From contig CANQQV010000001.1 in the NCBI GenBank assembly GCA_947626095.1, positions 98,009 through 162,008 of the forward strand: DNA of 64,000 bases, read 5' to 3'. Below, one piece after another: positions 1-64,000 of this stretch (within the stretch, counting starts at the first letter, position 1; each line of letters opens with the position of its first letter). The notes under the pieces are model-generated. The model was not told the origin of the DNA. It made no database searches and worked only from the letters and a program-made list of their open reading frames with translations. This DNA is from an uncultured Bacilli bacterium. GTDB taxonomy: Bacteria > Bacillota_I > Bacilli_A > RF39 > UBA660. The position numbers and the translations under genes were made by a program.

Positions 1-9
1 CTTATTAAA

Positions 10-648
10 TTATTTATCATTTAATTTTATAGTAGCTAGTAAATAATTAAGATTATTTACATTTTCATTACCATATTCATTCCATTCTAAATCATATTTA
101 ACATTTATATCTTTAAAATCATTATCTACTTCTTCAATTGAATCATTAGATAAAATATATTTCGTTAAATTAGCTGTTTTATCTCTAAATTCAGTAAAAT
201 TAGTTAACAATATTGCATAACTTTCTTTAATTTTAAAACTATCTATTTCCTTAGTTATATTATTTAAATTTAATAGCCTTTCAATATCTTTACAATATTT
301 TCTTCTAAAATCTGTTGTTCCCTGTTCACTTACATTATTTATTTTATAATCTATATCTTTATCTAACTTTATTATTCCTCTTTTATAATCATAGTTATAT
401 TTAAGTTCAATCGGATAACAATTTTTATTAAAAATAACTAAAACATCAATACTTTGTCTTGTATCTTTTTCTTCTTTTAATAAAGTACCACTAGGATAAT
501 TATATTCCATAATAACTTGGGCATGCCTATACATTTTCTTTATCACATAGCCAAGCATAAACTGAAAGTCACCTTCTAAAGTAAAGCCTTGTCTTAATTT
601 ACTTAAATTAGTCATAACCTTCCTTATATCAAATTCTTTTGTATACAT
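10..648 (-). CDS. putative PD-(D/E)XK nuclease-like protein
   Basis: A 212-residue soluble protein that I cannot assign to a named family. The stretch RQSIDVLVIF followed by YPIELKYN has the D-Xn-E-x-K arrangement of PD-(D/E)XK nuclease folds (Asp near residue 69, E-L-K near residue 80), so a nuclease or nuclease-derived fold is inferred. The start at 648 has AGGAGTAGAT just before ATG. It is the last gene of a minus-strand run of three with gaps of about 10 nt, so it is probably co-transcribed with the two upstream genes. Confidence 0.6.
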   Translation of the reverse strand: MYTKEFDIRKVMTNLSKLRQGFTLEGDFQFMLGYVIKKMYRHAQVIMEYNYPSGTLLKEEKDTRQSIDVLVIFNKNCYPIELKYNYDYKRGIIKLDKDIDYKINNVSEQGTTDFRRKYCKDIERLLNLNNITKEIDSFKIKESYAILLTNFTEFRDKTANLTKYILSNDSIEEVDNDFKDINVKYDLEWNEYGNENVNNLNYLLATIKLNDK

Positions 649-656
649 ATCTACTC

Positions 657-1502
657 CTATTTATTACCTACTATTACTTTACCATCTAAATTACAAATAT
701 AGCAATGTGGTAACTTATTTTTTATATATCTTATTTTTTCTTCGTCATGTTCTAATTTTCTTCCTACTAGTATTCCTTCAATTAACTTAGCTGGTAAACC
801 AAACATAATAGCTGTTTCACGATCAGTAGTTAAAGCATTACGATTTAAACGTTCAGTTAAGAATTTTTCATAATAACGATAATCTAAAAAATCTTTTAAA
901 GTCTCTTCATCCATTGATGGATTCCAAACATCAGCTTTTATAAGTTCCTGAGTAACAGGGTTATTTAGATTTAAAATAAAAGCAATTTGACGTTTATTAG
1001 CTACTAAACTAGGAAGAAATCTTACTTCTTTAGTTTGATCTCCCCAATACATCCAAACATCTTCACGATTATTTAACTCTTCAGTATAAGCATCAAATTG
1101 ATGATAAGGAATTAATTCAGTTATTTCTTTAGAACCTGGTCCACGACCAATAGTATAAGTAATAGTAAAACCACTATATTTTTTTATATAATCTTTTAGT
1201 AAAACATCTTCTTTTATTTCCCACATTCCAACACTATGTGTAATCTTATTATGCACATTTTCATCAGTAAAATCATTGCTTATAAAACCATTATTAACTA
1301 TCCAATCAAAATTATCTAACATCCCTGGTATACCATGAAGATAATTTACCTTCGCAAGACGAACATCTTCTCCAGGGTTATATTGATTATATGAATCAAT
1401 CTTAGAATCATCATAGAATAATTCAATTTGTTTTAATATTAAATTTAAAGCTTTACCACTAAAAGTACCTTTAGCATATTCAATATATTTTTCTTTCATC
1501 AT
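657..1502 (-). CDS. hypothetical protein, 281 aa
   Basis: I do not recognise the family. It is soluble and acidic, with no signal peptide or membrane segment. A Tyr/Gly segment (TITYTIGRGPGSKEI) and an aromatic segment (EDVWMYWGDQ) lie mid-protein. The C-terminus carries a Cys pair (HCYICNLDG). Two ATG codons in tandem follow AGAGGTTT, so the start is 1502 or 1499. It is the middle gene of the three-gene operon with the Cys-rich protein upstream and the nuclease-like protein downstream. Confidence 0.6.
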   Translation of the reverse strand: MMKEKYIEYAKGTFSGKALNLILKQIELFYDDSKIDSYNQYNPGEDVRLAKVNYLHGIPGMLDNFDWIVNNGFISNDFTDENVHNKITHSVGMWEIKEDVLLKDYIKKYSGFTITYTIGRGPGSKEITELIPYHQFDAYTEELNNREDVWMYWGDQTKEVRFLPSLVANKRQIAFILNLNNPVTQELIKADVWNPSMDEETLKDFLDYRYYEKFLTERLNRNALTTDRETAIMFGLPAKLIEGILVGRKLEHDEEKIRYIKNKLPHCYICNLDGKVIVGNK

Positions 1503-1513
1503 AAACCTCTATA

Positions 1514-1924
1514 TTAACCATTTAAAATATTAGAAAGCTCAACTAAATTTTTCGACATTGCTAATACTTCATCTGTCATTACATATTCATTATTATTTTC
1601 AACAATAATATTAGTAATTACTGGCAAGTTATCATTATTCATAACTATTTTTATTTCATTCTTTATATAATGTAATTGTGTACAATGTGGTGATTTATTA
1701 ACAGAAACAAAAGCCAACTCTGTTATTTTATTACATGATAACATCCCACATATTTTTGTAATCGCCATATTTATATGCTCTTTTTCTAAGCATAATGAAA
1801 GTACACAATCATATTTCTTAGCTATTCTATTATAAGCATCTGGTTCCATATTTGGTAAACAAGTACCGCAAACCATAACTTTACCCTTAGCATCATAAAT
1901 ATTTGTTTCTAATAAATTTTTCAT
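1514..1924 (-). CDS. small Cys-rich protein, possible metal binding
   Basis: About 136 residues with Cys grouped as VCGTCLPNM, CLEKEH, ICGMLSCNK and SPHCTQLHY. This pattern suggests a bound metal or Fe-S cluster, but no known family is recognised. I prefer the ATG at 1924, which follows AGGTG by nine bases, over a GTG at 1936 that overlaps that ribosome site. It is the first gene of a three-gene minus-strand operon. Confidence 0.55.
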   Translation of the reverse strand: MKNLLETNIYDAKGKVMVCGTCLPNMEPDAYNRIAKKYDCVLSLCLEKEHINMAITKICGMLSCNKITELAFVSVNKSPHCTQLHYIKNEIKIVMNNDNLPVITNIIVENNNEYVMTDEVLAMSKNLVELSNILNG

Positions 1925-2033
1925 TGTCTTATGCACCTACTCTTTTAACGTTTGTTCTCAAAACAATTTTAACATACATTAAAGAAAAGTATACCATTAT
2001 ATGATATAATGCTAAATATAAGGAGAAATTAAA

Positions 2034-2435
2034 ATGAAAAAGAAAAAAGCTATCTTAATTTTAATCGCCATTATTACTTGCCTTTGTCTTGTCGGATGTG
2101 GTGATAAGAAAGAGGAAGAAAAGAAAGAAGACGTCTTAAAAATTTCGCTATATGATAATAGTTCAACAGGATATACTTGGTCATATACAGTTAGTGAAGA
2201 AGATATAATCGAAATTTCTGAAACTACAGATTATTCAAATTGTCCTCCAGATGTCGCTGGATGTGGTGGTAAAAAGATTTATACCATTAAAGGCTTAAAA
2301 CCAGATAAAACAACTTTATCTTTAGATTATACTTCTATACCTCATGGTAATACTGACAAAACGGCTGTATATGAAATAACTGTTGATAAAGACTTAAATA
2401 TAACAGAAACTCATAGTGGTTCATATTTCAAATAA
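2034..2435 (+). CDS. chagasin-family (I42) peptidase inhibitor lipoprotein
   Basis: A 133-residue secreted lipoprotein. The N-terminus is a lipoprotein signal ending in LCLVGC, with Cys22 as the lipidated residue. The mature part carries NSSTGYTW, matching the first loop (NPTTGYxW) of chagasin-type inhibitors of papain-like Cys peptidases, then a Gly-rich segment with a Cys pair before GGKKIYTIKG. Inferred role: control of extracellular or host Cys peptidases. A good ribosome site (AAGGAG) precedes ATG. It is monocistronic and followed by a terminator. Confidence 0.8.
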   Translation: MKKKKAILILIAIITCLCLVGCGDKKEEEKKEDVLKISLYDNSSTGYTWSYTVSEEDIIEISETTDYSNCPPDVAGCGGKKIYTIKGLKPDKTTLSLDYTSIPHGNTDKTAVYEITVDKDLNITETHSGSYFK

Positions 2436-2456
2436 AAAAAATCTACAGATAAAAAA

Positions 2457-2490
2457 CGATTAATGATATTATATCTTAATCGCTTTTTTA
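2457..2490 (+). terminator. intrinsic terminator after the chagasin-like gene
   Basis: Inverted repeat CGATTAA / TTAATCG with a 12-base loop, followed by a run of six T. Confidence 0.7.
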
Positions 2491-2564
2491 TTGCTTTTTT
2501 AACTATAATATAAGTTCAATCATTTAAAAACTCAAACCATAAAAGTTCGAGTTTAATAACAATT

Positions 2565-2927
2565 TGGTGGAGTAGAGGAGAATCGAACTCCTGTCCAAAC
2601 TACCTTGATATACAACGTCTACAAGTTTAGTTAGATTTATAATTTCACTAAGTAGCCGGCTATAACGTACCTACTATCCTAGCTATCCTAATAAAAATTT
2701 GTTATTATACCTTAGGCAATATAATAATATACCCTATATATATGAACCCTTATCTTATTCTATAGGTAAAAACAAGTAAGAGTGCTCCTATACCTTATAT
2801 TAGGCTGCTGCGAAAGCAGGAGCGAAACTATATGAAGTTTCGTCATTTAATTTTAATTTTGAATTTAAGGTATTCCTACCACTTGCAGTCATATTCAACA
2901 GTAATCTGTCGAAACCAAGTCTACCCC
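2565..2927 (-). ncRNA. ssrA: transfer-messenger RNA (tmRNA)
   Basis: The 3' end on the minus strand has a T-arm, GTTCGATTC, then an acceptor strand CTACTCC and CCA. The acceptor strand pairs with GGGGTAG at the 5' end. The 5' region also has the tmRNA hallmark GGTTTCGACAG. AATATGACT directly precedes the inferred resume codon GCA (2886-2884), like the corresponding site in Bacillus tmRNA. The tag frame runs 28 codons to TAA at 2802-2800, ends in FAAA and lies in a stem-loop typical of helix 5. A -10 box (TATAAT, minus strand, 2940-2945) sits upstream. It rescues ribosomes stalled on non-stop mRNA. The tag is far longer than the roughly 10-15 residues in most bacteria. Confidence 0.93.
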
Positions 2928-3090
2928 AAGACTTAGCTAATTATATCACAAAAAATCCATTTATAAAATTTTTTTCTAATCATCTAGCAAATTTTGACAT
3001 ATTTTCGCCGATAATGATATAATTTCTGTGTTAGAAAAATTATTGTTCTAATCAAAGCAATTTTTACATTATCTATATAATAAGATAAAG

Positions 3091-3119
3091 TTGACTTTTA
3101 TACCTTATTATGTTAGATT
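3091..3119 (+). promoter_or_regulatory. sigma-A type promoter for the J-domain gene
   Basis: TTGACT at 3091-3096, with TTAGAT or TAGATT 16-17 bases downstream, about 50 bases before the start codon. Confidence 0.5.
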
Positions 3120-3167
3120 ATCTACTTAAGAAAAAGAGTATTTTTGCTTATTAGAGGGGGTATTATA

Positions 3168-4553
3168 ATGGCAAAGAATCTATATGAGATTTTAGATGTA
3201 CCACAAAATGCAACACAAGATCAAATCCTTGAAGCATATGCTAAAAAGAAAAATAAACTACAACTTGAACGTAATAGTGGTGCAATAGAAACACATGAAT
3301 TTATTCAAAAATTAAGCGAACTTGATGAAGCTAAAAGTGTACTATTAGATGAAACAAGACGTAATGCATACAATAATGGAGTTCCAGCATTAACAACAGG
3401 TGCTCAAACAGGACAAAAACCAGAAAATAAAAAAGAAAAATCTATACTACCAAAAGTAGCATTAGCTACATGTATAGCAGCACTTGCTGTTTCACTTATA
3501 GGCTGTACTATATTTGGTTTAAGTAAAAACAAAGGAAAAGATGCTGAACCTTCAAATCCACCAATTGTAACTGTTACACCAAAACCAGATGACAATACAA
3601 CAACTGAACCACCAGCACCAGAAGAAACTCAAGCTCCAGTTGTTCCAAGTACAGTTCCAGAAATGATTAATCTTGGCGATGCTAAAGATGATGCTTTAGT
3701 TACAGAACGTGCTACTAAATTATTAGAAGAACTTAATGCTTCTAGTCTATATAATATAGGAACAAATGCTCCATATACAGTTGATGAATTAAAAACATTA
3801 ATTCAATATATGAATGGTGCATATAAACCACAAAATGAAGATGAAGCATACACATTAGTTAATGAAATAATTAATTTTGCAGTTGCTCCATTAAATTCTG
3901 AACACGTTTTATTCGCAGTTCAATATCAAGGTGGCGAAGACAGTTTCAAAGATACTGTTCAAGGATATATCGATAATTTCCATCCTATAAATATAGTTGA
4001 TAACATGTTACTAGGAAATACTTCAGCATATCCATACTTAAAATGGTTTGAAAATCAATATAACGCTATGTTATGCACAACTGATAGAGATGAATGTGCA
4101 AGAATTTATGATTCAATAGTTCAAAGCTTAGCTGATATGGTATATGGTGATGGTTTTACTCTAGATGGTAAAGTTTATGATAAAAGTGCTTTCTTAGGCC
4201 TAGATAAAGTTAATTCAGGTAACGTATTACAAATATTAACTTACATCATGGAACCATTTAGAACAGACAGAACAAAAGATACATTTACCGTTCATAATTC
4301 ATTAATCTCAGCAAACCCTGAAGAAAATGCTGTAGATGTTGGATATCAAGAAATTATGGAACACTTCAACATGGATTGTGAAGATGACTTATCACAAATA
4401 GCAGTCGACGATGAAGGCTTATTATTGATTGATAATCCTAATGGTAAGAACTTCCATTATATAAATCAAGTAAACACAATAAATTGTGCCTTAATGGAAT
4501 ACTATGGTAAAAGCCAAGCTTATACCAATGTTTATCAAAAAAGTTTAAATTAA
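3168..4553 (+). CDS. degenerate J-domain membrane protein
   Basis: A 461-residue protein starting NLYEILDVPQNAT, a clear J-domain helix I/II start, with a helix III/IV-like DETRRNAYNN near residue 65. The HPD tripeptide needed to stimulate Hsp70 ATPase is absent: the position corresponding to KYHPDKN reads KLQLERN. A single membrane segment (VALATCIAALAVSLIGC) follows. A Pro/Thr-rich linker and an acidic C-terminal domain of about 300 residues come after it and probably lie outside. GAGGGGG precedes the ATG at 3168; an upstream in-frame ATG at 3144 lacks a ribosome site. The next gene starts 18 bases downstream, so the two are likely one operon. Function unknown, probably envelope scaffolding. 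Confidence 0.75.
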   Translation: MAKNLYEILDVPQNATQDQILEAYAKKKNKLQLERNSGAIETHEFIQKLSELDEAKSVLLDETRRNAYNNGVPALTTGAQTGQKPENKKEKSILPKVALATCIAALAVSLIGCTIFGLSKNKGKDAEPSNPPIVTVTPKPDDNTTTEPPAPEETQAPVVPSTVPEMINLGDAKDDALVTERATKLLEELNASSLYNIGTNAPYTVDELKTLIQYMNGAYKPQNEDEAYTLVNEIINFAVAPLNSEHVLFAVQYQGGEDSFKDTVQGYIDNFHPINIVDNMLLGNTSAYPYLKWFENQYNAMLCTTDRDECARIYDSIVQSLADMVYGDGFTLDGKVYDKSAFLGLDKVNSGNVLQILTYIMEPFRTDRTKDTFTVHNSLISANPEENAVDVGYQEIMEHFNMDCEDDLSQIAVDDEGLLLIDNPNGKNFHYINQVNTINCALMEYYGKSQAYTNVYQKSLN

Positions 4554-4571
4554 TGAAAGGAGGAATTAATC

Positions 4572-6890
4572 ATGTACGAAGACAATAACTACACATATAA
4601 AATTGGTCTTAACTGGAAAGATATCCTAATAAAAATAGTAATGTTAATCTTATTTGTTATTTTATTATTATGGTTATTCCCAAGACCTAATTTAGATGTT
4701 TTCTACGATAATGTTTATAATACAAACATTAATGCAATGAAAGAAGCAGCTAAAAGTTATTATACAGTAGATAAATTACCAAATAACGTTGGAGAACAAA
4801 CATCAATGACTCTTCAAGAAATGTTTGATAATCACTTACTTATAAGATTTACAGACAAAGATGGTGCTACTTGTGATGAAAAATCAAGTAAAGTTGAATT
4901 ATCTAAAATATCTGATGAAGAATATGCTTTAAAAGTTCAACTTAATTGTGGTGATCAAAAAGATTACATTCTAGATACAATTGGTTGTACATCAGTATGT
5001 AAAAATGGTAATTGTACAACTCAAATAGTTGATAACAATAACAACAACCAAACAACTGATAATAACAATACAGATAATAATTACAATAATAGTGATGATG
5101 ACGAGATAGCAAGTAATCCTAACGTTGACAAAGACGGTAATCCAATAGATGACTTACTATACAAAACAACATATTATCAACATAAAAAAGCTGTAACAAC
5201 TACTAAAAAAGTATATACTTGTCCTAGTGGTTACAAATTAAATGGTACTAAATGTACTAAACCAACAACTGGTGCGACAATTGACGCTACTCCAGTATAC
5301 AACCCAGATCAAACAGTTATAACTGATGCTAAAGTAGTTACATCTGGTGAAAGAGAATATGTTAACCCAGTTAAAACTAAAGTAAGAACTGATTATACTT
5401 GTCCTACTGGATATACATTAAATGGTTCATATTGTATTAAATATATTGATGCAACAGAACAACATGGAGAAAATGCCTATACTTGTCCTAGTGGATTTAC
5501 TAAAAATGGTACTAAATGTACTAAAACATACACTGCTACATATGTAGCTGGAGGAGCAAGTTACTCTTGTCCTAATGGTGGTACATTAAATGGTACTAAA
5601 TGTACAATAACTCAAAATGCTAGTGCATCTACTACATATACTTGTCCTTCTGGTTATTCTAAGAATGGTACAAGTTGTTATAAAGTATATAATGCAACAG
5701 CTAAAACAACATATAGTTGTCCTAACGGTGGTTCATTAAGTGGTTCTAAATGTACTACAACCACAAGTTATAATGCAACAGCTAAAACAACTTATAGTTG
5801 CCCTAATGGGGGTTCATTAAGTGGTTCTAAATGTACTACAACCACAAGTTATAATGCAACACCATCTACAAGTTATGGTTCATGGGTAAGCCATGGTACA
5901 CAATACTATACTTCAGCAAGTAAAGCTTATACAGGAACAACAGCTAAATTAGTTTATAATGGTGCTGTATCAGGTGCTGTATGTGGCTCACCTTGTGGTA
6001 ACAAAGGTATTTGGTATAAATATACTTACTATACAAGATCAACTAGTACAAAATATAGTTGTCCTAATGGTGGTACACTAAGTGGTTCTAAATGTACTAA
6101 GACTACAAGTTATAATGCGACACCTAAAACAACATATAGTTGTCCTAATGGTGGAACATTAAATGGTTCTAAATGTACTAAGACTAGTAGTTATAATGCC
6201 ACACCATCTACATCATATAGTTGTCCTAATGGTGGAACTAGAAATGGTTCAACTTGTACATTAACAGCTAATGCTACTCCATCAACAACATATAGTTGTC
6301 CTGCTGGATTCACTCAAAGTGGTTCAAGCTGTGTTAAAACATATGACGCAACTAAAAATAATGGAGCTGGTTACTATACTTGTCCTAGTGGTGGATCATT
6401 AAGTGGTTCAACTTGTACAATTACTCAAGATGCTACACTTACTCCTGGTGGCGTAACATATACTTGTCCTGCTGGTTATACCTTAAGTGGTAATAAGTGT
6501 TTATATCAAATAAGCGCTACTCCAACAGATATCTATAGTTATACTTGTCCTACTGGTTACACAGCTGAAGGATCAGGAGAAAGTACTAAATGTTATAGAA
6601 TTGCTACTACAACTAAATATTACTGTGAAGATAGCGATGCTACATTAAATGGTACTAAGTGTACAAAAGTAGTTAAAGGAACAGTTAAATATTATACTTG
6701 TCCTACTGGTTACTCAGTAAGTGGTGATAAATGTATTAAACAATCTAATATTACAATCGACGCAACTGTAACAACTAAGAAGACTACTTCATATAAATAT
6801 AAATGGAGTAAGAATTCATACTTAGAAGGTTGGACATTTACTGGTAAAACTAAAGTAGTAACAGAAAAATATGTTGCTGGACAAAAATAA
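4572..6890 (+). CDS. membrane-anchored surface protein with Cys-pair repeats
   Basis: A 772-residue protein. A single membrane segment near residues 17-36 is followed by a soluble domain with pseudopilin-like length and an Asn/Asp-rich spacer. About sixteen copies follow of a module of the form Y-[TS]-C-P-x-G-[YG]-x-L-x-G-[ST]-K-C, each with two Cys about 11 residues apart, separated by Thr/Ala-rich linkers. A non-repeat insert of about 60 residues (GSWVSHGTQYY onward) interrupts the array. The Cys pairs probably form disulfides outside the cell. AAAGGAGG lies before the ATG. It probably acts with the J-domain protein just upstream. No known family is recognised. Confidence 0.7.
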   Translation: MYEDNNYTYKIGLNWKDILIKIVMLILFVILLLWLFPRPNLDVFYDNVYNTNINAMKEAAKSYYTVDKLPNNVGEQTSMTLQEMFDNHLLIRFTDKDGATCDEKSSKVELSKISDEEYALKVQLNCGDQKDYILDTIGCTSVCKNGNCTTQIVDNNNNNQTTDNNNTDNNYNNSDDDEIASNPNVDKDGNPIDDLLYKTTYYQHKKAVTTTKKVYTCPSGYKLNGTKCTKPTTGATIDATPVYNPDQTVITDAKVVTSGEREYVNPVKTKVRTDYTCPTGYTLNGSYCIKYIDATEQHGENAYTCPSGFTKNGTKCTKTYTATYVAGGASYSCPNGGTLNGTKCTITQNASASTTYTCPSGYSKNGTSCYKVYNATAKTTYSCPNGGSLSGSKCTTTTSYNATAKTTYSCPNGGSLSGSKCTTTTSYNATPSTSYGSWVSHGTQYYTSASKAYTGTTAKLVYNGAVSGAVCGSPCGNKGIWYKYTYYTRSTSTKYSCPNGGTLSGSKCTKTTSYNATPKTTYSCPNGGTLNGSKCTKTSSYNATPSTSYSCPNGGTRNGSTCTLTANATPSTTYSCPAGFTQSGSSCVKTYDATKNNGAGYYTCPSGGSLSGSTCTITQDATLTPGGVTYTCPAGYTLSGNKCLYQISATPTDIYSYTCPTGYTAEGSGESTKCYRIATTTKYYCEDSDATLNGTKCTKVVKGTVKYYTCPTGYSVSGDKCIKQSNITIDATVTTKKTTSYKYKWSKNSYLEGWTFTGKTKVVTEKYVAGQK

Positions 6891-6904
6891 TAATTAAAAA
6901 AAAT

Positions 6905-6938
6905 AAAGGTTTGATTAAATAATCAAACCTTTTTATTT
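6905..6938. terminator. bidirectional terminator
   Basis: Perfect hairpin AAAGGTTTGATT / AATCAAACCTTT with T-rich sequence on one side and A-rich on the other, between converging genes. Confidence 0.85.
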
Positions 6939-7343
6939 GTCCTTAGCTTTTGGTAAATCAAATTCGTCTTCTTTTTCTTCTTTTTTCTTTTTATTTACCT
7001 TTTCATTTTTATCTTCTGCTTTTTCATTTTCTATAGTTTCAAATCTCTTATTAAATAACCACATAAATACTAATACAGAAAATAAAATACTTATAATATT
7101 AAAAATCCAATAATATACTTGAGCAGCCGTATTATTTAAGCCACCAGCGAATAACTGAATAGTATCAGAAAGAAAATCTCTTAAAACACCAATTGGGACA
7201 TAAACAAAAGCTGCTAAAACAAATAAACATAAAATAATAACCGTATTTACAAATAATTCTTTATATCCAACTTTCATTAAATAATCAACATACTTTTTTA
7301 AAGTTGGAAAGAAATTTTTTATAACCAACATTACTTTTTTCAT
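6933..7343 (-). CDS. small membrane protein, two helices and charged tail
   Basis: 136 residues. Two membrane segments (LFVNTVIILCLFVLAAFVYV and VYYWIFNIISILFSVLVFMW) are followed by a Lys/Glu-rich cytoplasmic tail. AGGTGATATAA precedes the start. It lies 13 bases after the large coiled-coil gene and is probably its operon partner. No family recognised. Confidence 0.6.
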   Translation of the reverse strand: MKKVMLVIKNFFPTLKKYVDYLMKVGYKELFVNTVIILCLFVLAAFVYVPIGVLRDFLSDTIQLFAGGLNNTAAQVYYWIFNIISILFSVLVFMWLFNKRFETIENEKAEDKNEKVNKKKKEEKEDEFDLPKAKDK

Positions 7344-7356
7344 TTATATCACCTCT

Positions 7357-10300
7357 CTAATTATTATTTTTATTTAATGGCTTACCAATACTTCCGACTG
7401 ACTTAACTACAATATTCTTTTTTACTGGAGTACTAGCTTGACTAGAAGTAGCATTATTATTAGTTACACTACTAGTATTAGTAACAACTTCTTTTGGTTT
7501 ACTAGCTCCAACTGAAGATACTTTTTTAACTACTTTAACATTCTTTTGCGTAGTCACTGATGGTTTATTAGTATTATTAGTATTATTATTAGAATCTACA
7601 ATTGGTTTAAAGTCTGCAGTCGATATTTCTTGTTTTTCATTATTAACTAAACTAACATCACTTGGTTGATTTGTAAATGTCACAAAACCATTATCTTTTT
7701 TCTCTTCTTTAGCTTTTTCTTCTGCAGCTTTAGTTTCAACAACAACCTCATGATCTTCTACTTTTTTATCTTCTTGACTTGAAATAGTTGATTCTTGTAC
7801 TACTTCTTTTTCTTCGACAACAGGTTCACTAGTTTCTATTTTGTTTTCCACTGTTGGTACTTCCTCAGCTACAGCTACTTCATCTGCTTTAGCTTCATCT
7901 ATTACAGGTTCAGATGACTGAACACTAGGAGTATCTGTGTCATTCTTACTCTTAATATCAACTGCTGATATCATTGTTGATTCGTTATTAGCAGTTTCTA
8001 ATACTGCCTCTTTATTTTCTACTGACTCTGTAACTGATTCACTAGTTTCTACTTTATTTTCTACTGTTGGTACTTCCTCAGCTACTGTTGCTTCAACTTC
8101 TTTAGCTTCATCTATCACAGGTTCAGATGACTGAACACTAGGAGTATCTGTATCATTTTTACTCTTAATATCAACCGCTGATACCATTGTTGATTTGTTA
8201 TTAGCAGTTTCTAATACTGCCTCTTTATTTTCTTCTTGTTCCATAACTGATTCATTTGCTGAAACATTAGTTGTCTCCTCTATCTTAGATTCTGTGCCTG
8301 TTTCTTCAGATACAACTGGACCATCAGAAGAATTTTCAGTTACTGTTTCATTTTGATTTTGTTCTCCTTCCGGTTCTTTAACTTCTTCTTTATTCTCAAC
8401 ACTAGCTTGTTCTTCTTTTACTACTGCAGCCGTATTTACTTCTATTTGTTGTTCTGCAGGTGTTTGTTCTATTGCTTGCTCTGGTGCAACTGCTGTTTCA
8501 TTGTTTTGAGAAGAAACAGTTTCAACAGCTGGTTGATTAGAAACTACTTGCTGTTCTTCAGGATTAGCAATTACATTACTAACATTTTCTAAAGCAGCAT
8601 TACTTATGGTCACCATCGAATTTTCAACAAATGGCGTAGTATTTACAGCATTATTATCATTGACAACTGGCACTTCCTCTACATTTGATAAATTACTAAC
8701 TAAAGAGAATTTATTAAAAATAGTTGAATACTTTAATTTAATATCATCAACATAACTAATATTTTCCATTAATTGAGGTTCCGTATAATATCTTGCAACC
8801 TCTACCTTATTTTCATCGGTATAAATAGATACATCAGCAGTTTCAATTAACAATTCAAAATTAGTTACATCCTTAATTTCCATTAAAGGAGAAGCACCTT
8901 TACTATATAAATCACCTAAATCAAAATAATAAGGTGAATATAAAACAGGTAAATTTTCCTTTAATAAACATATTCCAATCGTCCAATTAAGTTCCCTTGC
9001 ATCATTTAACATTGTATTTAAATCATGCGTTAATAATATATACTTTCTTCTAGCAAAAGTATCAGCCTTTTGTACCAAAGAATACATATTAAAGTCACTT
9101 TTAATCGTCATTTTATTATTAATATTCTTTAAAGTAACTAATTTTTTAATCATTCCCGTAATAAAAGTTTCAAATGATGTGAAATCAACATTAGCAAACA
9201 ATGAATTTTTTATGTTCTCATTTACTGGATCATTAATTCTTTTCTTAACACTCTCATAACATTCAGATTTAAGTTTAGATATTCCTTTAACTGAATTAAG
9301 AGCTTTTAAAATTTCTTTTAATGGTTTTTCTTCATATTTATCAATTTCCAATATAGCATCAAAAATTTTAGCATACTTACTATTATTGTATAAAATCAAT
9401 ATACTCTGTTCTTCGCTACTTAACTTTTCTTTATATTGAATTGCTAAATCCGCCGCTACTTCATTTAACGGCAATTTAGATTTATTAATTTCGCCATCTT
9501 GAATAGCTACTGAATATTTTAAAGCCAAATCATCATAGTTAGTATTTTGAATAGCTTCACGTAAATAATCAGACATATAATATGGATTTAATTTATCAAA
9601 TACCGCATATTTCTTTTCAACTAATGCCAATCTTTCTTCAACATAGTTTTTAGACATATATTTACTTTCTCTACGGCATTTATCATTTATCTTCTTAAAT
9701 CTACTTACTAAATCTATTCCAAATATTGGTCTTAATTCTTCATTTAATTCCTGCATTAATTCTAACTTTTGATTAACTACTTTTAATTCATTACGTGTAT
9801 CATTTTCTTCTTTTTGGGCTTCATAATACTTAGTATTTAACTCTAACTTCATATTTAATTCCCAAACTTGTCTAATAAAATCTTTTATTTCGTTTAAAGA
9901 TGGACGATCAGCTATATACATATTATATTGATTCTTAATAGCTATTTCCAAATCTTCATCAATACTACCTTTATCTAAAACATCAGGTAACAAATTTAAT
10001 TCTCTTTCAACTTTATATTTATTATATTTATCTACTTCTTTTTGTAAATCAAAGTATTTACCGCGTAATTCATTTTTTAAAGAAATTAAATTTTGTAAAT
10101 ACTGTAATTGTCTAGCTTTTATCTCATCATAAACTAACAATAAATCTCCTGCTTCATATAAAATCTGTGATGCTTCATCCATTTGTCTTCTTTGACTTTC
10201 ACGCAAATCAAAATTATCGATATCAAACATTTCGCCTTCCATCATAATCTTTTCATTACGTAGATAAAGAACTTTAGGCATAGAAGACTCATAATTGTCT

Positions 10301-10542
10301 AAAATCATTCTTACATTATAATTTTTAGCATTACTTTTTAACCAACTTTGTTCTTTTAAAAAGTTTTCAAATTCTTCTAAATTATCAAACGTTTTAATAC
10401 GTTCTAATAAACCATATTCTTCATCAATATATGTATAACAAATTCCTAAAGTATCACCTTTTTGATATATATAAGGGTGAATAGAAGTTGAACTATACCC
10501 ATATTGCTTCATTAATTCTATAGCCGTAGTAAAATCTAACAT
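7357..10542 (-). CDS. large coiled-coil protein with acidic Val/Glu-rich tail
   Basis: 1061 residues without signal peptide or membrane segment. Residues 1-120 form an alpha/beta N-terminal domain. Residues 120-330 are rich in heptad-like Leu/Glu/Lys (coiled coil). A mostly helical region follows to about 620, containing a mixed domain (YVLLTHDLNTM type) near 500-600. From about 630 onward the protein is low-complexity (Glu/Val/Thr/Asn), with a 71-residue unit duplicated in tandem, and it ends in a Lys/Asn-rich basic stretch. AGGAGGGTGCTAG precedes ATG at 10542. The downstream membrane protein suggests it is tethered to the membrane. Function unknown; a structural or cytoskeletal role is only a guess. 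Confidence 0.65.
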   Translation of the reverse strand: MLDFTTAIELMKQYGYSSTSIHPYIYQKGDTLGICYTYIDEEYGLLERIKTFDNLEEFENFLKEQSWLKSNAKNYNVRMILDNYESSMPKVLYLRNEKIMMEGEMFDIDNFDLRESQRRQMDEASQILYEAGDLLLVYDEIKARQLQYLQNLISLKNELRGKYFDLQKEVDKYNKYKVERELNLLPDVLDKGSIDEDLEIAIKNQYNMYIADRPSLNEIKDFIRQVWELNMKLELNTKYYEAQKEENDTRNELKVVNQKLELMQELNEELRPIFGIDLVSRFKKINDKCRRESKYMSKNYVEERLALVEKKYAVFDKLNPYYMSDYLREAIQNTNYDDLALKYSVAIQDGEINKSKLPLNEVAADLAIQYKEKLSSEEQSILILYNNSKYAKIFDAILEIDKYEEKPLKEILKALNSVKGISKLKSECYESVKKRINDPVNENIKNSLFANVDFTSFETFITGMIKKLVTLKNINNKMTIKSDFNMYSLVQKADTFARRKYILLTHDLNTMLNDARELNWTIGICLLKENLPVLYSPYYFDLGDLYSKGASPLMEIKDVTNFELLIETADVSIYTDENKVEVARYYTEPQLMENISYVDDIKLKYSTIFNKFSLVSNLSNVEEVPVVNDNNAVNTTPFVENSMVTISNAALENVSNVIANPEEQQVVSNQPAVETVSSQNNETAVAPEQAIEQTPAEQQIEVNTAAVVKEEQASVENKEEVKEPEGEQNQNETVTENSSDGPVVSEETGTESKIEETTNVSANESVMEQEENKEAVLETANNKSTMVSAVDIKSKNDTDTPSVQSSEPVIDEAKEVEATVAEEVPTVENKVETSESVTESVENKEAVLETANNESTMISAVDIKSKNDTDTPSVQSSEPVIDEAKADEVAVAEEVPTVENKIETSEPVVEEKEVVQESTISSQEDKKVEDHEVVVETKAAEEKAKEEKKDNGFVTFTNQPSDVSLVNNEKQEISTADFKPIVDSNNNTNNTNKPSVTTQKNVKVVKKVSSVGASKPKEVVTNTSSVTNNNATSSQASTPVKKNIVVKSVGSIGKPLNKNNN
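7825..8234 (-). repeat. two tandem copies of a 213-bp unit inside the coiled-coil gene
   Basis: The segment starting TTCACTAGTTTCT at 7825 recurs at 8038, and CAGATGACTG at 7911 recurs at 8124. The offset is exactly 213 bp (71 codons) and the copies are nearly identical, so the repeat changes tail length in frame. Confidence 0.85.
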
Positions 10543-10659
10543 CTAGCACCCTCCTTATTATTCAAAATAATTATAACACATAAAATATTATAAAAACACA
10601 ACTTATTGCTAAATATCTTTACAATGTTGTATAATTAAAACTATGAAAGAGGTTATATA

Positions 10660-11343
10660 ATGGAAATCAAAGTCAAATCATACTCATCACAATCTTCCTT
10701 AATCAGTTCTATTATTTACTTTATAATTGGAGCTATTTTGTTTTCAAAAGCTGATGAAGTTGTTAAATTCTTATCAATATCTGTTGGTGTAATATTAGGA
10801 GTAGTCGCAGTAGTAAACTTAGTTATCTTTATTTTAACTAAAAGAGATGTCGAAAAGCCAACTAAAAAAAGTTCATTAATATTTTCAATTATTTCTTTAG
10901 TATTTGCTCTAGTCTTCATCTTATGTTCTGAAGCTATCGAACAATTTATTAGATTTATTGTTGGCGCTTGGATCTTATTTACTGGAATTATAAGATTAAT
11001 CGGTGCCTTATCTATCAGTCCCAAAAATAACAAATTTTTACCTTTATTAATAATCTCATTATTATTAATTGCAACAGGAATTTATTCAATAGTTGTTGGA
11101 AATGTAATTCTACCAACAGTTGGTATAATCATGATGGTCTATGCTGTTTTAGAAATAATTGGTTACATCTTCTATGCTAAAGATAAAGCTGAACCAGAAG
11201 TTCCAGGTACTACTACATTAATAGTTCCTAATGAACCTGTTGAAGTAACAGAAGAAAAAACAGTAGAAGAAACAAAAGAAGTTAAAGAAGCTAAAACTAA
11301 AAAAGCTAAAGAAAAGAAAAAGAAAAACAAAAAGGATGAATAA
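10660..11343 (+). CDS. DUF308-like multi-pass membrane protein
   Basis: 227 residues with six hydrophobic segments in three pairs, as in the HdeD/DUF308 family, then a charged tail rich in Lys and Glu. AAGAGG lies before the ATG, and a TATAAT box about 25 bases upstream suggests its own promoter. Family function is unclear (acid resistance in the enteric homologue HdeD). Its last 38 bases overlap the end of the convergent gene. Confidence 0.7.
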   Translation: MEIKVKSYSSQSSLISSIIYFIIGAILFSKADEVVKFLSISVGVILGVVAVVNLVIFILTKRDVEKPTKKSSLIFSIISLVFALVFILCSEAIEQFIRFIVGAWILFTGIIRLIGALSISPKNNKFLPLLIISLLLIATGIYSIVVGNVILPTVGIIMMVYAVLEIIGYIFYAKDKAEPEVPGTTTLIVPNEPVEVTEEKTVEETKEVKEAKTKKAKEKKKKNKKDE

Positions 11344-11935
11344 TATTCGTCCTATTTTTTTGCCATTTATGCTCTTTCATTAATATTTCTTTATCATATC
11401 CAGAACTATCGATAAAATTATTTATATCCTTTATTGCTCTTTCAATAACTCCAATATAAACATTTGAATCTAATACTACATCATCTTCATCTGTACATTG
11501 TTCTAACTCATCAATAACATTTCCCTTTGTCTTACACGTAAAAGATTTATCTTTATAACCAGCCAAAGCTGATGATGTCGTTCTTAATTTTATTATATCT
11601 CCTGAATTACTATGTTTAATATTTAAAGTATAAGCTGATGATATAATCGCAAAATCAAATCCATCATTACGTCTAGTAAACATTGATGTACTACTATCAC
11701 CTTTTAAAGTACAAGTACCACCATCTTGATGAATCATCTCACAACTATAACCATTATCTTCCATATAATTCTTTAAATAAGCAAAATCAACATTATCATC
11801 CACAAAACCCTTTTGATTACTAAGTATCACAAACACTATAATAACCGCAAAGACAGCTATTACAAAATAAGCTACTTTTTCAAAGAATTCAATTCTTTGT
11901 GCTCGTCCATATATTCTCGTCCCTTTATTATTCAT
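11306..11935 (-). CDS. single-pass membrane protein with terminator inside its 3' end
   Basis: A 209-residue frame starting MNNKGTRIYGR: the ATG at 11935 lies nine bases after AGGAG, whereas an upstream ATG at 11944 abuts it. One membrane segment (VAYFVIAVFAVIIVFVIL) is followed by an extracellular domain with two Cys pairs. The frame ends in a Phe/Ser-rich tail made from the antisense of the neighbouring Lys codons. An A7 run (minus strand, opposite 11355-11361) is followed at once by a TAG in another frame at 11352-11354, so the natural end may be WQKK-stop. The listed end assumes the sequence as given. Confidence 0.6.
   Translation of the reverse strand: MNNKGTRIYGRAQRIEFFEKVAYFVIAVFAVIIVFVILSNQKGFVDDNVDFAYLKNYMEDNGYSCEMIHQDGGTCTLKGDSSTSMFTRRNDGFDFAIISSAYTLNIKHSNSGDIIKLRTTSSALAGYKDKSFTCKTKGNVIDELEQCTDEDDVVLDSNVYIGVIERAIKDINNFIDSSGYDKEILMKEHKWQKNRTNIIHPFCFSFSFL
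11333..11361. terminator. bidirectional terminator overlapping both coding ends
   Basis: AGGATGAAT-AAT-ATTCGTCCT followed by T7 on the plus strand and by TTTTTGTTTTT on the minus strand. It lies within the last codons of both converging genes. Confidence 0.75.
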
Positions 11936-12006
11936 TATAGCCATCTCCTATTTTATTATTAATATCATATCATAAAATAAAAGAAAAAAGAATGAGTACC
12001 TTCATT

Positions 12007-12684
12007 CTATATTTTAATATCTTCGTTAACAAATTCTTTATCATCCATCAATAATTCATGGATTTCTTCTTCTGTTGTATTTAAGAACACTTCTTCTATA
12101 CGATCTACACGACATTTTTCGGCTTTTATAATTGCTTCTACTTTATCTATCGCTTCATCCAACTTATCATTTACTACGACATAATTATACTTCGTAACTT
12201 CATTAATTTCCTTATAAGCAGTATGAAATCTTTCCAGTATTTTTTCTTTAGAATCAGTACCACGCTTCTTAAGTCTTTTAACCATCTCTTGTAATGATGG
12301 TGGCATAATAAAGATAAACAATGCTTCTGGAACTAATTTTTTTATATTACTAGCTCCTTCTATTTCTATTTCTAATATTACATCAATTCCTTTATTTAAT
12401 TTTTCACTAATAAATTCCTTAGGTGTTCCATAATAATTACCAACATAATTAGTATATTCTAAAAAATAACCCTCTTTTATCTTTTCTTCAAATTCTTCTT
12501 TACTTACAAAATTATAAGTAACTCCTGGTATATCATTACTTCTAATTGGCCTTGTAGTCGTTGAAACTGATAACCATCTATTCTTATTATCATTTTTAAG
12601 TAATCCTTCTATAACACTGCCTTTACCACTACCACTAGGTGCCGAAATAACAATCAAAGTTCCTCTACTCTTCTGCTTAATCAT
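12007..12684 (-). CDS. gmk: guanylate kinase
   Basis: Phosphorylates GMP to GDP with ATP. The N-terminal P-loop SAPSGSGKGS (residues about 14-23), the GMP-binding STTTRPIRSNDIPG and Y-F-V/Y-N-F segments, and the lid-region RLKKRGTDS are all present. At 225 residues it is slightly longer than typical because of an acidic C-terminal extension. AAGGAGGGG lies 5 bases before the ATG. It belongs to a minus-strand housekeeping cluster. Confidence 0.95.
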   Translation of the reverse strand: MIKQKSRGTLIVISAPSGSGKGSVIEGLLKNDNKNRWLSVSTTTRPIRSNDIPGVTYNFVSKEEFEEKIKEGYFLEYTNYVGNYYGTPKEFISEKLNKGIDVILEIEIEGASNIKKLVPEALFIFIMPPSLQEMVKRLKKRGTDSKEKILERFHTAYKEINEVTKYNYVVVNDKLDEAIDKVEAIIKAEKCRVDRIEEVFLNTTEEEIHELLMDDKEFVNEDIKI

Positions 12685-12760
12685 AAGTTCCCCTCCTTAA
12701 ATTTATTATATTATAATAATTATTTATTTTACTATACATATTAATTATCATCGCTATAAT

Positions 12761-13237
12761 TTATCTAATAATATCAGCTACAATAATTTTAAACTTGTTA
12801 ATAAAATCATCTTTATTAACTTTAACTGAGACTCCTATTTTACCTCCACTAAAATAAATCTCATTATATATATTACAAGTATCATTAATAACTGTTTTAA
12901 ATTGCTTTTTCATTCCTACAGGTGAACAACCGCCATGCACATATCCTGTTAAAGGAAGTAATTCTTTTAACGGTAGCATTTCTAAATCTTTTTCCCCAAC
13001 TACCTTAGCCCCTTTTTTTAAATCCAACGATTCATTCACCGGCACCATAAAAACATAATATTCTCCACTTTTACCAACAGTAACTAACGTTTTAAAAAAA
13101 CAATTTTCATTAACCTTAAGTAAATGCGCAACACTTTCTCCATCTAAAGCTTCTTTAATATCAAGAGTATAAACTGAATATAAAACACCATTACTCTCTA
13201 AAATACGCATTGCATTAGTTTTTATTTCTTTTGCCAT
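12761..13237 (-). CDS. ybaK: YbaK/EbsC-type aminoacyl-tRNA deacylase
   Basis: 158 residues, full length for Cys-tRNA(Pro)/YbaK deacylases, which hydrolyse mischarged tRNA. The conserved FFKTLV lysine segment, GKSGEYYVFMVPV and the signature GYVHGGCSPVGM are visible. It overlaps the end of the deformylase gene by 16 bases, implying translational coupling, so both may serve quality control around initiation and charging. Confidence 0.9.
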   Translation of the reverse strand: MAKEIKTNAMRILESNGVLYSVYTLDIKEALDGESVAHLLKVNENCFFKTLVTVGKSGEYYVFMVPVNESLDLKKGAKVVGEKDLEMLPLKELLPLTGYVHGGCSPVGMKKQFKTVINDTCNIYNEIYFSGGKIGVSVKVNKDDFINKFKIIVADIIR

Positions 13238-13803
13238 TTCTTCTCCAATTCTAAGAAATCTCCATCTTGACTAAAAATTTTATAACCATGAGTTTTTCTA
13301 AATTCTTTTCTTTCTTCTGCTGCCATAACCTTTATCTCTAACGCTTTATCCATATGTAATATTCCATCTAAATGATCATATTCATGCGAAAAAACAGTAG
13401 CAGGGAATCCTTTAAAAGTTTTTTGATGCTTTCTGCCAAATAAATCAATATAACTTATTTTCACTTTATATGGTCTTAAAACCAGACCCATATTATCTAA
13501 ACAACTAGCACACGCTTCCCAATATTCCGTTAAACCCTCTTGGACTTTTATAACTGGATTAATAACTATTATTTCTTCATTCCAATTATCGTCATCTATC
13601 TTTTTTAAATCAGTATTTTTTATATACATAATTCTCTTATCTATCCCAAGTTGAATAGCAGCCATAGCAAATACTTCATTATTTAAACAGTATTCTTTCA
13701 AAAGTTTAATATCTTCAACAATATCCTCTTTACTAATATCAACATTTCTACTAACTTTTCTAAGCCACTCCATATCATTTTCTATCGTTTTAACTACAAC
13801 CAT
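13222..13803 (-). CDS. def: peptide deformylase, divergent
   Basis: Removes the formyl group from nascent proteins. The HEYDH metal motif (VFSHEYDHLDGI) is intact. Motif 1 (GxGxAAxQ) reads VFAMAAIQLG. Motif 2 (EGCLS), which supplies the metal Cys, reads EACASC, so the Cys is kept but its surroundings are changed. 193 residues. The changed motif 2 suggests a divergent clade rather than loss of function. Confidence 0.85.
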   Translation of the reverse strand: MVVVKTIENDMEWLRKVSRNVDISKEDIVEDIKLLKEYCLNNEVFAMAAIQLGIDKRIMYIKNTDLKKIDDDNWNEEIIVINPVIKVQEGLTEYWEACASCLDNMGLVLRPYKVKISYIDLFGRKHQKTFKGFPATVFSHEYDHLDGILHMDKALEIKVMAAEERKEFRKTHGYKIFSQDGDFLELEKKWQKK

Positions 13804-13854
13804 ATAACACCTCTAAATTTTATCTATTATAACAAATAAAAAAAGATAGATAAA

Positions 13855-14487
13855 CTATCTTCCCAATTTATGAGTTAATTTCTTAGCTGACATATCTATA
13901 TTAAATTCACCATCATTATAAGACCAATAACCGTATACATCATAACCATTACTCATAGAAGTTTTAAAGCTAACTCCTGCTCCTTCCTCTACTAAAGTAG
14001 GTGTTACTTTCTTCATTCCAACTAAGTTACCTTCATCATCATGAGTTAAAACATAACCTGTAGGTACTTCTAAATGAGTAACAACTGTACCATCCTCTTT
14101 TACTCTATTAACTTCTGTTGGTTTAACATAACTAACAGCAACATTATCTTCTAAAATATATCCATCAGGAGCAACGTACATAATTCTTGGATCATGATAC
14201 TCTTCATCTTCAACACTTTGCTTATCATAATTAATTAAATCTTTATATTGATGTTTTAAACCAGTTTCCTCACCAAATAACTTAGTTTCTATAATAGTAA
14301 AAGGACATACAGAATTAGTTGGATTATTCGCCTTACATTCATAAGATAAACCTAAAGCACTACCACCTAATATTAAACCAGCTAAAGTTAAACCAATAAT
14401 AGCTTTCTTAGCTCCTGTTTTTTCTTGGATCTCAGGTCCTAAATATTTTTCATCCACTATAGATTCTTTTTTATTAAACAATTTCAT
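13855..14487 (-). CDS. single-pass membrane protein, 210 aa
   Basis: A cytoplasmic N-terminus of about 28 residues, one membrane segment (KAIIGLTLAGLILGGSALGL), then an extracellular domain with a possible disulfide pair (ECKANNPTNSVC). AAAGGGGGA precedes the start. No family recognised. Confidence 0.6.
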   Translation of the reverse strand: MKLFNKKESIVDEKYLGPEIQEKTGAKKAIIGLTLAGLILGGSALGLSYECKANNPTNSVCPFTIIETKLFGEETGLKHQYKDLINYDKQSVEDEEYHDPRIMYVAPDGYILEDNVAVSYVKPTEVNRVKEDGTVVTHLEVPTGYVLTHDDEGNLVGMKKVTPTLVEEGAGVSFKTSMSNGYDVYGYWSYNDGEFNIDMSAKKLTHKLGR

Positions 14488-14576
14488 ACAAATCCCCCTT
14501 TAATCTTTGTATTACTCTCTTGAAGTATCTACATTATACAATTAAGTACTAATTTATGCAAATTTTCCTCCATATT

Positions 14577-14602
14577 TTAAAAAAAATAGTATTGACTATT
14601 TT
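14577..14602 (-). terminator. htpG terminator
   Basis: AAAATAGT-CAAT-ACTATTTT followed by further T on the minus strand. The hairpin includes the htpG stop codon. Confidence 0.7.
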
Positions 14603-16464
14603 TCTTTAATTAAGTTATCACATATCAAATTAGTTAATTCTGTTGGATTTTCAATAGGTAATCCTTCGATTAATCTTGCTTGATTATATAATATTTTTGT
14701 ATATTGTTCTAATTTATCTTTATCTTTTTTAAATAAAGTTTCTAATTCTTTAGCAATTGGATGATTTTCATTAATTTCCAAGACTACTTCCGCTTTAACA
14801 CTTTCACCAGTTGGCATTGAATTCATAATTTTTTCCATTTCTAAAGAAATATTACCTTCCGTACTTAAACATACTGGATGATTCTTAAGTTTATTCGTAT
14901 ACTTAATATTTTTAACTTCTGGTAAAGCTTTCTTCATTGCTTCAAACATCTTTTCTGCATCTTTATTATGTTTATCTAGTTTTTCTTTTTCTTCAGGTTC
15001 ATCTAATTCAGTATTTTCTGAAGCTACATTAGCAAACTTCTTACCTTCATATTCCATTAAAGCTTGAATTGTAAATTCATCCACATAATCACATAAATAT
15101 AGTACTTCATAATCTTTATCTTTAAATCTTTCGACATTAGGAAGTAAATCTATTTTATCTATACTTTCACCAGAAGCATAATATATCTTATCTTGTTTAT
15201 CTTTCATGTTAGCAACATATTCTTTTAAAGTGATACGTTTTTTCTCTTTTGAACTATAGAATAACAATAAATCTTGTAATGCTTCATTATTCATTCCATA
15301 ACTGCTATATATACCATATTTAAGTTGCATACCAAAGGCATCAAAGAACTTTTCATACTCTTCACGATTATCTTTAAGTAAATCTTCTAAAGTACTTTTA
15401 ATTTTCTTTTCAATACTCTTAGCAATTAATTTAACCTGTCTATCTTGTTGTAACATCTCTCTTGATAAATTAAGTGATATATCTTCACTATCAACTAATC
15501 CTTTAACAAAACTAAAGTAATCAGGAAGTAAATCAGCACACTTATCCATTATTAAGACTCCATTAGAATATAATTGTAAGCCTTTTTCATATTCCTTAGT
15601 ATAGTAATCATATGGCGCATGAGAAGGTATAAACATTAAAGAATTATATGCAATTTGACCTTCTACACTACTATGAATAACTTTTAATGGCTTTTCAAAG
15701 TCATAGAACTTATCAGCATAAAAATTATTATATTCTTCTTCTGTTACTTCACTTTCATTACGTTTCCAAATAGGAATCATACTATTAATAGTTTCATCTT
15801 CTAATTTTTTCTCTTTACTATCTTCTTTTTCAACTTCTTTTAACATAATAATAGGATATTTAACATAATCAGAATATTTCTTAATAATTCCTTCTATTCT
15901 ACGAGGCTCTAAGAACTCATCATAATTATCAGTATCAGTATTATCCTTTAAATATAGAGTAATTAATGTACCAGCTTCATCCTTTGTAGCTTTACTAACA
16001 CTATATCCATCAGCTCCATCACTTACCCATTCATAAGCTTCATCACTGCCAAACGCTTTACTTAATACTCTTATTTCTTTAGCTACCATAAAAGCTGAAT
16101 AGAAACCTACTCCAAATTGGCCGATAATATTTATATCCTTATTCTTTTCATTCATTTCTTTAAATAAAGAAGAACCACTCTTCGCAATAATACCTAGATT
16201 CTCATCTAGTTCTTGCTCACTCATACCAATACCATTATCTAGTATAGTAATTGTTCTATTTTCTTTATCTAAATTAATTCTAATGCAAAAATCATCTTTA
16301 TCTAATTTAACCTTACGATCAGTTAAGGACTTATAATACAATTTATCAATTGCATCACTTGCATTAGATATTAATTCTCTTAAGAAAATATCTTTATTTG
16401 TATATACTGAATTAATCATTAAATCTAATATTTTTTTAGATTCAGTCTTAAATTGTTTTTTCAT
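14596..16464 (-). CDS. htpG: chaperone Hsp90
   Basis: 622 residues, normal length for bacterial HtpG. The N-terminal ATPase motifs are ELISNASDAIDK, DNGIGM and GQFGVGFYSAFMV, followed by the middle domain with the catalytic-loop RE (LSREMLQQDRQ) and the C-terminal dimerisation region. The ATG at 16464 lies nine bases after AGGAAG; upstream in-frame starts at 16473 and 16524 fit poorly. The CIRCE operator 48 bases upstream implies HrcA control. Confidence 0.96.
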   Translation of the reverse strand: MKKQFKTESKKILDLMINSVYTNKDIFLRELISNASDAIDKLYYKSLTDRKVKLDKDDFCIRINLDKENRTITILDNGIGMSEQELDENLGIIAKSGSSLFKEMNEKNKDINIIGQFGVGFYSAFMVAKEIRVLSKAFGSDEAYEWVSDGADGYSVSKATKDEAGTLITLYLKDNTDTDNYDEFLEPRRIEGIIKKYSDYVKYPIIMLKEVEKEDSKEKKLEDETINSMIPIWKRNESEVTEEEYNNFYADKFYDFEKPLKVIHSSVEGQIAYNSLMFIPSHAPYDYYTKEYEKGLQLYSNGVLIMDKCADLLPDYFSFVKGLVDSEDISLNLSREMLQQDRQVKLIAKSIEKKIKSTLEDLLKDNREEYEKFFDAFGMQLKYGIYSSYGMNNEALQDLLLFYSSKEKKRITLKEYVANMKDKQDKIYYASGESIDKIDLLPNVERFKDKDYEVLYLCDYVDEFTIQALMEYEGKKFANVASENTELDEPEEKEKLDKHNKDAEKMFEAMKKALPEVKNIKYTNKLKNHPVCLSTEGNISLEMEKIMNSMPTGESVKAEVVLEINENHPIAKELETLFKKDKDKLEQYTKILYNQARLIEGLPIENPTELTNLICDNLIKEK

Positions 16465-16511
16465 CAATTTCATCTTCCTTTTTTGTACTAATTGAATAAT
16501 ACCACTACCAA

Positions 16512-16538
16512 TTAGCACTGTCAATAGTTAAGTGCTAA
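16512..16538. promoter_or_regulatory. CIRCE operator (HrcA site)
   Basis: TTAGCACT, eleven bases, then AGTGCTAA, matching the CIRCE consensus TTAGCACTC-N9-GAGTGCTAA except for the innermost pair. It lies between htpG and the divergent TetR-type gene and could affect both. Confidence 0.9.
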
Positions 16539-16637
16539 TATAACTATTATTAATATTAAACACCATTTATATAAATAAACAGTGTGTTGATTTTACCTGA
16601 AAACTATACTATAATAAAAGAGGTAGAAGGTGAAAAT

Positions 16638-17186
16638 ATGGATACAAGAATACTAAATACAAAGAAAAAAGTAACAAATACATTACTTGTTTTATTAGAA
16701 ACTCAGCATATCGAAGACATAACTGTTTTAGAACTATGTGAAAAAGCTGATATCAACCGTACAACATTCTATAAATATTACAAAGATGTTGATGATTTAG
16801 TATTAAAAATCGAAAATTCCTTAATTAACGATTTAAAACAAAGTATCACTGAAATTAAAAGAAATTATCTAATTTCCTTTACTGGTAATATCTTAGATAC
16901 CATTTGTACTCGTAAAGAAACATATACTAGATTACTTGGTGAAAATGGTGATCATACCTTCTTACGAAGGATCTTACGTTTAGTATATAATGAAAGTATA
17001 GAAGAATGGCAAAAACTATTAAAAAAAGCTTCTCGTGAAGACCTAGATAAGATATATAGTTTTATCGTTGATGGTTCAGTAGGTATAATCCGTAATTGGA
17101 TTAAAAATGGTTGCCAAGACGATCCAAAAAACATTGCCATCTTTATTAATAAAATATGTATGAGTGGCTTAAGTAGTTTCATTTAA
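16638..17186 (+). CDS. TetR/AcrR-family transcriptional regulator
   Basis: 182 residues. The N-terminal HTH shows ITVLELCEKADINRTTFYKY, a typical TetR recognition helix, and a divergent helical C-terminal domain presumably binds a ligand. The ATG at 16638 follows AGAAGGTG, whereas an upstream in-frame ATG at 16584 has no ribosome site. It is divergent from htpG and shares an upstream region containing the CIRCE element. Target genes are unknown. Confidence 0.85.
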   Translation: MDTRILNTKKKVTNTLLVLLETQHIEDITVLELCEKADINRTTFYKYYKDVDDLVLKIENSLINDLKQSITEIKRNYLISFTGNILDTICTRKETYTRLLGENGDHTFLRRILRLVYNESIEEWQKLLKKASREDLDKIYSFIVDGSVGIIRNWIKNGCQDDPKNIAIFINKICMSGLSSFI

Positions 17187-17215
17187 AAAGAGTTAATCAA
17201 AAATTAACTCTTTTC
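17185..17215. terminator. bidirectional terminator
   Basis: AAAAGAGTTAAT-CAAAA-ATTAACTCTTTT between converging genes. Confidence 0.85.
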
Positions 17216-17858
17216 TTATTGATGTCTCATCATCAGTTTCATTATATATAATACCTAATTTACTATCATTATTAACAAATAATTTATATCCATTATTTTT
17301 TATACTAGATAAAGAATACAATACATCTTCACTCTCTATTTTACTTTCTAACAACTTAAATAATTCATCTTCAGTTAAATTAAACTCTTTTAATAATTCG
17401 CTATTATCTATGTTTTTACCAGTCTCTAATGATAGATTAAATACCATATCACTTTCTTCTCCCTTACTACCATTAACATAATAATAGTATTTAACAATAA
17501 CTGATAAGTACTTACTATTCATATAATACTCATAATCTACAACATTACCATGAACTAATAAATTATTATTTAATTCATAATTCTTGCTAGTATTATTTAT
17601 AAAAGTTTTAATTTCTAAGTTAATATTATCAACATCTTCAGATTCAATATTAATTTCTAAATTATTTAATTCATATAACGTATTACCTAAAAAAACTTCT
17701 CTAACCTTACTTAATACAATATAGTCTTTACTGTCCACTTTTTTCTTTAATACAAACTTTTCTGGTTCATTACTTTCACTATTTTCATTAACCTCTTCAT
17801 TTTTCTTACAACCAACTAATAATAATAAAACTATTATGATTAATAATCCTTTTTTCAA
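17193..17858 (-). CDS. lipoprotein, 221 aa
   Basis: A lipoprotein signal, KKGLLIIIVLLLLVGC, is followed by a Lys/Asn/Glu-rich spacer and a beta-rich domain of about 180 residues. A TTG at 17858, just after GTGGTGAT, fits best as start; a GTG at 17870 is possible. Family not recognised. Confidence 0.6.
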   Translation of the reverse strand: MKKGLLIIIVLLLLVGCKKNEEVNENSESNEPEKFVLKKKVDSKDYIVLSKVREVFLGNTLYELNNLEINIESEDVDNINLEIKTFINNTSKNYELNNNLLVHGNVVDYEYYMNSKYLSVIVKYYYYVNGSKGEESDMVFNLSLETGKNIDNSELLKEFNLTEDELFKLLESKIESEDVLYSLSSIKNNGYKLFVNNDSKLGIIYNETDDETSIRKELIFD

Positions 17859-17883
17859 TATAATCACCACTTAAATTATACCA

Positions 17884-17908
17884 AAGAAAAAACAGACTTT
17901 CATCTGTT
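17884..17908 (-). terminator. terminator of the small basic-protein gene
   Basis: AACAGA-TGAAAG-TCTGTT followed by T-rich sequence on the minus strand. Confidence 0.75.
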
Positions 17909-17909
17909 A

Positions 17910-18038
17910 CTATTTACTTTCTTTTTTAGCTTTAGTATTTTTTTTAGTATCTTTAGCTACTAATTTTACTTTAACTCCTCTTAAAGTACCGAATTTCTTT
18001 TTAACACCTTCTGGTAAATTTGCTTTATAAGTTCTCAT
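17910..18038 (-). CDS. small basic protein, 42 aa
   Basis: A short frame with the strongest kind of ribosome site (GAGGAGGTG, seven bases before ATG) and its own terminator. It starts MRTYKANLPEGVKKKFG and ends in a Lys-rich tail; about 17 of 42 residues are basic. A nucleic-acid or ribosome-associated role is plausible from charge alone. Family not recognised. Confidence 0.65.
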   Translation of the reverse strand: MRTYKANLPEGVKKKFGTLRGVKVKLVAKDTKKNTKAKKESK

Positions 18039-18095
18039 AATGCACCTCCTCATTAATAACTAAACAATTATATCATGTATTATACAAAAAATACA

Positions 18096-18431
18096 CTAAA
18101 TTTCAAGAAAAACCAACAATTTAATAACTGAAAAAGATATTGCTGCCAAAACCAATACTAGTAAAATAATAAATAAACTAGAATTATACTCTTTCTTTTT
18201 TCTAAATACATCGATAACTATCCAGATATAAAACAAACCAAAAAAACAAATAATAGCTACTAAATTAAATAAACTTATTCTTTTAAGTAATAAAAATGGA
18301 TAAATAACAAAGAAAAAAACTAAATAGAAAAAGGAAAAAACATAGAACTTACCAAATAATACCTTAATATTATCAGGTATTTCAGCTTTATATAATTTTT
18401 TTAATCTCCTTTTATCATTCTTTTTCTTCAT
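18096..18431 (-). CDS. small membrane protein, 111 aa
   Basis: A basic N-terminus (KKKNDKRRLKKLYKAE) and three hydrophobic segments. Its start codon overlaps the stop of the TSCPD gene upstream, implying coupling. No family recognised. Confidence 0.55.
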   Translation of the reverse strand: MKKKNDKRRLKKLYKAEIPDNIKVLFGKFYVFSFFYLVFFFVIYPFLLLKRISLFNLVAIICFFGLFYIWIVIDVFRKKKEYNSSLFIILLVLVLAAISFSVIKLLVFLEI

Positions 18432-18688
18432 TATTTATTACATTCTTCATATGCAGTTCTAACGGCAACTGCTAGTTGATCCGCACAAGAAGTTCCTCTC
18501 ATACCACATTGGTTACCTTTTAATTTCTCTTCAATATAAGAAACAGTCATTCCATCTAATAATTTAGATATCGCTTTTAAATTACCAGGACAACCACCAA
18601 CAAACTCAATATTACTTATTACATCCCTATTAATATCAAATTTAATAATCGCTGAACAAGTTCCTTTTGTTTTATATTCATACTTCAT
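18431..18688 (-). CDS. TSCPD-domain protein (TIGR03905-like)
   Basis: 85 residues with four spaced Cys: GTCSAII, GGCPGNL, QCGMRG and TSCADQL, the last being the TSCPD signature also found at the C-terminus of B12-dependent ribonucleotide reductases. The ATG at 18688 follows GGTGATATTT. Role unknown; metal or nucleotide binding is inferred from the family. Confidence 0.85.
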   Translation of the reverse strand: MKYEYKTKGTCSAIIKFDINRDVISNIEFVGGCPGNLKAISKLLDGMTVSYIEEKLKGNQCGMRGTSCADQLAVAVRTAYEECNK

Positions 18689-18743
18689 AAATATCACCAA
18701 CAAAATCATACCATAAAAAAAAGAATAAATAAATTATTCTTTC

Positions 18744-19367
18744 TTATTGTTGCATATTATTATTTGGATATTGATTATCTTGTGGTTGTTGTGGCATTTG
18801 TTGATCCATTGGTTGTGGCATAGGTTGTTGCATTGGTTGAGGTTGTACTGGTTGAACTCCTTGTACTACTTGACCATTTTGTACTGGTGCATTATTATTT
18901 CCACCTAAACCATCAAATAATCCATTAGGTGTAACAGGAGCAGCAGCATTAAATACATCTTTATTATAACCACTTATTGGTAAAACGATTCCACCAAAGA
19001 ATACCATTAAAACAATCCATCCAGTATCTTTACCTAATTTCTTTGATAAATTGTAATAAATATTAACACTAACAACTATTGAGGCTATATTTAATAATAT
19101 AGCTAAAGCTCCATCTACGAAGAAACCAAGTAATGAAATACCTAAATAAATAAAGAACCAATAAATCTTTAATCCAACCATTTCGATTAAAACGTAGTTG
19201 TTATAATATGGAACAATAGCAGCCCATCCAGGACGTCCAGCTTTAACAAATAGTTTCCAAAGTCCTATTACATAAAAAACAAGCCATGCAATAACAACTA
19301 ATAAAACTACAAGAACGACTCCTATACTAGCAGCTAATAAGCCTCCTAAAACTTCTGTACCATCCAT
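18744..19367 (-). CDS. DUF5684-like membrane protein
   Basis: 207 residues with about four membrane segments. Between the first two lies the conserved AGRPGWAAIVPYYN motif typical of this group of signal-peptidase-neighbour proteins. The C-terminal 70 residues are Gln/Pro/Met/Asn-rich and disordered. Function unknown. Confidence 0.7.
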   Translation of the reverse strand: MDGTEVLGGLLAASIGVVLVVLLVVIAWLVFYVIGLWKLFVKAGRPGWAAIVPYYNNYVLIEMVGLKIYWFFIYLGISLLGFFVDGALAILLNIASIVVSVNIYYNLSKKLGKDTGWIVLMVFFGGIVLPISGYNKDVFNAAAPVTPNGLFDGLGGNNNAPVQNGQVVQGVQPVQPQPMQQPMPQPMDQQMPQQPQDNQYPNNNMQQ

Positions 19368-19456
19368 ACTCTTTACTTCCTTTCTATTATAAAGTATACC
19401 CTCCCAAGTATAACTTTGTCAACTAAGGTTGACGAATATAAAAAGAAAAAAAGAGA

Positions 19457-20029
19457 CTAAATGTCTCCACCATCTAATTTATACTTATAATAAGTAATAG
19501 TATCGGTATATCTATCTATTTCAACTTCTAAATACATATTATCATCTACAGATTCTTTTATAAATCTTGTTGTGATATCAGAAGAATTAGTAAAACCTTC
19601 AATATCTAACAAATAATCTTCATACTCAATATAATCATCTACATTTAACTGCCCATCACAATATTCATAAGATAACATTATTTCATTATCTCTAGTCGAA
19701 GTATTATAAGAACAAACTTCTCTTCTACCTACTACATAATACATTGTTGGAATTTCATCACCTGATAAATCAACATATTCTTCCGTAGCTTGTTCACCCA
19801 ATGTTGAAAAAACAGCAAACATAATTAGGACAACAAATCCTACTATAGCTATTAATAATACAATAGGAACTATAATAGCTACCGCAATAACCGCTTTATG
19901 ACTTTTCTTCTCATTCATTGGTGCACCATTAACTAATATTTGGTTATTATTACCTCCTACTGGATTACCACATTTATTACAAAATTTAGCATTACCATTA
20001 ATTTGATTACCGCATTTACCACAATACAT
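19457..20029 (-). CDS. zinc-ribbon membrane protein
   Basis: 190 residues. The N-terminal zinc ribbon is MYCGKCG...FCNKCG with four Cys. A Lys/His segment and one long membrane helix (AVIAVAIIVPIVLLIAIVGF) follow, then an extracellular domain of about 100 residues. The ATG at 20029 follows GGTGATAGAA; upstream in-frame codons lack a ribosome site. Function unknown. Confidence 0.7.
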   Translation of the reverse strand: MYCGKCGNQINGNAKFCNKCGNPVGGNNNQILVNGAPMNEKKSHKAVIAVAIIVPIVLLIAIVGFVVLIMFAVFSTLGEQATEEYVDLSGDEIPTMYYVVGRREVCSYNTSTRDNEIMLSYEYCDGQLNVDDYIEYEDYLLDIEGFTNSSDITTRFIKESVDDNMYLEVEIDRYTDTITYYKYKLDGGDI

Positions 20030-20102
20030 TTCTATCACCAATTTAAATATATCATATTTACAAATATTTGTTATAATAAACTCTAAGAAATGAGTGAAAT
20101 AT

Positions 20103-22163
20103 ATGTTAATAAAATCATCTGCCATAGAAAGACTACTACGAGAAAATCCTATGTTAAAAGAAAGAAGATTCGGTCTTCCTTATGTCGGTGCCCGTTTAGA
20201 TAAAGAAGAATTTAATCCAACCGTTAAAGAAATTGCTGATGCTATTGATTTTTATGGTTACGAAGTAAGAGATAGTGAAATAACATCTCATCCTGATATC
20301 AACCTTGGTGATGGTAATCCGATGAAATGTGAACCATTCCCTTGTTCTATTAAAGAAATGATTAAATCTTTAGAATCTAAAGAAATGTATAAGTATCCAT
20401 ATACCGAAGGTGATGATAACATTCGTAAAGAACTACTTAAATATATTGAACAAGAAGGTTTTATTAATACTGAACCATATGATTATGAAGATATCGATGA
20501 TAAAGGTTTATCTATTCATAATCTTACTTTCTTACCATCAACTTCTATTACCTTTAACTTAATTATTAATATTATTTCTAAACCTGGGGATGTAATCTTA
20601 GTTCCCGGTCCTAGCTATGGTTTATTTACTATTCGTGCTGAACGAGCAGGAGCAGAAGTTGAAGTTATTCCCCTAGAAAAAGAAGATAACTTCCTTATTA
20701 ATCCTGATAAACTAGCCCAAACGATTGACGATATCAACTATAGTCTTCAACGTGTTTATAATCGTCGTCATGGCTATGTCCCTCGTGTCGTTGCTTTCCT
20801 AAATGCTAATCCCAATAATCCAACCGGTAAAGTAATGGGGGAAAAACAAACTGAATTATTAACTAAAATAAGTCAAGTATGTTTAGAACGTGGTGTCTTC
20901 ATTATTGATGACATGGTTTATCGTGATACAACATATAATAAAAATAATATTGCTAAACCAATTGCTACCATACCTGGAATGTTTCGTAATACTATTACTT
21001 TATTTGGTTTATCTAAAAGTTATGGTATGGCTTCTCTACGTGCTGGTTTTCTAATTGCTGATGAAATAATAATTCGTGAAGTAATTAATCGTATCTTTCA
21101 AGAAATGGATTCTTCACCAGACATTGTTGGTCGTGCTTTAATTGGTGCCTTTAATAGTTCTAAAGAACGAAATGAAACATACGATAAATACTTTAAACAT
21201 ATTAGAAAAACCTATGTTCATCGTTTTAACATCTTAAAAGCTTTAGTAGAAGGTATTGATGCTATTAAAGATTTTCATACTAAAACCGAAATAGAACAAA
21301 CTATTTCTAAATATATAACTAATAAAAAAGAATATGATTTACTATTAAAAGGTTTACCATATACTAAATTTCCTGATAATTTAGAACCAGAAGCTGGTTT
21401 CTTTGCTATCTTAGATTTTACTGAATTAAAAGGTAAAACTTATCATGGTAATCCAATTAAAACTGAAAAAGACTTACTAGAATTCTTCTATAAAACTAAT
21501 CGTTTACGTTTCTTAATAGGTCAATCAATTAGTTGGCCATATAAAAAAGAACTAGTTGGTCGTATTACCTTTGCTTGGGAAGATCAAGACTTAATTAATG
21601 CTATTGCTTTAATTAATAATTCTCTCCAACAACTAGTAATGGAAAACTCTTATACCATTCGTTTAAATACGATAAACGATCAAAAAGATATGGCTAAAAT
21701 CAAAGTTGATAGTTGGCAAAAAACATATCCTGGTATTATCGATCAAAAATACTTAGACTCTCTAAACTATGAAGAGCAAGAAGCTAAATACCTTGATAGT
21801 TTTACAGAATATAAGCATTCTGTCTTAGTAGCTGAAGATAATGATACTAAAAAAGTCGTTGGATACTCATGTTTTAATTTAGAGACAAATGAATATACTG
21901 ATTGTGAATTAGTTAGTTTATATATTAATCCTAAGTATACTAGACGTGGTATAGGTACAATATTACTACGTGAAACAATTAAAGAATTAAAAGGCTATAA
22001 TAAAAAGACTATGTTACTATGGTGTTTAAAAGATAATAAGAATGCACTTAAATTCTATGAAAAACTAGGTGGAATTAAAACGTACTCTAAACTAGCTAAT
22101 ATCGGTGGTAAAGTTTACCACGAAGATGGTTTTATCTTTGATATCGATTCATTTAATAAATAA
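20103..22163 (+). CDS. fused class I/II aminotransferase and GNAT acetyltransferase
   Basis: 686 residues. Residues 1-510 are a fold-type I PLP enzyme: NANPNNPTGKVMG, the D-x-V/Y segment FIIDDMVYRD, and the PLP lysine in LFGLSKSYGMASLRAGF near residue 303. Residues about 515-686 are a GNAT domain with the acetyl-CoA loop TRRGIGTILL. The fusion suggests an amine or amino acid is both transaminated and acetylated; the substrate is unknown. An ATG at 20103 is preferred over a GTG at 20094. It is monocistronic with its own terminator. Confidence 0.85.
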   Translation: MLIKSSAIERLLRENPMLKERRFGLPYVGARLDKEEFNPTVKEIADAIDFYGYEVRDSEITSHPDINLGDGNPMKCEPFPCSIKEMIKSLESKEMYKYPYTEGDDNIRKELLKYIEQEGFINTEPYDYEDIDDKGLSIHNLTFLPSTSITFNLIINIISKPGDVILVPGPSYGLFTIRAERAGAEVEVIPLEKEDNFLINPDKLAQTIDDINYSLQRVYNRRHGYVPRVVAFLNANPNNPTGKVMGEKQTELLTKISQVCLERGVFIIDDMVYRDTTYNKNNIAKPIATIPGMFRNTITLFGLSKSYGMASLRAGFLIADEIIIREVINRIFQEMDSSPDIVGRALIGAFNSSKERNETYDKYFKHIRKTYVHRFNILKALVEGIDAIKDFHTKTEIEQTISKYITNKKEYDLLLKGLPYTKFPDNLEPEAGFFAILDFTELKGKTYHGNPIKTEKDLLEFFYKTNRLRFLIGQSISWPYKKELVGRITFAWEDQDLINAIALINNSLQQLVMENSYTIRLNTINDQKDMAKIKVDSWQKTYPGIIDQKYLDSLNYEEQEAKYLDSFTEYKHSVLVAEDNDTKKVVGYSCFNLETNEYTDCELVSLYINPKYTRRGIGTILLRETIKELKGYNKKTMLLWCLKDNKNALKFYEKLGGIKTYSKLANIGGKVYHEDGFIFDIDSFNK

Positions 22164-22186
22164 ATACGATATAATCGTATTTTTTC
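22163..22186 (+). terminator. terminator after the aminotransferase-GNAT gene
   Basis: AATACGAT-ATA-ATCGTATT followed by T-rich sequence. Confidence 0.8.
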
Positions 22187-22206
22187 TTTGGTACAAATAA
22201 AATATC

Positions 22207-22229
22207 AAAAAAGAGCTTAACAAAGCTCT
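22207..22229 (-). terminator. terminator of the GNAT-hypothetical-kinase run
   Basis: AGAGCTT-TGTT-AAGCTCT followed by TTTTTG on the minus strand. Confidence 0.75.
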
Positions 22230-22256
22230 ATAAGTCTAAAAATAAGCTTAAAATAA

Positions 22257-22715
22257 CTATTGACGATAATAAACCATTTTATACCTAGTCTCAGTCTCTT
22301 CATAAAATAAAAAGCCTAATCTCTCATATAAGTCTATTGCTTCCTTATTATCTTTATATACCCATAAATAAACAATAGCATTATTTCTTAAAACATCCTT
22401 AATTAAACGACTACCAATTCCCTTATTACGATATCTATCTTCTAAATATATTTCATCTAACAACTTACCATCTTCATAATCACTAACTAAAATACATCCA
22501 ATTATCTTCTCATCAACTACTACTAACTGATAATTACTTATTTCCATAGCTACACTACTATTGACATATTCTTTAATCTTATTAAGTTCTTCTTTACTTA
22601 AATCTTTTGCATACTTAAGAATTGTTAATAACTTATATTTTATTAACAATTCAATATTATCTGTAGTTGCTTTAACTAAACTATATTTTATTTTACTTTT
22701 AATATTGGTTTCCAT
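22257..22715 (-). CDS. GNAT-family N-acetyltransferase
   Basis: 152 residues. The acetyl-CoA loop is RNKGIGSRLI, followed by NKEAIDLYERLGFLFYEE, the usual C-terminal GNAT strand and helix. The ATG at 22715 follows GGGGAAAG. Its start lies inside the end of the preceding gene. Substrate unknown. Confidence 0.8.
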   Translation of the reverse strand: METNIKSKIKYSLVKATTDNIELLIKYKLLTILKYAKDLSKEELNKIKEYVNSSVAMEISNYQLVVVDEKIIGCILVSDYEDGKLLDEIYLEDRYRNKGIGSRLIKDVLRNNAIVYLWVYKDNKEAIDLYERLGFLFYEETETRYKMVYYRQ

Positions 22716-23026
22716 CTTTCCCCAACTTTTCCTTTTACTACTCCACAATAAACACTATAATCTTTTAAGTTATTATCTAAAGCTACTTGCTTATAAGTAT
22801 CTACACAAGTATTAATAACTTCTTCATTAGATTTAAAATCCCCTTGATAATAAACTATCTCATTATCTTTTATATAGCCTCTTACTAAGCGATTATATTC
22901 ATTATTATTAATTCCTAAACTATTACACCATTCCCTATGACTCATCGTGGAATTTCTTAAATACAATATATTACCATGATATATTATAAAAGCTACTCTA
23001 CTTTTATGAAAAATACTCTCATTCAT
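22688..23026 (-). CDS. hypothetical protein, 112 aa
   Basis: No family recognised. It contains an aromatic-rich N-terminus (VAFIIYHGNILYLRN) and a conserved-looking MSHREWCNSLG segment. It overlaps the kinase-like gene by 8 bases and the GNAT gene by 28 bases, so the three are probably translated together. Confidence 0.55.
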   Translation of the reverse strand: MNESIFHKSRVAFIIYHGNILYLRNSTMSHREWCNSLGINNNEYNRLVRGYIKDNEIVYYQGDFKSNEEVINTCVDTYKQVALDNNLKDYSVYCGVVKGKVGERWKPILKVK

Positions 23027-23834
23027 TACGATCTAAAAACCAAGCTAAATAAACATCGAAATCATCAGGATGATGTAAATAACATCTACACATTCTAATA
23101 AATAAAACAACATTCATTAAAGCTACTTTATATTTTCTATCTCCTGGTAAAAAATCTAATATCATCGTTTCTCTTAAGTTTCTAAATAATTTAACACTAG
23201 AAAATATTGCAAAGTAAAAATCATATAATATATCACCAACGACTGGCATTGGATCAATAACTCTTATTAACCTTTCATCATCTATTAAAAAATTATGTAC
23301 GCCAAAATCACCATGTATTAAATACTTCGGCGCATCATACTTTTTAATCTTCTCTAAATCATCATATACACTACTAAAATCATAGTTTAAATCTTTAACT
23401 GATTGATAAGAATAATCAACTTCATCTTTTAAAAACTGATACCAACTCTTCTTATGATCTTCATATAAATATCCATATCCATCATATCTATAAGGTTTAT
23501 AATTAGTAACAATTCCAAAGCATTGTTCAATCGTTCCCATAACATCTGGATATGCTTCATCTTTAAACTTCGTACCTTCGATAAACTCAAAACATAAATA
23601 TCCTAATTTATTATTATGACATAATAACTTTTGTATTCTTTCCGTCTTTTTATATACTCTAAAATATTCTAGTTGCGCTTTCATTTCGTTTTTATCAACC
23701 GTTTTAACTAAATACTTATTATCAATACTAAAAACTAAAGAATCTGTCGTTCCTTCCTTATAATAAACTATATCCTCTTTATTAATATTAATTTTTAATT
23801 TTATTTCTAAATCATTGATAATGTTATCTAGCAT
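23019..23834 (-). CDS. aminoglycoside phosphotransferase-like kinase
   Basis: 271 residues of the APH/choline kinase fold. The catalytic loop YLIHGDFGVHNFL and the metal-binding VIDP (IRVIDPMPVVGD) are intact. The ATG at 23834 follows GGTGATATTT. The substrate is not predictable; many such proteins are not antibiotic kinases. It lies between purB and the GNAT/hypothetical pair in one run. Confidence 0.8.
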   Translation of the reverse strand: MLDNIINDLEIKLKININKEDIVYYKEGTTDSLVFSIDNKYLVKTVDKNEMKAQLEYFRVYKKTERIQKLLCHNNKLGYLCFEFIEGTKFKDEAYPDVMGTIEQCFGIVTNYKPYRYDGYGYLYEDHKKSWYQFLKDEVDYSYQSVKDLNYDFSSVYDDLEKIKKYDAPKYLIHGDFGVHNFLIDDERLIRVIDPMPVVGDILYDFYFAIFSSVKLFRNLRETMILDFLPGDRKYKVALMNVVLFIRMCRCYLHHPDDFDVYLAWFLDRNE

Positions 23835-23843
23835 AAATATCAC

Positions 23844-25187
23844 CTATAATCTATCTGCCATACCTATATAAGTACTTGGTTTTAATTCTTTAAGTATTTT
23901 TTTATCTTTATTACTAATATCTAAACTATCTATAAATTCATCTAATATCTCTTTAGTAACTTTCTTCCCTCTAGTTAATGCTTTTAATTTATCATATGCA
24001 TCAGGTATTCTATATTTTCTTAAAACTGTTTGAATAGGTTCAGCTAATACTTCCCATTCATTAGCTAATTCACTAGCTATTAACTCTTCATTAACTATCA
24101 CTTTATTTAAACCTTTTAATGTCTCTTTAATACCTTGTAACGCATAACCAAAAGCTACACCTAAATTTCTTAAAGCTGATGAATCAGATAAATCTCTTTG
24201 CATTCTTGATTTCGGTAACTTATTAGATAAAGTAACTAACATTCCATTCGCCATTTCCATATTAGCTTCGCTATTTTCAAAGTTAATCGGATTAACTTTA
24301 TGTGGCATTGTACTACTACCTACTTCATTTTTAATTACTTTAAGTAAGAAATAACCTCTACTTATATATAACCACATATCTAAATCCAAATCTAATACTA
24401 TATTATTTATATGTCTAATATTATCTAAAATATTAACTATATAGTCATGATTTTCTATTTGCGTCGTTAATGGATTAAAAGTAAGATTTAATCCATTTTC
24501 GATAAACTTCTTACATAACTTAACTACATCTATATCACTATAAGCTACACTTAAAGCGCTATAATTTCCTGTTGCACCATTAAACTTCGCTTTAATTTCA
24601 CTTTTCTTTAATCTCTCTAATTCATTAGTTAAACGATAACTATATACTTTAAATTCTTTACCTACAGTCGATGGTGTAGCTGGTTGACCATGTGTATGTG
24701 CTAAAAAAGCTATATCCTTATATTCATTACTTAATTCATCTATTTTACCAATAAACTCTTCCATTCTCGGACAATAAACTTTATTTAAGAAATCATTCAT
24801 CATTAAAGCATAAGCCGTATTATTAACATCTTCTGAAGTTAAACCAATATGAACAAAAGAAACTAATTCTTCCAATCCTATCTCTTTTAACTTTTTATCT
24901 ATAAAATACTCTATTGCTTTAACATCATGATTAGTAATCCTTTCTTCTTCTTTAACTCCGTTAAAAGAATCAATATTAAAACCATTACTAATTTCTAAAA
25001 TCCTTTTAATATCTTTATTAGTTCCTTCTACTATCCCTTCACTTATTAAATAAGATAACCATCTTATTTCTACTAATACTCTATATTTCACATAAGCGTA
25101 TTCCGAAAAATAAGGTGATAATGAATCTTTAATATCATAATATCTTCCATCTAAAGGACATAATTCCATAGCTTTGTATTCTTCCAT
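23844..25187 (-). CDS. purB: adenylosuccinate lyase
   Basis: Cleaves SAICAR and adenylosuccinate in purine synthesis. The fumarase-superfamily signature GSSTMPHKVNPINFEN and the catalytic-His segment HTHGQPATPSTVG are present. 447 residues, as usual. It starts 10 bases before the kinase-like gene on the same strand. Confidence 0.95.
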   Translation of the reverse strand: MEEYKAMELCPLDGRYYDIKDSLSPYFSEYAYVKYRVLVEIRWLSYLISEGIVEGTNKDIKRILEISNGFNIDSFNGVKEEERITNHDVKAIEYFIDKKLKEIGLEELVSFVHIGLTSEDVNNTAYALMMNDFLNKVYCPRMEEFIGKIDELSNEYKDIAFLAHTHGQPATPSTVGKEFKVYSYRLTNELERLKKSEIKAKFNGATGNYSALSVAYSDIDVVKLCKKFIENGLNLTFNPLTTQIENHDYIVNILDNIRHINNIVLDLDLDMWLYISRGYFLLKVIKNEVGSSTMPHKVNPINFENSEANMEMANGMLVTLSNKLPKSRMQRDLSDSSALRNLGVAFGYALQGIKETLKGLNKVIVNEELIASELANEWEVLAEPIQTVLRKYRIPDAYDKLKALTRGKKVTKEILDEFIDSLDISNKDKKILKELKPSTYIGMADRL

Positions 25188-25320
25188 AACACATACTCCA
25201 TCTATACCCTTATATTACACCATATTTATCAATTATTAAAGCAAAAGAAAATAAACTATTACTAATAAAATACAATTAAATGATATATAAGTAAAAATAT
25301 GTCAAAAAAGCTAAAAAAGA

Positions 25321-25349
25321 TTGAACATATTAAAAAGATATCATAAAAT
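25321..25349 (+). promoter_or_regulatory. promoter for the helical 217-aa gene
   Basis: TTGAAC, 17 bases, TAAAAT, about 40 bases before the ribosome site AGGGAGGAT. Confidence 0.65.
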
Positions 25350-25390
25350 CAAGGTAAGAGTAGTCTTACTACTAAGGGAGGATAATAACA

Positions 25391-26044
25391 ATGGGAAACA
25401 ACACAATTGGTTTAAGCGAATCAAAAGTAAATACAATAATAGATGAGTTTAATAGAGATTCTAAAGAAGTACTTGAAACATTAACAGAAGAATTTAACAA
25501 AGTTCTAAAAAGCCTTGCCAAAAACTGGGGAACTGAAGATGGAAAAACTTGGGTAACTGAAACTTTAATTACCTCTTTAAGAGCAACTGGAGAAGAAGTT
25601 GCAAAAGCACTTTTAGCCTTTGGTAGAGTTATTAAAACAACAGCTGAAAGCCAAGCTGAAGATACTAATAATGTATTTAGCATTAATGCTCCAGAACAAG
25701 CCCAATTAGGTGGACTAGATAATCAAATGCAAAACGTCTTAGATAATGGATTCGTTGGTGTATATAGTACAATACATGCTGAAGTTGAAATTGCTCACGA
25801 AAATCTAAATACAAATGTAATGAATAAACTTACTAAATTAAGAATGAATGCTATTAATAATTGTAAAACAGCCTTCACTAATGAAGGTACAAGTAAAGTA
25901 GCTTCTAATGCTGATACTTACATTGAACAAATCAATCAATCTATTAATAAATGTTTTAAAGATTTAAACCAAGGCATAGATGAAAATACTAAAAAAGCTA
26001 AAATTTATGCAGGTACTATTCAAGAAGCTGGATTACGTAGTTAA
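25391..26044 (+). CDS. helical, possibly WXG100-like secreted protein
   Basis: 217 residues, almost entirely helical, without signal peptide. A NWGTEDGKTWV segment near residue 44 sits between two helices and resembles the W-x-G turn of ESX/type VII substrates. No type VII secretion gene is in this window, so the link is tentative. A strong ribosome site and promoter and a paired terminator suggest high expression as a single gene. Confidence 0.5.
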   Translation: MGNNTIGLSESKVNTIIDEFNRDSKEVLETLTEEFNKVLKSLAKNWGTEDGKTWVTETLITSLRATGEEVAKALLAFGRVIKTTAESQAEDTNNVFSINAPEQAQLGGLDNQMQNVLDNGFVGVYSTIHAEVEIAHENLNTNVMNKLTKLRMNAINNCKTAFTNEGTSKVASNADTYIEQINQSINKCFKDLNQGIDENTKKAKIYAGTIQEAGLRS

Positions 26045-26056
26045 TATTTATCAATC

Positions 26057-26090
26057 AAAAATAGACACAACATGTGTCTATTTTTATTTT
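26057..26090. terminator. bidirectional terminator
   Basis: AAAAATAGACACA / TGTGTCTATTTTT hairpin between converging genes. Confidence 0.85.
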
Positions 26091-26094
26091 ACAA

Positions 26095-28323
26095 CTAATT
26101 TTCTTCAATATTATTTTTTAATATTTTACTTAATTCTATATTACCATTCTCATTTAAATGAATGCCATCTATATCTAAGTAATCACTAGTACTACTAAAC
26201 ATATTACTTAGGTCAATTAAAACTACATTATCAGAAACTAATTCTTTCATAATATTCTTTTCATGATTATTAGTTACTACAATATATAATTTTTTATTTT
26301 GACATAAATTAATTATTTCTTGATATTCTTCCTTATTAAAACTAATACTATTATCAAACTCTAAAATAATATTATTTGGTAATAATTCTTCATTCTTAAT
26401 ACTTTCTATTACTTTTTCATAAGTAAATTCCTTATCCGTAATATACTTCGCATCAGTAAATACTTCATGTAACTTATCAAACGAATTAATAAGGATTTCA
26501 TTACCAATAAATAAGTACTTAGAAGTTAAATCTTCTTTATATTGATTTAATATTTCTTCCTTTTCTTTTTCAAAGTTTTCTAAATAAACTTCATATACCG
26601 AATTATATATAACTTCACTATAAGCTTTAATTCCTTTACTCGTTAAATGAATACCATCAGCATAAAAATATTCATCATGTCCCTCTGAAGCACTATTCCA
26701 ATCTATTAGATGAACATTATCATGTTGATTAGCAAAATTAAGTAATCTATCATTTACATGAACATCTTCATCATTCGTAACATTCACCCAGAATATTTCA
26801 CGATCACCACATTCTGCTAAAATAGCTTCCTTACATTTATTTGAGCAATCTCCATTTGTTCCTAAATTAAGTACAACCGGTCCTTTAAATAACTTTTTAC
26901 TCTTTAAATCAACAATTATATCTTGAACTGACCATGCCGTACGAGATATTTTCGCATCTACATAACTATTAGGAAACTGTTTATATAAACCATTAACTGC
27001 TCCTAACATAACTGAGTCTCCAATACCAACTAACGGTAATTCATGAACTTTATCTTCTAAATTGCTTTCGCCTTCTTCTAACTCTTCAATAGTTGAAGCC
27101 CAATTATCTTTCTTTTCACTAAGCATCTTCGCATATTCTTCTTGTTTTCTCTTAACTAATTCTTCATTCTCGGCCATTTTTTGTTCCAAAACATCCATTT
27201 CTTTCTGATAATCTTTAGCTACAACAAACTTATAACCACCAAACAAAGTAAAACCTAACACTAAAATACTCAAAGCTATCTTTAAATACTTAAGCTTAAT
27301 ATCTTTATATTTAAAATCTAATATATAACGTAATAAATAACCTAGAACAAAACTACCTATAACCACAATTAATACTTTTAACAAAATATTAATCTTAACT
27401 AACTGTAATAAAAAGATAATTGGATATTGTACTAAATAAACTTCATAAGTAACACTTGATAAACTCTTACATCCCATATCAAATATACTTAAACCTCTTT
27501 TATTTAAACTTACATATTCTATTAAACGACAAGCTATTAAACTATCTATTATCATAATTATCGCCAAAAGCTTAAAATCAGCTCTAATAAAGACAAAAGA
27601 ATAAATTAAAACTACAACATACATAATAATGATTAATTTAGAATATTTCTTTTGTTTAAATAAATCAGGAACTAAATTACCATAGTAAGAATGAATAAAA
27701 CCTAATGATAAACCTAATAATAATGAAAAAGCTCTAGCCAAAGTATCATAATAAGTAACCATTATATTGCCTTGTCTACTTACAATATAAAAATATATAC
27801 AACTAACTATTGCTAATATAACCGTTATTAAACAAGGAATAATCTTCTTCTTAAAGACTTTTTCTATCTTTCTTAAACCTAAATAAATAAAAGGAAATAC
27901 TAAGTCAAATTGAAATAATATACTTATATACCATAAATGCATAAAAGGCGAATTAACATGTTTGGCAAAATAATCTAAATTGGCACTAAGTTGCCAAAAA
28001 TTATTATAACCAAATAATACCGAGAATGTTTCTGGTTTTAAATTCATCCAATTAATACTTGATATTAAAGATACAACTCCAATACTAACCATAACTACTA
28101 CTAGCAGTGGAATATATAATCTTTTTAATTTATTAAGATAATACTCTTTTAAAGAAAACTCTTTCTTTTTAAAAGCACTAACACAAGATAAATAACCACT
28201 AAGGACAAAAAACACGCAAACAGCTAAAAAGCCACCCTTTAACACTGTTAAATGATATAATAATACACCAATACAAGCTATTAATCTAATATAATCAATT
28301 CCTATAATATACTTCTTATTCAT
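26095..28323 (-). CDS. OatA-like acyltransferase with two SGNH domains
   Basis: 742 residues. Residues 1-380 are an acyltransferase-3 membrane domain with about ten helices (GIDYIRLIACIGVLLYHL and FFVLSGYL). A coiled linker leads to an SGNH esterase-like domain (GIGDSVMLGA near residue 434, NLGTNGD, ADGIHLTSKG). A second SGNH-like domain follows from about 600: it keeps DIDGIHLNENG, but the GDS block reads IGNEI, so the nucleophile Ser is missing. OatA-type enzymes O-acetylate peptidoglycan or other envelope glycans. The extra, apparently inactive domain is unusual. Confidence 0.85.
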   Translation of the reverse strand: MNKKYIIGIDYIRLIACIGVLLYHLTVLKGGFLAVCVFFVLSGYLSCVSAFKKKEFSLKEYYLNKLKRLYIPLLVVVMVSIGVVSLISSINWMNLKPETFSVLFGYNNFWQLSANLDYFAKHVNSPFMHLWYISILFQFDLVFPFIYLGLRKIEKVFKKKIIPCLITVILAIVSCIYFYIVSRQGNIMVTYYDTLARAFSLLLGLSLGFIHSYYGNLVPDLFKQKKYSKLIIIMYVVVLIYSFVFIRADFKLLAIIMIIDSLIACRLIEYVSLNKRGLSIFDMGCKSLSSVTYEVYLVQYPIIFLLQLVKINILLKVLIVVIGSFVLGYLLRYILDFKYKDIKLKYLKIALSILVLGFTLFGGYKFVVAKDYQKEMDVLEQKMAENEELVKRKQEEYAKMLSEKKDNWASTIEELEEGESNLEDKVHELPLVGIGDSVMLGAVNGLYKQFPNSYVDAKISRTAWSVQDIIVDLKSKKLFKGPVVLNLGTNGDCSNKCKEAILAECGDREIFWVNVTNDEDVHVNDRLLNFANQHDNVHLIDWNSASEGHDEYFYADGIHLTSKGIKAYSEVIYNSVYEVYLENFEKEKEEILNQYKEDLTSKYLFIGNEILINSFDKLHEVFTDAKYITDKEFTYEKVIESIKNEELLPNNIILEFDNSISFNKEEYQEIINLCQNKKLYIVVTNNHEKNIMKELVSDNVVLIDLSNMFSSTSDYLDIDGIHLNENGNIELSKILKNNIEEN

Positions 28324-28361
28324 CTTACAACCTCTTACTCCACGTTCAATAGAAAAAGAGT

Positions 28362-29111
28362 CTATAACTCTATATTCCTATTATATACCATTGCTTCTTT
28401 AGGAAAATACTTTTTATTATCAATTAATTCTCTATTTACTTTTTCTTTATAAAATTCATCAATAAAACCTAATATTGTATTAACAATATAGTTAGCATCT
28501 TCTCTACTTATATTATACACCTTACATTCTTCATCACTAATCACAACTGCTTTACGATGATACTCATAAAAAATATCCGCTACATCCATACCTTTATTTA
28601 TCATCTCATCTACAAACGGAATATATCTTAACTCTTTAATTATCTTTGGATTATTAACATATATCTCCTTTTCCGTTTGATATTTAATTAATGTTGTTGC
28701 TGAATGTACTTTATCAATCATTTTAGCAACTTTAGCTTCTAAATTACTACTATTATCAAAGTCTTTTATTAATTGCTTAATATTTATAATACCATTAAAT
28801 AATCTATCTAAATATTCAATTGCTACATTAGTAACTCTCTCAATTTCTTCACTAGATACTCCTTCAAACTTTGTAATATCTCCAGTAATAGCTTCCGGCA
28901 AATCATGACATATAATATAATCATATAATTTATCATAATTAATAAATTGGTCTAACTTATTTTTAAGTATTCTCGCTATTAAAATTAAATCTAATATATG
29001 ATCTTTAACATCTTCAAGTCGCTCTCTATCTACACACCATAATACTGGTCCACTTCTTTTAGTATCACCCAGTATATCAAAAATCATAAATAATTTTACT
29101 TCATTTTCCAC
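28362..29111 (-). CDS. HD-domain phosphohydrolase
   Basis: About 249 residues. Metal-binding residues fit an HD fold: KDHILDL, CHDLPEAITGD and MIDKVHSATT, resembling YfbR-type 5'-nucleotidases. A GTG at 29111 (after GGTGAT) is preferred over a GTG at 29120 that overlaps the ribosome site. It lies 16 bases downstream of the cardiolipin synthase gene on the same strand. Confidence 0.75.
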   Translation of the reverse strand: MENEVKLFMIFDILGDTKRSGPVLWCVDRERLEDVKDHILDLILIARILKNKLDQFINYDKLYDYIICHDLPEAITGDITKFEGVSSEEIERVTNVAIEYLDRLFNGIINIKQLIKDFDNSSNLEAKVAKMIDKVHSATTLIKYQTEKEIYVNNPKIIKELRYIPFVDEMINKGMDVADIFYEYHRKAVVISDEECKVYNISREDANYIVNTILGFIDEFYKEKVNRELIDNKKYFPKEAMVYNRNIEL

Positions 29112-29127
29112 TACTATCACCTAGTTG

Positions 29128-30636
29128 CTAGAACAATGGTGCTAATAATCTTAATATCGCTTGCCATATATTTTTAATGAATCCTACTTTAACATCCTTT
29201 TCTTTTAATTCTTTAGATTCTTTAAATGTCTTATCAAAATCTTCTTTTATCTTCTTAATTTCTTTACAATCTTCCATATAAATACCATTTTCAAAATGTA
29301 AATATAAACTACGATAATCCATATTAATAGTACCTACTACACTTCTTATATCATCAGCAATAAATACTTTTGAATGAACAAATCCCTTAGTAAAAGTATA
29401 TATTTTAACGCCACCCTTAGTAAGTACTTCAAAGAAAGAACTAGTCTGTGTATAAGTAACTTGTTTATCTGGAATACCAGGCACAATAATTCTTACATCT
29501 ACTCCTCTTTTAGCTGCTCTAATTAAACTATTAACCATATCTGTATCAATTATTAAATAAGGAGTCATAATATATAAATATTTCTTAGCACTATTAATCA
29601 TATTTATATATACATCTTCGCCAATTAAATCATTATGTAATGGTGATAATCCATAAGGTACTACATAACTACCATTATCTTTTTTATCTTTAAAATCATA
29701 TTTAAACTTTAATATATCTTTATCTTCCTGAACATTAGCATTCCACATTGTTAAAAACATAACAGTTAAATTCCAAATAGCATCTCCTACTATTTTAATC
29801 CCATTATCTTTCCAAATACCTAATGTACTATTAACATTAATATATTCATCACTTAAATTAACTCCTCCAGAGAATGCTACTTTACCATCTATAATTGTCA
29901 TCTTACGATGATCTCTATTATTCATAAATATTCCTCTAAAAGGACTTAATTTATTAAAAGGAATACACTTAATTCCATACTTAGCTAATTCTTTAGGATA
30001 CTTAGTAGATAACATCGCAATACTACCCATATCATCATATAATATTCTAACATCTACTCCCTTACTAGCTTTTTCTTTTAAGATATCTAGAATACCATTC
30101 CACATAACTCCTTCATTAATAATAAAGTATTCCATAAAGATAAACTTCTCAGCTTTCTTTAACTCTTTTATTAATTCAGGATAAAACTTCTCACCAAATT
30201 CATAATAAGTAACATCATTATTCTTAGTAACATTACATCCCGTACGATTCATTATGTATTTTAAGTTATCTAAGTCATTATCTAATATCTCGTTTTTAAT
30301 CTTTTCATCTTGTTTTAAATACTTACTATATTCTTTTTCATACTTAAAGATATTTTTAAGTAATTTATTCTTTGAATAACTTCTACCTAAAGTTAATAAT
30401 AAGATTGTTCCAAAGATTGGAAACATAATAATTAACATCATCCATGGCAAATCATTAGATAACCTTGTACTATTTTTTAAAATTCCTAATATAATTAATA
30501 TACTAACAACCCTATAGAATAAACTTATTATAGCAATATGCTCATTAAAAAAGAATTGAATAGATATTAAAAAGCCAAATTGTAACAATATACCAAGTAT
30601 CACAATTAAAGCTCTTTTTACTGCATTTATCACCAC
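29128..30636 (-). CDS. cls: cardiolipin synthase
   Basis: 502 residues: two N-terminal membrane helices, a PLDc_N region, then two phospholipase D motifs, HRKMTIID and HSKVFIADD, both complete. It condenses two phosphatidylglycerols into cardiolipin at the membrane. It is the last chromosomal gene before the tRNA-Trp split by the conjugative element. Confidence 0.93.
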   Translation of the reverse strand: MVINAVKRALIVILGILLQFGFLISIQFFFNEHIAIISLFYRVVSILIILGILKNSTRLSNDLPWMMLIIMFPIFGTILLLTLGRSYSKNKLLKNIFKYEKEYSKYLKQDEKIKNEILDNDLDNLKYIMNRTGCNVTKNNDVTYYEFGEKFYPELIKELKKAEKFIFMEYFIINEGVMWNGILDILKEKASKGVDVRILYDDMGSIAMLSTKYPKELAKYGIKCIPFNKLSPFRGIFMNNRDHRKMTIIDGKVAFSGGVNLSDEYINVNSTLGIWKDNGIKIVGDAIWNLTVMFLTMWNANVQEDKDILKFKYDFKDKKDNGSYVVPYGLSPLHNDLIGEDVYINMINSAKKYLYIMTPYLIIDTDMVNSLIRAAKRGVDVRIIVPGIPDKQVTYTQTSSFFEVLTKGGVKIYTFTKGFVHSKVFIADDIRSVVGTINMDYRSLYLHFENGIYMEDCKEIKKIKEDFDKTFKESKELKEKDVKVGFIKNIWQAILRLLAPLF

Positions 30637-30690
30637 TATACACCTCGCATATAGAATATCACAAAACAGGCAAAAAAACTATAAAAATAC

Positions 30691-30718
30691 TTGCAGATTA
30701 GCAGTTTTATGCTATAAT
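30691..30718 (+). promoter_or_regulatory. promoter of the split tRNA-Trp
   Basis: TTGCAG, 16 bases, TATAAT with an extended -10 (TGC before it), ending 18 bases before the tRNA 5' end. Confidence 0.75.
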
Positions 30719-30736
30719 GAAATTGTTACATTTTTT

Positions 30737-30777
30737 AGGGGTATAGTTCAATGGTAGAACGTCGGTCTCCAAAACCG
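30737..30777 (+). pseudogene. tRNA-Trp (CCA), 5' part, split by integration
   Basis: AGGGGTA acceptor strand, D-arm GTTC...GAAC, and the anticodon arm GTCGGT-CTCCAAA-ACCG with anticodon CCA. The sequence after position 30777 cannot form a variable loop or T-arm. The missing 3' part is at 63809-63852, where TACCCCT pairs with AGGGGTA. Joined across the core, the halves give a 74-nt tRNA with CCA, although base 27 (T) faces C43. Confidence 0.85.
30767..30777 (+). other. attL core
   Basis: CTCCAAAACCG, identical to 63809-63819. Direct repeat marking the left junction of the integrated element, inside the anticodon arm. Confidence 0.85.
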
Positions 30778-30812
30778 ACTGACTTGAAATGAATTGATGT
30801 TCTTTGAAAGTA

Positions 30813-30881
30813 TTATAAATACTGGGAATAATGCCCATAAGAAAAAATAAAAAATAAAAATTTGTGCCACGATTTGTGCCA
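30813..30881 (+). repeat. left-end integrase arm-type sites (candidate)
   Basis: TTATAAATACTG (30813-30824) recurs at 63590-63601. TTGTGCCA occurs at 30862 and 30874 and recurs, in both orientations, six times in the right end. AAATGAATTGAT at 30787 recurs at 63493. Confidence 0.65.
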
Positions 30882-30928
30882 ATAGCCATTTTTATGGTTA
30901 TATGCTATAATAATTCGTGGTTATATCT

Positions 30929-31002
30929 AGGGGATTAGTTTAATGGTAAAATAGGGGTCTCCAAAACCTTAGATAAGTGTTCGATTCACTTATCCCCTGC
31001 CA
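30929..31002 (+). tRNA. complete tRNA-Trp (CCA) carried by the element
   Basis: 74 nt. The acceptor pairs AGGGGAT with ATCCCCT. D-stem GTTT/AAAT, anticodon arm GGGGT-CTCCAAA-ACCTT, T-arm AAGTG-TTCGATT-CACTT, discriminator G and encoded CCA are all present. An extended -10 box (TGCTATAAT, 30904-30911) lies upstream and a short terminator downstream. It sits about 150 bases inside the left junction and differs clearly from the split host gene, so it could replace its function. Confidence 0.88.
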
Positions 31003-31006
31003 AAAC

Positions 31007-31021
31007 AAGCGTTCGCTTTTT
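31007..31021 (+). terminator. tRNA terminator
   Basis: Short hairpin AAGCG-TT-CGCTT followed by TTT. Confidence 0.5.
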
Positions 31022-31135
31022 GCAGCGATTTATCATATATTATCTAGTAATCTTTACTAGATTTTTTTATTTTCAAAATGACTTGCAATAATACTTTTTT
31101 AGAGTTAACATCACAACATCAAAGGAGGATTTGTG

Positions 31136-31385
31136 ATGAGTAAAATAGTTGATTACAAAGTTAATTTAGGTTCATTGGTATTATATGAAACACTACTTGC
31201 ACTAGAAGGATCGTTTGAAGGAGGTTTACCCCTGTGCTGTTAGAAAAGAACTTAAAAGATTTATAAAAATTCTAATTGAAAACCTAGAACCTGAAGATTC
31301 TAAATTTAAAGACTATGATTTAGAAGATGTCGAATATTTAAAAAAATATTACTATGAAGATAACCCTAGCCCATTTATAAAATAA
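31136..31385 (+). pseudogene. small element protein with +1 frameshift
   Basis: AAAGGAGG precedes ATG at 31136. Frame 0 encodes 35 residues (start MSKIVDYKVNLGS) and stops at 31243. Shifting +1 at the CCCC run (31229-31232) continues into a coherent acidic sequence (VRKELKRFIKILIENLEPED and on) to TAA at 31385, about 82 residues in all. P-site CCC could slip onto CCC while the rare Leu codon CTG waits, so programmed frameshifting is possible; a simple mutation is equally likely. Family not recognised. Confidence 0.6.
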
Positions 31386-31513
31386 TAAATGTATATTTCT
31401 ACCCTTTTTTCTTATACTAAATATTGAAAGTGAAAAATATTTTCTAAAAACAATAGATTATATTTATGATTATGCTATAATAGGAATTAATTAAGAAATT
31501 TGGTGATGGTTAA

Positions 31514-31924
31514 ATGGATAAGTTTTCCATGTTAAAAGATAAACTAGAGAAATCAGGCACAGCACCCATTAGTTTCGATTGGATTTTAGATAACACCAAA
31601 GAAAAAAATAACAGCAATGGCTCGTTAAAAGAATTTTGTGATAAATACGAAGTCATAGAAAAAGACAATTGTTGCATGAGACTTTTAGTTGCTAAACAGA
31701 AGTTCCCTGTTAAGGATCTAAAAAGTAATAATAAACTTGATTACAATATGGAGCTATTTTATGTTTTGAAAGTAGTTATAAATAATGAAAGTGATATACT
31801 TGAAATAACTATTGATAAATATAATAATGAAAATGATTCTTATGCAGAATTTGATAAATGGTTAAGCATATTAAATGAAAAAAGTATGGATGAAATATTT
31901 GATTTATTATTATCTATGGTATAG
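31514..31924 (+). CDS. cargo protein, 136 aa, unknown
   Basis: Soluble, acidic, single gene with its own TATAAT-type promoter and terminator. GGTGATGG lies before the ATG. The alternation of predicted strands and a C-terminal helix resembles small immunity-type proteins, but no family is recognised. Confidence 0.5.
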   Translation: MDKFSMLKDKLEKSGTAPISFDWILDNTKEKNNSNGSLKEFCDKYEVIEKDNCCMRLLVAKQKFPVKDLKSNNKLDYNMELFYVLKVVINNESDILEITIDKYNNENDSYAEFDKWLSILNEKSMDEIFDLLLSMV

Positions 31925-31943
31925 CGATGAGCTATCTTTTTTT
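31921..31943 (+). terminator. terminator of the 136-aa cargo gene
   Basis: ATAGC-GATGA-GCTAT-C followed by T7. The stem overlaps the stop codon. Confidence 0.8.
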
Positions 31944-31977
31944 ATGCAATCATATTTATAAAGGTCTTATTATCTGC

Positions 31978-32030
31978 TATAATATTTAATGAAACAAATA
32001 GTAATTTATATGAGCAAACAATATATTAAT
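31978..32030 (+). repeat. cassette repeat copy A, apparently empty
   Basis: Begins with the upstream cassette repeat (TATAATATTTAATGAAAC, on to AGTAATTT at 32007) and passes directly into sequence matching the downstream repeat (ATATGAGCAAACAA). No gene lies between the two parts. Confidence 0.65.
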
Positions 32031-32046
32031 TTTACTTTTTTTCTGA

Positions 32047-32076
32047 TATAATATTTGGTGAAAAAAATAGTAATTT
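32047..32076 (+). promoter_or_regulatory. cassette promoter repeat copy B
   Basis: 30-bp sequence beginning TATAATATTTGGTGAAA and ending TAGTAATTT, nearly identical to 31978-32007 and 56396-56425. It holds the -10 box and leader of the next gene. Confidence 0.7.
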
Positions 32077-32096
32077 GGAGGAGGAGAAAATACTTA

Positions 32097-32357
32097 ATGA
32101 AAATTGAAATCATAATTTTATCAATGATAGCTATTGTAGTTGTTTTATTAGCTTTATTTAAAATAATAAAATATATAAGAAGTAATTATTCTATTAAACC
32201 TATAAAAATAATTTTATATTTTGTTTTAATGTGTATAGATATCTATGTTTTAGGAGTGATAGACTTTATTGAACATAAACTTTATGGTGTTCTATTTGTA
32301 GTAATCAATGCTTGTTTAATAGCATTCATAAGATATGGCGGAAGAAAAAAACGATAA
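32097..32357 (+). CDS. small membrane cargo protein, 86 aa
   Basis: Three hydrophobic segments and a basic tail. GGAGGAGGAG lies 10 bases before the ATG at 32097; an earlier in-frame start lacks a ribosome site. It is flanked by cassette repeats upstream (32047) and downstream (32361). Function unknown. Confidence 0.55.
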   Translation: MKIEIIILSMIAIVVVLLALFKIIKYIRSNYSIKPIKIILYFVLMCIDIYVLGVIDFIEHKLYGVLFVVINACLIAFIRYGGRKKR

Positions 32358-32360
32358 TAC

Positions 32361-32394
32361 AAATTACAATTTGTATGAGTAAACAAAAAAATTA
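32361..32394 (+). repeat. cassette downstream repeat, copy B
   Basis: AAATTACAATTTGTATGAG followed by AAACAAAAAAAT. It matches 56879-56906 and the second half of copy A. Confidence 0.6.
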
Positions 32395-32482
32395 TATGTT
32401 AGTCTTTCATATTTTAAAAAAATATAGTATAATTTTAATGTAGTCAAAAATAAATAAGACTACTATTACATATATCGATTTC

Positions 32483-32566
32483 GAGCAGTATTAGAAAAAG
32501 ATATAAATAAAATTTAAGCAGTATTTAATTAAATGTTTTATTTAGTTGGATACTGCTCTTTTTTTT
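32483..32566 (+). promoter_or_regulatory. attenuator-like leader RNA
   Basis: GAGCAGTAT (32483) and AAGCAGTAT (32516) can each pair with ATACTGCTC (32550-32558), which is followed by T8. Pairing of the second copy extends through AATTAAAT/ATTTAGTT into one long terminator stem. Two alternative 5' partners for one 3' strand is the layout of a terminator-based switch. It ends 20 bases before the HTH gene. Confidence 0.6.
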
Positions 32567-32586
32567 GCTTTAAGGAGAGAGATGTT

Positions 32587-32865
32587 GTGATAGAAGAAAA
32601 AATTATTGATTGGGATACGGATTTTGGTTATGTAGAAAGTAATTTACAAAGACTTATGGATAAACAAGGAATTACTATCAGCACCATGAGTCATCTAACA
32701 AATATTAAATATGAAATTGTTAAAAAATATTACTATGGGGAAAACTATGCCTTTAATTGTGAAATATTAGCAAAATTTTGTTATATTTTAGATTGCAATA
32801 TCGCTGATATTATCTATTATGTACCATCGAAAGACTTTGTAAATAAAGGCGATTTTAATGATTAG
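32587..32865 (+). CDS. Cro/CI-type HTH protein, 92 aa
   Basis: HTH region: LQRLMDKQGITISTMSHLTN, then YYYGENYAFNCEILAKFCYILDCNIADII, typical of small XRE regulators. The GTG at 32587 follows AAGGAGAGA; the ATG 54 bases upstream lies inside the terminator hairpin and has no ribosome site. Probably regulates element genes, itself controlled by the leader hairpin. Confidence 0.7.
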   Translation: MIEEKIIDWDTDFGYVESNLQRLMDKQGITISTMSHLTNIKYEIVKKYYYGENYAFNCEILAKFCYILDCNIADIIYYVPSKDFVNKGDFND

Positions 32866-32929
32866 AAATTGAAAGTAAATTATAACTTATCATATTTTTG
32901 TTTTGCTATTTTAAAAATCAAGGGATAAA

Positions 32930-32995
32930 ATGGTTATAATAAGTCAAAAGTATATGGAAGAAGGACTTATACATATTCCTAGTTCTAGGAATTGA
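32930..32995 (+). CDS. possible leader peptide, 21 aa
   Basis: ATG preceded by AAGGG; the frame starts MVIISQKYMEEG and ends SSRN. It lies in a structured intergenic region. A hairpin built from CAAGTA/TACTTG and AACGA/TCGTT occupies about 33027-33065, just after it. No other support, so this is tentative. Confidence 0.25.
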   Translation: MVIISQKYMEEGLIHIPSSRN

Positions 32996-33078
32996 CCGAA
33001 AAAAATCGTAGTGATATTATAGGACACAAGTATTAAAAAACGAGAGATATCGTTCTTGTACTTGGGGATGTGGTTACT

Positions 33079-33183
33079 ATGGTTACACAAGAATTAAGAT
33101 CTTTATTTGAATTTTACGAAGGTGTCGAAGTTTCTTCTTCCCCTGTTTTTTATAGCAATGATGACTTAATGAAAGAGAGCTAA
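33079..33183 (+). CDS. small protein, 34 aa
   Basis: ATG at 33079, after GGGGATGTGG, and a frame starting MVTQELRSLFEFYEGVEVSSS. It ends in the 5' arm of a terminator-like hairpin. Short and unrecognised. Its position between a structured leader and a terminator favours a real gene or regulatory peptide. Confidence 0.4.
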   Translation: MVTQELRSLFEFYEGVEVSSSPVFYSNDDLMKES

Positions 33184-33222
33184 TAATGTTCAAGGCATTA
33201 CGCTCTCTTTTTCTATTGTTTT
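33172..33222 (+). terminator. terminator-like hairpin
   Basis: AAAGAGAGC and GCTCTCTTT separated by a 31-base loop, followed by more T. The long loop makes it weaker than the other terminators. Confidence 0.5.
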
Positions 33223-33237
33223 GATTTGGAGGGTACT

Positions 33238-33699
33238 ATGAAAAAAAGAAGAACTATGTTTTTAACGGATTTTATTGCTAATCAATATCCTATTGAAAAA
33301 TTTAAAGAAATTATATTTGTCACTTTGGATATTGTCGAGAATTTTCTTTTAACTTTGGAAAGTGGCTTTGACTATAATTCAGTATCTATTGCATCCTATG
33401 GCGAGAAGTATGGATCATCGCAACGAAATACCCATTCTAAAGTAGAAAGTATTTGTATCAAGAATATGCAAACACAAGAAAAAATGACAGAATTTTTAGA
33501 AAGTTATTTTGACGCTTATCGTTCATTAAATCAGGATGAAAAAAATATCTTTGATGCTACTTTTATTGATAAACTAACGGATCTTGAAATTATCGAAAAA
33601 TATAATACCCACTCTAAACAAATTAGGACTGTTAGAAAAAGTGCAATTGTTAGATTCTGCTTACGAGCAGGTTTAGATAAATTTGTAGATAAAATATAA
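33238..33699 (+). CDS. ArpU-like, sigma-region-4-type regulator
   Basis: 153 residues. The C-terminal half (LNQDEKNIFDATFIDKLTD, then VRKSAIVRFCLRAGL) matches the sigma-70 region 4-like HTH of ArpU-type late regulators of phages and integrative elements. The ATG at 33238 follows GGAGGGTACT. It stands upstream of the methyltransferase and transfer genes and so may activate them. Confidence 0.6.
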   Translation: MKKRRTMFLTDFIANQYPIEKFKEIIFVTLDIVENFLLTLESGFDYNSVSIASYGEKYGSSQRNTHSKVESICIKNMQTQEKMTEFLESYFDAYRSLNQDEKNIFDATFIDKLTDLEIIEKYNTHSKQIRTVRKSAIVRFCLRAGLDKFVDKI

Positions 33700-33760
33700 C
33701 AAAACGAGTTTATAGGGATCTCGTTATCAAAAAACTAAATTATAAAAATAAGGAGGTGAG

Positions 33761-34573
33761 ATATTAGAAACTTGTAATCCATACTACTCTACAATGTTAG
33801 GTAATTTATATAAAGGTGATTGTTTGGAAGTTATGGATTATCTTATTGAGCAAGGTGTGAAAGTTGATGCAATAATCACTGATCCACCTTATGCAGTAAC
33901 TGGTTTTGTTTGGGATCAGATAATTCCCCTTGATGCCATGTGGGATAAACTTACAAAGTTAATTAAGGATGATGGTGCTATTGTTCTTTTTGGGAATGAA
34001 CCATTTAGTAGTAATCTTCGCTTGAGTAATCCTAAACTATATCGTTATGATTGGAAATGGATTAAAACTCAAGTAACAGGATTTCAAAATGCTAAATGTC
34101 AACCACTGCGATGTTATGAAGATATTATGGTGTTTTCTAAAGCAGGAGCTGTAACTTCTGCAAAACCACCCATGAAATATTTTCCTCAAGGTGTTATTCC
34201 TGTAAATGTAAAAGTGACTACAACTCCTGTTAACTATTTAAGGGATAATAAAAAGTTCGATAAAATCAGTTATACTCAAGAAGAAGCCAACTACCCTAGA
34301 AATGTTATACAATTTGCTAGGGAAACGGAATTGTACCATCCAACACAAAAACCTATTGCTCTTATGGAGTATATAATTTCTACCTATACAAAACGAGGTG
34401 ATTTAGTTTTGGATTTTACAAGTGGCAGTGGTTCTACCCTGTTGGCATGTGAGGTTCTTAATCGTAAATGGATTGGGATCGAAATTACAGACAAATATTG
34501 TGAAGTCATAAAAAAAAGAATTCAAAAAGGAATTCAAATGAAAATACAATTTGAGTACGATTGTGATAATTAA
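33761..34573 (+). CDS. beta-class adenine/cytosine-N4 DNA methyltransferase, ATA start
   Basis: 270 residues. Motif IV IITDPPYAV comes first and motif I LDFTSGSGST is near the C-terminus, the beta-class order; HPTQKP and WIGIEI are also visible. The first ATG (33794) is 37 bases from the ribosome site and has none of its own. The frame is open back to ATA at 33761, four bases after GGAGG (AAGGAGGTGAG). No cognate nuclease adjoins it, so it is probably an orphan enzyme protecting element DNA. Confidence 0.85.
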   Translation: MLETCNPYYSTMLGNLYKGDCLEVMDYLIEQGVKVDAIITDPPYAVTGFVWDQIIPLDAMWDKLTKLIKDDGAIVLFGNEPFSSNLRLSNPKLYRYDWKWIKTQVTGFQNAKCQPLRCYEDIMVFSKAGAVTSAKPPMKYFPQGVIPVNVKVTTTPVNYLRDNKKFDKISYTQEEANYPRNVIQFARETELYHPTQKPIALMEYIISTYTKRGDLVLDFTSGSGSTLLACEVLNRKWIGIEITDKYCEVIKKRIQKGIQMKIQFEYDCDN

Positions 34574-34590
34574 ATATAGGAGGGATTTTA

Positions 34591-34692
34591 ATAATTAAAC
34601 AAAAAAATAGTCGAAATAACAAGGCACTCGTTTCATTCGACTACTATGATTATAACATTAAAACTGAAAAATTAACAGGAGGTATTGCTTAA
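34591..34692 (+). CDS. small protein, 33 aa, ATA start
   Basis: GGAGG, seven bases, then ATA ATT AAA CAA. The frame (IIKQKNSRNNKALVSFDYYD and on) stops in TAATG overlapping the next start. No ATG/GTG/TTG lies near the ribosome site, so it rests on the ATA start pattern seen throughout the element. Function unknown. Confidence 0.45.
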   Translation: MIKQKNSRNNKALVSFDYYDYNIKTEKLTGGIA

Positions 34693-34931
34693 TGGAAAGC
34701 ATACTTCAAGATGTACTTAAACTTATAAATGATGCTATGGGATTTTTAAGGTTGTTCGTTATTGGTGGAACAGCTTTTTTTGTTGCAAAAGATTTTGCTC
34801 TTAAAATGGCATCTAGTGATGATAATCAAAAAGCAAGTTATGATCGTAAGATAAAAACAACAATAATCGCAGGTGTTTCGGCACTTGTAACTACTCAATT
34901 TGTAACATGGATTCTAGGATACTTTCAATAA
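34692..34931 (+). CDS. VirB2/Maff2-like small membrane protein
   Basis: 79 residues with two membrane segments (FLRLFVIGGTAFFVAKDFAL and TTIIAGVSALVTTQFVTWIL) around a short polar loop, the size and layout of pilin-like TrbC/VirB2 or Maff2 proteins of Gram-positive conjugation systems. AGGAGG precedes ATG. Likely a structural part of the mating channel. Confidence 0.6.
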   Translation: MESILQDVLKLINDAMGFLRLFVIGGTAFFVAKDFALKMASSDDNQKASYDRKIKTTIIAGVSALVTTQFVTWILGYFQ

Positions 34932-35137
34932 TGAAACAAAAGGATTTTAATAAAACAATAAATGAAGTTTTAGATGAAGGTAAAATTGAAAATAAAGATA
35001 TTAAGAATATTGATACTTTAAGATATATTCTTGAAGATAAGAAAAATAAACATCAAAAAAATATTGAATTGAGATGTAATTTGGTAGATCTAATCAATGA
35101 TTTAGACTTCCTGAAACAATATTTAGAAAATAAGTGA
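34931..35137 (+). CDS. small helical protein, 68 aa
   Basis: Charged and helical (KQKDFNKTINEVLDEGKIEN and on). Its ATG overlaps the previous stop (TAATGA-type junction), so coupled translation is likely. An earlier in-frame ATG at 34907 lies inside the VirB2-like gene without a ribosome site. Function unknown. Confidence 0.5.
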   Translation: MKQKDFNKTINEVLDEGKIENKDIKNIDTLRYILEDKKNKHQKNIELRCNLVDLINDLDFLKQYLENK

Positions 35138-35190
35138 TTTGACATATTTTTAAATTAGAGCTAACATCACTTTCAAAGAGGTGGTTCTTA

Positions 35191-35829
35191 ATGAAAAAAG
35201 TTTTAATATCTATTTCAATAATACTTTTAGTTTCTATTTCCATAGTTTCTCTTTGGTTATTCACAGGCAAAGAGAAATTAAAAGAAAAAGATAACGATAA
35301 TAATTCTAGTGCAATTCAAGAAAACATAAACGAAGATCTAAATGAAAATGATAGTACCAACTATACTAATAAACCTGATGAGGTCTTAAATGGCGATGCT
35401 ATAACTAATAACAAAGAAACTGAACATCAAAGTTCTAATGATTCAAATAATACTATAAAAAATGATAATTCAAATAATAATGTTGCAAGTAAAAAAGAAG
35501 AAAACAAACAAAGTTCACAAAATAAGCCAAATTCAAATACAACACAATCAAATTCAAAACCTAGTAATAATACCCAACAAGAAAAACCTAAAGTAGAAGA
35601 ACAACCTAAAAGTTGTACTCCTAAAAAGTTTGATATGTCTTTCGTTCGTGCCGATTTTTCTTCTTTCGCAGAATGTACTGCTATGGGTGATAAATATAAA
35701 GCAAACGGATATGGTTATTATTGTGATAGTTATCAAGATGATTGCTTTGATACTTATTATATGTTGACTTTGTATGAGCCAAATACAGGAAAATTGTTTG
35801 ACTATCATACAATTTCGATACCTGAATAG
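35191..35829 (+). CDS. membrane-anchored Asn/Ser-rich protein with Cys C-terminal domain
   Basis: 212 residues. One N-terminal anchor (VLISISIILLVSISIVSLWL) is followed by a disordered Asn/Lys/Ser/Gln stalk of about 110 residues and a 65-residue domain with four Cys (SCTPKKFD, AECTAMG, YYCDSYQDDC). Probably displayed outside the cell next to the adhesin. No family recognised. Confidence 0.6.
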   Translation: MKKVLISISIILLVSISIVSLWLFTGKEKLKEKDNDNNSSAIQENINEDLNENDSTNYTNKPDEVLNGDAITNNKETEHQSSNDSNNTIKNDNSNNNVASKKEENKQSSQNKPNSNTTQSNSKPSNNTQQEKPKVEEQPKSCTPKKFDMSFVRADFSSFAECTAMGDKYKANGYGYYCDSYQDDCFDTYYMLTLYEPNTGKLFDYHTISIPE

Positions 35830-35842
35830 GTATCTTTTTTTT
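35817..35842 (+). terminator. terminator before the adhesin gene
   Basis: GATACC-TGAATA-GGTATC followed by T8. Confidence 0.8.
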
Positions 35843-35865
35843 GCAACAATTTAAGGAGGGATATA

Positions 35866-38595
35866 ATGAAAAGTAAATTAAAATATTTATTATTTTTATT
35901 GATGTTTGTTGCTGTTTGCCCTAGTTTAACTGCTCATGCAGAAACTTATAAGGCAGAATTCAACGACAAATATAAATGGATTCCTAATGTTTATGTAAGT
36001 AAGAAAGAGTCTAATGGTCGTGTTCATTATCAACAACTAACAATGATTGCTCGTAAAGGTGATAATCAATTTGTTTATTGTATTGAACCAGGTACTCCAT
36101 TAGATCCTAACGAAACTTATACAGGTCAAGATTACGATCAATCTTATGTCGCAAACATGACCCCTGAACAATGGAAAAGAATTCAATTGTTAGCATATTA
36201 TGGTTATGGTTATAGTGATAGTGAAGTAAATCACGATGATATCAAATGGTATTCAGTAACTCAATTTATGATTTGGAAGACTGTACCACATGGTATGGAT
36301 ATCTATTTTACTGATACCTTAAACGGAAATAAAATTACAAGATATACCGAAGAAATGGAAGAAATGGAAAGATTACTTTCTAACCATTATAAAGTTCCTG
36401 ATTTTGGAGCTACAAGTTTTGATATGGTTGTAGGAAATACATTAAAATTAACTGATTCAAATAATGTAATTTCTAAATATGCTGTACCAAGTAATGATCT
36501 TATCACTGCAAGTAAAAATGGTAATGAATTACATTTAACTGCTAAAGGTGTTGGTGATGCAACTTTAAAATTAACTAAAAAGGATTTAAAATACTCTCAT
36601 CCTACTATTGTTTATGTTAAACCTAATACTCAAGATTTAGTTCAAGTAGGAAGTTATGATCCTGTTGATACAACTATAAATCTTCATATTGTTGGTGGTA
36701 AAATTGCTATCAATAAAGTTGATTATGATACAGGTTTATCAGAGCCAAGAGGCATGGCTACTCTTGAAGGAGCTATCTATGGGGTATATTTAGAAGATGG
36801 TACTTATGTAACTCAAATGGTAACTGATAAAAATGGTCATGCACAAAGTGATTATTTACCAAGTTTAGGTAGATTTTATGTTCAAGAAATCAGCCCAAGT
36901 AAAGGTTATGAACTTGATACAAATAAATATTACTTTGACTTAACTAATGATAATTTAGATCCTGTTCTTCCTGTTCAAGAAAAAGTTATCGAACGAGAAT
37001 ATCAAATAACAAAAGTAGTCGCTACTGATAAAACACAAATTATGACTCCTGAACCTAATGTTCAATTTGGCATCTATGATCATAATAATAAACTTGTTAA
37101 AACTTTAACTACTGATGCTGAAGGAAAAATTACATTTACTCTCCCTTATGGTAAATATACTTTAAGACAATTAACGACTCCAAGTGGCTTTGAAAAGATA
37201 AAAGATTTTAATTTTGAAATTACGGAGTCAGGAGATACTATTAACAAGGTGTTCTCTAATGCAGAAATAACAGCAAGAATTAAAGTTGTTAAAATAGATC
37301 AAGATGGTAATGTTGTCACTAAAGCAGGTATTAAGTTTAAGATAAAGGATCTTTCAACAGGTAAATATGTATGTCAAACTGTTGCTTACCCTAATCAAAA
37401 AACTTACTGCGAATTTGAGACTGATGAAAATGGTATGCTTATAACTCCATACCCTTTAAATTCAGGTGACTATCAACTTGAAGAAGTAGACCAACTTATT
37501 GATGGATATTTATGGAACTCTGAACCATTAAAGTTCTCTATTAATGAAAACTCTGATATTAAAAGTACCAATGACTTTGATGCCATTATGGAAATTAGAT
37601 TTACTAATCAAGAAGTAAAAGGTAAAATTGAAATCCAAAAAACTGGCGAACAAGTCGTAATTGAGGATGGCAAATTCACTTATGTTGAAGTACCACTACC
37701 TAATATTACTTTCGGTTTATATGATGCTGAAGGTAGCTTGATTGATACTTATACTACTGATGAACAAGGTAGAATTGTTATCGAAGATCTTAAATTAGGT
37801 AATTATGTTTTAAAAGAACTTAAAACTGATGATAAATATGTTCTTGATGAAAAAGAATATAACATCGAGTTAAAGTATAAGGATCAATACACAGCTGTTG
37901 TAACTGAAACCTTTACTTTAAAAAATTACTTAAAGAAAGGTACTTTAGATTTTTCTAAAAAGGATCTAACAACTGGTAAAGAAATTCCTAATGTTAAATT
38001 AGAGGTTTATACTGAAAACGATGAGCTTATTTATAGTGGCATTACTGATGAAAATGGTAAAATCACTATCGAAGATTTATTCGTCGGTAAATTCTATATT
38101 GTTGAAACTGAACCTGCTACTGGTTATAAATTAAGTGATGAAAAAGTATATTTTGAAGTTAAGGAAAACGGCGAAATAGTAAAAGCCGAAATGACAAACG
38201 AAAAAATTACAGGATCACTTGAATTTACAAAAGAAGATCTTTCTACTGGTGAGGCACTTCCTAATACTTTAATCGAGGTATATAATGCCGAAACTGATGA
38301 GTTAGTATTTTCTGGTCGTACCGATGAAAACGGAAAGATTATTATTGAAAACTTGGAATATGGTAAATACTATATTTTAGAGAAGGAAGCTCCCGAAGGA
38401 TATAAATTAAATCCTGATAGAATGTATTTTGAAATTCTAGAGGACGGACAAGTTATTAAATCAGTAATGAAAGATGAAATTGTTGATGTTCCTAATACTG
38501 GTATCAATGATTATCATATTATTGATATTATAGGTCTTGTCTTTATCATTGGTGGTATTGGTTTCCTTATTTATGAAAAAACAAAGAAAAAATAA
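35866..38595 (+). CDS. thioester/Cna-B adhesin with sortase signal
   Basis: 909 residues. The signal peptide ends near AHA24. A thioester domain has Cys72 in YCIEPG and Gln133 in VTQFMIW, the pair that forms the internal thioester. Five or more SpaA/Cna-B modules follow; the last two are nearly identical in plan (TGKEIPNVKLEVY / TGEALPNTLIEVY and TDENGKI). The sorting signal is VPNTG, then a membrane helix and a Lys-rich tail. Such proteins bind covalently to surfaces. In this conjugative operon it probably attaches donor to recipient or host cells. The neighbouring sortase gene supports wall anchoring. Confidence 0.9.
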   Translation: MKSKLKYLLFLLMFVAVCPSLTAHAETYKAEFNDKYKWIPNVYVSKKESNGRVHYQQLTMIARKGDNQFVYCIEPGTPLDPNETYTGQDYDQSYVANMTPEQWKRIQLLAYYGYGYSDSEVNHDDIKWYSVTQFMIWKTVPHGMDIYFTDTLNGNKITRYTEEMEEMERLLSNHYKVPDFGATSFDMVVGNTLKLTDSNNVISKYAVPSNDLITASKNGNELHLTAKGVGDATLKLTKKDLKYSHPTIVYVKPNTQDLVQVGSYDPVDTTINLHIVGGKIAINKVDYDTGLSEPRGMATLEGAIYGVYLEDGTYVTQMVTDKNGHAQSDYLPSLGRFYVQEISPSKGYELDTNKYYFDLTNDNLDPVLPVQEKVIEREYQITKVVATDKTQIMTPEPNVQFGIYDHNNKLVKTLTTDAEGKITFTLPYGKYTLRQLTTPSGFEKIKDFNFEITESGDTINKVFSNAEITARIKVVKIDQDGNVVTKAGIKFKIKDLSTGKYVCQTVAYPNQKTYCEFETDENGMLITPYPLNSGDYQLEEVDQLIDGYLWNSEPLKFSINENSDIKSTNDFDAIMEIRFTNQEVKGKIEIQKTGEQVVIEDGKFTYVEVPLPNITFGLYDAEGSLIDTYTTDEQGRIVIEDLKLGNYVLKELKTDDKYVLDEKEYNIELKYKDQYTAVVTETFTLKNYLKKGTLDFSKKDLTTGKEIPNVKLEVYTENDELIYSGITDENGKITIEDLFVGKFYIVETEPATGYKLSDEKVYFEVKENGEIVKAEMTNEKITGSLEFTKEDLSTGEALPNTLIEVYNAETDELVFSGRTDENGKIIIENLEYGKYYILEKEAPEGYKLNPDRMYFEILEDGQVIKSVMKDEIVDVPNTGINDYHIIDIIGLVFIIGGIGFLIYEKTKKK

Positions 38596-39214
38596 AAATA
38601 ATGGTAAGAGCCGATTCATAGTAATTGGCTCTTTATTTATTTTGTTTGGTGTTTCTATTATTGGCTATCATATATATTCTAATTACAAGTTAGATAAAAT
38701 AGCAGACGATAATATTGAGCAATTTTTTGAAGAAGAAAAAATTATCGATGATCAGCCACAGGAAGAACAATTTGTTGAAGTAGAAAAAAAAGAAGTTAGT
38801 AAAACTAATTATGATTACATTGCTGTAATCGAAATACCTAAAATAAATGTTAAAAGAGGTTTGTCACAAGATAAATATTACAATAATGTTAATAGGAATA
38901 TTGAGATTCTTAAAGGATCTACTATGCCTGATGTTTCACAAGGTAATTTTATGGTTGCTGGTCATTCAGGTACAGCTCGAACTTCCTATTTTAGAAATTT
39001 AGATAAGTTAGTAATTGGGGATCTTACTTATATATATTACAATGGCATTAAATATACTTATAAAGTTAATAATATTTATGATATTGAAAAAACTGGTAAA
39101 GCAACTATTCGTAGGGATTTAAATAAAACTACTCTTACGATGATTACTTGCCGACATAATACCAACAAGCAGATTGTTGTTATTTCCGAGTTAGTTAATA
39201 AAGAAACTTATTAA
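38573..39214 (+). CDS. sortase
   Basis: 213 residues. A basic N-terminus and one membrane helix are followed by the sortase fold (IAVIEIPKINV). Catalytic His is in MVAGHSG and Cys in TMITCRH. The start overlaps the adhesin end by 23 bases, so the pair is coupled and the adhesin is the likely substrate. The class is uncertain (B- or D-like). Confidence 0.88.
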   Translation: MKKQRKNKNNGKSRFIVIGSLFILFGVSIIGYHIYSNYKLDKIADDNIEQFFEEEKIIDDQPQEEQFVEVEKKEVSKTNYDYIAVIEIPKINVKRGLSQDKYYNNVNRNIEILKGSTMPDVSQGNFMVAGHSGTARTSYFRNLDKLVIGDLTYIYYNGIKYTYKVNNIYDIEKTGKATIRRDLNKTTLTMITCRHNTNKQIVVISELVNKETY

Positions 39215-39227
39215 GGAGGAGTGATGA

Positions 39228-40583
39228 ATACAAATATTAGCAGTTAATCAAGTCGGACAAAAATGGTATCTTGATATATTAAGGAATGCTTTATGGAGTA
39301 TCGCTAAAGGTATTCTATGGTTTCTTGATGGCTTCTTTGATATCATTGATAAGATTTGGCGATATAAATTTTTTGATAATGATTATGTTAATAAGATTTT
39401 TGGTGGAGCTTTAATAATCGCCTGTTCATGGCTGATTCTTAAAACGATTATTGAATTGATTATGAATTATATAGTCAAAAACGATGGTCGTGGCAGTCCA
39501 CTAACTATTTATCGTGGTGTAATTCTTGCTATTGTAATGATGTTCTTAATCAATCCATTATTTCAATTTGGATATGATTTTTCGACTAAAACAACTGATG
39601 CTGTTATTTCAGTATCAGGTATGAGTGGATCTAGTAGTGCTGAAGGTACAATATCAAAAGCATTAATTAGGGCTATGTCGTATGATGATGAAATGAAAGA
39701 AAGCGATAAAAATTATTTAATAAACAATTGGAAGACCATAGATATAAATTCTACTGAAGGTGGAGTTGTTGGTATTGGTGATGTTTATAAATATTCGCTT
39801 AACTTTTTTATGCTGATAGTTCTCTCAATTGTAACTATCTTTTTATTATTCTTTGTGGCGATTCAGATGGCTAAACGAGTCATGGAAATCGCTCTGATGA
39901 AGATAGTCGGACCTTTCTGCTGTACGAGTCTGACTAACAATCAATCTAAAGCATTTGAAACATGGACTAAAAGTACAATGGGATATTTCCTTATAACTAT
40001 TGTTCAATTCATTTGTATAGGATTATTACTTAATATGTTTGGATCTGCTATTCAAGATAATGGAACTCTAACAGGAATATTCTTAATTATTGGTGCTTTA
40101 TTATTCGTAATAAGTACGCCTACATTAATTAGTTCTCTATTAGGTCAACAATCAGGTATGATGTCTGCCTTTGGCGATATGCAATCATTACTTGCAATTG
40201 GTAGTGGTGTTAATGCAGGGCTTTCTCTTGCTAAAGCAGGATCTATGTCTGCTCTTGGTATGGGAGCTAATGTTGTTAAAGGTGGAGCTAATAAAATATC
40301 AGGAGGCATTTCAAATATGTTTGGTGGACATGGTGGTGGTTCGTTAAATAAAGAACAAATGGCTAATGTTCAAGAAAAATTAGGACAACATAATAGTTAT
40401 GGTGCTAATCAATTAGTAAAACAATATACCCAAGAAAATATGAAGAAAAAACCTACTACTTCATTTACTAATTCTAATCCATATAAAAATCCATTCAGTA
40501 TGCAATATAACCCAATTAGAAATCAGTATATGAGCAATTCAGGACTTGAGGCAAATAGTAATTTTGATAGGAAGTGGTATTAA
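39228..40583 (+). CDS. VirB6/TrbL-like mating-channel membrane protein, ATA start
   Basis: 451 residues with an N-terminal amphipathic/membrane part (ILWFLDGFFDIIDKIW), about six membrane helices in the middle, and a Gly/Met/Asn-rich C-terminal tail. AAGGAGG is followed eight bases later by ATA CAA ATA TTA; the overlapping ATG only opens a seven-codon frame. Starting at a later TTG or ATG would delete the first membrane region. Likely the inner-membrane channel subunit of the type IV secretion system. Confidence 0.75.
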   Translation: MQILAVNQVGQKWYLDILRNALWSIAKGILWFLDGFFDIIDKIWRYKFFDNDYVNKIFGGALIIACSWLILKTIIELIMNYIVKNDGRGSPLTIYRGVILAIVMMFLINPLFQFGYDFSTKTTDAVISVSGMSGSSSAEGTISKALIRAMSYDDEMKESDKNYLINNWKTIDINSTEGGVVGIGDVYKYSLNFFMLIVLSIVTIFLLFFVAIQMAKRVMEIALMKIVGPFCCTSLTNNQSKAFETWTKSTMGYFLITIVQFICIGLLLNMFGSAIQDNGTLTGIFLIIGALLFVISTPTLISSLLGQQSGMMSAFGDMQSLLAIGSGVNAGLSLAKAGSMSALGMGANVVKGGANKISGGISNMFGGHGGGSLNKEQMANVQEKLGQHNSYGANQLVKQYTQENMKKKPTTSFTNSNPYKNPFSMQYNPIRNQYMSNSGLEANSNFDRKWY

Positions 40584-40855
40584 TGTATTTGATTCCAAAA
40601 AATATAAAAACAAAAAAAGAAATATTTAAAGGATTTGGTATATTCGAGTGTATTGCAATTGCAGTATCACTTGGCATTGGGTATTTTTGTTCATTATTGA
40701 TCTCTCAATTTAAAATTAAAATGATTTTATTTTGTGTTCCACCATTACTTATGTTTTTATTATTACTTCCCTTACCTAACGGAAGTACAGCTTTAACTAT
40801 TTTAAGAAAGTTTTTTATTTATCAAAAACATCAAAAATGTTTTAAAGTGAAATAA
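40583..40855 (+). CDS. PrgI-family (VirB3-like) protein
   Basis: 90 residues. The N-terminal YLIPKNIKTKKEIFKGFGIFE and two membrane helices are characteristic of PrgI/VirB3-like subunits that dock to VirB4. The ATG overlaps the VirB6-like stop (TAATG). In other systems the VirB4 gene follows at once, but here about 4.3 kb intervene. Confidence 0.8.
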   Translation: MYLIPKNIKTKKEIFKGFGIFECIAIAVSLGIGYFCSLLISQFKIKMILFCVPPLLMFLLLLPLPNGSTALTILRKFFIYQKHQKCFKVK

Positions 40856-40967
40856 TTATAATTTACTTATAGCCATTTTATACTTTTTGATTATCAATCC
40901 TAGTTAAAATGGGAATTTCATGATATAATTAATTTGTTAGTTTATGTCTTAAAGGATGTGATATAAA

Positions 40968-42884
40968 ATGGCTAAAAAAGAAGTTAACACAGATTTATGG
41001 GTTAATGATATTTTAAAAGAAGCTAATATTAAATTGACAGCACAAGGATGCGATATAATTGAAATCGATAATGCATTAAAAACGGCATCAAAAAACGGAA
41101 CTGGAAATGTTGGGTTTCCTGAATATTGTGGAGTCGTAAAAGATTTTGTAATTGTTATTGAAGATAAACCAACAATCGATAAACAAGTTAAATTTGATGA
41201 AAATGGCATTTTGGATATGGATGTAAAGTCTATAAAGGATTATGCTCTAAATGGTGCTTATTTTTATGCAAAACATATTTTAGAAAATACAAATTATAAA
41301 AAAGCAATTGCATTCGGTATTAGTGGTAATGAAAAAAATCATATTATTAAACCTATATATCTTGATGGTAGAGAATATTATATGGACTTACCTGAAGTTG
41401 AAAGTTTTATTCAGTTCAATAGTGAAAATATAGATGAATACTATATTAGGGAAATTTTAAAAGAGGATACTGATGAAGAAAAAACAACTGCTGAAATTAT
41501 CAATGATGCTAAAGAACTGCACGAATACTTGAGAAACTATGGTAATTTAAAAGATACTGATAAACCATTAGTAGTAAGTGGTATTCTTCTTGCATTAAGA
41601 GAAATGGAATTCAAAAATTTTTCAATAGATCAATTAAATGGTGATAGTGAAAAAACTGACGGATTAAAAATTTATAATGCAATAGAGGATAATTTAAAAA
41701 GATCTCAAGTATCTCCTGAAACTAAAAAGGATAAATTATTATCGCAATTTGCTTTAATAAAAGACACCGTTGTACTAAACGAAATTAATCCCATATTAGG
41801 GAAAACACCTTTAAAATATTATACGGAATATTTATATCAAAAACTATATAAAACTATTAGATATAATAAAACAGCTGAAGATTATCTTGGAAGATTCTAT
41901 GGCGAATTTATGAGTTATAGTGGTGGCGATGGTCAAAGTTTAGGAATAGTTTTAACTCCAAAGCATATTTGTTCATTATTTTGTGATTTAATAGATTTAA
42001 ATGAAAATGATATCGTTCTTGATCCTTGTTGTGGTACAGCTGGATTTTTAGTATCTGCAATGCATCATATGACATCTAAAACTAGCAATCCAGATTTAAT
42101 AAGAAAAATTAAAAGAGAACAGCTACATGGCTTTGAATTACAACCTTATATGTTTACTATTGCTACAACTAATATGATATTGCGTGGTGATGGTAAAAGT
42201 AATTTAATTTGTGATGATTTTTTAGCACAAGATCCTAATAAAATACAATTGAAAGGTGCTACTGTTGGAATGATGAACCCACCTTACTCTATGGGTAAAG
42301 TTAGTCCTGAAAAGTGTGAGTTAAGTTTTGTAGAGCATTTATTAGATTCTCTTACAACTGATGCTCGTTGTATAGTTATTGTTCCACAAAGTGCAATGAC
42401 TGGTAAAAATGGATATGAAAAAGCAATCAAAAAGAATATTTATAAAAAGCATACTTTAGAAGGGGTAATTACTCTTAATACTGATACATTTCACGGTGTT
42501 GGAACAAATCCTTGTATTGCAATATTTACTGCTCATGTTCCTCATAATAAAAATAAAATTTGTAAATTTATAAATTTTGAGAATGATGGATTTGTTGTTC
42601 AAAAACATAGAGGATTGGTTGAAACAGAAATTGCTAAAGATAAAAAACAACATTTGCTTGATGTTTGGAATGATAGAATTGAGTCATCAACTAAATTTTG
42701 TGTTAAAACTACTGTGGAAGATGATGATGAGTGGTTACATTCTTTTTACTATTTTAATGATGAAATACCTACTGAGGATGACTTTGAAAAAACAATGGCT
42801 GACTATTTAACCTTTGAATTTTCAATGGTAATGCAAAATAGAGATTATCTATTTAAAGGTGGCGATCATAATGAACTTGAATGA
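40968..42884 (+). CDS. BcgI-like nuclease-methyltransferase (A subunit)
   Basis: 638 residues. The N-terminal domain has FPEYCG (Glu52), Asp59 and E65-D-K67, a PD-(D/E)XK nuclease site. A helical region and a gamma-type N6-adenine methyltransferase follow, with LDPCCGTAGFL near residue 348 and MNPPYSMG near 437. Size and order match BcgI-A-type proteins, in which cleavage and methylation share a chain and specificity comes from a separate S subunit. Type I HsdM alone lacks the nuclease part, and no HsdR gene is present. AAAGGATGTGAT precedes the ATG. Confidence 0.82.
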   Translation: MAKKEVNTDLWVNDILKEANIKLTAQGCDIIEIDNALKTASKNGTGNVGFPEYCGVVKDFVIVIEDKPTIDKQVKFDENGILDMDVKSIKDYALNGAYFYAKHILENTNYKKAIAFGISGNEKNHIIKPIYLDGREYYMDLPEVESFIQFNSENIDEYYIREILKEDTDEEKTTAEIINDAKELHEYLRNYGNLKDTDKPLVVSGILLALREMEFKNFSIDQLNGDSEKTDGLKIYNAIEDNLKRSQVSPETKKDKLLSQFALIKDTVVLNEINPILGKTPLKYYTEYLYQKLYKTIRYNKTAEDYLGRFYGEFMSYSGGDGQSLGIVLTPKHICSLFCDLIDLNENDIVLDPCCGTAGFLVSAMHHMTSKTSNPDLIRKIKREQLHGFELQPYMFTIATTNMILRGDGKSNLICDDFLAQDPNKIQLKGATVGMMNPPYSMGKVSPEKCELSFVEHLLDSLTTDARCIVIVPQSAMTGKNGYEKAIKKNIYKKHTLEGVITLNTDTFHGVGTNPCIAIFTAHVPHNKNKICKFINFENDGFVVQKHRGLVETEIAKDKKQHLLDVWNDRIESSTKFCVKTTVEDDDEWLHSFYYFNDEIPTEDDFEKTMADYLTFEFSMVMQNRDYLFKGGDHNELE

Positions 42885-43941
42885 TAAAGAATGGAGACCA
42901 TTTCCATTAGATAGTTTAGAAAAAGATGGAATTTTTAATATTTTTTCTACATCTAGTGGTATTGATAAAAACAAACTCGAAAATTTAGAAGGCAATATAC
43001 CATATATTACTAGAACTGACAAAAACAACGGAATAGAAAACTTTATAGGTAAACAACTAAATTCAAAATGGAATATCGATAAAGGAAATGTAATAACAAT
43101 TGGATTAGATACTCAAACAGTTTTTTATCAACCAAATTATTTTTATACAGGGCAAAATATACAAATATTAAGTAATGACAATTTAAATTACTATACTGCA
43201 ATGTTTATTATTCCTTTACTGAAAATTCTTTTAAAAAAATTTAGTTGGGGTGGAAATGGAGCAACACTAACAAGATTAAAAAAAAGTAAAATAATGTTAC
43301 CTATAAATGATAATGGGACTCCTGATTATATATTTATGGAAACATATACAAAAGAAAAAGAAAAAAATATGTTAAAAAAATATGTTGAATATATAAAAGT
43401 TCAAGATAAGTTCGATATGAATTCTATATCTCGTATAGTTTCATGGAAAGAATTTAAAATTAGTGATATATTCAATGAAATATCTAGGGGTAAAAGATTA
43501 AAAAAAGATAATCATATAGTTGGTAATATACCCTATGTATCTTCAACAATGCTAAACAATGGAGTTGATGGATTTATTGGTAACTCTAACGGAAGATCAT
43601 TTAATAATTGTATAACAATTGCAAATAGTGGTTCAGTTGGTTATAGTTTTTATCATCCTTATAATTTTATTGGTAGTGATCATGTAACAGCATTGAAAAA
43701 TAAAAGTTATGATAAATATATTTATTTATATATATCTACTATGTTAAAAACTTTAAGTGAAAAATATAGTTTTAATAGAGAGATAAATGATTATAGAATA
43801 AATAAGGAAAAAGTATTGTTGCCAATTAATCCAAAAACAAATGAAATAGATTTCGAATATATGGAACAACATATGAAAAAAGTAATGATTAATCAAATTA
43901 AAAAATACTTGAATTATGTTGAAAATAGAATTTATGGTTAG
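42871..43941 (+). CDS. BcgI-B-like specificity subunit
   Basis: 356 residues with two target-recognition halves, each with the same plan (GNIPYITRTDKNNGIENFIG and GNIPYVSSTMLNNGVDGFIG) separated by helical linkers, as in type I S and BcgI-B subunits. The ATG at 42871 overlaps the A-subunit stop by 14 bases. It should determine a bipartite DNA site. Confidence 0.85.
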   Translation: MNLNDKEWRPFPLDSLEKDGIFNIFSTSSGIDKNKLENLEGNIPYITRTDKNNGIENFIGKQLNSKWNIDKGNVITIGLDTQTVFYQPNYFYTGQNIQILSNDNLNYYTAMFIIPLLKILLKKFSWGGNGATLTRLKKSKIMLPINDNGTPDYIFMETYTKEKEKNMLKKYVEYIKVQDKFDMNSISRIVSWKEFKISDIFNEISRGKRLKKDNHIVGNIPYVSSTMLNNGVDGFIGNSNGRSFNNCITIANSGSVGYSFYHPYNFIGSDHVTALKNKSYDKYIYLYISTMLKTLSEKYSFNREINDYRINKEKVLLPINPKTNEIDFEYMEQHMKKVMINQIKKYLNYVENRIYG

Positions 43942-43960
43942 CACTCGCTAATCTTTTTTT
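43936..43960 (+). terminator. terminator after the restriction genes
   Basis: GGTTAGC-ACTC-GCTAATC followed by T7, which isolates the restriction cargo from downstream transfer genes. Confidence 0.8.
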
Positions 43961-43972
43961 ATGGGAGGAATT

Positions 43973-44104
43973 ATGAAATATGTTATTATAGGGCTAATAG
44001 GAATATTAGTTCTTTTTATTTACTCTGCTTGTGTTGTATCAAGTAGATGTTCTCGTGAAGAAGAAAAATGGAGGGATGAAAATGAGCATTCTACAAGAAT
44101 ATGA
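43973..44104 (+). CDS. small membrane protein, 43 aa
   Basis: GGGAGGAATT lies before the ATG. One membrane helix (VIIGLIGILVLFIYSACVV) is followed by a charged tail. The 3' end overlaps the next gene in another frame. Possible lipoprotein or channel accessory. Confidence 0.5.
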   Translation: MKYVIIGLIGILVLFIYSACVVSSRCSREEEKWRDENEHSTRI

Positions 44105-44594
44105 ACAAATTAGAAAAGAAATGGGTTCTACTCGTTTCGATGCTATTGGTGATTATCTCAATGAAATCAATAAGAATAGCAATACTGAATTGTTTTTATC
44201 TGATGTCTTATATAAGCAACAAGAATATGCCAAGTTTGATGCTTGGTTTTTAGATCAAATAGCACCTTTTAAATTATTTGAACAAGACAATTCTATTGCT
44301 CTAATTTTAGATGAAGAAGATTTTAAAAGCGATGCTTTTGTTAATCGTGAAGTAGATCAAATATACTCTAATGGTTATGGATGGGATCAAGTTATAAAAT
44401 CATATATCAATGATCATTTTCCTAATATGTTAGATAATGTATATTTCGATTCGGAGCTATCAATGTTTTGTGTTTATTTTAATGATAAAAGAGACTTTGA
44501 CGAATTATCTTATAACTTTATTAAGTTATATAAAGATGATGTTGCCTTAAAAGATTATATTGATAATATGAAAATTATTGATATCAATATATAA
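44082..44594 (+). CDS. element protein, 170 aa, IxI tail
   Basis: Soluble and acidic; no family recognised. The ATG at 44082 lies six bases after GGAGGG. The C-terminus ends IIDINI, the shared [ILV]-x-Ile tail found on eight element proteins. It is located between the restriction cargo and VirB4. Confidence 0.6.
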   Translation: MSILQEYEQIRKEMGSTRFDAIGDYLNEINKNSNTELFLSDVLYKQQEYAKFDAWFLDQIAPFKLFEQDNSIALILDEEDFKSDAFVNREVDQIYSNGYGWDQVIKSYINDHFPNMLDNVYFDSELSMFCVYFNDKRDFDELSYNFIKLYKDDVALKDYIDNMKIIDINI

Positions 44595-44606
44595 GGGGGA
44601 TGGGAT

Positions 44607-44963
44607 ATAGAAAAAAGGAAAAAATTAAAATATAATAATCAATTATGGTTTGTTAATGTTTCTTCTTATAATAACGGAAGAATGAAACTTACCATTTCAA
44701 ATAGAAAAGAAATTAAAGAAATTACTATTGATTTAGATGATGCCTACTTAAAAGATGGGCATATTTTTTTAAATCCTGAAGTCAAAGATAATGGTATTCT
44801 TAAAGTTCTTAAAAAAAGTCGTATTATTAGAGAGATAGATGGTACTCTTTGTTATGATTATACAATGATTCCTATTGCTCTTACTAATAATGGAATACTT
44901 AAAACTTATGATTATTCAGGTGTTTTAAATTATCTTGATTTTATAAATAATAAGGAGGACTGA
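44607..44963 (+). CDS. element protein, 118 aa, ATA start
   Basis: AAGGGGG, seven bases, ATA GAA AAA AGG. The N-terminal extension (IEKRKKLKYNNQLWFVNVSS) is basic and aromatic and fits the downstream beta-rich sequence. The first in-frame ATG (44682) lacks a ribosome site. Function unknown. Confidence 0.6.
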   Translation: MEKRKKLKYNNQLWFVNVSSYNNGRMKLTISNRKEIKEITIDLDDAYLKDGHIFLNPEVKDNGILKVLKKSRIIREIDGTLCYDYTMIPIALTNNGILKTYDYSGVLNYLDFINNKED

Positions 44964-44966
44964 TCT

Positions 44967-45209
44967 ATAAAGAATGATAGATTAAAATTATATAATTCTA
45001 CTCTAACGATAAGGTTAGATAAAAAAGAAAAAGATACTTTAAAGCGAAATGCTTATAAAAATAAAATGACAATGTCTAATTATATTAGATTACTTATTTC
45101 TATGGATAATAGATTATGTGAAATTCAAAAGAATAAGGATAAAAATAATAAGTATGCATCTGAAATCTCTAAAATTATGATAAATATTGGGAGGGATTTA
45201 GATGTTTAA
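44967..45209 (+). CDS. MobC/RHH-like DNA-binding protein, 80 aa, ATA start
   Basis: AAGGAGG, eight bases, ATA AAG AAT GAT. The protein has STLTIRLDKKEKDTLKRNAY and MSNYIRLLI, the strand-helix-helix of ribbon-helix-helix proteins such as MobC. The first in-frame ATG would remove the DNA-binding strand, so ATA is strongly favoured. It ends 8 bases into the VirB4 gene (coupled). Confidence 0.65.
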   Translation: MKNDRLKLYNSTLTIRLDKKEKDTLKRNAYKNKMTMSNYIRLLISMDNRLCEIQKNKDKNNKYASEISKIMINIGRDLDV

Positions 45210-47562
45210 GAAAAAAACAAAATTACCTAAAAATATAGCAGACTTTATTCCCTTTCAGGATGTTTGGAATAACCTAGTATATCTTGATAATAATAAAATC
45301 GTTGCAGGTATTAAAATAGGTTCTATTAACTTACATTTATTATTTGATGAAGAACAAAAAATTAAAGTTGCTGAACTTAAAAAGGTTTTAAATTCTATTG
45401 ATTACCCTGTTAAAATATTTAGTGTCGATAAACCTATCAATTTAGATGATAACTTAAATATTTTAGGATCTAAAATTAAATCTGAAAACAATAAACATAA
45501 AATTCAGTTATTGGAGGAAGATTATAATTTTGTACAGGATCTAAATAGTAAGAAATGGGTAGTTAATCGTGAATTTTATTTAATTGTTGAAGAAGATTCG
45601 GCAAACGAACAATTACTTAATCAAAAAGTTAATGATCTTATTCAAGAATTTATTTCTATTGGATTACATAGTGAACGAGTATCTTCAGAGGAATGGCGAG
45701 ATCTATTATATGTTATTTTAAACCCTGTAACATCGCTCGATGTCTTTAAAAAAGATGCCACAGGTATAACTCGTTCATTTAAAGAGAAAATCGCTCCAAA
45801 TGGCTTAAAAATCAATGAAAAAGATATAATTATGGGTGATGCTTATGTTAGTGTCGTAACTTTAAGAACCTACCCATCTATCGTTGGTGTTGGATGGCTT
45901 GGAGCTGTTGCTAATGTTAATCATACTCGTATGGTTATGACTATTAGTCCAATGGATGCACTTGAAATAAGTAATACTTTGAAAAAAAGTATGTCAGAGG
46001 TTAAATCAAAACTAATGAATACCAATAATTATAATGATGAAGTTGTTTTAAATAATCAGTTAGATGATTATGTTCAACTTGTTAATCGTATTGATCGTGA
46101 ACATGAAAAGTTTTCATTATTGACGGTCAATTTTTTATGTTATGGGGATTCAAAAGAAAATATGGAACGAGCTAAAAAAGAACTTAAAACCACTCTTTCT
46201 GCCTATGGTATGGGTGGTACTGATTTAATGTTCGAACAAGAACGATCATTAAAAATGTGTTTGCCTACCATGTATCGTGATTTAGAAAAAGAATTTGGAT
46301 TGCCTATACCGATGATGACTGTGGCATCTTCCTTTCCTTTCATCTTTCAAACTTTGCAAGATGATGGCGATGCTATGATGCTTGGTACTGATTCACTTGG
46401 TAGTTTATTATTCTTTGACTTATGGAAAAGGACAAGTAAAAGAAATAACTCTAATGCTGTAATTATTGGTAAGTCGGGATCTGGTAAATCTACTTTAATT
46501 AAAAAACTGATTCGTGGTACTTGGTGTCGTGGTTCTAAAGTTATAGTAATAGATCCTGAACGAGAATATAAGGACTTATGTGAAAATATTAACGGAACAT
46601 GGATTGATTGTGGAACTGGATCACAAGGAATTATAAATCCTTTGGAGGTTCGTAGAGGTAATGATGACTCTGATGAAGATAAGAAAATTGCTAACAATGA
46701 TTTATCAAGGCATTTTCAAACTTTTAGAACCTTTATTAAGTATTATTTACAAGATTTAAGTGCTTATGAATTAACTAAAATCGAAGAAATACTTATTGAA
46801 GTTTATAAGGACAAAGGTATTGATTTTGATACTGATTTATCTACTTTAACGAGTGAAGATTACCCAACTATGCAAGACTTATATAATAAAGTTGTTGAAA
46901 CTTTAAAGGTTGCTAAAGCCAATAAAGAAGCTCGTAATGTTGTTGAGTCTTTGGAAAAGATTTCTTCTATGTTAAAGAAATCTACTATTGGAGCTGATGC
47001 TCGTATCTTTAATGGGCATTCAAGTATAAATGTAGATAATTCATCAGACTTTATTGTTTTAGATATTCATAGTTTAGTTGATTCAGATGAAACTATTTTA
47101 AGAACTCAATTCTTTAATATTTTATCTTGGTGTTGGAACGAGATAAGTCGTGATAGAAACGAACAAGTAATTCTTGTTTGTGATGAGGCACATTTACTTA
47201 TCGATCCTAACAATAAGGATGGTATTGATTTCTTAAAAAGAACTGCTAAAAGAATAAGAAAATATAACGGATCTCTTTGGATAATTAGTCAAAACTTAAT
47301 CGATTTTACTTCACAAGGAATTGAAAGATTCGGTCAAGTAATTATTGATAATAGTTCCTACATTGTGGTAATGGCTCAAGGTCAAAAAGAAATTGAGGCA
47401 GTTCAAAAAATGATGAATTTATCGGAGTCCGAGATTCAATTCCTTACAACTGCATCTCGAGGTCAAGGTTTATTTGTCATAAGTCAGGACACAAGATTAC
47501 CTATTCAAATTCATTTAAGGGAGGAAGAAAAAGAATTATTTGGTAATGCAGGTGGTAGATAA
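45202..47562 (+). CDS. VirB4-like conjugation ATPase
   Basis: 786 residues. Walker A is IIGKSGSGKSTLIKK near residue 421 and Walker B is VILVCDEAHLL near 660, with WIISQNLID downstream. The N-terminal half is the TraC/VirB4 domain. It powers assembly and transport of the type IV secretion channel. GGGAGGGATTTAG precedes ATG. Confidence 0.95.
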   Translation: MFKKKTKLPKNIADFIPFQDVWNNLVYLDNNKIVAGIKIGSINLHLLFDEEQKIKVAELKKVLNSIDYPVKIFSVDKPINLDDNLNILGSKIKSENNKHKIQLLEEDYNFVQDLNSKKWVVNREFYLIVEEDSANEQLLNQKVNDLIQEFISIGLHSERVSSEEWRDLLYVILNPVTSLDVFKKDATGITRSFKEKIAPNGLKINEKDIIMGDAYVSVVTLRTYPSIVGVGWLGAVANVNHTRMVMTISPMDALEISNTLKKSMSEVKSKLMNTNNYNDEVVLNNQLDDYVQLVNRIDREHEKFSLLTVNFLCYGDSKENMERAKKELKTTLSAYGMGGTDLMFEQERSLKMCLPTMYRDLEKEFGLPIPMMTVASSFPFIFQTLQDDGDAMMLGTDSLGSLLFFDLWKRTSKRNNSNAVIIGKSGSGKSTLIKKLIRGTWCRGSKVIVIDPEREYKDLCENINGTWIDCGTGSQGIINPLEVRRGNDDSDEDKKIANNDLSRHFQTFRTFIKYYLQDLSAYELTKIEEILIEVYKDKGIDFDTDLSTLTSEDYPTMQDLYNKVVETLKVAKANKEARNVVESLEKISSMLKKSTIGADARIFNGHSSINVDNSSDFIVLDIHSLVDSDETILRTQFFNILSWCWNEISRDRNEQVILVCDEAHLLIDPNNKDGIDFLKRTAKRIRKYNGSLWIISQNLIDFTSQGIERFGQVIIDNSSYIVVMAQGQKEIEAVQKMMNLSESEIQFLTTASRGQGLFVISQDTRLPIQIHLREEEKELFGNAGGR

Positions 47563-48200
47563 TGCAGGATATGAAAAAAATATATATCTTTCTTTCGTGT
47601 TGTCCTGTTCTTGTAGTAGTATTAGTTTTCTTTTTAATATTGATGGTATGTTCTTCATCTAGTTCTGATTCCTCGGCTGTTCCTGTTGGTGATATTATGG
47701 AGTTTAATGCCCCATTTAAAATGGGTGTTAATTACACCATTACTTCCCCTTATGGGTCAAGAAAAGATCCTTTCACTGGTGAGGAGTCCTTTCATAGTGG
47801 TATAGATTTGGCAGCACCTGTTGGTACTGAAATTGTGGCATCAGCAAGTGGTACTGTCTATAAAACTGGTTATGAAGAAAACGGATTAGGTAACTATGTA
47901 AAATTAGAGCACACCGTTAGTGGCATAAAATACTATACTGCTTATGGTCACATGAGTGATAATTCGATTGTTGTAAGTGAAGGTCAAATAGTCACTCAAG
48001 GTCAAAAATTAGGTATTATTGGTATGTCAGGAAGAGCAACTGGTGTTCATGTTCACTTTATGCTTATGACACCCAATTGTACCTATAATAGTTCGGATTT
48101 GAAAGATCCACAAATGATAATAGATAACGATTTAGCAAGGAGGAATAAATATAAACTACCAACAATCCAACCAAGACCAACTTATGGAGTCACAAAGTGA
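47562..48200 (+). CDS. M23-type peptidoglycan endopeptidase
   Basis: 212 residues. One N-terminal membrane helix is followed by an M23/LytM domain: HSGIDLAAPVGT (first metal His and Asp), GHMSDNS and the HVHF motif. It probably opens the cell wall for the channel (VirB1 role). Many Gram-positive homologues also carry a lysozyme or NlpC domain, which is absent. Its ATG overlaps the VirB4 stop (TAATG). Confidence 0.85.
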   Translation: MQDMKKIYIFLSCCPVLVVVLVFFLILMVCSSSSSDSSAVPVGDIMEFNAPFKMGVNYTITSPYGSRKDPFTGEESFHSGIDLAAPVGTEIVASASGTVYKTGYEENGLGNYVKLEHTVSGIKYYTAYGHMSDNSIVVSEGQIVTQGQKLGIIGMSGRATGVHVHFMLMTPNCTYNSSDLKDPQMIIDNDLARRNKYKLPTIQPRPTYGVTK

Positions 48201-48414
48201 TTTAATAGAAAGTTATGCTTTACAAGTTGCTAGTGTTCTTCATAAAACTGGTAAAGGTTCATTTACAATGGATGAGATTTGTGAAAAAGTAAAAGAACTT
48301 GTTAAGGAAGAAGAACTTGTAGAACCTGTTGTAATTGAGGTTAAACAACTTCTAATTAACAAGTATAATTTTGAAATTATAAATACTAATATTAAGTTTG
48401 ATATTGAAATATAA
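48151..48414 (+). CDS. element protein, 87 aa, ATA start, IxI tail
   Basis: GGAGG, seven bases, ATA AAC TAC CAA inside the end of the M23 gene. The first in-frame ATG, 48184, has no ribosome site. It is helical and acidic and ends KFDIEI, the shared tail. Function unknown; its position just before oriT suggests a transfer role. Confidence 0.55.
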   Translation: MNYQQSNQDQLMESQSDLIESYALQVASVLHKTGKGSFTMDEICEKVKELVKEEELVEPVVIEVKQLLINKYNFEIINTNIKFDIEI

Positions 48415-48417
48415 AGG

Positions 48418-48750
48418 TTCTTCTTTTGTTTCAGTATTAAGTTTTTAAGTTATAAAAAAGGTTCTTTCAATACCCTTTTAGGTAGTTATAATGTTATAAC
48501 ATTTGTTAGACTTAAAGCCCTATTTTTAAAGATTTCGGTATAAATGCTGTTAGACAAAAGACAGACAAATAGAAAAATGTATGACAAAGCAAGACTTTGG
48601 AAACCCTTTAAATTAGGGCTAAACTACCCACTGGGTAGTTGTTTGTCAGCCGTACTTATCCTGATAACAAATGGTCTTAAAATTGTGTCCTATTTCTCGT
48701 GAATTTCAAAATAACTGATGTCCTTGTTTTGTGGCATCATTTTATATGGA
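48418..48750 (+). other. candidate oriT region
   Basis: About 330 non-coding bases directly before the relaxosome genes. It holds a strong inverted repeat (AACTACCC-ACT... / GGGTAGTT, 48622-48640), a further GGTAGTT at 48481, an AGCCCTA/TAGGGCT pair (48516 and 48614), and two TGTTAGAC direct repeats. The position before RHH and relaxase genes and the nested inverted repeats fit an origin of transfer. The nick site cannot be named. Confidence 0.55.
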
Positions 48751-48759
48751 GGTGATATT

Positions 48760-48936
48760 ATAAATAATAACAATGGATGTACTTTTATTAAGTTTAGAAT
48801 TGATGATAATCTAAATACTGCTTTTAAAAGTATTTTAGAAAAAGAAAAAATAACTCAACAAGATCTACTCGAAAAATTAGTTAAAGAATATGTATTAAGT
48901 AACCTTAACCTATTGATAAGTAAGGATAATAAATGA
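48760..48936 (+). CDS. small RHH-like protein, 58 aa, ATA start
   Basis: GGAGGTGATATT then ATA AAT AAT AAC (seven bases after GGAGG). The sequence TFIKFRIDDNLNTAFKSILE and DLLEKLVKEYV resembles a ribbon-helix-helix fold. An ATG at 48718 lies 30 bases upstream of the ribosome site and is unlikely. Probably an oriT-binding accessory factor. Confidence 0.55.
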   Translation: MNNNNGCTFIKFRIDDNLNTAFKSILEKEKITQQDLLEKLVKEYVLSNLNLLISKDNK

Positions 48937-49355
48937 AAGAAGAACGCATAACTATTCGAGTCACTCCTGAAGATAAAAAAGAAATTGAGCTACTTGCTGA
49001 TAAATATAAAATGAATGTATCTAGATTCGTTTATAATACCTTAAAAGAAAAAATGGATACTGATAAACTTACCGATAGCCAAGAACAATTTATGGAGCTT
49101 TTTGATATCGCTTTTAAGAAAAGTTTTGATACTTTCTTTAAGCAATTAATGGTGGTCTTAAATCGTGTGGAGTTTAATAGTAGATGGTCTATTAAACAAA
49201 CGGATATATTTATGAACCAGTTAAAGATACCTCAATCAAGGGATGAATTAAGTCTATCTATTATTGATCATCCTGTAACTGAAGTAGCCCATGAACAGGT
49301 ACTTAAAGACATAAGAAAAATGTCGAGTAAAAAGCACGAGCTAGATAATGAGTAG
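48933..49355 (+). CDS. MobC-like relaxosome accessory protein
   Basis: 140 residues. The N-terminal ribbon-helix-helix is RITIRVTPEDKKEIELLADK and MNVSRFVYNTL. Its ATG overlaps the previous stop and its end overlaps the relaxase start, so all three are coupled. Likely binds oriT and recruits the relaxase. Confidence 0.75.
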   Translation: MKEERITIRVTPEDKKEIELLADKYKMNVSRFVYNTLKEKMDTDKLTDSQEQFMELFDIAFKKSFDTFFKQLMVVLNRVEFNSRWSIKQTDIFMNQLKIPQSRDELSLSIIDHPVTEVAHEQVLKDIRKMSSKKHELDNE

Positions 49356-50787
49356 TTCTAATATTGTGGTTCGTGTTAAGTACCAGTCTTGTAGTGATTT
49401 ACGAAAAAGTGTTGCCAAGACTATTAGTTATATTAGTGATAAGAAAAAAGCCGATGCTACTTCTATTGATGAATACGATATATTAAAAGACTATATGCAA
49501 TTTGCTAGTAATGATTCGTATTTATATGAAGATAAGGAGTCATTTACTTGGTCTAATGATGGTGATATTGATGCTAGTTATAATTTAAAAAATATAAATA
49601 ATTTAGATCCTAAAGGTACTCTTTGGAGTTTAGTAATTTCCTTTCCACCAGAGTTTGCCATTAACAATGGTCTAATAACAAAAGTAGATTATTACAATCT
49701 AACAAAAAACTTTATGCCATCATTTTTAACTGGTATGGGATTTAAAATGAATAATGTAACTTGGTATTGTAGTTTGCATCGTAATACTGATAATCCCCAT
49801 TTGCATATTAACTTTTTCGAACATCATAAAACAATAAGCAACCCCAAAGTTCCTTATGATCTTATCTATAAATTGAAAAGTAATATTGCTAATTATTTAA
49901 TAGATAATGAAAAGTTTTATAGACTTCGTGATGAAGAATTTAAATCAATAACTGGTTCTATTTCTCTTGCTGAATTAACAAGAATTAAAAATCAAAAGTT
50001 ATTCGGTGATAAATATAGAAAAGATTTAAATAAAATGCTACTTGAATTATACGATGTTCTTCCTGCAACTGGTAGACTTCAATATAATTCAAAAAATATG
50101 AGACCATATAAAGAACAGCTTAATAGGATAATTGAATTTATTTTATTACATGATTCAACTAAATATAAGTATGCTCGTTATATAAAATTATTAGATGAAC
50201 ATCAAAAAGAATTAACGGCAATTTATGGTTCTTCTTCTGCAAATAAAAATTTGGAATACTATAATCATCAAATCAATAAACTTTATTCTAAAATAGGAAA
50301 TGAGATTTTATCTAATTACAAAGTTTATCAATCATTAGATAAGATGGATCGTGAAAAAGAATTTTTAAATAAGCATATTAAGGATCTAAAATTCAAAAGT
50401 AGTCCTTATCGTAAAAAAGAAAACATTGATAGTGTTGCTAAAGACTTAAATAAATTATGTAATCTTGCAGGACTCAATTATTTAGAAAAACGATATGTCT
50501 TTACTAATTGGATATCAAAATCAAAATATAAAATTGATGTAGATGCTTTATTAAGTAGTATGGATAATTCAAAACCTGAAATGAGTTCTACTGAATTTTA
50601 TACTATATTAAGAAAACTAAATTATGATTATGATCGATATTCAAAATATAAAAGTAAAATGTTCTATCAAGAACTTAATTATAAAAAGTTTATCAATCAA
50701 GCTATGAATTATCTTGAATACGAATTAGAGCAAGAAGAAAAACAAATTATCAATGATTTAGAATATGAGCTATCTGATTATAAATAA
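49348..50787 (+). CDS. relaxase, MobL/MOBP-like
   Basis: 479 residues. The metal-binding HxH motif lies in NPHLHINFFEHH near residue 149, preceded by GTLWSLVISFPP. The N-terminal SSNIVVRVKYQSC is like Gram-positive MobL relaxases, and a helical C-terminal half follows. It nicks oriT and pilots the strand through the channel. The subclass is not certain. Confidence 0.85.
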   Translation: MSSSNIVVRVKYQSCSDLRKSVAKTISYISDKKKADATSIDEYDILKDYMQFASNDSYLYEDKESFTWSNDGDIDASYNLKNINNLDPKGTLWSLVISFPPEFAINNGLITKVDYYNLTKNFMPSFLTGMGFKMNNVTWYCSLHRNTDNPHLHINFFEHHKTISNPKVPYDLIYKLKSNIANYLIDNEKFYRLRDEEFKSITGSISLAELTRIKNQKLFGDKYRKDLNKMLLELYDVLPATGRLQYNSKNMRPYKEQLNRIIEFILLHDSTKYKYARYIKLLDEHQKELTAIYGSSSANKNLEYYNHQINKLYSKIGNEILSNYKVYQSLDKMDREKEFLNKHIKDLKFKSSPYRKKENIDSVAKDLNKLCNLAGLNYLEKRYVFTNWISKSKYKIDVDALLSSMDNSKPEMSSTEFYTILRKLNYDYDRYSKYKSKMFYQELNYKKFINQAMNYLEYELEQEEKQIINDLEYELSDYK

Positions 50788-50825
50788 GTATGTTATAATT
50801 CTATATGGAGAGGTAATTTAAATAT

Positions 50826-51224
50826 ATGGAACAATTAGATTTAAAATTAGATGAATATAAAAAGTCTTTAATTACAATTAACATTAGTGACCAGTATTGG
50901 TGTATGGTAGACTTATGTTTTGAAAATGAATATTTTAAATATAATAATTGTTCAGAGATGTTGCAAAAAACGGAAGTTAAAAGGATCTATGAAACTTTAA
51001 CTTCCTGTTTAGCAGGTCGACTTGCAGATAATACTAAATTGTCATTCGATGAAGATTATTTGCAATTCTATTTTTACAAAGATAAAATAGATAATCAACA
51101 TTGTGTCGAATTAAGAATATTCACTTTTATAGATGAATACAGGGATTATTATTCAGTAATGTTAACTACACCAGAAATGAGTGAGTTAAGGGATTATTTA
51201 TATGAATTAGTAAAAAAGTTTTAA
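50826..51224 (+). CDS. element protein, 132 aa
   Basis: Beta-rich and acidic (DYLQFYFYKDKIDNQH, then a strand-helix end MSELRDYLYELVKK). The plan resembles the C-terminal third of the protein at 51823-52881 and small WapI-type immunity proteins, but identity is low. GGAGAGG lies 12 bases before the ATG. Confidence 0.5.
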   Translation: MEQLDLKLDEYKKSLITINISDQYWCMVDLCFENEYFKYNNCSEMLQKTEVKRIYETLTSCLAGRLADNTKLSFDEDYLQFYFYKDKIDNQHCVELRIFTFIDEYRDYYSVMLTTPEMSELRDYLYELVKKF

Positions 51225-51225
51225 T

Positions 51226-51268
51226 AAAAAAGTAGTATGATTTTTATTTTTCATACTACTTTATTTTT
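51226..51268. terminator. bidirectional terminator
   Basis: AAAGTAGTATGA / TCATACTACTTT with T-rich sequence on both sides, between converging genes. Confidence 0.85.
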
Positions 51269-51696
51269 CCTGTTAACCAGTCTAGTGATACCTTATACTT
51301 AATGCACATTTGATAAGCAAATGCTGTAAGGATTAAAGTTTTACCTGTTTCATAAGCATAGATAGTTGATTTTGTTGTATTAAGTTCTTTGGCTAGATCA
51401 TTATATGACATACCATGATCTTCTCTTATTTTCTTAATTCTCTTTCCTATTTCTTCTTTATTTAAGGTTGTTAGGTACTTCATATTTTTATAAGTTCTTT
51501 CATCAGATAGACTTAATACATAATCCATTGAAACCTTATAGTAATTACAAAGTGTATTTAAATGTTTTAATGGAATTATTTTAGTACCCTTTTCCCATAA
51601 AGAATAAGTTTGTTGTGTAACTCCTATTTCCTTTGCAATGTCTTTTTGATATAGGTCACTATATTCTCTTAAATCAAATAATCGTTTCTCATTCAT
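51256..51696 (-). CDS. double-HTH transcriptional regulator
   Basis: 146 residues with two Cro/CI-type HTH domains in tandem: YQKDIAKEIGVTQQTYSLWE and MSYNDLAKELNTTKSTIYAY, joined by a short linker. The ATG at 51696 follows GGTGATTAATCTT. Divergent from the next gene; the shared region holds TTCGT...ACGAA. A likely repressor governing element functions, able to bind long or paired sites. Confidence 0.8.
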   Translation of the reverse strand: MNEKRLFDLREYSDLYQKDIAKEIGVTQQTYSLWEKGTKIIPLKHLNTLCNYYKVSMDYVLSLSDERTYKNMKYLTTLNKEEIGKRIKKIREDHGMSYNDLAKELNTTKSTIYAYETGKTLILTAFAYQMCIKYKVSLDWLTGKIK

Positions 51697-51739
51697 AAGA
51701 TTAATCACCATAATAATTTTCCCATCAAAAAGAAAATTA

Positions 51740-51780
51740 TTCGTTTCCCACAAACAAATACGAACGATATGTGATATAAT
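51740..51780. promoter_or_regulatory. divergent promoter/operator region
   Basis: TTCGT (51740-51744) and ACGAA (51760-51764) form an interrupted inverted repeat. TGTGATATAAT (51770-51780) is an extended -10 box for the plus-strand gene. Candidate site of the adjacent double-HTH regulator. Confidence 0.55.
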
Positions 51781-51822
51781 TATAAAGGTAGTAAATCTTA
51801 AACAAAAAATTGGAGGGATGAA

Positions 51823-52881
51823 ATGAAAGATGATTTTATCTTGGAAGATACAGAAACGACCAAGAGATTAAAAGAAATTTGTTTAAGTAGTAGTTATTCA
51901 TGTACTGGGGAAATTCGTAGATTGTTGAGTATGGAAGTGCTTCATAATCTAGTTAAGAAAATTCCTAAAGGCAATGTTAAATTATGTGGTAATATTTTGT
52001 TTGGAAGGGACAAGATTAGTAGCGAAGAAAAGTTTATTGAGAACTTGGATGATTATATCGGCTATGTCAAAGATCATTATCATATACAGCATAATGAGTT
52101 AACTTGTGTTTTAGAAGAAACTTTGAAAAGTAAATATTCAAAGATACTCTTTAATATGAAGGATATTCATAAAAAGGATAATTATATTCAGTTTCATGAT
52201 TCATTTAGAAAAATGTTCTTATTTAACCTATATGATAACATTCGTTTTTACTCAAAGTTTTCTGATAGTCGTTCTTTTACTAATATATTATTAGATGAAA
52301 TAAAAGAATATAATTTTGATAAACCCGAAGATGCTATTAAACTTGAAAAGTTATTTATTAAAATTATCAACAATAGAAAAGATAACTTATTTAATTCATT
52401 TGTACATCATAGTGAAGTTAGAGAGGATCAATATGATTTCTTTACTAATCAAATCGAATGGTTAATTGGTGATTATTATAAGGAAGGATCATATGATTTT
52501 GATTTAATGCATGATGATCACTATATTGAATTATTTAATAATGACACTTTGCTTTTTAATGTTATTTCAAAGAGTAAAGATGAAATTGTTGTTAGATTTG
52601 GAATTAAAAACAAAAACTTTAAAGGCGATAAAATAGTAAGATTTGGAAAAAATGAATTAGATATATTTTTAGAAAAATTAGTTTCTAAAGATCATACAAA
52701 AAAATATAAATTGGATATGCAACTAGTAGATGCAACATTATCTTTTGAGTTTTGGACTGATTATCATCATAATTTTTTAGATATTGCTTTTCAATATTCG
52801 AATACTGGTGATAAGTTTATTGTAGATTTAGAACCAGATGATATGCATAATTTATATAAAATTATAAAGAAACAAGTCTAA
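51823..52881 (+). CDS. element protein, 352 aa
   Basis: An N-terminal helical part (SSYSCTGEIRRLLSMEVLHN), a middle helical region and a beta-rich C-terminus (LSFEFWTDYHHNFLDIAF). No family recognised. It is divergent from the double-HTH gene. Its last codons form the hairpin in which the IS inserted, so originally it ran straight into VirD4. Confidence 0.55.
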   Translation: MKDDFILEDTETTKRLKEICLSSSYSCTGEIRRLLSMEVLHNLVKKIPKGNVKLCGNILFGRDKISSEEKFIENLDDYIGYVKDHYHIQHNELTCVLEETLKSKYSKILFNMKDIHKKDNYIQFHDSFRKMFLFNLYDNIRFYSKFSDSRSFTNILLDEIKEYNFDKPEDAIKLEKLFIKIINNRKDNLFNSFVHHSEVREDQYDFFTNQIEWLIGDYYKEGSYDFDLMHDDHYIELFNNDTLLFNVISKSKDEIVVRFGIKNKNFKGDKIVRFGKNELDIFLEKLVSKDHTKKYKLDMQLVDATLSFEFWTDYHHNFLDIAFQYSNTGDKFIVDLEPDDMHNLYKIIKKQV

Positions 52882-52889
52882 ACTTGTTT
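52870..52889 (+). repeat. IS target duplication, left
   Basis: AAACAAGTCTAAACTTGTTT, itself a perfect hairpin, repeated at 54563-54582. Confidence 0.85.
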
Positions 52890-54391
52890 CAGATTGTTGA
52901 CAAAAGGGTATTATTTTTGAATAATGCCCTTTTTATTTTAGTTATTGACATTAAAATTGTTTTTTGAACATTATTTTTAGTCATATCCATTTTGTTTTCC
53001 CCTTTATTTGATTTCCACATTGCCATTTTCTTTAAATTGTAGCATGAAAAAATTAAGAGTACTTGGTTTTTATTTTTTTCTAAACCTCTTACTCTTGTAA
53101 ATCTTAATCCATGTTGTTCTTTACAAATTGCAAAAATACGTTCAACTGTTTCCTTTCTTTTTGGATACTCTTGTTTAAATAAATCTTCATATCTTTTTTG
53201 ATTTGCTTTATCTTTTTTATCTTGCCATATGTGTCTTGTTATAACTTTTTGATGATTTTTACTTTTTGTACACTTTTTTAGTAGAGGACATTTTGAACAG
53301 CTTTCTTTATTGGCTTTATATATTTTATATCCTTTTTTATCTATTGTTTTAAGTTCCAGTATTTCTCCTGTTGGACATACATAACAATCATTTTTTGCAT
53401 TATATTCATATTCTTTTTTTGAAAACATTTCTTTATCTTTTCTACCTTTTGGTCTTGAATATGGCATTAATGCTTCTTTTCCCGTATCTTCAATTTTTTT
53501 ACAAATAGCTGATGTATTATATCCTGCATCTAAACAAACATTATCTATTTCTTTATCGTAGTCATTCAACAACTCTTCATATACACTTTCAAATGCGACA
53601 CTATCATGAGTATTACCTGAATTTGTTGAACATGCTACAACAAAACCATTTCCATCACTAAAAGCTTGATGTGTATATGCAAAACATTTTTCATGTTCTC
53701 CTTTGTGATAGTATCCACTATCTGGATCTATCGTACTAGATTTTATATTTTTTTTCTTCTTGACTTCTATTTCTTCTCCTGTTTTTTCATCGAAATCTTT
53801 TTCAATTATTTCGATACTTTTAAATGGTTTTTTATTTAATTTTAAACGTCCTTCATTTATTTCTTTTAGTAATTCTTCATCATATGATTTTAATTCAATT
53901 TCTACTTCTAAGTCTTCATACTTGTTTTTATTTGCATTAGCCTTTTGATGAGTTCCATCTCCATATACTGTCTTCATATTTAACATTTTATATTCTTTTG
54001 CTTGTTTTAATATTCTTTTAAATATAGTTTTGAATATATCTGTATTTCTATATCTTCTTATATAGTTTTGACTCCAAGTACTATAATCTGGTATTTTATC
54101 ATCTATTGATAATCCCAAATACCATCTATATGCTAAATTTACTTCACACTCACTGCATGTTTTTCTCATCGAATTTATACCAAACATGTAATTTATAATT
54201 AACAATTTAAAAAGTACCAAAGGAGGAATACTTGGTTTACCAAATGCACTGTATAGATTTTCAACTTCATCTTCAATGAATTTTAAATCTATGACTTTAT
54301 CTAATTTTCTAACCAAATGTTCTTGAGGTACTATATCTTCTATCGTTTTTAATATTATACAATCATTTCTAAATTCTTGTCTTGACATCAT
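52889..54391 (-). CDS. IS1182-family DDE transposase
   Basis: About 500 residues: an N-terminal DUF772-like HTH region (FGKPSIPPLVLFKLLI), the DDE core (YGDGTHQKA, DAGYNTSAI, ERIFAICKEQHG) and a Cys cluster (CSKCPLLKKC). It is complete. The frame runs to the IS end and its TGA is completed by one flanking base, so the exact C-terminus depends on the target. Confidence 0.93.
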   Translation of the reverse strand: MMSRQEFRNDCIILKTIEDIVPQEHLVRKLDKVIDLKFIEDEVENLYSAFGKPSIPPLVLFKLLIINYMFGINSMRKTCSECEVNLAYRWYLGLSIDDKIPDYSTWSQNYIRRYRNTDIFKTIFKRILKQAKEYKMLNMKTVYGDGTHQKANANKNKYEDLEVEIELKSYDEELLKEINEGRLKLNKKPFKSIEIIEKDFDEKTGEEIEVKKKKNIKSSTIDPDSGYYHKGEHEKCFAYTHQAFSDGNGFVVACSTNSGNTHDSVAFESVYEELLNDYDKEIDNVCLDAGYNTSAICKKIEDTGKEALMPYSRPKGRKDKEMFSKKEYEYNAKNDCYVCPTGEILELKTIDKKGYKIYKANKESCSKCPLLKKCTKSKNHQKVITRHIWQDKKDKANQKRYEDLFKQEYPKRKETVERIFAICKEQHGLRFTRVRGLEKNKNQVLLIFSCYNLKKMAMWKSNKGENKMDMTKNNVQKTILMSITKIKRALFKNNTLLSTI

Positions 54392-54562
54392 TATTTATCA
54401 CATCCTTAGTTTAACCACTAATATTATCTCATAAAAGCAATAAAAAAACGAGATATATGTGACAAACATTGGTTAAACTAAGTCATATCTCGTAATTAAA
54501 TTATAAAATAAATTTAAAAAAAAGAAAAGACCATTAACAAAATTTCTTTTGTCAACAGTCTG
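52890..54562 (-). mobile_element. IS1182-family insertion sequence, 1673 bp
   Basis: Terminal inverted repeats CAGATTGTTGACAAAAG (left) and CTTTTGTCAACAGTCTG (right) match at 16 of 17 positions. One transposase gene fills the element. It is flanked by a 20-bp duplication of a terminator hairpin. A hairpin GGGTATTATT/AATAATGCCC plus T5 just inside the left end would stop transcription entering from the left. Confidence 0.9.
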
Positions 54563-54582
54563 AAACAAGTCTAAACTTGTTT
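54563..54582 (+). repeat. IS target duplication, right
   Basis: AAACAAGTCTAAACTTGTTT followed by T-rich sequence. Together with the trailing T this is the intact original terminator-like hairpin, 20 bases upstream of the VirD4 start. Confidence 0.85.
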
Positions 54583-54601
54583 TTTATTTGGAGGGATATA
54601 A

Positions 54602-56389
54602 ATAAAAATTAAAAAATACTTTAACTATTTTCTTTTATTCATCTTAACTTTTTTAGCATCCTCGAATATTTGCTATAATCTTACTCATATAATCGAAACA
54701 AATATAAAATTAACTTGGAATTTAAATTTCTTTCACTCCTTTCTAAAAACGATTACTGATGTTAGTTTATTATTTGGTTCATTATTGCTTATGTCAATTA
54801 TGATGTTATTTATATTGAAATATGATAAAGAATTTAAGTTAAAGCTAAATAAATTTAAAAAGATGCCTGAAGAAGACGGATCATATGAGTATGGATCTTC
54901 TCGTTGGGCTACTAAAAAAGAAATTAGAAAAAATTATAAGACATGGAATATCAATTCAAAATTAAAGTCAGGTGGTATTCCTGTAACTTATATGGATGGT
55001 AAATATTACTATTCGGATAAATTTGATCATACTTTGATTATTGGTTCTACTGGTTCAGGTAAAACTATCAGTTGTATATTGCCACTTATATTCAATTTAG
55101 GATGTGCTGGTGAGTCAATGGTTATAAATGATACTAAAGGCGAACTTTATTCTTATACTGCTGACTTTTTAAAGAAAAAAGGTTATAAGATTCGAATAAT
55201 CAATTTAAGAGATGCTCTTGCAAGTGATGGTTGGAACCCACTTCATTTACCTTATAAATATTATCAAAGTAATAATAAAGATGAGGCAGGAGATCTAATT
55301 GAAAACTTTTCTAAATCTTTATGTAAAAACTTATCATCTAAAGATATGTATTGGGAAAAGTCAGCAACTGCTGTTTTGTCTGCTTTATGTTATGCTCTTA
55401 TTGAAGATGCTCCTAGTGAGTCACAAGTAAATTTATATTCTATATATAATTTATTGGTTGAACATGGAAGTAAAACTATTGATAGATTCAACTCGTTAGA
55501 TTTATATTTTCAACAAAAACCTTTCGGTAGTTTAAGTAAGATGAGTTATGCTACTGGTTCTTTTGCAAAGGGCGAGACTAGAGCTACTCTTTTCTCTGTC
55601 CTAGCAACTGTCATCAAAATGTTTAGTGATACAGGAATTGCTAACTTAACTAGTCGTACTGATTTTGAATTAGATGATATTGGGAAAAAGAAAACTGCTG
55701 TATTTTTAATTATTCCTGATGAAAAAGAGTCTAGACATGAATTAGCATCATTGTTTATCGATCAATGCTATCAAGCATTAGTTAATACAGCTCAAAATAT
55801 GAAAGATGGTCGTATGCCTATTAGAGTTAATTTTATACTTGATGAATTTGCTAATATGCCACCTATAAGTTCTATATCAAATAAGATTACTGTCAGTCGA
55901 TCTCGTAATATTAGATTCTATTTAGTTTTACAAGATTTTGATCAGTTGAAAGAAACCTATAAAGATTCTGCAGGTACTATTAAATCAAATTGTACTAACT
56001 GGATTTATCTTCTGACTGCAGATAATGAAACAGCAAAAGAAATAAGTTCAAGGTTAGGAAAATATACTATTTCAAGTAACAGGGTTTCTACTTCTACTCG
56101 TTTGGAACAATTGGATTATAATATTTCGAATGATAAATCTTTAATTGGTCGTGAGTTATTGATGCCTGATGAACTTATGCGATTTAAATTAGGCGATGGC
56201 TTATTCATATCGGCTAGACAATACCCAATTAGATCTAAATTACTTCCTATTAGTCAGTATGGAATAAAAATAAAAATGTCATCCGTTCCTAAAAAAGCAA
56301 AAGACTTTACTATTGATTGCTTTAATCTTGATGAGTTTAGAAAGAAAAAAATACAACAAGACGATGATGGCAAGGTAGATTTAGTATAA
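54602..56389 (+). CDS. VirD4/TraG-like coupling protein, ATA start
   Basis: 595 residues. GGAGGG then ATA AAA ATT AAA (seven bases after GGAGG). The frame from ATA encodes two N-terminal membrane helices (YFLLFILTFLASSNICYNL and SLLFGSLLLMSIMMLFIL) expected for VirD4, whereas starting at the first ATG (54791 or nearby) removes the first helix. Walker A is IIGSTGSGKTISCI and Walker B is NFILDEFANMP. It couples the relaxosome and protein substrates to the channel. Confidence 0.93.
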   Translation: MKIKKYFNYFLLFILTFLASSNICYNLTHIIETNIKLTWNLNFFHSFLKTITDVSLLFGSLLLMSIMMLFILKYDKEFKLKLNKFKKMPEEDGSYEYGSSRWATKKEIRKNYKTWNINSKLKSGGIPVTYMDGKYYYSDKFDHTLIIGSTGSGKTISCILPLIFNLGCAGESMVINDTKGELYSYTADFLKKKGYKIRIINLRDALASDGWNPLHLPYKYYQSNNKDEAGDLIENFSKSLCKNLSSKDMYWEKSATAVLSALCYALIEDAPSESQVNLYSIYNLLVEHGSKTIDRFNSLDLYFQQKPFGSLSKMSYATGSFAKGETRATLFSVLATVIKMFSDTGIANLTSRTDFELDDIGKKKTAVFLIIPDEKESRHELASLFIDQCYQALVNTAQNMKDGRMPIRVNFILDEFANMPPISSISNKITVSRSRNIRFYLVLQDFDQLKETYKDSAGTIKSNCTNWIYLLTADNETAKEISSRLGKYTISSNRVSTSTRLEQLDYNISNDKSLIGRELLMPDELMRFKLGDGLFISARQYPIRSKLLPISQYGIKIKMSSVPKKAKDFTIDCFNLDEFRKKKIQQDDDGKVDLV

Positions 56390-56395
56390 TTATGT

Positions 56396-56425
56396 TATAA
56401 TATTTAGTGAAACAAATAGTAATTT
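56396..56425 (+). promoter_or_regulatory. cassette promoter repeat copy C
   Basis: 30 bp beginning TATAATATTTAGTGAAACAA and ending TAGTAATTT. It differs from 31978-32007 at one position and from 32047-32076 at two. Confidence 0.7.
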
Positions 56426-56439
56426 GTAGGAGGAAAATT

Positions 56440-56874
56440 ATGAAATTATTTAAAAAATCAAAAAATAATAATTTTGAGTTAATATGTGAAAAAATGGCAA
56501 ATGAGTTAATTAGTTTATATAATAAAAATAAAGGTATATCTTTTGAAAATATTTCTGAATTAGAAAGACAAATTTTAGCAGTATATTTTTTTGGTATGAG
56601 TGATGGATTAAGACAAGATTTAGCGACTAATTCAAATGTAAATGAAATAGCCAATATAATTATAAATATTATGATTAAAGATTTTAAGTATTCAAAAGAA
56701 CAAGCAGAACAATTCTTTGATGAAATGATAGATAATCTTCAAAGTAAAAATCCAAGCAACACCCATTATGCTATTATTCACAATGGTCTTGATGGTTATT
56801 TTAAATGGCAAAAAAATAACAAAAATGAAGTGATTAACGATATTTGTAAAATTATTGATATACTAAAAAAGTAG
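56440..56874 (+). CDS. cargo protein, 144 aa, possibly Imm48-like
   Basis: Helical, with MKLFKKSKNNNFELICEKMA at the start and a FFGMSDGLRQDLA segment resembling small immunity proteins. AGGAGGAAAATT precedes the ATG at 56440. It is bracketed by cassette repeats (56396 and 56879). No toxin gene adjoins it, so it could be an orphan immunity gene; this is tentative. Confidence 0.5.
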   Translation: MKLFKKSKNNNFELICEKMANELISLYNKNKGISFENISELERQILAVYFFGMSDGLRQDLATNSNVNEIANIIINIMIKDFKYSKEQAEQFFDEMIDNLQSKNPSNTHYAIIHNGLDGYFKWQKNNKNEVINDICKIIDILKK

Positions 56875-56878
56875 CATT

Positions 56879-56906
56879 AAATTACAATTTATATAATCAA
56901 AAAAAT
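56879..56906 (+). repeat. cassette downstream repeat, copy C
   Basis: AAATTACAATTTATATAATC followed by AAAAAAAT. Matches 32361-32394. Confidence 0.55.
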
Positions 56907-56978
56907 CTAACTCTACTAATTGTAGGTGTTAAAAATTGTGTTAATATTATATAGTTGTTTTTGAAAGGAGCAAGAAGT

Positions 56979-58130
56979 ATGGATCAAGAAAAAATAGGAA
57001 AATTCATTGCAACTTGTAGAAAAGAACAAAAATTAACACAAGAGCAACTTGCTGAAAAATTAGGAATAACTTATAAAGCAGTATCTAAATGGGAATGTGG
57101 TAAGGGATTACCTGATGCATCTATTATGATGGAGTTATGCAAAATTTTAAAAATAACAGTTAATGATTTATTAAGTGGCGAAAAAGTTAAAGAAAAAGAA
57201 TATCAAGAAAAACTAGAAAAAAACATTATTGATACAATAGATTATTCTACCAAAAAATTATTTGAAAAAAATAAACTGATTTATCAAATGCTTATATTCT
57301 TTGGTTTAGTTTTAATCTTTATTGCCTTTACTAATTTTCCAAATGATAGTAGTTGGGGTTCTATTCATTCTATGATAGGATTACTTATTTCTACTTTTGG
57401 GATTGTTAATATAAAAAGTGGTAAAACTATTTTAAAAAAGATATCTTTGGGTATAGTTTATTTTATGATAGGTTTTATATTATTACTTTTACTTGATTAT
57501 TCTAATGTAGTATTAAATAAAGTTGCCCCTAGATTTTCTTATTTAAAAGAAACTGGGGATACTATGATTATTTATAAAGCACCTTTTTATAATGTATATA
57601 GAATAAATAGAGATACTAAAAATGAGTATTATATAATCGATACAAAAAAAGAATACACAGAAAGTAATATACCGATAACTCCATTTAATAGAGACAAATC
57701 AGGAATTGACAACATAATACAATATAAAAATAAATATGTTGGTAATAATAGTAATGATAGTCATTTAATAGATAACTTACCACTCGCTGAATATGGATAT
57801 GTATTTGAAATAGATTCTAAAAATCTAGGACTTATTATTGATTACCACATTACAGACTGGTATGTTAATGAGGGACATTATTTGGAAAAATCATTATTAT
57901 ATAATTCAGTATCAATATTTGCTTTAATAGATAATGTAGAACAAATTACTTTTAATTTTAGTGGGAATACATATATAGTAAGTAGAAAACAAATAAATGA
58001 ATTGTATCCTAATTTTAAAGATATAGTAAATAATGGAATTAATCAAAATAATTTCAATAAGTATTTAGAAAGCAAAATTAATGATAATAATTTTGTGGAA
58101 GATACATTTAAAAAAATATTTGTTAATTAA
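56979..58130 (+). CDS. XRE-family regulator with membrane and external domain
   Basis: 383 residues. The N-terminal HTH (KLTQEQLAEKLGITYKAVSK) and the WECGKGLPDASIMMELCKIL signature are typical of Firmicutes XRE proteins. Three membrane helices (residues about 105-185) and a C-terminal domain of about 190 residues, presumably external, follow. GAAAGGAGC precedes ATG. It may sense an envelope signal. It has its own terminator, so it is probably independent cargo. Confidence 0.75.
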   Translation: MDQEKIGKFIATCRKEQKLTQEQLAEKLGITYKAVSKWECGKGLPDASIMMELCKILKITVNDLLSGEKVKEKEYQEKLEKNIIDTIDYSTKKLFEKNKLIYQMLIFFGLVLIFIAFTNFPNDSSWGSIHSMIGLLISTFGIVNIKSGKTILKKISLGIVYFMIGFILLLLLDYSNVVLNKVAPRFSYLKETGDTMIIYKAPFYNVYRINRDTKNEYYIIDTKKEYTESNIPITPFNRDKSGIDNIIQYKNKYVGNNSNDSHLIDNLPLAEYGYVFEIDSKNLGLIIDYHITDWYVNEGHYLEKSLLYNSVSIFALIDNVEQITFNFSGNTYIVSRKQINELYPNFKDIVNNGINQNNFNKYLESKINDNNFVEDTFKKIFVN

Positions 58131-58144
58131 ATTATAATTTATTC

Positions 58145-58172
58145 GAGTAGAAAACCATCTACTCTTTTTTTA
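58145..58172 (+). terminator. terminator before the accessory operon
   Basis: GAGTAGA-AAACCA-TCTACTC followed by T7. Confidence 0.85.
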
Positions 58173-58189
58173 TAGGAGGAGGAATAAAA

Positions 58190-58894
58190 ATAGTATTTGA
58201 AAAAAATAGTAGTTTGGAAGTAAGCCAAACTTTTTTTAATGAATTAGAAAAGAAATTAAAAAATGCACCAGATTCTTTGAATGGATATTATAAAACTTTT
58301 AATAATTGCCGAGAACAAGGATTAATGTTAACGATTTATAATGATAACGATAATGAAATATTGGTATGGGCTTGTGAAAGTCGTAATAGCGATAATATTA
58401 TGGTTATTACAGCTGATCGTAATTGTTCTGATATAAACGATATGTTTAATGATGTTGCATGGCAATCTGCTAAATATTTCAAATGTGGTGATTATGATTC
58501 AGCAGTTAATTATGCTTTTAATGTTATAAAAAAACAATTCAAAAATGATTTTCCTGAAATCTCTAATACAAAGTTTGAAATGTATAAATCTCTTTCGGAT
58601 ATTCAAAGAATAGAGGCAGATGCAAAACAATTAGATTATGAAGATTATAAAGATCTTGCTAATTTTGAAGATGTAAATGAAGGATATTTTTGTGATCTAA
58701 TAATTATGGATGGTAAGTTAGGTTTAAGATATTCAAAATATTGTGATGAATGCCATGATGAATTCGATAATCTTATCTTTGAAGAATGGCATCCCGATTT
58801 AACAAGTAGCACTACTTTAATGTTAGGGATGCAAAATAAATTAAAAGATTTTGTAGATAAAGAAATAGATTACGAAGTTAATATTGGCATTTAA
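58190..58894 (+). CDS. accessory protein, 234 aa, ATA start, IxI tail
   Basis: GGAGG, seven bases, ATA GTA TTT GAA; the first TTG (58214) has no ribosome site. The central part (FNNCREQGLMLTIYN, then WACESRNSDNIMVIT) is paralogous to the protein at 61025. It ends YEVNIGI, the shared tail. First gene of the accessory operon; function unknown. Confidence 0.6.
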   Translation: MVFEKNSSLEVSQTFFNELEKKLKNAPDSLNGYYKTFNNCREQGLMLTIYNDNDNEILVWACESRNSDNIMVITADRNCSDINDMFNDVAWQSAKYFKCGDYDSAVNYAFNVIKKQFKNDFPEISNTKFEMYKSLSDIQRIEADAKQLDYEDYKDLANFEDVNEGYFCDLIIMDGKLGLRYSKYCDECHDEFDNLIFEEWHPDLTSSTTLMLGMQNKLKDFVDKEIDYEVNIGI

Positions 58895-58910
58895 ATATAG
58901 GAGGTAAAAT

Positions 58911-59387
58911 ATGTTTGATGAAAACAAAATAAAAAGAATTAAAGAACAATACCCTAAAGGTACTGAAATAGAACTTATTAGTATGGAAGATTCTCAAGCT
59001 GTACCATCAGGGACACATGGGGTTGTAGATTTTGTAGATGATATTGGTACTATTTTTATGAAATGGGATAATGGTTCATCTCTTGGTTTGGTTGTTGGCG
59101 AGGATCAATTTAGAGTTGTTAAAAGACCAAATCTTGCTCGTGAAGAATTAGAAAAAGCAAAGAAACAACTTAAAGATAATGATACTTTATCTTTATTTAC
59201 TTATAACAAAGAAACAGGAAGTACAGGTGTTGCATCTTTCATACAAAATGAAAATAAAGTTAAAGTTTTTGAAGGAAACCCTGACGGATCTGATGATATC
59301 ATTATGGACTATGATGAATTTGTAAATAATTACAAATATGAGGTTGCTAATGAATTTGATAATCCTTTTAAGGATATAGGTATTTAG
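58911..59387 (+). CDS. DUF4314-like accessory protein, IxI tail
   Basis: 158 residues. The N-terminal domain (RIKEQYPKGTEIELISMEDS, then GTHGVVDFVDDIGTIFMKWD) matches DUF4314, an SH3-like domain common in Gram-positive conjugative elements near antirestriction genes. It ends FKDIGI. TAGGAGGTAAAAT precedes ATG. Confidence 0.75.
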   Translation: MFDENKIKRIKEQYPKGTEIELISMEDSQAVPSGTHGVVDFVDDIGTIFMKWDNGSSLGLVVGEDQFRVVKRPNLAREELEKAKKQLKDNDTLSLFTYNKETGSTGVASFIQNENKVKVFEGNPDGSDDIIMDYDEFVNNYKYEVANEFDNPFKDIGI

Positions 59388-59398
59388 GAGGGATATAT

Positions 59399-59971
59399 AT
59401 AGAAGTTAAAAATATTTCTTGTAAGGAAGTAAAAGAATTACGAAAAGATGAATACGAATATTTAGTATTACAAGGTTGTGGTGGTGACCTTAATGAATGG
59501 GTTAACAGCTTTACTAAAATGTTAAAAGATGAAGGGATCGTAAGTGATTCCTTTTCTTTTAGTAGAGTTTATTCGTTTAAAAATAATGAGTTAACTAATT
59601 TACTTTTTCCACTCTTTGATAAGGATATTATAATGACAAAATTAGCAATGTTTAGACTAAAAATTAGGGATAACTTTGGAGCTATGTGGCTATCTGATTA
59701 TATTGATAATGGTTATATAAAAGACATAGAAAAACCTAAAGCCCCTATTATTGGAGCTGATGGTAATGTCTTTAATTTAATTGGGATATGTAGTCGTGTA
59801 TTAAGAAAAGCAGGATACTCAGATCAGGCAAAAGAAATGACTGATAGAATTACAAATTCAAAAAGTTATGATGATGCTCTTTCTATAATGTGTGAATATA
59901 TAGAACCAGTCGATCAAAACTATAATACCATTGATGTTTTTAGCGATGATGATATCGATATAGATATATAA
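59399..59971 (+). CDS. accessory protein, 190 aa, ATA start, IxI tail
   Basis: GGAGG, seven bases, ATA GAA GTT AAA; starting at the later ATG (59519) would drop 40 residues. The C-terminal part, PIIGADGNVFNLIGICSRVL and ALSIMCEYI, is a conserved small domain found in conjugative elements next to DUF4314 and ArdC genes. The end is strongly acidic and reads DDDIDIDI. Confidence 0.65.
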   Translation: MEVKNISCKEVKELRKDEYEYLVLQGCGGDLNEWVNSFTKMLKDEGIVSDSFSFSRVYSFKNNELTNLLFPLFDKDIIMTKLAMFRLKIRDNFGAMWLSDYIDNGYIKDIEKPKAPIIGADGNVFNLIGICSRVLRKAGYSDQAKEMTDRITNSKSYDDALSIMCEYIEPVDQNYNTIDVFSDDDIDIDI

Positions 59972-59983
59972 GGAGGATTGAGG

Positions 59984-61012
59984 TTGTTAGAAGAACAATT
60001 AAAGAAAATAAATGAATTAAGTTTTCAAACAAATAAAACAAAAGATGTTCAAGAAAAAGAAAAATTAGAAGATGATATTAAGTCTATAATTAACGATCTA
60101 AAAAAACAAGCAATTGAAAGTTTTAAATCTGAAAGTGATGTTAAAAAGTTTTTGGATAATATCGTTAAATTTAATAATTATTCTTATAATAATCAATGTT
60201 TAATTTGGATGCAAAAACCTGATGCGAGTTATGTAGCACCACTTCGTACTTTTAATAAAATGGGATATCGTATTAACTCTAATGAAAAAGGTATTAAAAT
60301 ATTAGTTCCTACTTTTTATACTATTGTAAAAATTAAAACTGATGAAGAAGGCAAATATATAGTAAAACCTTTATTTAGTTTGACGGATGAAGAAAGAAAA
60401 AAATATGAAAACAAAGATGACGATTCTATTACTTATCATAGTCAAAAGTTAAGTAACTTTAAAATTGGGACTGTCTTTGATGCTAGTCAAACTACTATGC
60501 CATTAGATGCGATAGAAGAAAAATTAAATCCTGTATTAGAGGATGATCGTGCTAGTGGTATGGAAGATAACTTTATTAAAGCTATTTATCGTAATGGGTT
60601 CAAAGTTCGTTATGAAGAAAAGATAGAGTCAGGTGCTAAAGGTTATTGTGACTTTGAAAAAAATGAGATAGTTGTATTAAAAGGTTTAAGTAATCTTATG
60701 AGGTTAAAAGTAGTTATTCATGAATATGCCCACTCCCTTGCTCATAAGCATTTACTTAATAATAATATGGATTATCAAACAAATAGAAATAAATATGAAA
60801 CGGAGGCAGAGTCTATTGCTTATGTTGTATCAAAATATTTAGGTTTAGATACAAGTTCATATTCACAAATGTATTTATATTCTTGGAGTAAGGATAAAGA
60901 CTTTAAAGAAATTGATGATTCATTAAGTTCTATCGTTAACTATTCAAAAATGATTATAGATAATTATGAAAAAATTGTTTCTAAAGATTTAGAACAAAAT
61001 ATTGCTATATAG
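59984..61012 (+). CDS. ArdC-like antirestriction zincin, IxI tail
   Basis: About 342 residues. The N-terminal ArdC-type single-strand-binding region has NNYSYNNQCLIWMQKP and FNKMGYRINSNEKGIKILVP. The metallopeptidase part has VVIHEYAHSLAH near residue 245 and a downstream Glu (ETEAESIAY). TTG at 59984 is seven bases after AAGGAGG; an upstream TTG overlaps the ribosome site. ArdC and the related TraC primase domain are known to enter recipients with conjugated DNA. It ends EQNIAI, the shared tail. Confidence 0.85.
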   Translation: MLEEQLKKINELSFQTNKTKDVQEKEKLEDDIKSIINDLKKQAIESFKSESDVKKFLDNIVKFNNYSYNNQCLIWMQKPDASYVAPLRTFNKMGYRINSNEKGIKILVPTFYTIVKIKTDEEGKYIVKPLFSLTDEERKKYENKDDDSITYHSQKLSNFKIGTVFDASQTTMPLDAIEEKLNPVLEDDRASGMEDNFIKAIYRNGFKVRYEEKIESGAKGYCDFEKNEIVVLKGLSNLMRLKVVIHEYAHSLAHKHLLNNNMDYQTNRNKYETEAESIAYVVSKYLGLDTSSYSQMYLYSWSKDKDFKEIDDSLSSIVNYSKMIIDNYEKIVSKDLEQNIAI

Positions 61013-61024
61013 TGAGGTGTTCTT

Positions 61025-61438
61025 ATGATAATGAAACATAAAAGCATAGATCTATCTAGTCGAGTTGTTAATGGAATATATGATAAAGCAAATAAAAGTT
61101 TCAAAGGATTAGATGGAATTATTGAGGTTTTTAATAATACAAGAGATCAAGGTTATATTTTAAAAATATATGATTCTTATGATCCACAATATGATACTTG
61201 TATTTGGGTTTATGATGTTCCTTATGATGAAAAATTAGTTGTAATCTTTGGTAATAGATTAGATTGTAATAGTGATAATTCTTGGAATAAGGAAATGTTT
61301 GAAAGTAGAAAAGAATATGTCTTATCAGAGCATGGAGGTATTCTTGCAACTGTGACTCTTGTGACTGATGAATTATTTGATTACTTAAAAGAAAAGTATG
61401 ATAAAGATGAAAAAATGGATGTTCATCTAAATATATAA
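61025..61438 (+). CDS. accessory protein, 137 aa, IxI tail
   Basis: Contains FNNTRDQGYILKIYDSYD and IWVYDVPYDEKLVVIFGNR, paralogous to the middle of the protein at 58190. It ends DVHLNI. GTGAGGTGTTCTT lies before the ATG. Function unknown; part of the accessory operon. Confidence 0.6.
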   Translation: MIMKHKSIDLSSRVVNGIYDKANKSFKGLDGIIEVFNNTRDQGYILKIYDSYDPQYDTCIWVYDVPYDEKLVVIFGNRLDCNSDNSWNKEMFESRKEYVLSEHGGILATVTLVTDELFDYLKEKYDKDEKMDVHLNI

Positions 61439-61450
61439 GGAGGATTAGAT

Positions 61451-61738
61451 ATAGAGGATAAGAAATATACTCTTGGTGATTTAATAACTTGTATTGGAAG
61501 TCTAGTAAAAGATTATGAAAATGACTTGAATAATCATCAAATAAATGGTAATAAACAACACAGGTTAGTTAAAACCAAAGATGTAGTTAAGGAATACCCA
61601 ATCTTAACTTTGTATGCTCTTGAAAAAGCAGTCAAAGAAAATAAGATTCCTTATACTCGAGTTGGTAATACTAATTACTTTGATGTTGTAGATATAGAAG
61701 AATATATAACATCCAATAAGCGAAATGGTGATGATTAG
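61451..61738 (+). CDS. xis: excisionase-like HTH protein, ATA start
   Basis: 95 residues. AAGGAGG, seven bases, ATA GAG GAT AAG; the ATG at 61526 has no ribosome site. The C-terminal domain LVKTKDVVKEYP, IPYTRVGNTNYF and VDIEEYITSNK is a MerR/HTH_17-type winged helix, usual for excisionases. It lies two bases before the integrase gene. It lacks the shared IxI tail. Confidence 0.7.
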   Translation: MEDKKYTLGDLITCIGSLVKDYENDLNNHQINGNKQHRLVKTKDVVKEYPILTLYALEKAVKENKIPYTRVGNTNYFDVVDIEEYITSNKRNGDD

Positions 61739-61740
61739 TT

Positions 61741-63321
61741 ATGGCTAGATTAAGTAAAAATGATATTTCTCGTTTTTCTATTTCTTTTGAAGAAGTAAAT
61801 AAACTAAATATTTCAAAAGATGATTTAAAAGGAATAACTGAAATAATACCAAATAAAAAATATAGAATTGTTGTTAGCAATGGTATGAAACGAGATGGAA
61901 GTCGTGATCGTATAAGTGAAACAATCGAAGGATCTCTTTTGGATGCAGTGGAAAGAAAAAAACAAATAAAAAAGGATTTGGATCAAAATGTTATTACAGC
62001 TGATGCTCGTTCTAAATTTGAAGATTTTTCTAAATTATACATTTCCTACTTGGAAGAAAAAGTAAAAAATAATCAGTTATCTGCTACCACTTATCAAAAC
62101 TATTATTCAATATTAGAAAAAAGGATACTACCTTATTTTAAAAATATGGTGGTACTAGATATTAATGAAAGAGATATTGAACATTGGATTGCAGTTTTAG
62201 GAAAAACTAAAACTAATACTTCTGATCGTGAATTCTTGCATCCTACCACAATTGCTCATGCATATAAAGTTTTATATAATATGTTTAACTTTGCTAAACT
62301 TGAAAGAATTTTAAGAGAAAACCCTTGCGAGTTCGTTCATAAAAAACCAACTGAAGCTCCTGATGAAAAAGAATATTTTACTCTCGAAGAAATGGACTAT
62401 ATTAAGGAATTACTTACAACTGCAAATATAAGATTAAAATCTGCTATATATTTAACTATGGATACAGGTTGTCGTAGAGAGGAAATATGTGGTCTTAAAT
62501 GGGAAGATCTTGACTTTGAAAATAATACAATTGATATCAATAAAGCAGTAGTTTCTAATTATGTGAAAACTAATTTAGATATTCCTAGAGTTCGTGAAAA
62601 AGATGTTAAAACAAAAAATAGTAAAAGAAAAATTGGTGTTCCAAAAGTAACTATGGATATACTAAAACAATATAAAACTTTTAAATCAGATATGGGTATT
62701 CGAGTAAAAGAACAGGATTATGTTTTTACAAATTGGGATAGTAATAAAGTTTTAGATCCTAATAGATTAACTTCCGAGTGGGCAAATTTTAGGCGAGATC
62801 ATGGTATAACAAAGAAAGTACCAATTCATGGATTGAGGCATTCCAATGCTACTTTTCTTCTATCAACTGGGATGCCTGATAAAGATGTTGCTAAAAGATT
62901 AGGTCATACACCTGAAGTTTTAGGTAGGATTTATACTCATAGTAATATGGAAGATGATAAAAAGTTATTGAATGTTTTAGAAGAAAAGTTTTATGGTGAT
63001 AAGAATAAATTTAAGTTAGAGTCTATTTGTTCTATAATTGCAGGTAATGTTAATAATGAATATGAAACCGAAAACTATAAACTTCTAGATTATTTAACAA
63101 GGGAACGAGTAATGAAGGAAGATGTTGATTCGTATTTAGAACCTTGTAAAAAATATTTGCTTTCACAATTTCCTGTATTAGAGATATTTACTTATAATGA
63201 TGTAACTAATGATTCCAAAAAGTTTAATGAAAAAGTAAATGACTTTAAAAACTTTATGGGTGATAAAACTGAAATCAATCCACCTGATGATATTAAAAAA
63301 ATTGAAAGAATAGATATTTGA
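61741..63321 (+). CDS. int: tyrosine integrase with long C-terminal extension and IxI tail
   Basis: 526 residues. Arm-binding N-terminus, SAM-like core-binding domain (YISYLEEKVKNNQL onward) and catalytic domain: Arg in DTGCRREEICGL (about 244), HGLRHS (about 363-366), RLGHTPE and the nucleophile Tyr in IYTHS (about 398). About 115 residues follow the usual end, unlike Tn916-type integrases of about 400 residues, and finish ERIDI. It integrates the element into tRNA-Trp. GGTGATGATTAGTT precedes ATG. Confidence 0.95.
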   Translation: MARLSKNDISRFSISFEEVNKLNISKDDLKGITEIIPNKKYRIVVSNGMKRDGSRDRISETIEGSLLDAVERKKQIKKDLDQNVITADARSKFEDFSKLYISYLEEKVKNNQLSATTYQNYYSILEKRILPYFKNMVVLDINERDIEHWIAVLGKTKTNTSDREFLHPTTIAHAYKVLYNMFNFAKLERILRENPCEFVHKKPTEAPDEKEYFTLEEMDYIKELLTTANIRLKSAIYLTMDTGCRREEICGLKWEDLDFENNTIDINKAVVSNYVKTNLDIPRVREKDVKTKNSKRKIGVPKVTMDILKQYKTFKSDMGIRVKEQDYVFTNWDSNKVLDPNRLTSEWANFRRDHGITKKVPIHGLRHSNATFLLSTGMPDKDVAKRLGHTPEVLGRIYTHSNMEDDKKLLNVLEEKFYGDKNKFKLESICSIIAGNVNNEYETENYKLLDYLTRERVMKEDVDSYLEPCKKYLLSQFPVLEIFTYNDVTNDSKKFNEKVNDFKNFMGDKTEINPPDDIKKIERIDI

Positions 63322-63358
63322 GAGGATCTACAAATGGGTAGATTCTCTCTCTTTTTTT
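63320..63358 (+). terminator. integrase terminator
   Basis: GAGAGGATCTAC / GTAGATTCTCTC hairpin followed by CT7. It overlaps the stop codon. Confidence 0.85.
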
Positions 63359-63370
63359 AGTTATTGACAC

Positions 63371-63700
63371 AAATTGTGGCACAATTCTAAAAAGTGAGTT
63401 GAAATAAACTATTATAAAATCTAGGTTTTCTTGATATTAACATATTTGGTTTGCAGAACCGACGCTATAATTTTTTGTGCCAATTGCCTAAAAAATGAAT
63501 TGATTTAGAGCGATTTTGGAGGTTCTAAATTGATCCATTTTAACTAAAAAATTAGTGGCACAATTTCAAAAGTCAATCTTCACAAACCTTTATAAATACT
63601 GACTTTGCAAGATAGCAGTCAGTCGGTCTACAACCCAATTGGCACACGGATTTTTGGGGTAAAAAATTTTTGTGCCACTCGTGTGCCAAAAATATCAAAA
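63371..63700 (+). repeat. right-end arm-type sites in the non-coding att region
   Basis: No gene lies between 63322 and 63808. TTGTGCCA-like sites are at 63475 and 63670 (plus) and at 63377 and 63556 (minus), with variants at 63640 (TGGCACAC) and 63681 (GTGTGCCA). TTATAAATACTG (63590) and AAATGAATTGAT (63493) repeat left-end sequences. AGTCAGTCGGT (63616-63626) is the inverse of ACCGACTGACT at attL. Confidence 0.65.
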
Positions 63701-63808
63701 AATATCAAAAAAAAGCCCTTTTTTGGACTTTTTGAAAAATTGTGAAATGCCTTGCTTTCCCTTTATTTATGGGCTTTTCAAAGCATTTCAAAAAAACTGA
63801 CTTCTTCG

Positions 63809-63819
63809 CTCCAAAACCG
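63809..63819 (+). other. attR core
   Basis: CTCCAAAACCG, identical to the attL core at 30767-30777. Confidence 0.85.
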
Positions 63820-63852
63820 CTGATGTGGGTTCAACTCCTGCTACCCCTGCCA
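63809..63852 (+). pseudogene. tRNA-Trp, 3' part, split by integration
   Basis: Contains the anticodon loop, variable loop, T-arm GTGGG-TTCAACT-CCTGC and acceptor strand TACCCCT with GCCA. It completes the 5' half at 30737-30777. The sequence upstream is element DNA and cannot form a D-arm. Confidence 0.85.
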
Positions 63853-63900
63853 ATGATATAAATTGCTCAACTCTTTTATAAGTTTGAGCTTTAAATATAA

Positions 63901-63928
63901 AATTAACTACTTTTTAGTAGTTAATTTT
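63901..63928 (+). terminator. hairpin downstream of tRNA-Trp
   Basis: AATTAACTAC-TTTTTA-GTAGTTAATT followed by TT. Confidence 0.6.
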
Positions 63929-63930
63929 CA

Positions 63931-63964
63931 GAGCGTTGACAAAGTCAATAGCTCTTTTCTTTTT
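63931..63964 (+). terminator. second intrinsic terminator
   Basis: GAGCGTTGAC-AAA-GTCAATAGCTC (one bulged base), then TTTTCTTTTT. Confidence 0.75.
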
Positions 63965-64000
63965 AAAAAATATATTATATAATTTATTTGTAAGGTTGCT

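Follow-up and report, generated by a model that had tools for sequence, protein, structure and literature searches.

Do the genes of a mobile element in an uncultured gut bacterium begin at AUA, and what would such starts do for the element? The question is raised by the window, the whole stretch of 64,000 nucleotides of contig CANQQV010000001.1 (assembly GCA_947626095.1) that was analysed, in which ATA codons at the head of open frames follow strong Shine-Dalgarno (SD) sequences. Many conserved genes of a CD1115/MobL-type family of elements in an uncultured gut Bacilli order appear to initiate at this codon. The features concerned, in window coordinates, are the following:

30767..63819, no strand: element, flanked by two copies of CTCCAAAACCG in a split tRNA-Trp gene
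30929..31002, + strand: element-borne tRNA-Trp (CCA)
33764..34573, + strand: DNA methylase (Pfam N6_N4_Mtase), likely start UUA at 33764, 7 nt after GGAGG
34591..34692, + strand: 33-codon frame, ATA 7 nt after GGAGG
39228..40583, + strand: TrbL (VirB6-like; Pfam TrbL_4), putative AUA start, SD 8 nt before
44607..44963, + strand: conserved protein 44607, putative AUA start after GGGGG
44967..45209, + strand: NikA-like RHH protein, putative AUA start
45202..47562, + strand: VirB4 ATPase, ATG in the window copy
48151..48414, + strand: small conserved protein, putative AUA start
48760..48936, + strand: small protein with a RelB/DinJ-like match below cut-off, putative AUA start
49348..50787, + strand: MobL relaxase, ATG start
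54602..56389, + strand: VirD4 coupling protein (CD1115 family), putative AUA start immediately 3' of an in-frame TAA
58190..58894, + strand: conserved protein 58190, putative AUA start
58911..59387, + strand: DUF4314 protein, canonical control neighbour, ATG start
59399..59971, + strand: conserved protein 59399, putative AUA start
59984..61012, + strand: ArdC-like protein, TTG in the window
61025..61438, + strand: canonical control protein 61025, ATG start
61451..61738, + strand: conserved protein 61451, putative AUA start
61741..63321, + strand: tyrosine integrase

The element, about 33 kb long and predicted to be conjugative, is delimited by its integration site: when the halves of the split gene are rejoined, ARAGORN recovers an intact tRNA-Trp, which defines both the ends and the site. 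Profiles for P-loop_TraG, TrbL_4, MobL and Phage_integrase all matched within this one element, completing the set of VirB4, TrbL, relaxase and integrase. Its VirD4 scored 383.7 bits against NF045973 (CD1115 family; curated cut-off 250), and a PrgI-family match, at 21.6 bits against 27, fell below cut-off. As predicted from these matches, it is a CD1115/MobL-type conjugative element of Bacillota, sharing the family VirD4, TrbL, VirB4 and relaxase with CD1115-family elements, which we take to be Tn1549/CTn-like. Relatives were compared at 26 named MAG loci, among which L002-L005, L016/L020 and L024/L025 were treated as near copies. The plasmids and phages searched held only relatives below 60% identity, and the viral contigs scanned held none.

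An earlier note on this DNA had read eleven ATAs as starts at a set distance from a strong SD. All eleven codons and distances were confirmed, including GGGGG at 44607, the gap of 8 nt at 39228 and 44967, and that of 4 nt at 33761. As starts, nine are backed by homologues carrying a weak codon at the matching place (39228, 44607, 44967, 48151, 48760, 54602, 58190, 59399 and 61451), while 33761 and 34591 are not secure. The ATA at 33761 sits 4 nt from GGAGG. In the close homologues L228 and L232 it is replaced by AAA, and both keep the TTA 7 nt after GGAGG; the UUA 3 nt downstream is likely the better candidate for the methylase. The ATG at 33794 is not conserved, and further homologues carry ATG, TTG or ATA close by. 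The one homologue of the 34591 frame is diverged (57% over 28 aa) and has ATT after the SD.

Support varies among the nine. In TrbL the first canonical codon lies 76 codons downstream, and the single supporting homologue, L015, carries ATT. VirD4 has its first canonical codon 61 codons downstream, and L002-L005 have GTA in place of ATA at the proper SD distance. The 44607 family shows a weak codon in 13/13 copies; 7 of 11 non-redundant copies, though not the window copy, have a canonical codon upstream in the same frame. The RHH gene at 44967 starts with ATA in the window, L002, L003 and L005, the last three also having a TTG five codons downstream, and 48151 has ATA in 4/4 copies (the window and the near-identical L002/3/5, the sole loci where the gene was found). 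At 48760, twelve copies gave ATA 5, ATT 4, ATG 1, TTG 1 and none 1; in the window an ATG in frame lies 14 codons upstream, and L002/3/5 have ATT after the SD with no canonical codon in frame. The remaining series are 58190 (15 copies: ATA 11, ATT 2, ATC 1, none 1), 59399 (9 copies: ATA 6, TTG 1, none 2) and 61451 (13 copies: ATA 11, ATC 1, TTA 1). The canonical neighbours read differently: 58911 gave ATG 6 and TTG 2 in eight copies, and 61025 gave 7 canonical and 0 strict non-canonical starts, with 3 set aside.

The habit also proved wider than first noticed, as VirB4 and ArdC, which carry ATG and TTG in the window, mostly have AUA in other elements of the family (VirB4, 13 copies: ATA 6, ATC 1, ACG 1; ArdC, 16 copies: ATA 12, TTG 3, CTG 1).

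A codon-blind tally of 18 gene families counted 74 strict non-canonical starts (AUA in 57) against 26 canonical ones, strict meaning that the frame has no canonical codon upstream or within the next seven codons. Among all gene instances with a strong SD, AUA accounted for 68/137, with AUU, AUC, GUA and UUA rare; calls of TAT, AAT and, in part, TTA are artefacts, caused by an AUA at 9-10 nt or a start beyond the search window. In the strict tally A exceeded T at the third position by 57 to 4 (expected 0.376, p=5e-20). Five weak families gave 50 weak to 4 canonical starts against 0:13 in two control neighbours (p=9e-11), these families having been selected after the data were seen. The absence of ATG among 53 AUN starts of six families is not significant by itself (P=0.096 against composition), since ATG is expected at only 4.3% from four-fold sites. 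Start class is gene-specific and largely conserved gene by gene.

Position relative to the SD gives a further view. Over 315 GGAGG sites in the 26 loci, the eight commonest open-frame codons 6-9 nt downstream were ATA 60, ATG 49, TTG 15, ATT 11, GTA 5, TAT 4, GAA 4 and ATC 2. When tested, the ATA excess depended on spacing, as the earlier note would have it, peaking at 7 and 8 nt (n=21 and 26), with the same-composition codons TAT, TTA and AAT at 0-1 each. At least one such ATA occurs in 19 of the 26 loci; by the GGAGG rule L002-L005, L009, L018 and L023 have none, and L002/3/5 still carry ATA in 44607, 44967 and 48151. Across the whole MAG the pattern GGAGGN{6,9}ATA shows no excess (78 matches against 99 for the reversed pattern), and 13 of the 78 fall on the element's coding strand. 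Type 1 loci pair GGAGG/GGGGG with 65 ATA and 51 ATG, and AGGAG not followed by G with 4 and 21 (p=3e-4), a contrast given no weight because chromosomal flanks with ATG genes are part of these loci. In 7/82 AUN calls an out-of-frame ATG lies 4 nt before the weak start.

Wherever enough pairs were available, which was the case for seven families, the segments between AUA and the first AUG, GUG or UUG evolve as protein, and in most families tested they are as constrained as the remainder. For the N-terminal segment against the rest, pN/pS was 0.58 vs 0.57 in 44607, 0.56 vs 0.60 in 58190 and 0.42 vs 0.40 in ArdC; VirD4 and VirB4 are less constrained there (0.40 vs 0.27 and 0.56 vs 0.23), and the 0.88 of 44967 comes from one uninformative pair. 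Spacing, position and this conservation together point to translation from AUA. Within genes the codon keeps its meaning, as had been proposed: in alignments of four proteins, internal ATA falls opposite I 610, L 65, V 51 and M 32 times, a pattern like that of ATT/ATC, and a change of code to AUA = Met was accordingly rejected. Sequencing or assembly error was likewise discarded, because the starts recur in loci of differently titled MAGs, and the spread over 26 named loci excludes an error in a single genome.

In line with the earlier claim that chromosomal genes lack such starts, the chromosomal part of the window has ATG 6 and ATA 0. Samples from four carriers (400 kb from the window's MAG, 258 kb from three others) yielded 94 canonical starts and 0 credible AUA, after one ATA (61-codon frame) and one ATC (Ala/Gly-rich 585-codon frame) of the window's MAG had been set aside; a host-wide habit is ruled out for the sampled chromosome. 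Of the order's other T4SS, type 3 (VirD4 ~38% identity, eight loci) gave 14 ATG and a single ATA, the latter in a 55-codon frame. Type 2 (~50% identity, four loci that include at least two near copies) gave ATG 12, ATA 4, ATT 3, TTG 3 and GTA 1 after GGGGG, so the habit is not wholly limited to type 1. Six outgroup loci gave ATG 36, with no ATA in four and the best twelve codons counted in the two GC-rich ones. In L205 and L206, two plasmid regions that contain distant relatives, the annotated starts are canonical in 25/25 and 19/19 uncut genes, a weak control because annotation pipelines rarely call AUA.

The reading that fits best, at a probability of roughly 0.6, is one of the two the earlier note had put forward: the strong SD and the weak AUA would together form a conserved translational throttle. 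It is favoured because the weak class is largely kept gene by gene, and the conserved gene set suggests that the start codon sets protein amount. Initiation would occur at AUA some 7-9 nt after a strong GGAGG, and rarely at AUU, AUC, GUA or UUA. The ordinary CAU initiator tRNA would read AUA despite a mismatch at the third position, which the strong SD would permit, and synthesis would thereby stay well short of what AUG gives, a reduced yield that selection may maintain. IF3 or the sensing of growth state might also play a part. Several observations pull against the throttle. A canonical codon lies in frame upstream in 26/137 calls and within seven codons downstream in 11/137, an in-frame ATG lies six bases upstream in 9/82 AUN calls, start class switches in some families (VirB4, ArdC, and RHH2 with weaker SDs), and a weaker SD would seem a simpler route to lower yield. 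The looser N-termini of VirD4 and VirB4 and the non-significant 0/53 count against it too. Starts at GUA and UUA, should they be real, are also weaker than a simple near-cognate model expects.

Drift is a distinctly less likely account. AT-biased mutation would turn AUG into AUA in genes under weak selection for expression, and the element would tolerate the result with no control intended. G-to-A change is common in AT-rich genomes, G makes up just 4.3% of the element's four-fold sites, and the class switching and the composition-compatible 0/53 agree with it. Yet T is the commonest four-fold base (54.7%), and ATA still outnumbers ATT by 57 to 4; SD and coding sequence are both kept, and the neighbours 58911, 61025 and 34692 remain canonical in the same elements.

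Less probable again is a dedicated initiation channel, in which a wobble-modified initiator tRNA, or a factor of element or host, would accept A at the third position. A subset of element genes would then use a separate route for AUA, GUA and UUA, and transfer genes would be fully translated only when it is open. The f5C34 modification of mitochondria offers a precedent for such a tRNA. The strong preference for A over T, the GTA of VirD4 in L002-L005 and the TTA of the methylase, both properly spaced, would suit this idea, as would the products of 44607, 58190, 59399 and 61451, four conserved element proteins without known function. However, homologues also place AUU, AUC, CUG and UUG at these sites, AUG is retained by some genes of the same elements, and 30 element proteins scanned gave no Pfam match to translation-factor or tRNA-modifying families. 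The unusual initiator tRNA that had been suggested earlier also failed to appear as an anticodon variant. In 60 genomes of the order, the 30 best initiator-type loci all carried CAT, as did the initiator loops obtained from seven of nine carrier genomes, with 0 TAT. No UAU-anticodon initiator was found in host or element, a weak absence for the window's MAG, whose own initiator gene was not found among just 21 tRNAs above cut-off. The host IF3 gene (infC) is an ordinary TIGR00168 member by profile score, apparently with a TTG start.

It is very improbable that translation starts elsewhere, either at an upstream canonical codon in the same frame or through re-initiation once an out-of-frame AUG has been used, AUA merely lying nearby. 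The 26/137 calls with such an upstream codon are ambiguous, and the ATG 4 nt 5' of the weak start in 7/82 could serve re-initiation; the 74 strict instances, and the stop immediately before the ATA of the window's VirD4, argue against it. A-to-I editing of AUA is disfavoured, since AUU and AUC occupy homologous start positions.

The throttle reading has partial precedents. According to a Staphylococcus aureus study (PMC13009471), infC, ccpN and citZ of that species start at AUA and cvfC1 at AUU, AUA with an extended SD yields ~10% of the AUG level (ccpN at most 30% in rich medium), and the ccpN AUA start is conserved between S. aureus and B. subtilis. The likeness lies in an AUA after a strong extended SD; the difference is that the S. 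aureus genes are single and chromosomal, whereas here the use is family-wide, in a mobile element, with sampled chromosomes lacking AUA. In E. coli, infC starts at AUU and IF3 thereby autoregulates, and the weak AUU start of pcnB is said to limit expression; both share a weak AUN start with the element and differ in being AUU and chromosomal, with IF3 autoregulation for infC. Polard et al. reportedly described, in 1991, initiation of IS911 at an AUU codon, again a mobile element with an AUN start, though a single insertion sequence and AUU. Single AUA starts are known; the open-licence PMC literature, which leaves most subscription journals outside, yielded no account of their family-wide use in a mobile element.

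If the throttle reading is true, start-codon strength would be a conserved, gene-by-gene layer of control across a whole conjugative element family, of a kind found described just for isolated bacterial genes. Gene callers limited to AUG, GUG and UUG would then truncate conserved N-termini, in VirD4 the first 60 codons, hydrophobic stretch included. The family would also offer a natural set of strong-SD starts at AUA, AUU, AUC, GUA and UUA with which to study how bacteria police initiation.

Eleven genes of the element had been proposed in an earlier note to start at ATA at a fixed distance from a Shine-Dalgarno sequence (SD), and re-reading the sequence showed all eleven ATAs and their SD distances to be correct. 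In virD4, the ATA lies seven bases after GGAGG, an in-frame TAA directly precedes it, and the first canonical codon (ATG, GTG or TTG) follows 61 codons downstream. With VirD4 as the query, 26 related loci (L002–L027) were retrieved, in which ATA, GTA, ATT, ATC or TTA occupies this position; VirD4 of L009, L011 and L012 has an additional in-frame ATG one base after GGAGG. Every GGAGG in the 26 loci was then tabulated with the codon at each distance, requiring the frame to stay open for 50 codons or more and counting a non-canonical codon only without a canonical start nearby. ATA counts were highest at distances of 7 nt (21) and 8 nt (26), where ATG reached 22 and 5, and TAT, TTA and AAT 0 to 1; at least one ATA at 6–9 nt was present in 19 of the 26 loci.

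Position 33761 did not survive as an ATA start, as close homologues of this DNA methylase carry AAA there; what they retain is the TTA at 33764, 7 nt from GGAGG, and the ATG further downstream is not conserved. A single diverged homologue was found for 34591, a 33-codon frame; the one homologue found for 39228 has ATT as its start codon. Of the 82 non-redundant AUN starts, seven have an out-of-frame ATG that precedes the weak codon by exactly 4 nt (ATGNATA or ATGNATC), namely 39228, VirB4 of L010 and the 61451 homologues of L007, L012, L015, L017 and L020; most of these ATGs seem to open a short frame.

For a codon-blind tally, near-identical loci were collapsed, 18 gene families were searched around the conserved N-terminus for the strongest SD, and the in-frame codon 6–8 nt on was accepted whatever it was. 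The 137 gene instances with a strong SD comprised ATA 68, ATG 16, ATT 9, TTG 9, TAT 8, TTA 6, ATC 5, GTA 4, AAT 4, CTG 2, TTT 2 and four singles. Defining strict non-canonical starts as those with no in-frame canonical codon upstream before a stop and none in the next seven codons gave 74 such instances and 26 canonical ones; 26 with an upstream in-frame canonical codon and a further 11 in which such a codon follows within seven codons were excluded from the claims as ambiguous (37, seven of the 11 copies of family 44607 among them). The strict set held ATA 57 (six at 9–10 nt), ATT 4, ATC 3, CTG 2, GTA 2 and six others.

Drift under AT-biased mutation accounts for part of this pattern, but it leaves unexplained the preference for A over T, with 57 ATA against 4 ATT among strict starts and 0.376 expected from internal Ile codons (p = 5e-20). 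It equally fails to explain the constancy of canonical neighbours. Families 58190, 61451, 59399, ArdC and VirD4 together show 50 weak and 4 canonical starts (strict and canonical calls), whereas neighbours 58911 and 61025 show 0 and 13 (p = 9e-11, the families having been picked after the data were seen); a third neighbour, 34692, starts canonically (ATG, GTG or TTG) in all six genomes that were read. Exceptions exist: VirB4 begins with ATG in the subgroup to which the window belongs and mostly with ATA in other elements, the second RHH protein (48933) follows a similar division with weaker SDs, and ArdC has ATA in twelve copies, TTG in three and CTG in one. In six weak families none of the 53 AUN starts is ATG, which by itself is not significant, because G makes up only 4.3% of four-fold sites.

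The AUA-start genes sit within the element of about 33 kb, and host samples from four carriers gave canonical starts, as noted earlier for chromosomal genes in the window, with no credible AUA start. After GGAGG or GGGGG, 400 kb from the rest of the window's MAG gave ATG 49 and TTG 4, one ATA and one ATC being judged not credible as starts; 258 kb of three other carriers gave ATG 37, TTG 2 and GTG 2, and no ATA, ATT, ATC or GTA. Elements (57 strict ATA, 26 canonical) differ from host samples with p = 2e-26, the host ATA and ATC set aside. Among other T4SS loci of the order, type 3 has canonical starts and type 2 a few ATA and ATT starts. Annotated starts were canonical in 44 of 44 uncut genes of two plasmid regions, a weak control, as pipelines seldom call AUA.

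The source MAG comprises 1.6 Mb in 34 contigs (completeness 91%, contamination 7.9%), and the window has a GC content of 27%. Among named relatives, the nearest are uncultured Bacilli, Tenericutes and Erysipelotrichaceae, together with one "Clostridia" MAG; the titles of several point to ruminant or other gut samples. The host tRNA-Trp gene is split at 30767 and 63809, with CTCCAAAACCG common to both sites, and its rejoined halves form an intact tRNA-Trp; a full, divergent tRNA-Trp of the element's own lies just inside the left end. Pfam (30 proteins) and NCBIfam (10 proteins) scans identified the proteins listed below the insertion site.

Window 30737–31002 and 63809–63852: insertion site, anticodon loop of the host tRNA-Trp, split by the element
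Sortase
Thioester-domain/SpaA-like surface protein
TrbL
PrgI-like protein (match below cut-off)
VirB4
M23 peptidase
Two NikA-like RHH proteins
MobL relaxase
VirD4, CD1115-family
ArdC-like protein
Tyrosine integrase

Immunity-protein-like genes at 44082, 50826 and 56440 (Imm51, WapI-like and Imm48) all start with ATG. The pair at 40968–43941, which we take to resemble type I modification and specificity subunits (HsdM/HsdS), is separate from the methylase at 33764, and a presumably transposase-like gene on the minus strand (52889–54394) lies upstream of virD4, its end some 200 bases away. In L021, an intact tRNA-Trp is preceded at a distance of about 240 nt by a similar tRNA-Trp 5' part. A tRNA-Cys is carried by five further relatives (L015, L017, L020, L024 and L025) and may represent the same device used at a different tRNA; the four of these that were checked showed no split tRNA-Cys core. 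A VirD4 homologue occurs in 179 of 193 genomes of the order, most of those listed being about 35–40% identical with frames of about 650–900 codons, so that nearly all of the order's ~1-Mb genomes may carry a second T4SS.

The N-terminal segments after AUA look translated, because pN/pS between AUA and the first canonical codon resembles that of the remainder of the protein: 0.40 vs 0.27 in VirD4, 0.58 vs 0.57 in 44607, 0.56 vs 0.60 in 58190, 0.46 vs 0.35 in 59399, 0.42 vs 0.40 in ArdC, 0.72 vs 0.68 in 61451, 0.56 vs 0.23 in VirB4 and, from a single pair, 0.88 vs 0.84 in 44967. These ratios are rough, since synonymous sites are near saturation (pS 0.49–0.63), and they cover eight families, with 39228, 48151, 48760 and the methylase outside the set. 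Internal ATA in four proteins aligns to Ile 610, Leu 65, Val 51 and Met 32 times, aligning to Ile in the same way as ATT and ATC; AUA is therefore not Met inside genes, in agreement with the view that it has not been reassigned.

GTA in VirD4 of L002–L005 and TTA in the methylase, both at the proper distance, suggest that A at codon position three is what is tolerated, as a special AUA channel, a less likely reading, would have it. Against such a channel, AUU, AUC, CUG and UUG occupy the same positions, the Pfam/NCBIfam scans of element proteins gave no match to families of translation factors or tRNA-modifying enzymes, and a search for the unusual initiator tRNA once entertained found no variant among the initiator-type loci examined.

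Initiation at AUU has reportedly been described for IS911. AUA starts are already known for single bacterial genes; according to PMC13009471, those of S. aureus that follow an extended SD give about one tenth of the AUG yield, with ccpN reaching as much as 30% in rich medium. The open-licence literature searched, which covers few subscription journals, held no report of a conjugative element whose genes start at AUA in a family-wide and gene-specific manner. Judged from sequence, the best reading of the AUA starts is a conserved translational throttle, whose weak step is the purpose assigned to AUA, namely control of yield: the strong SD would recruit the ribosome, and AUA would then set a lowered rate.
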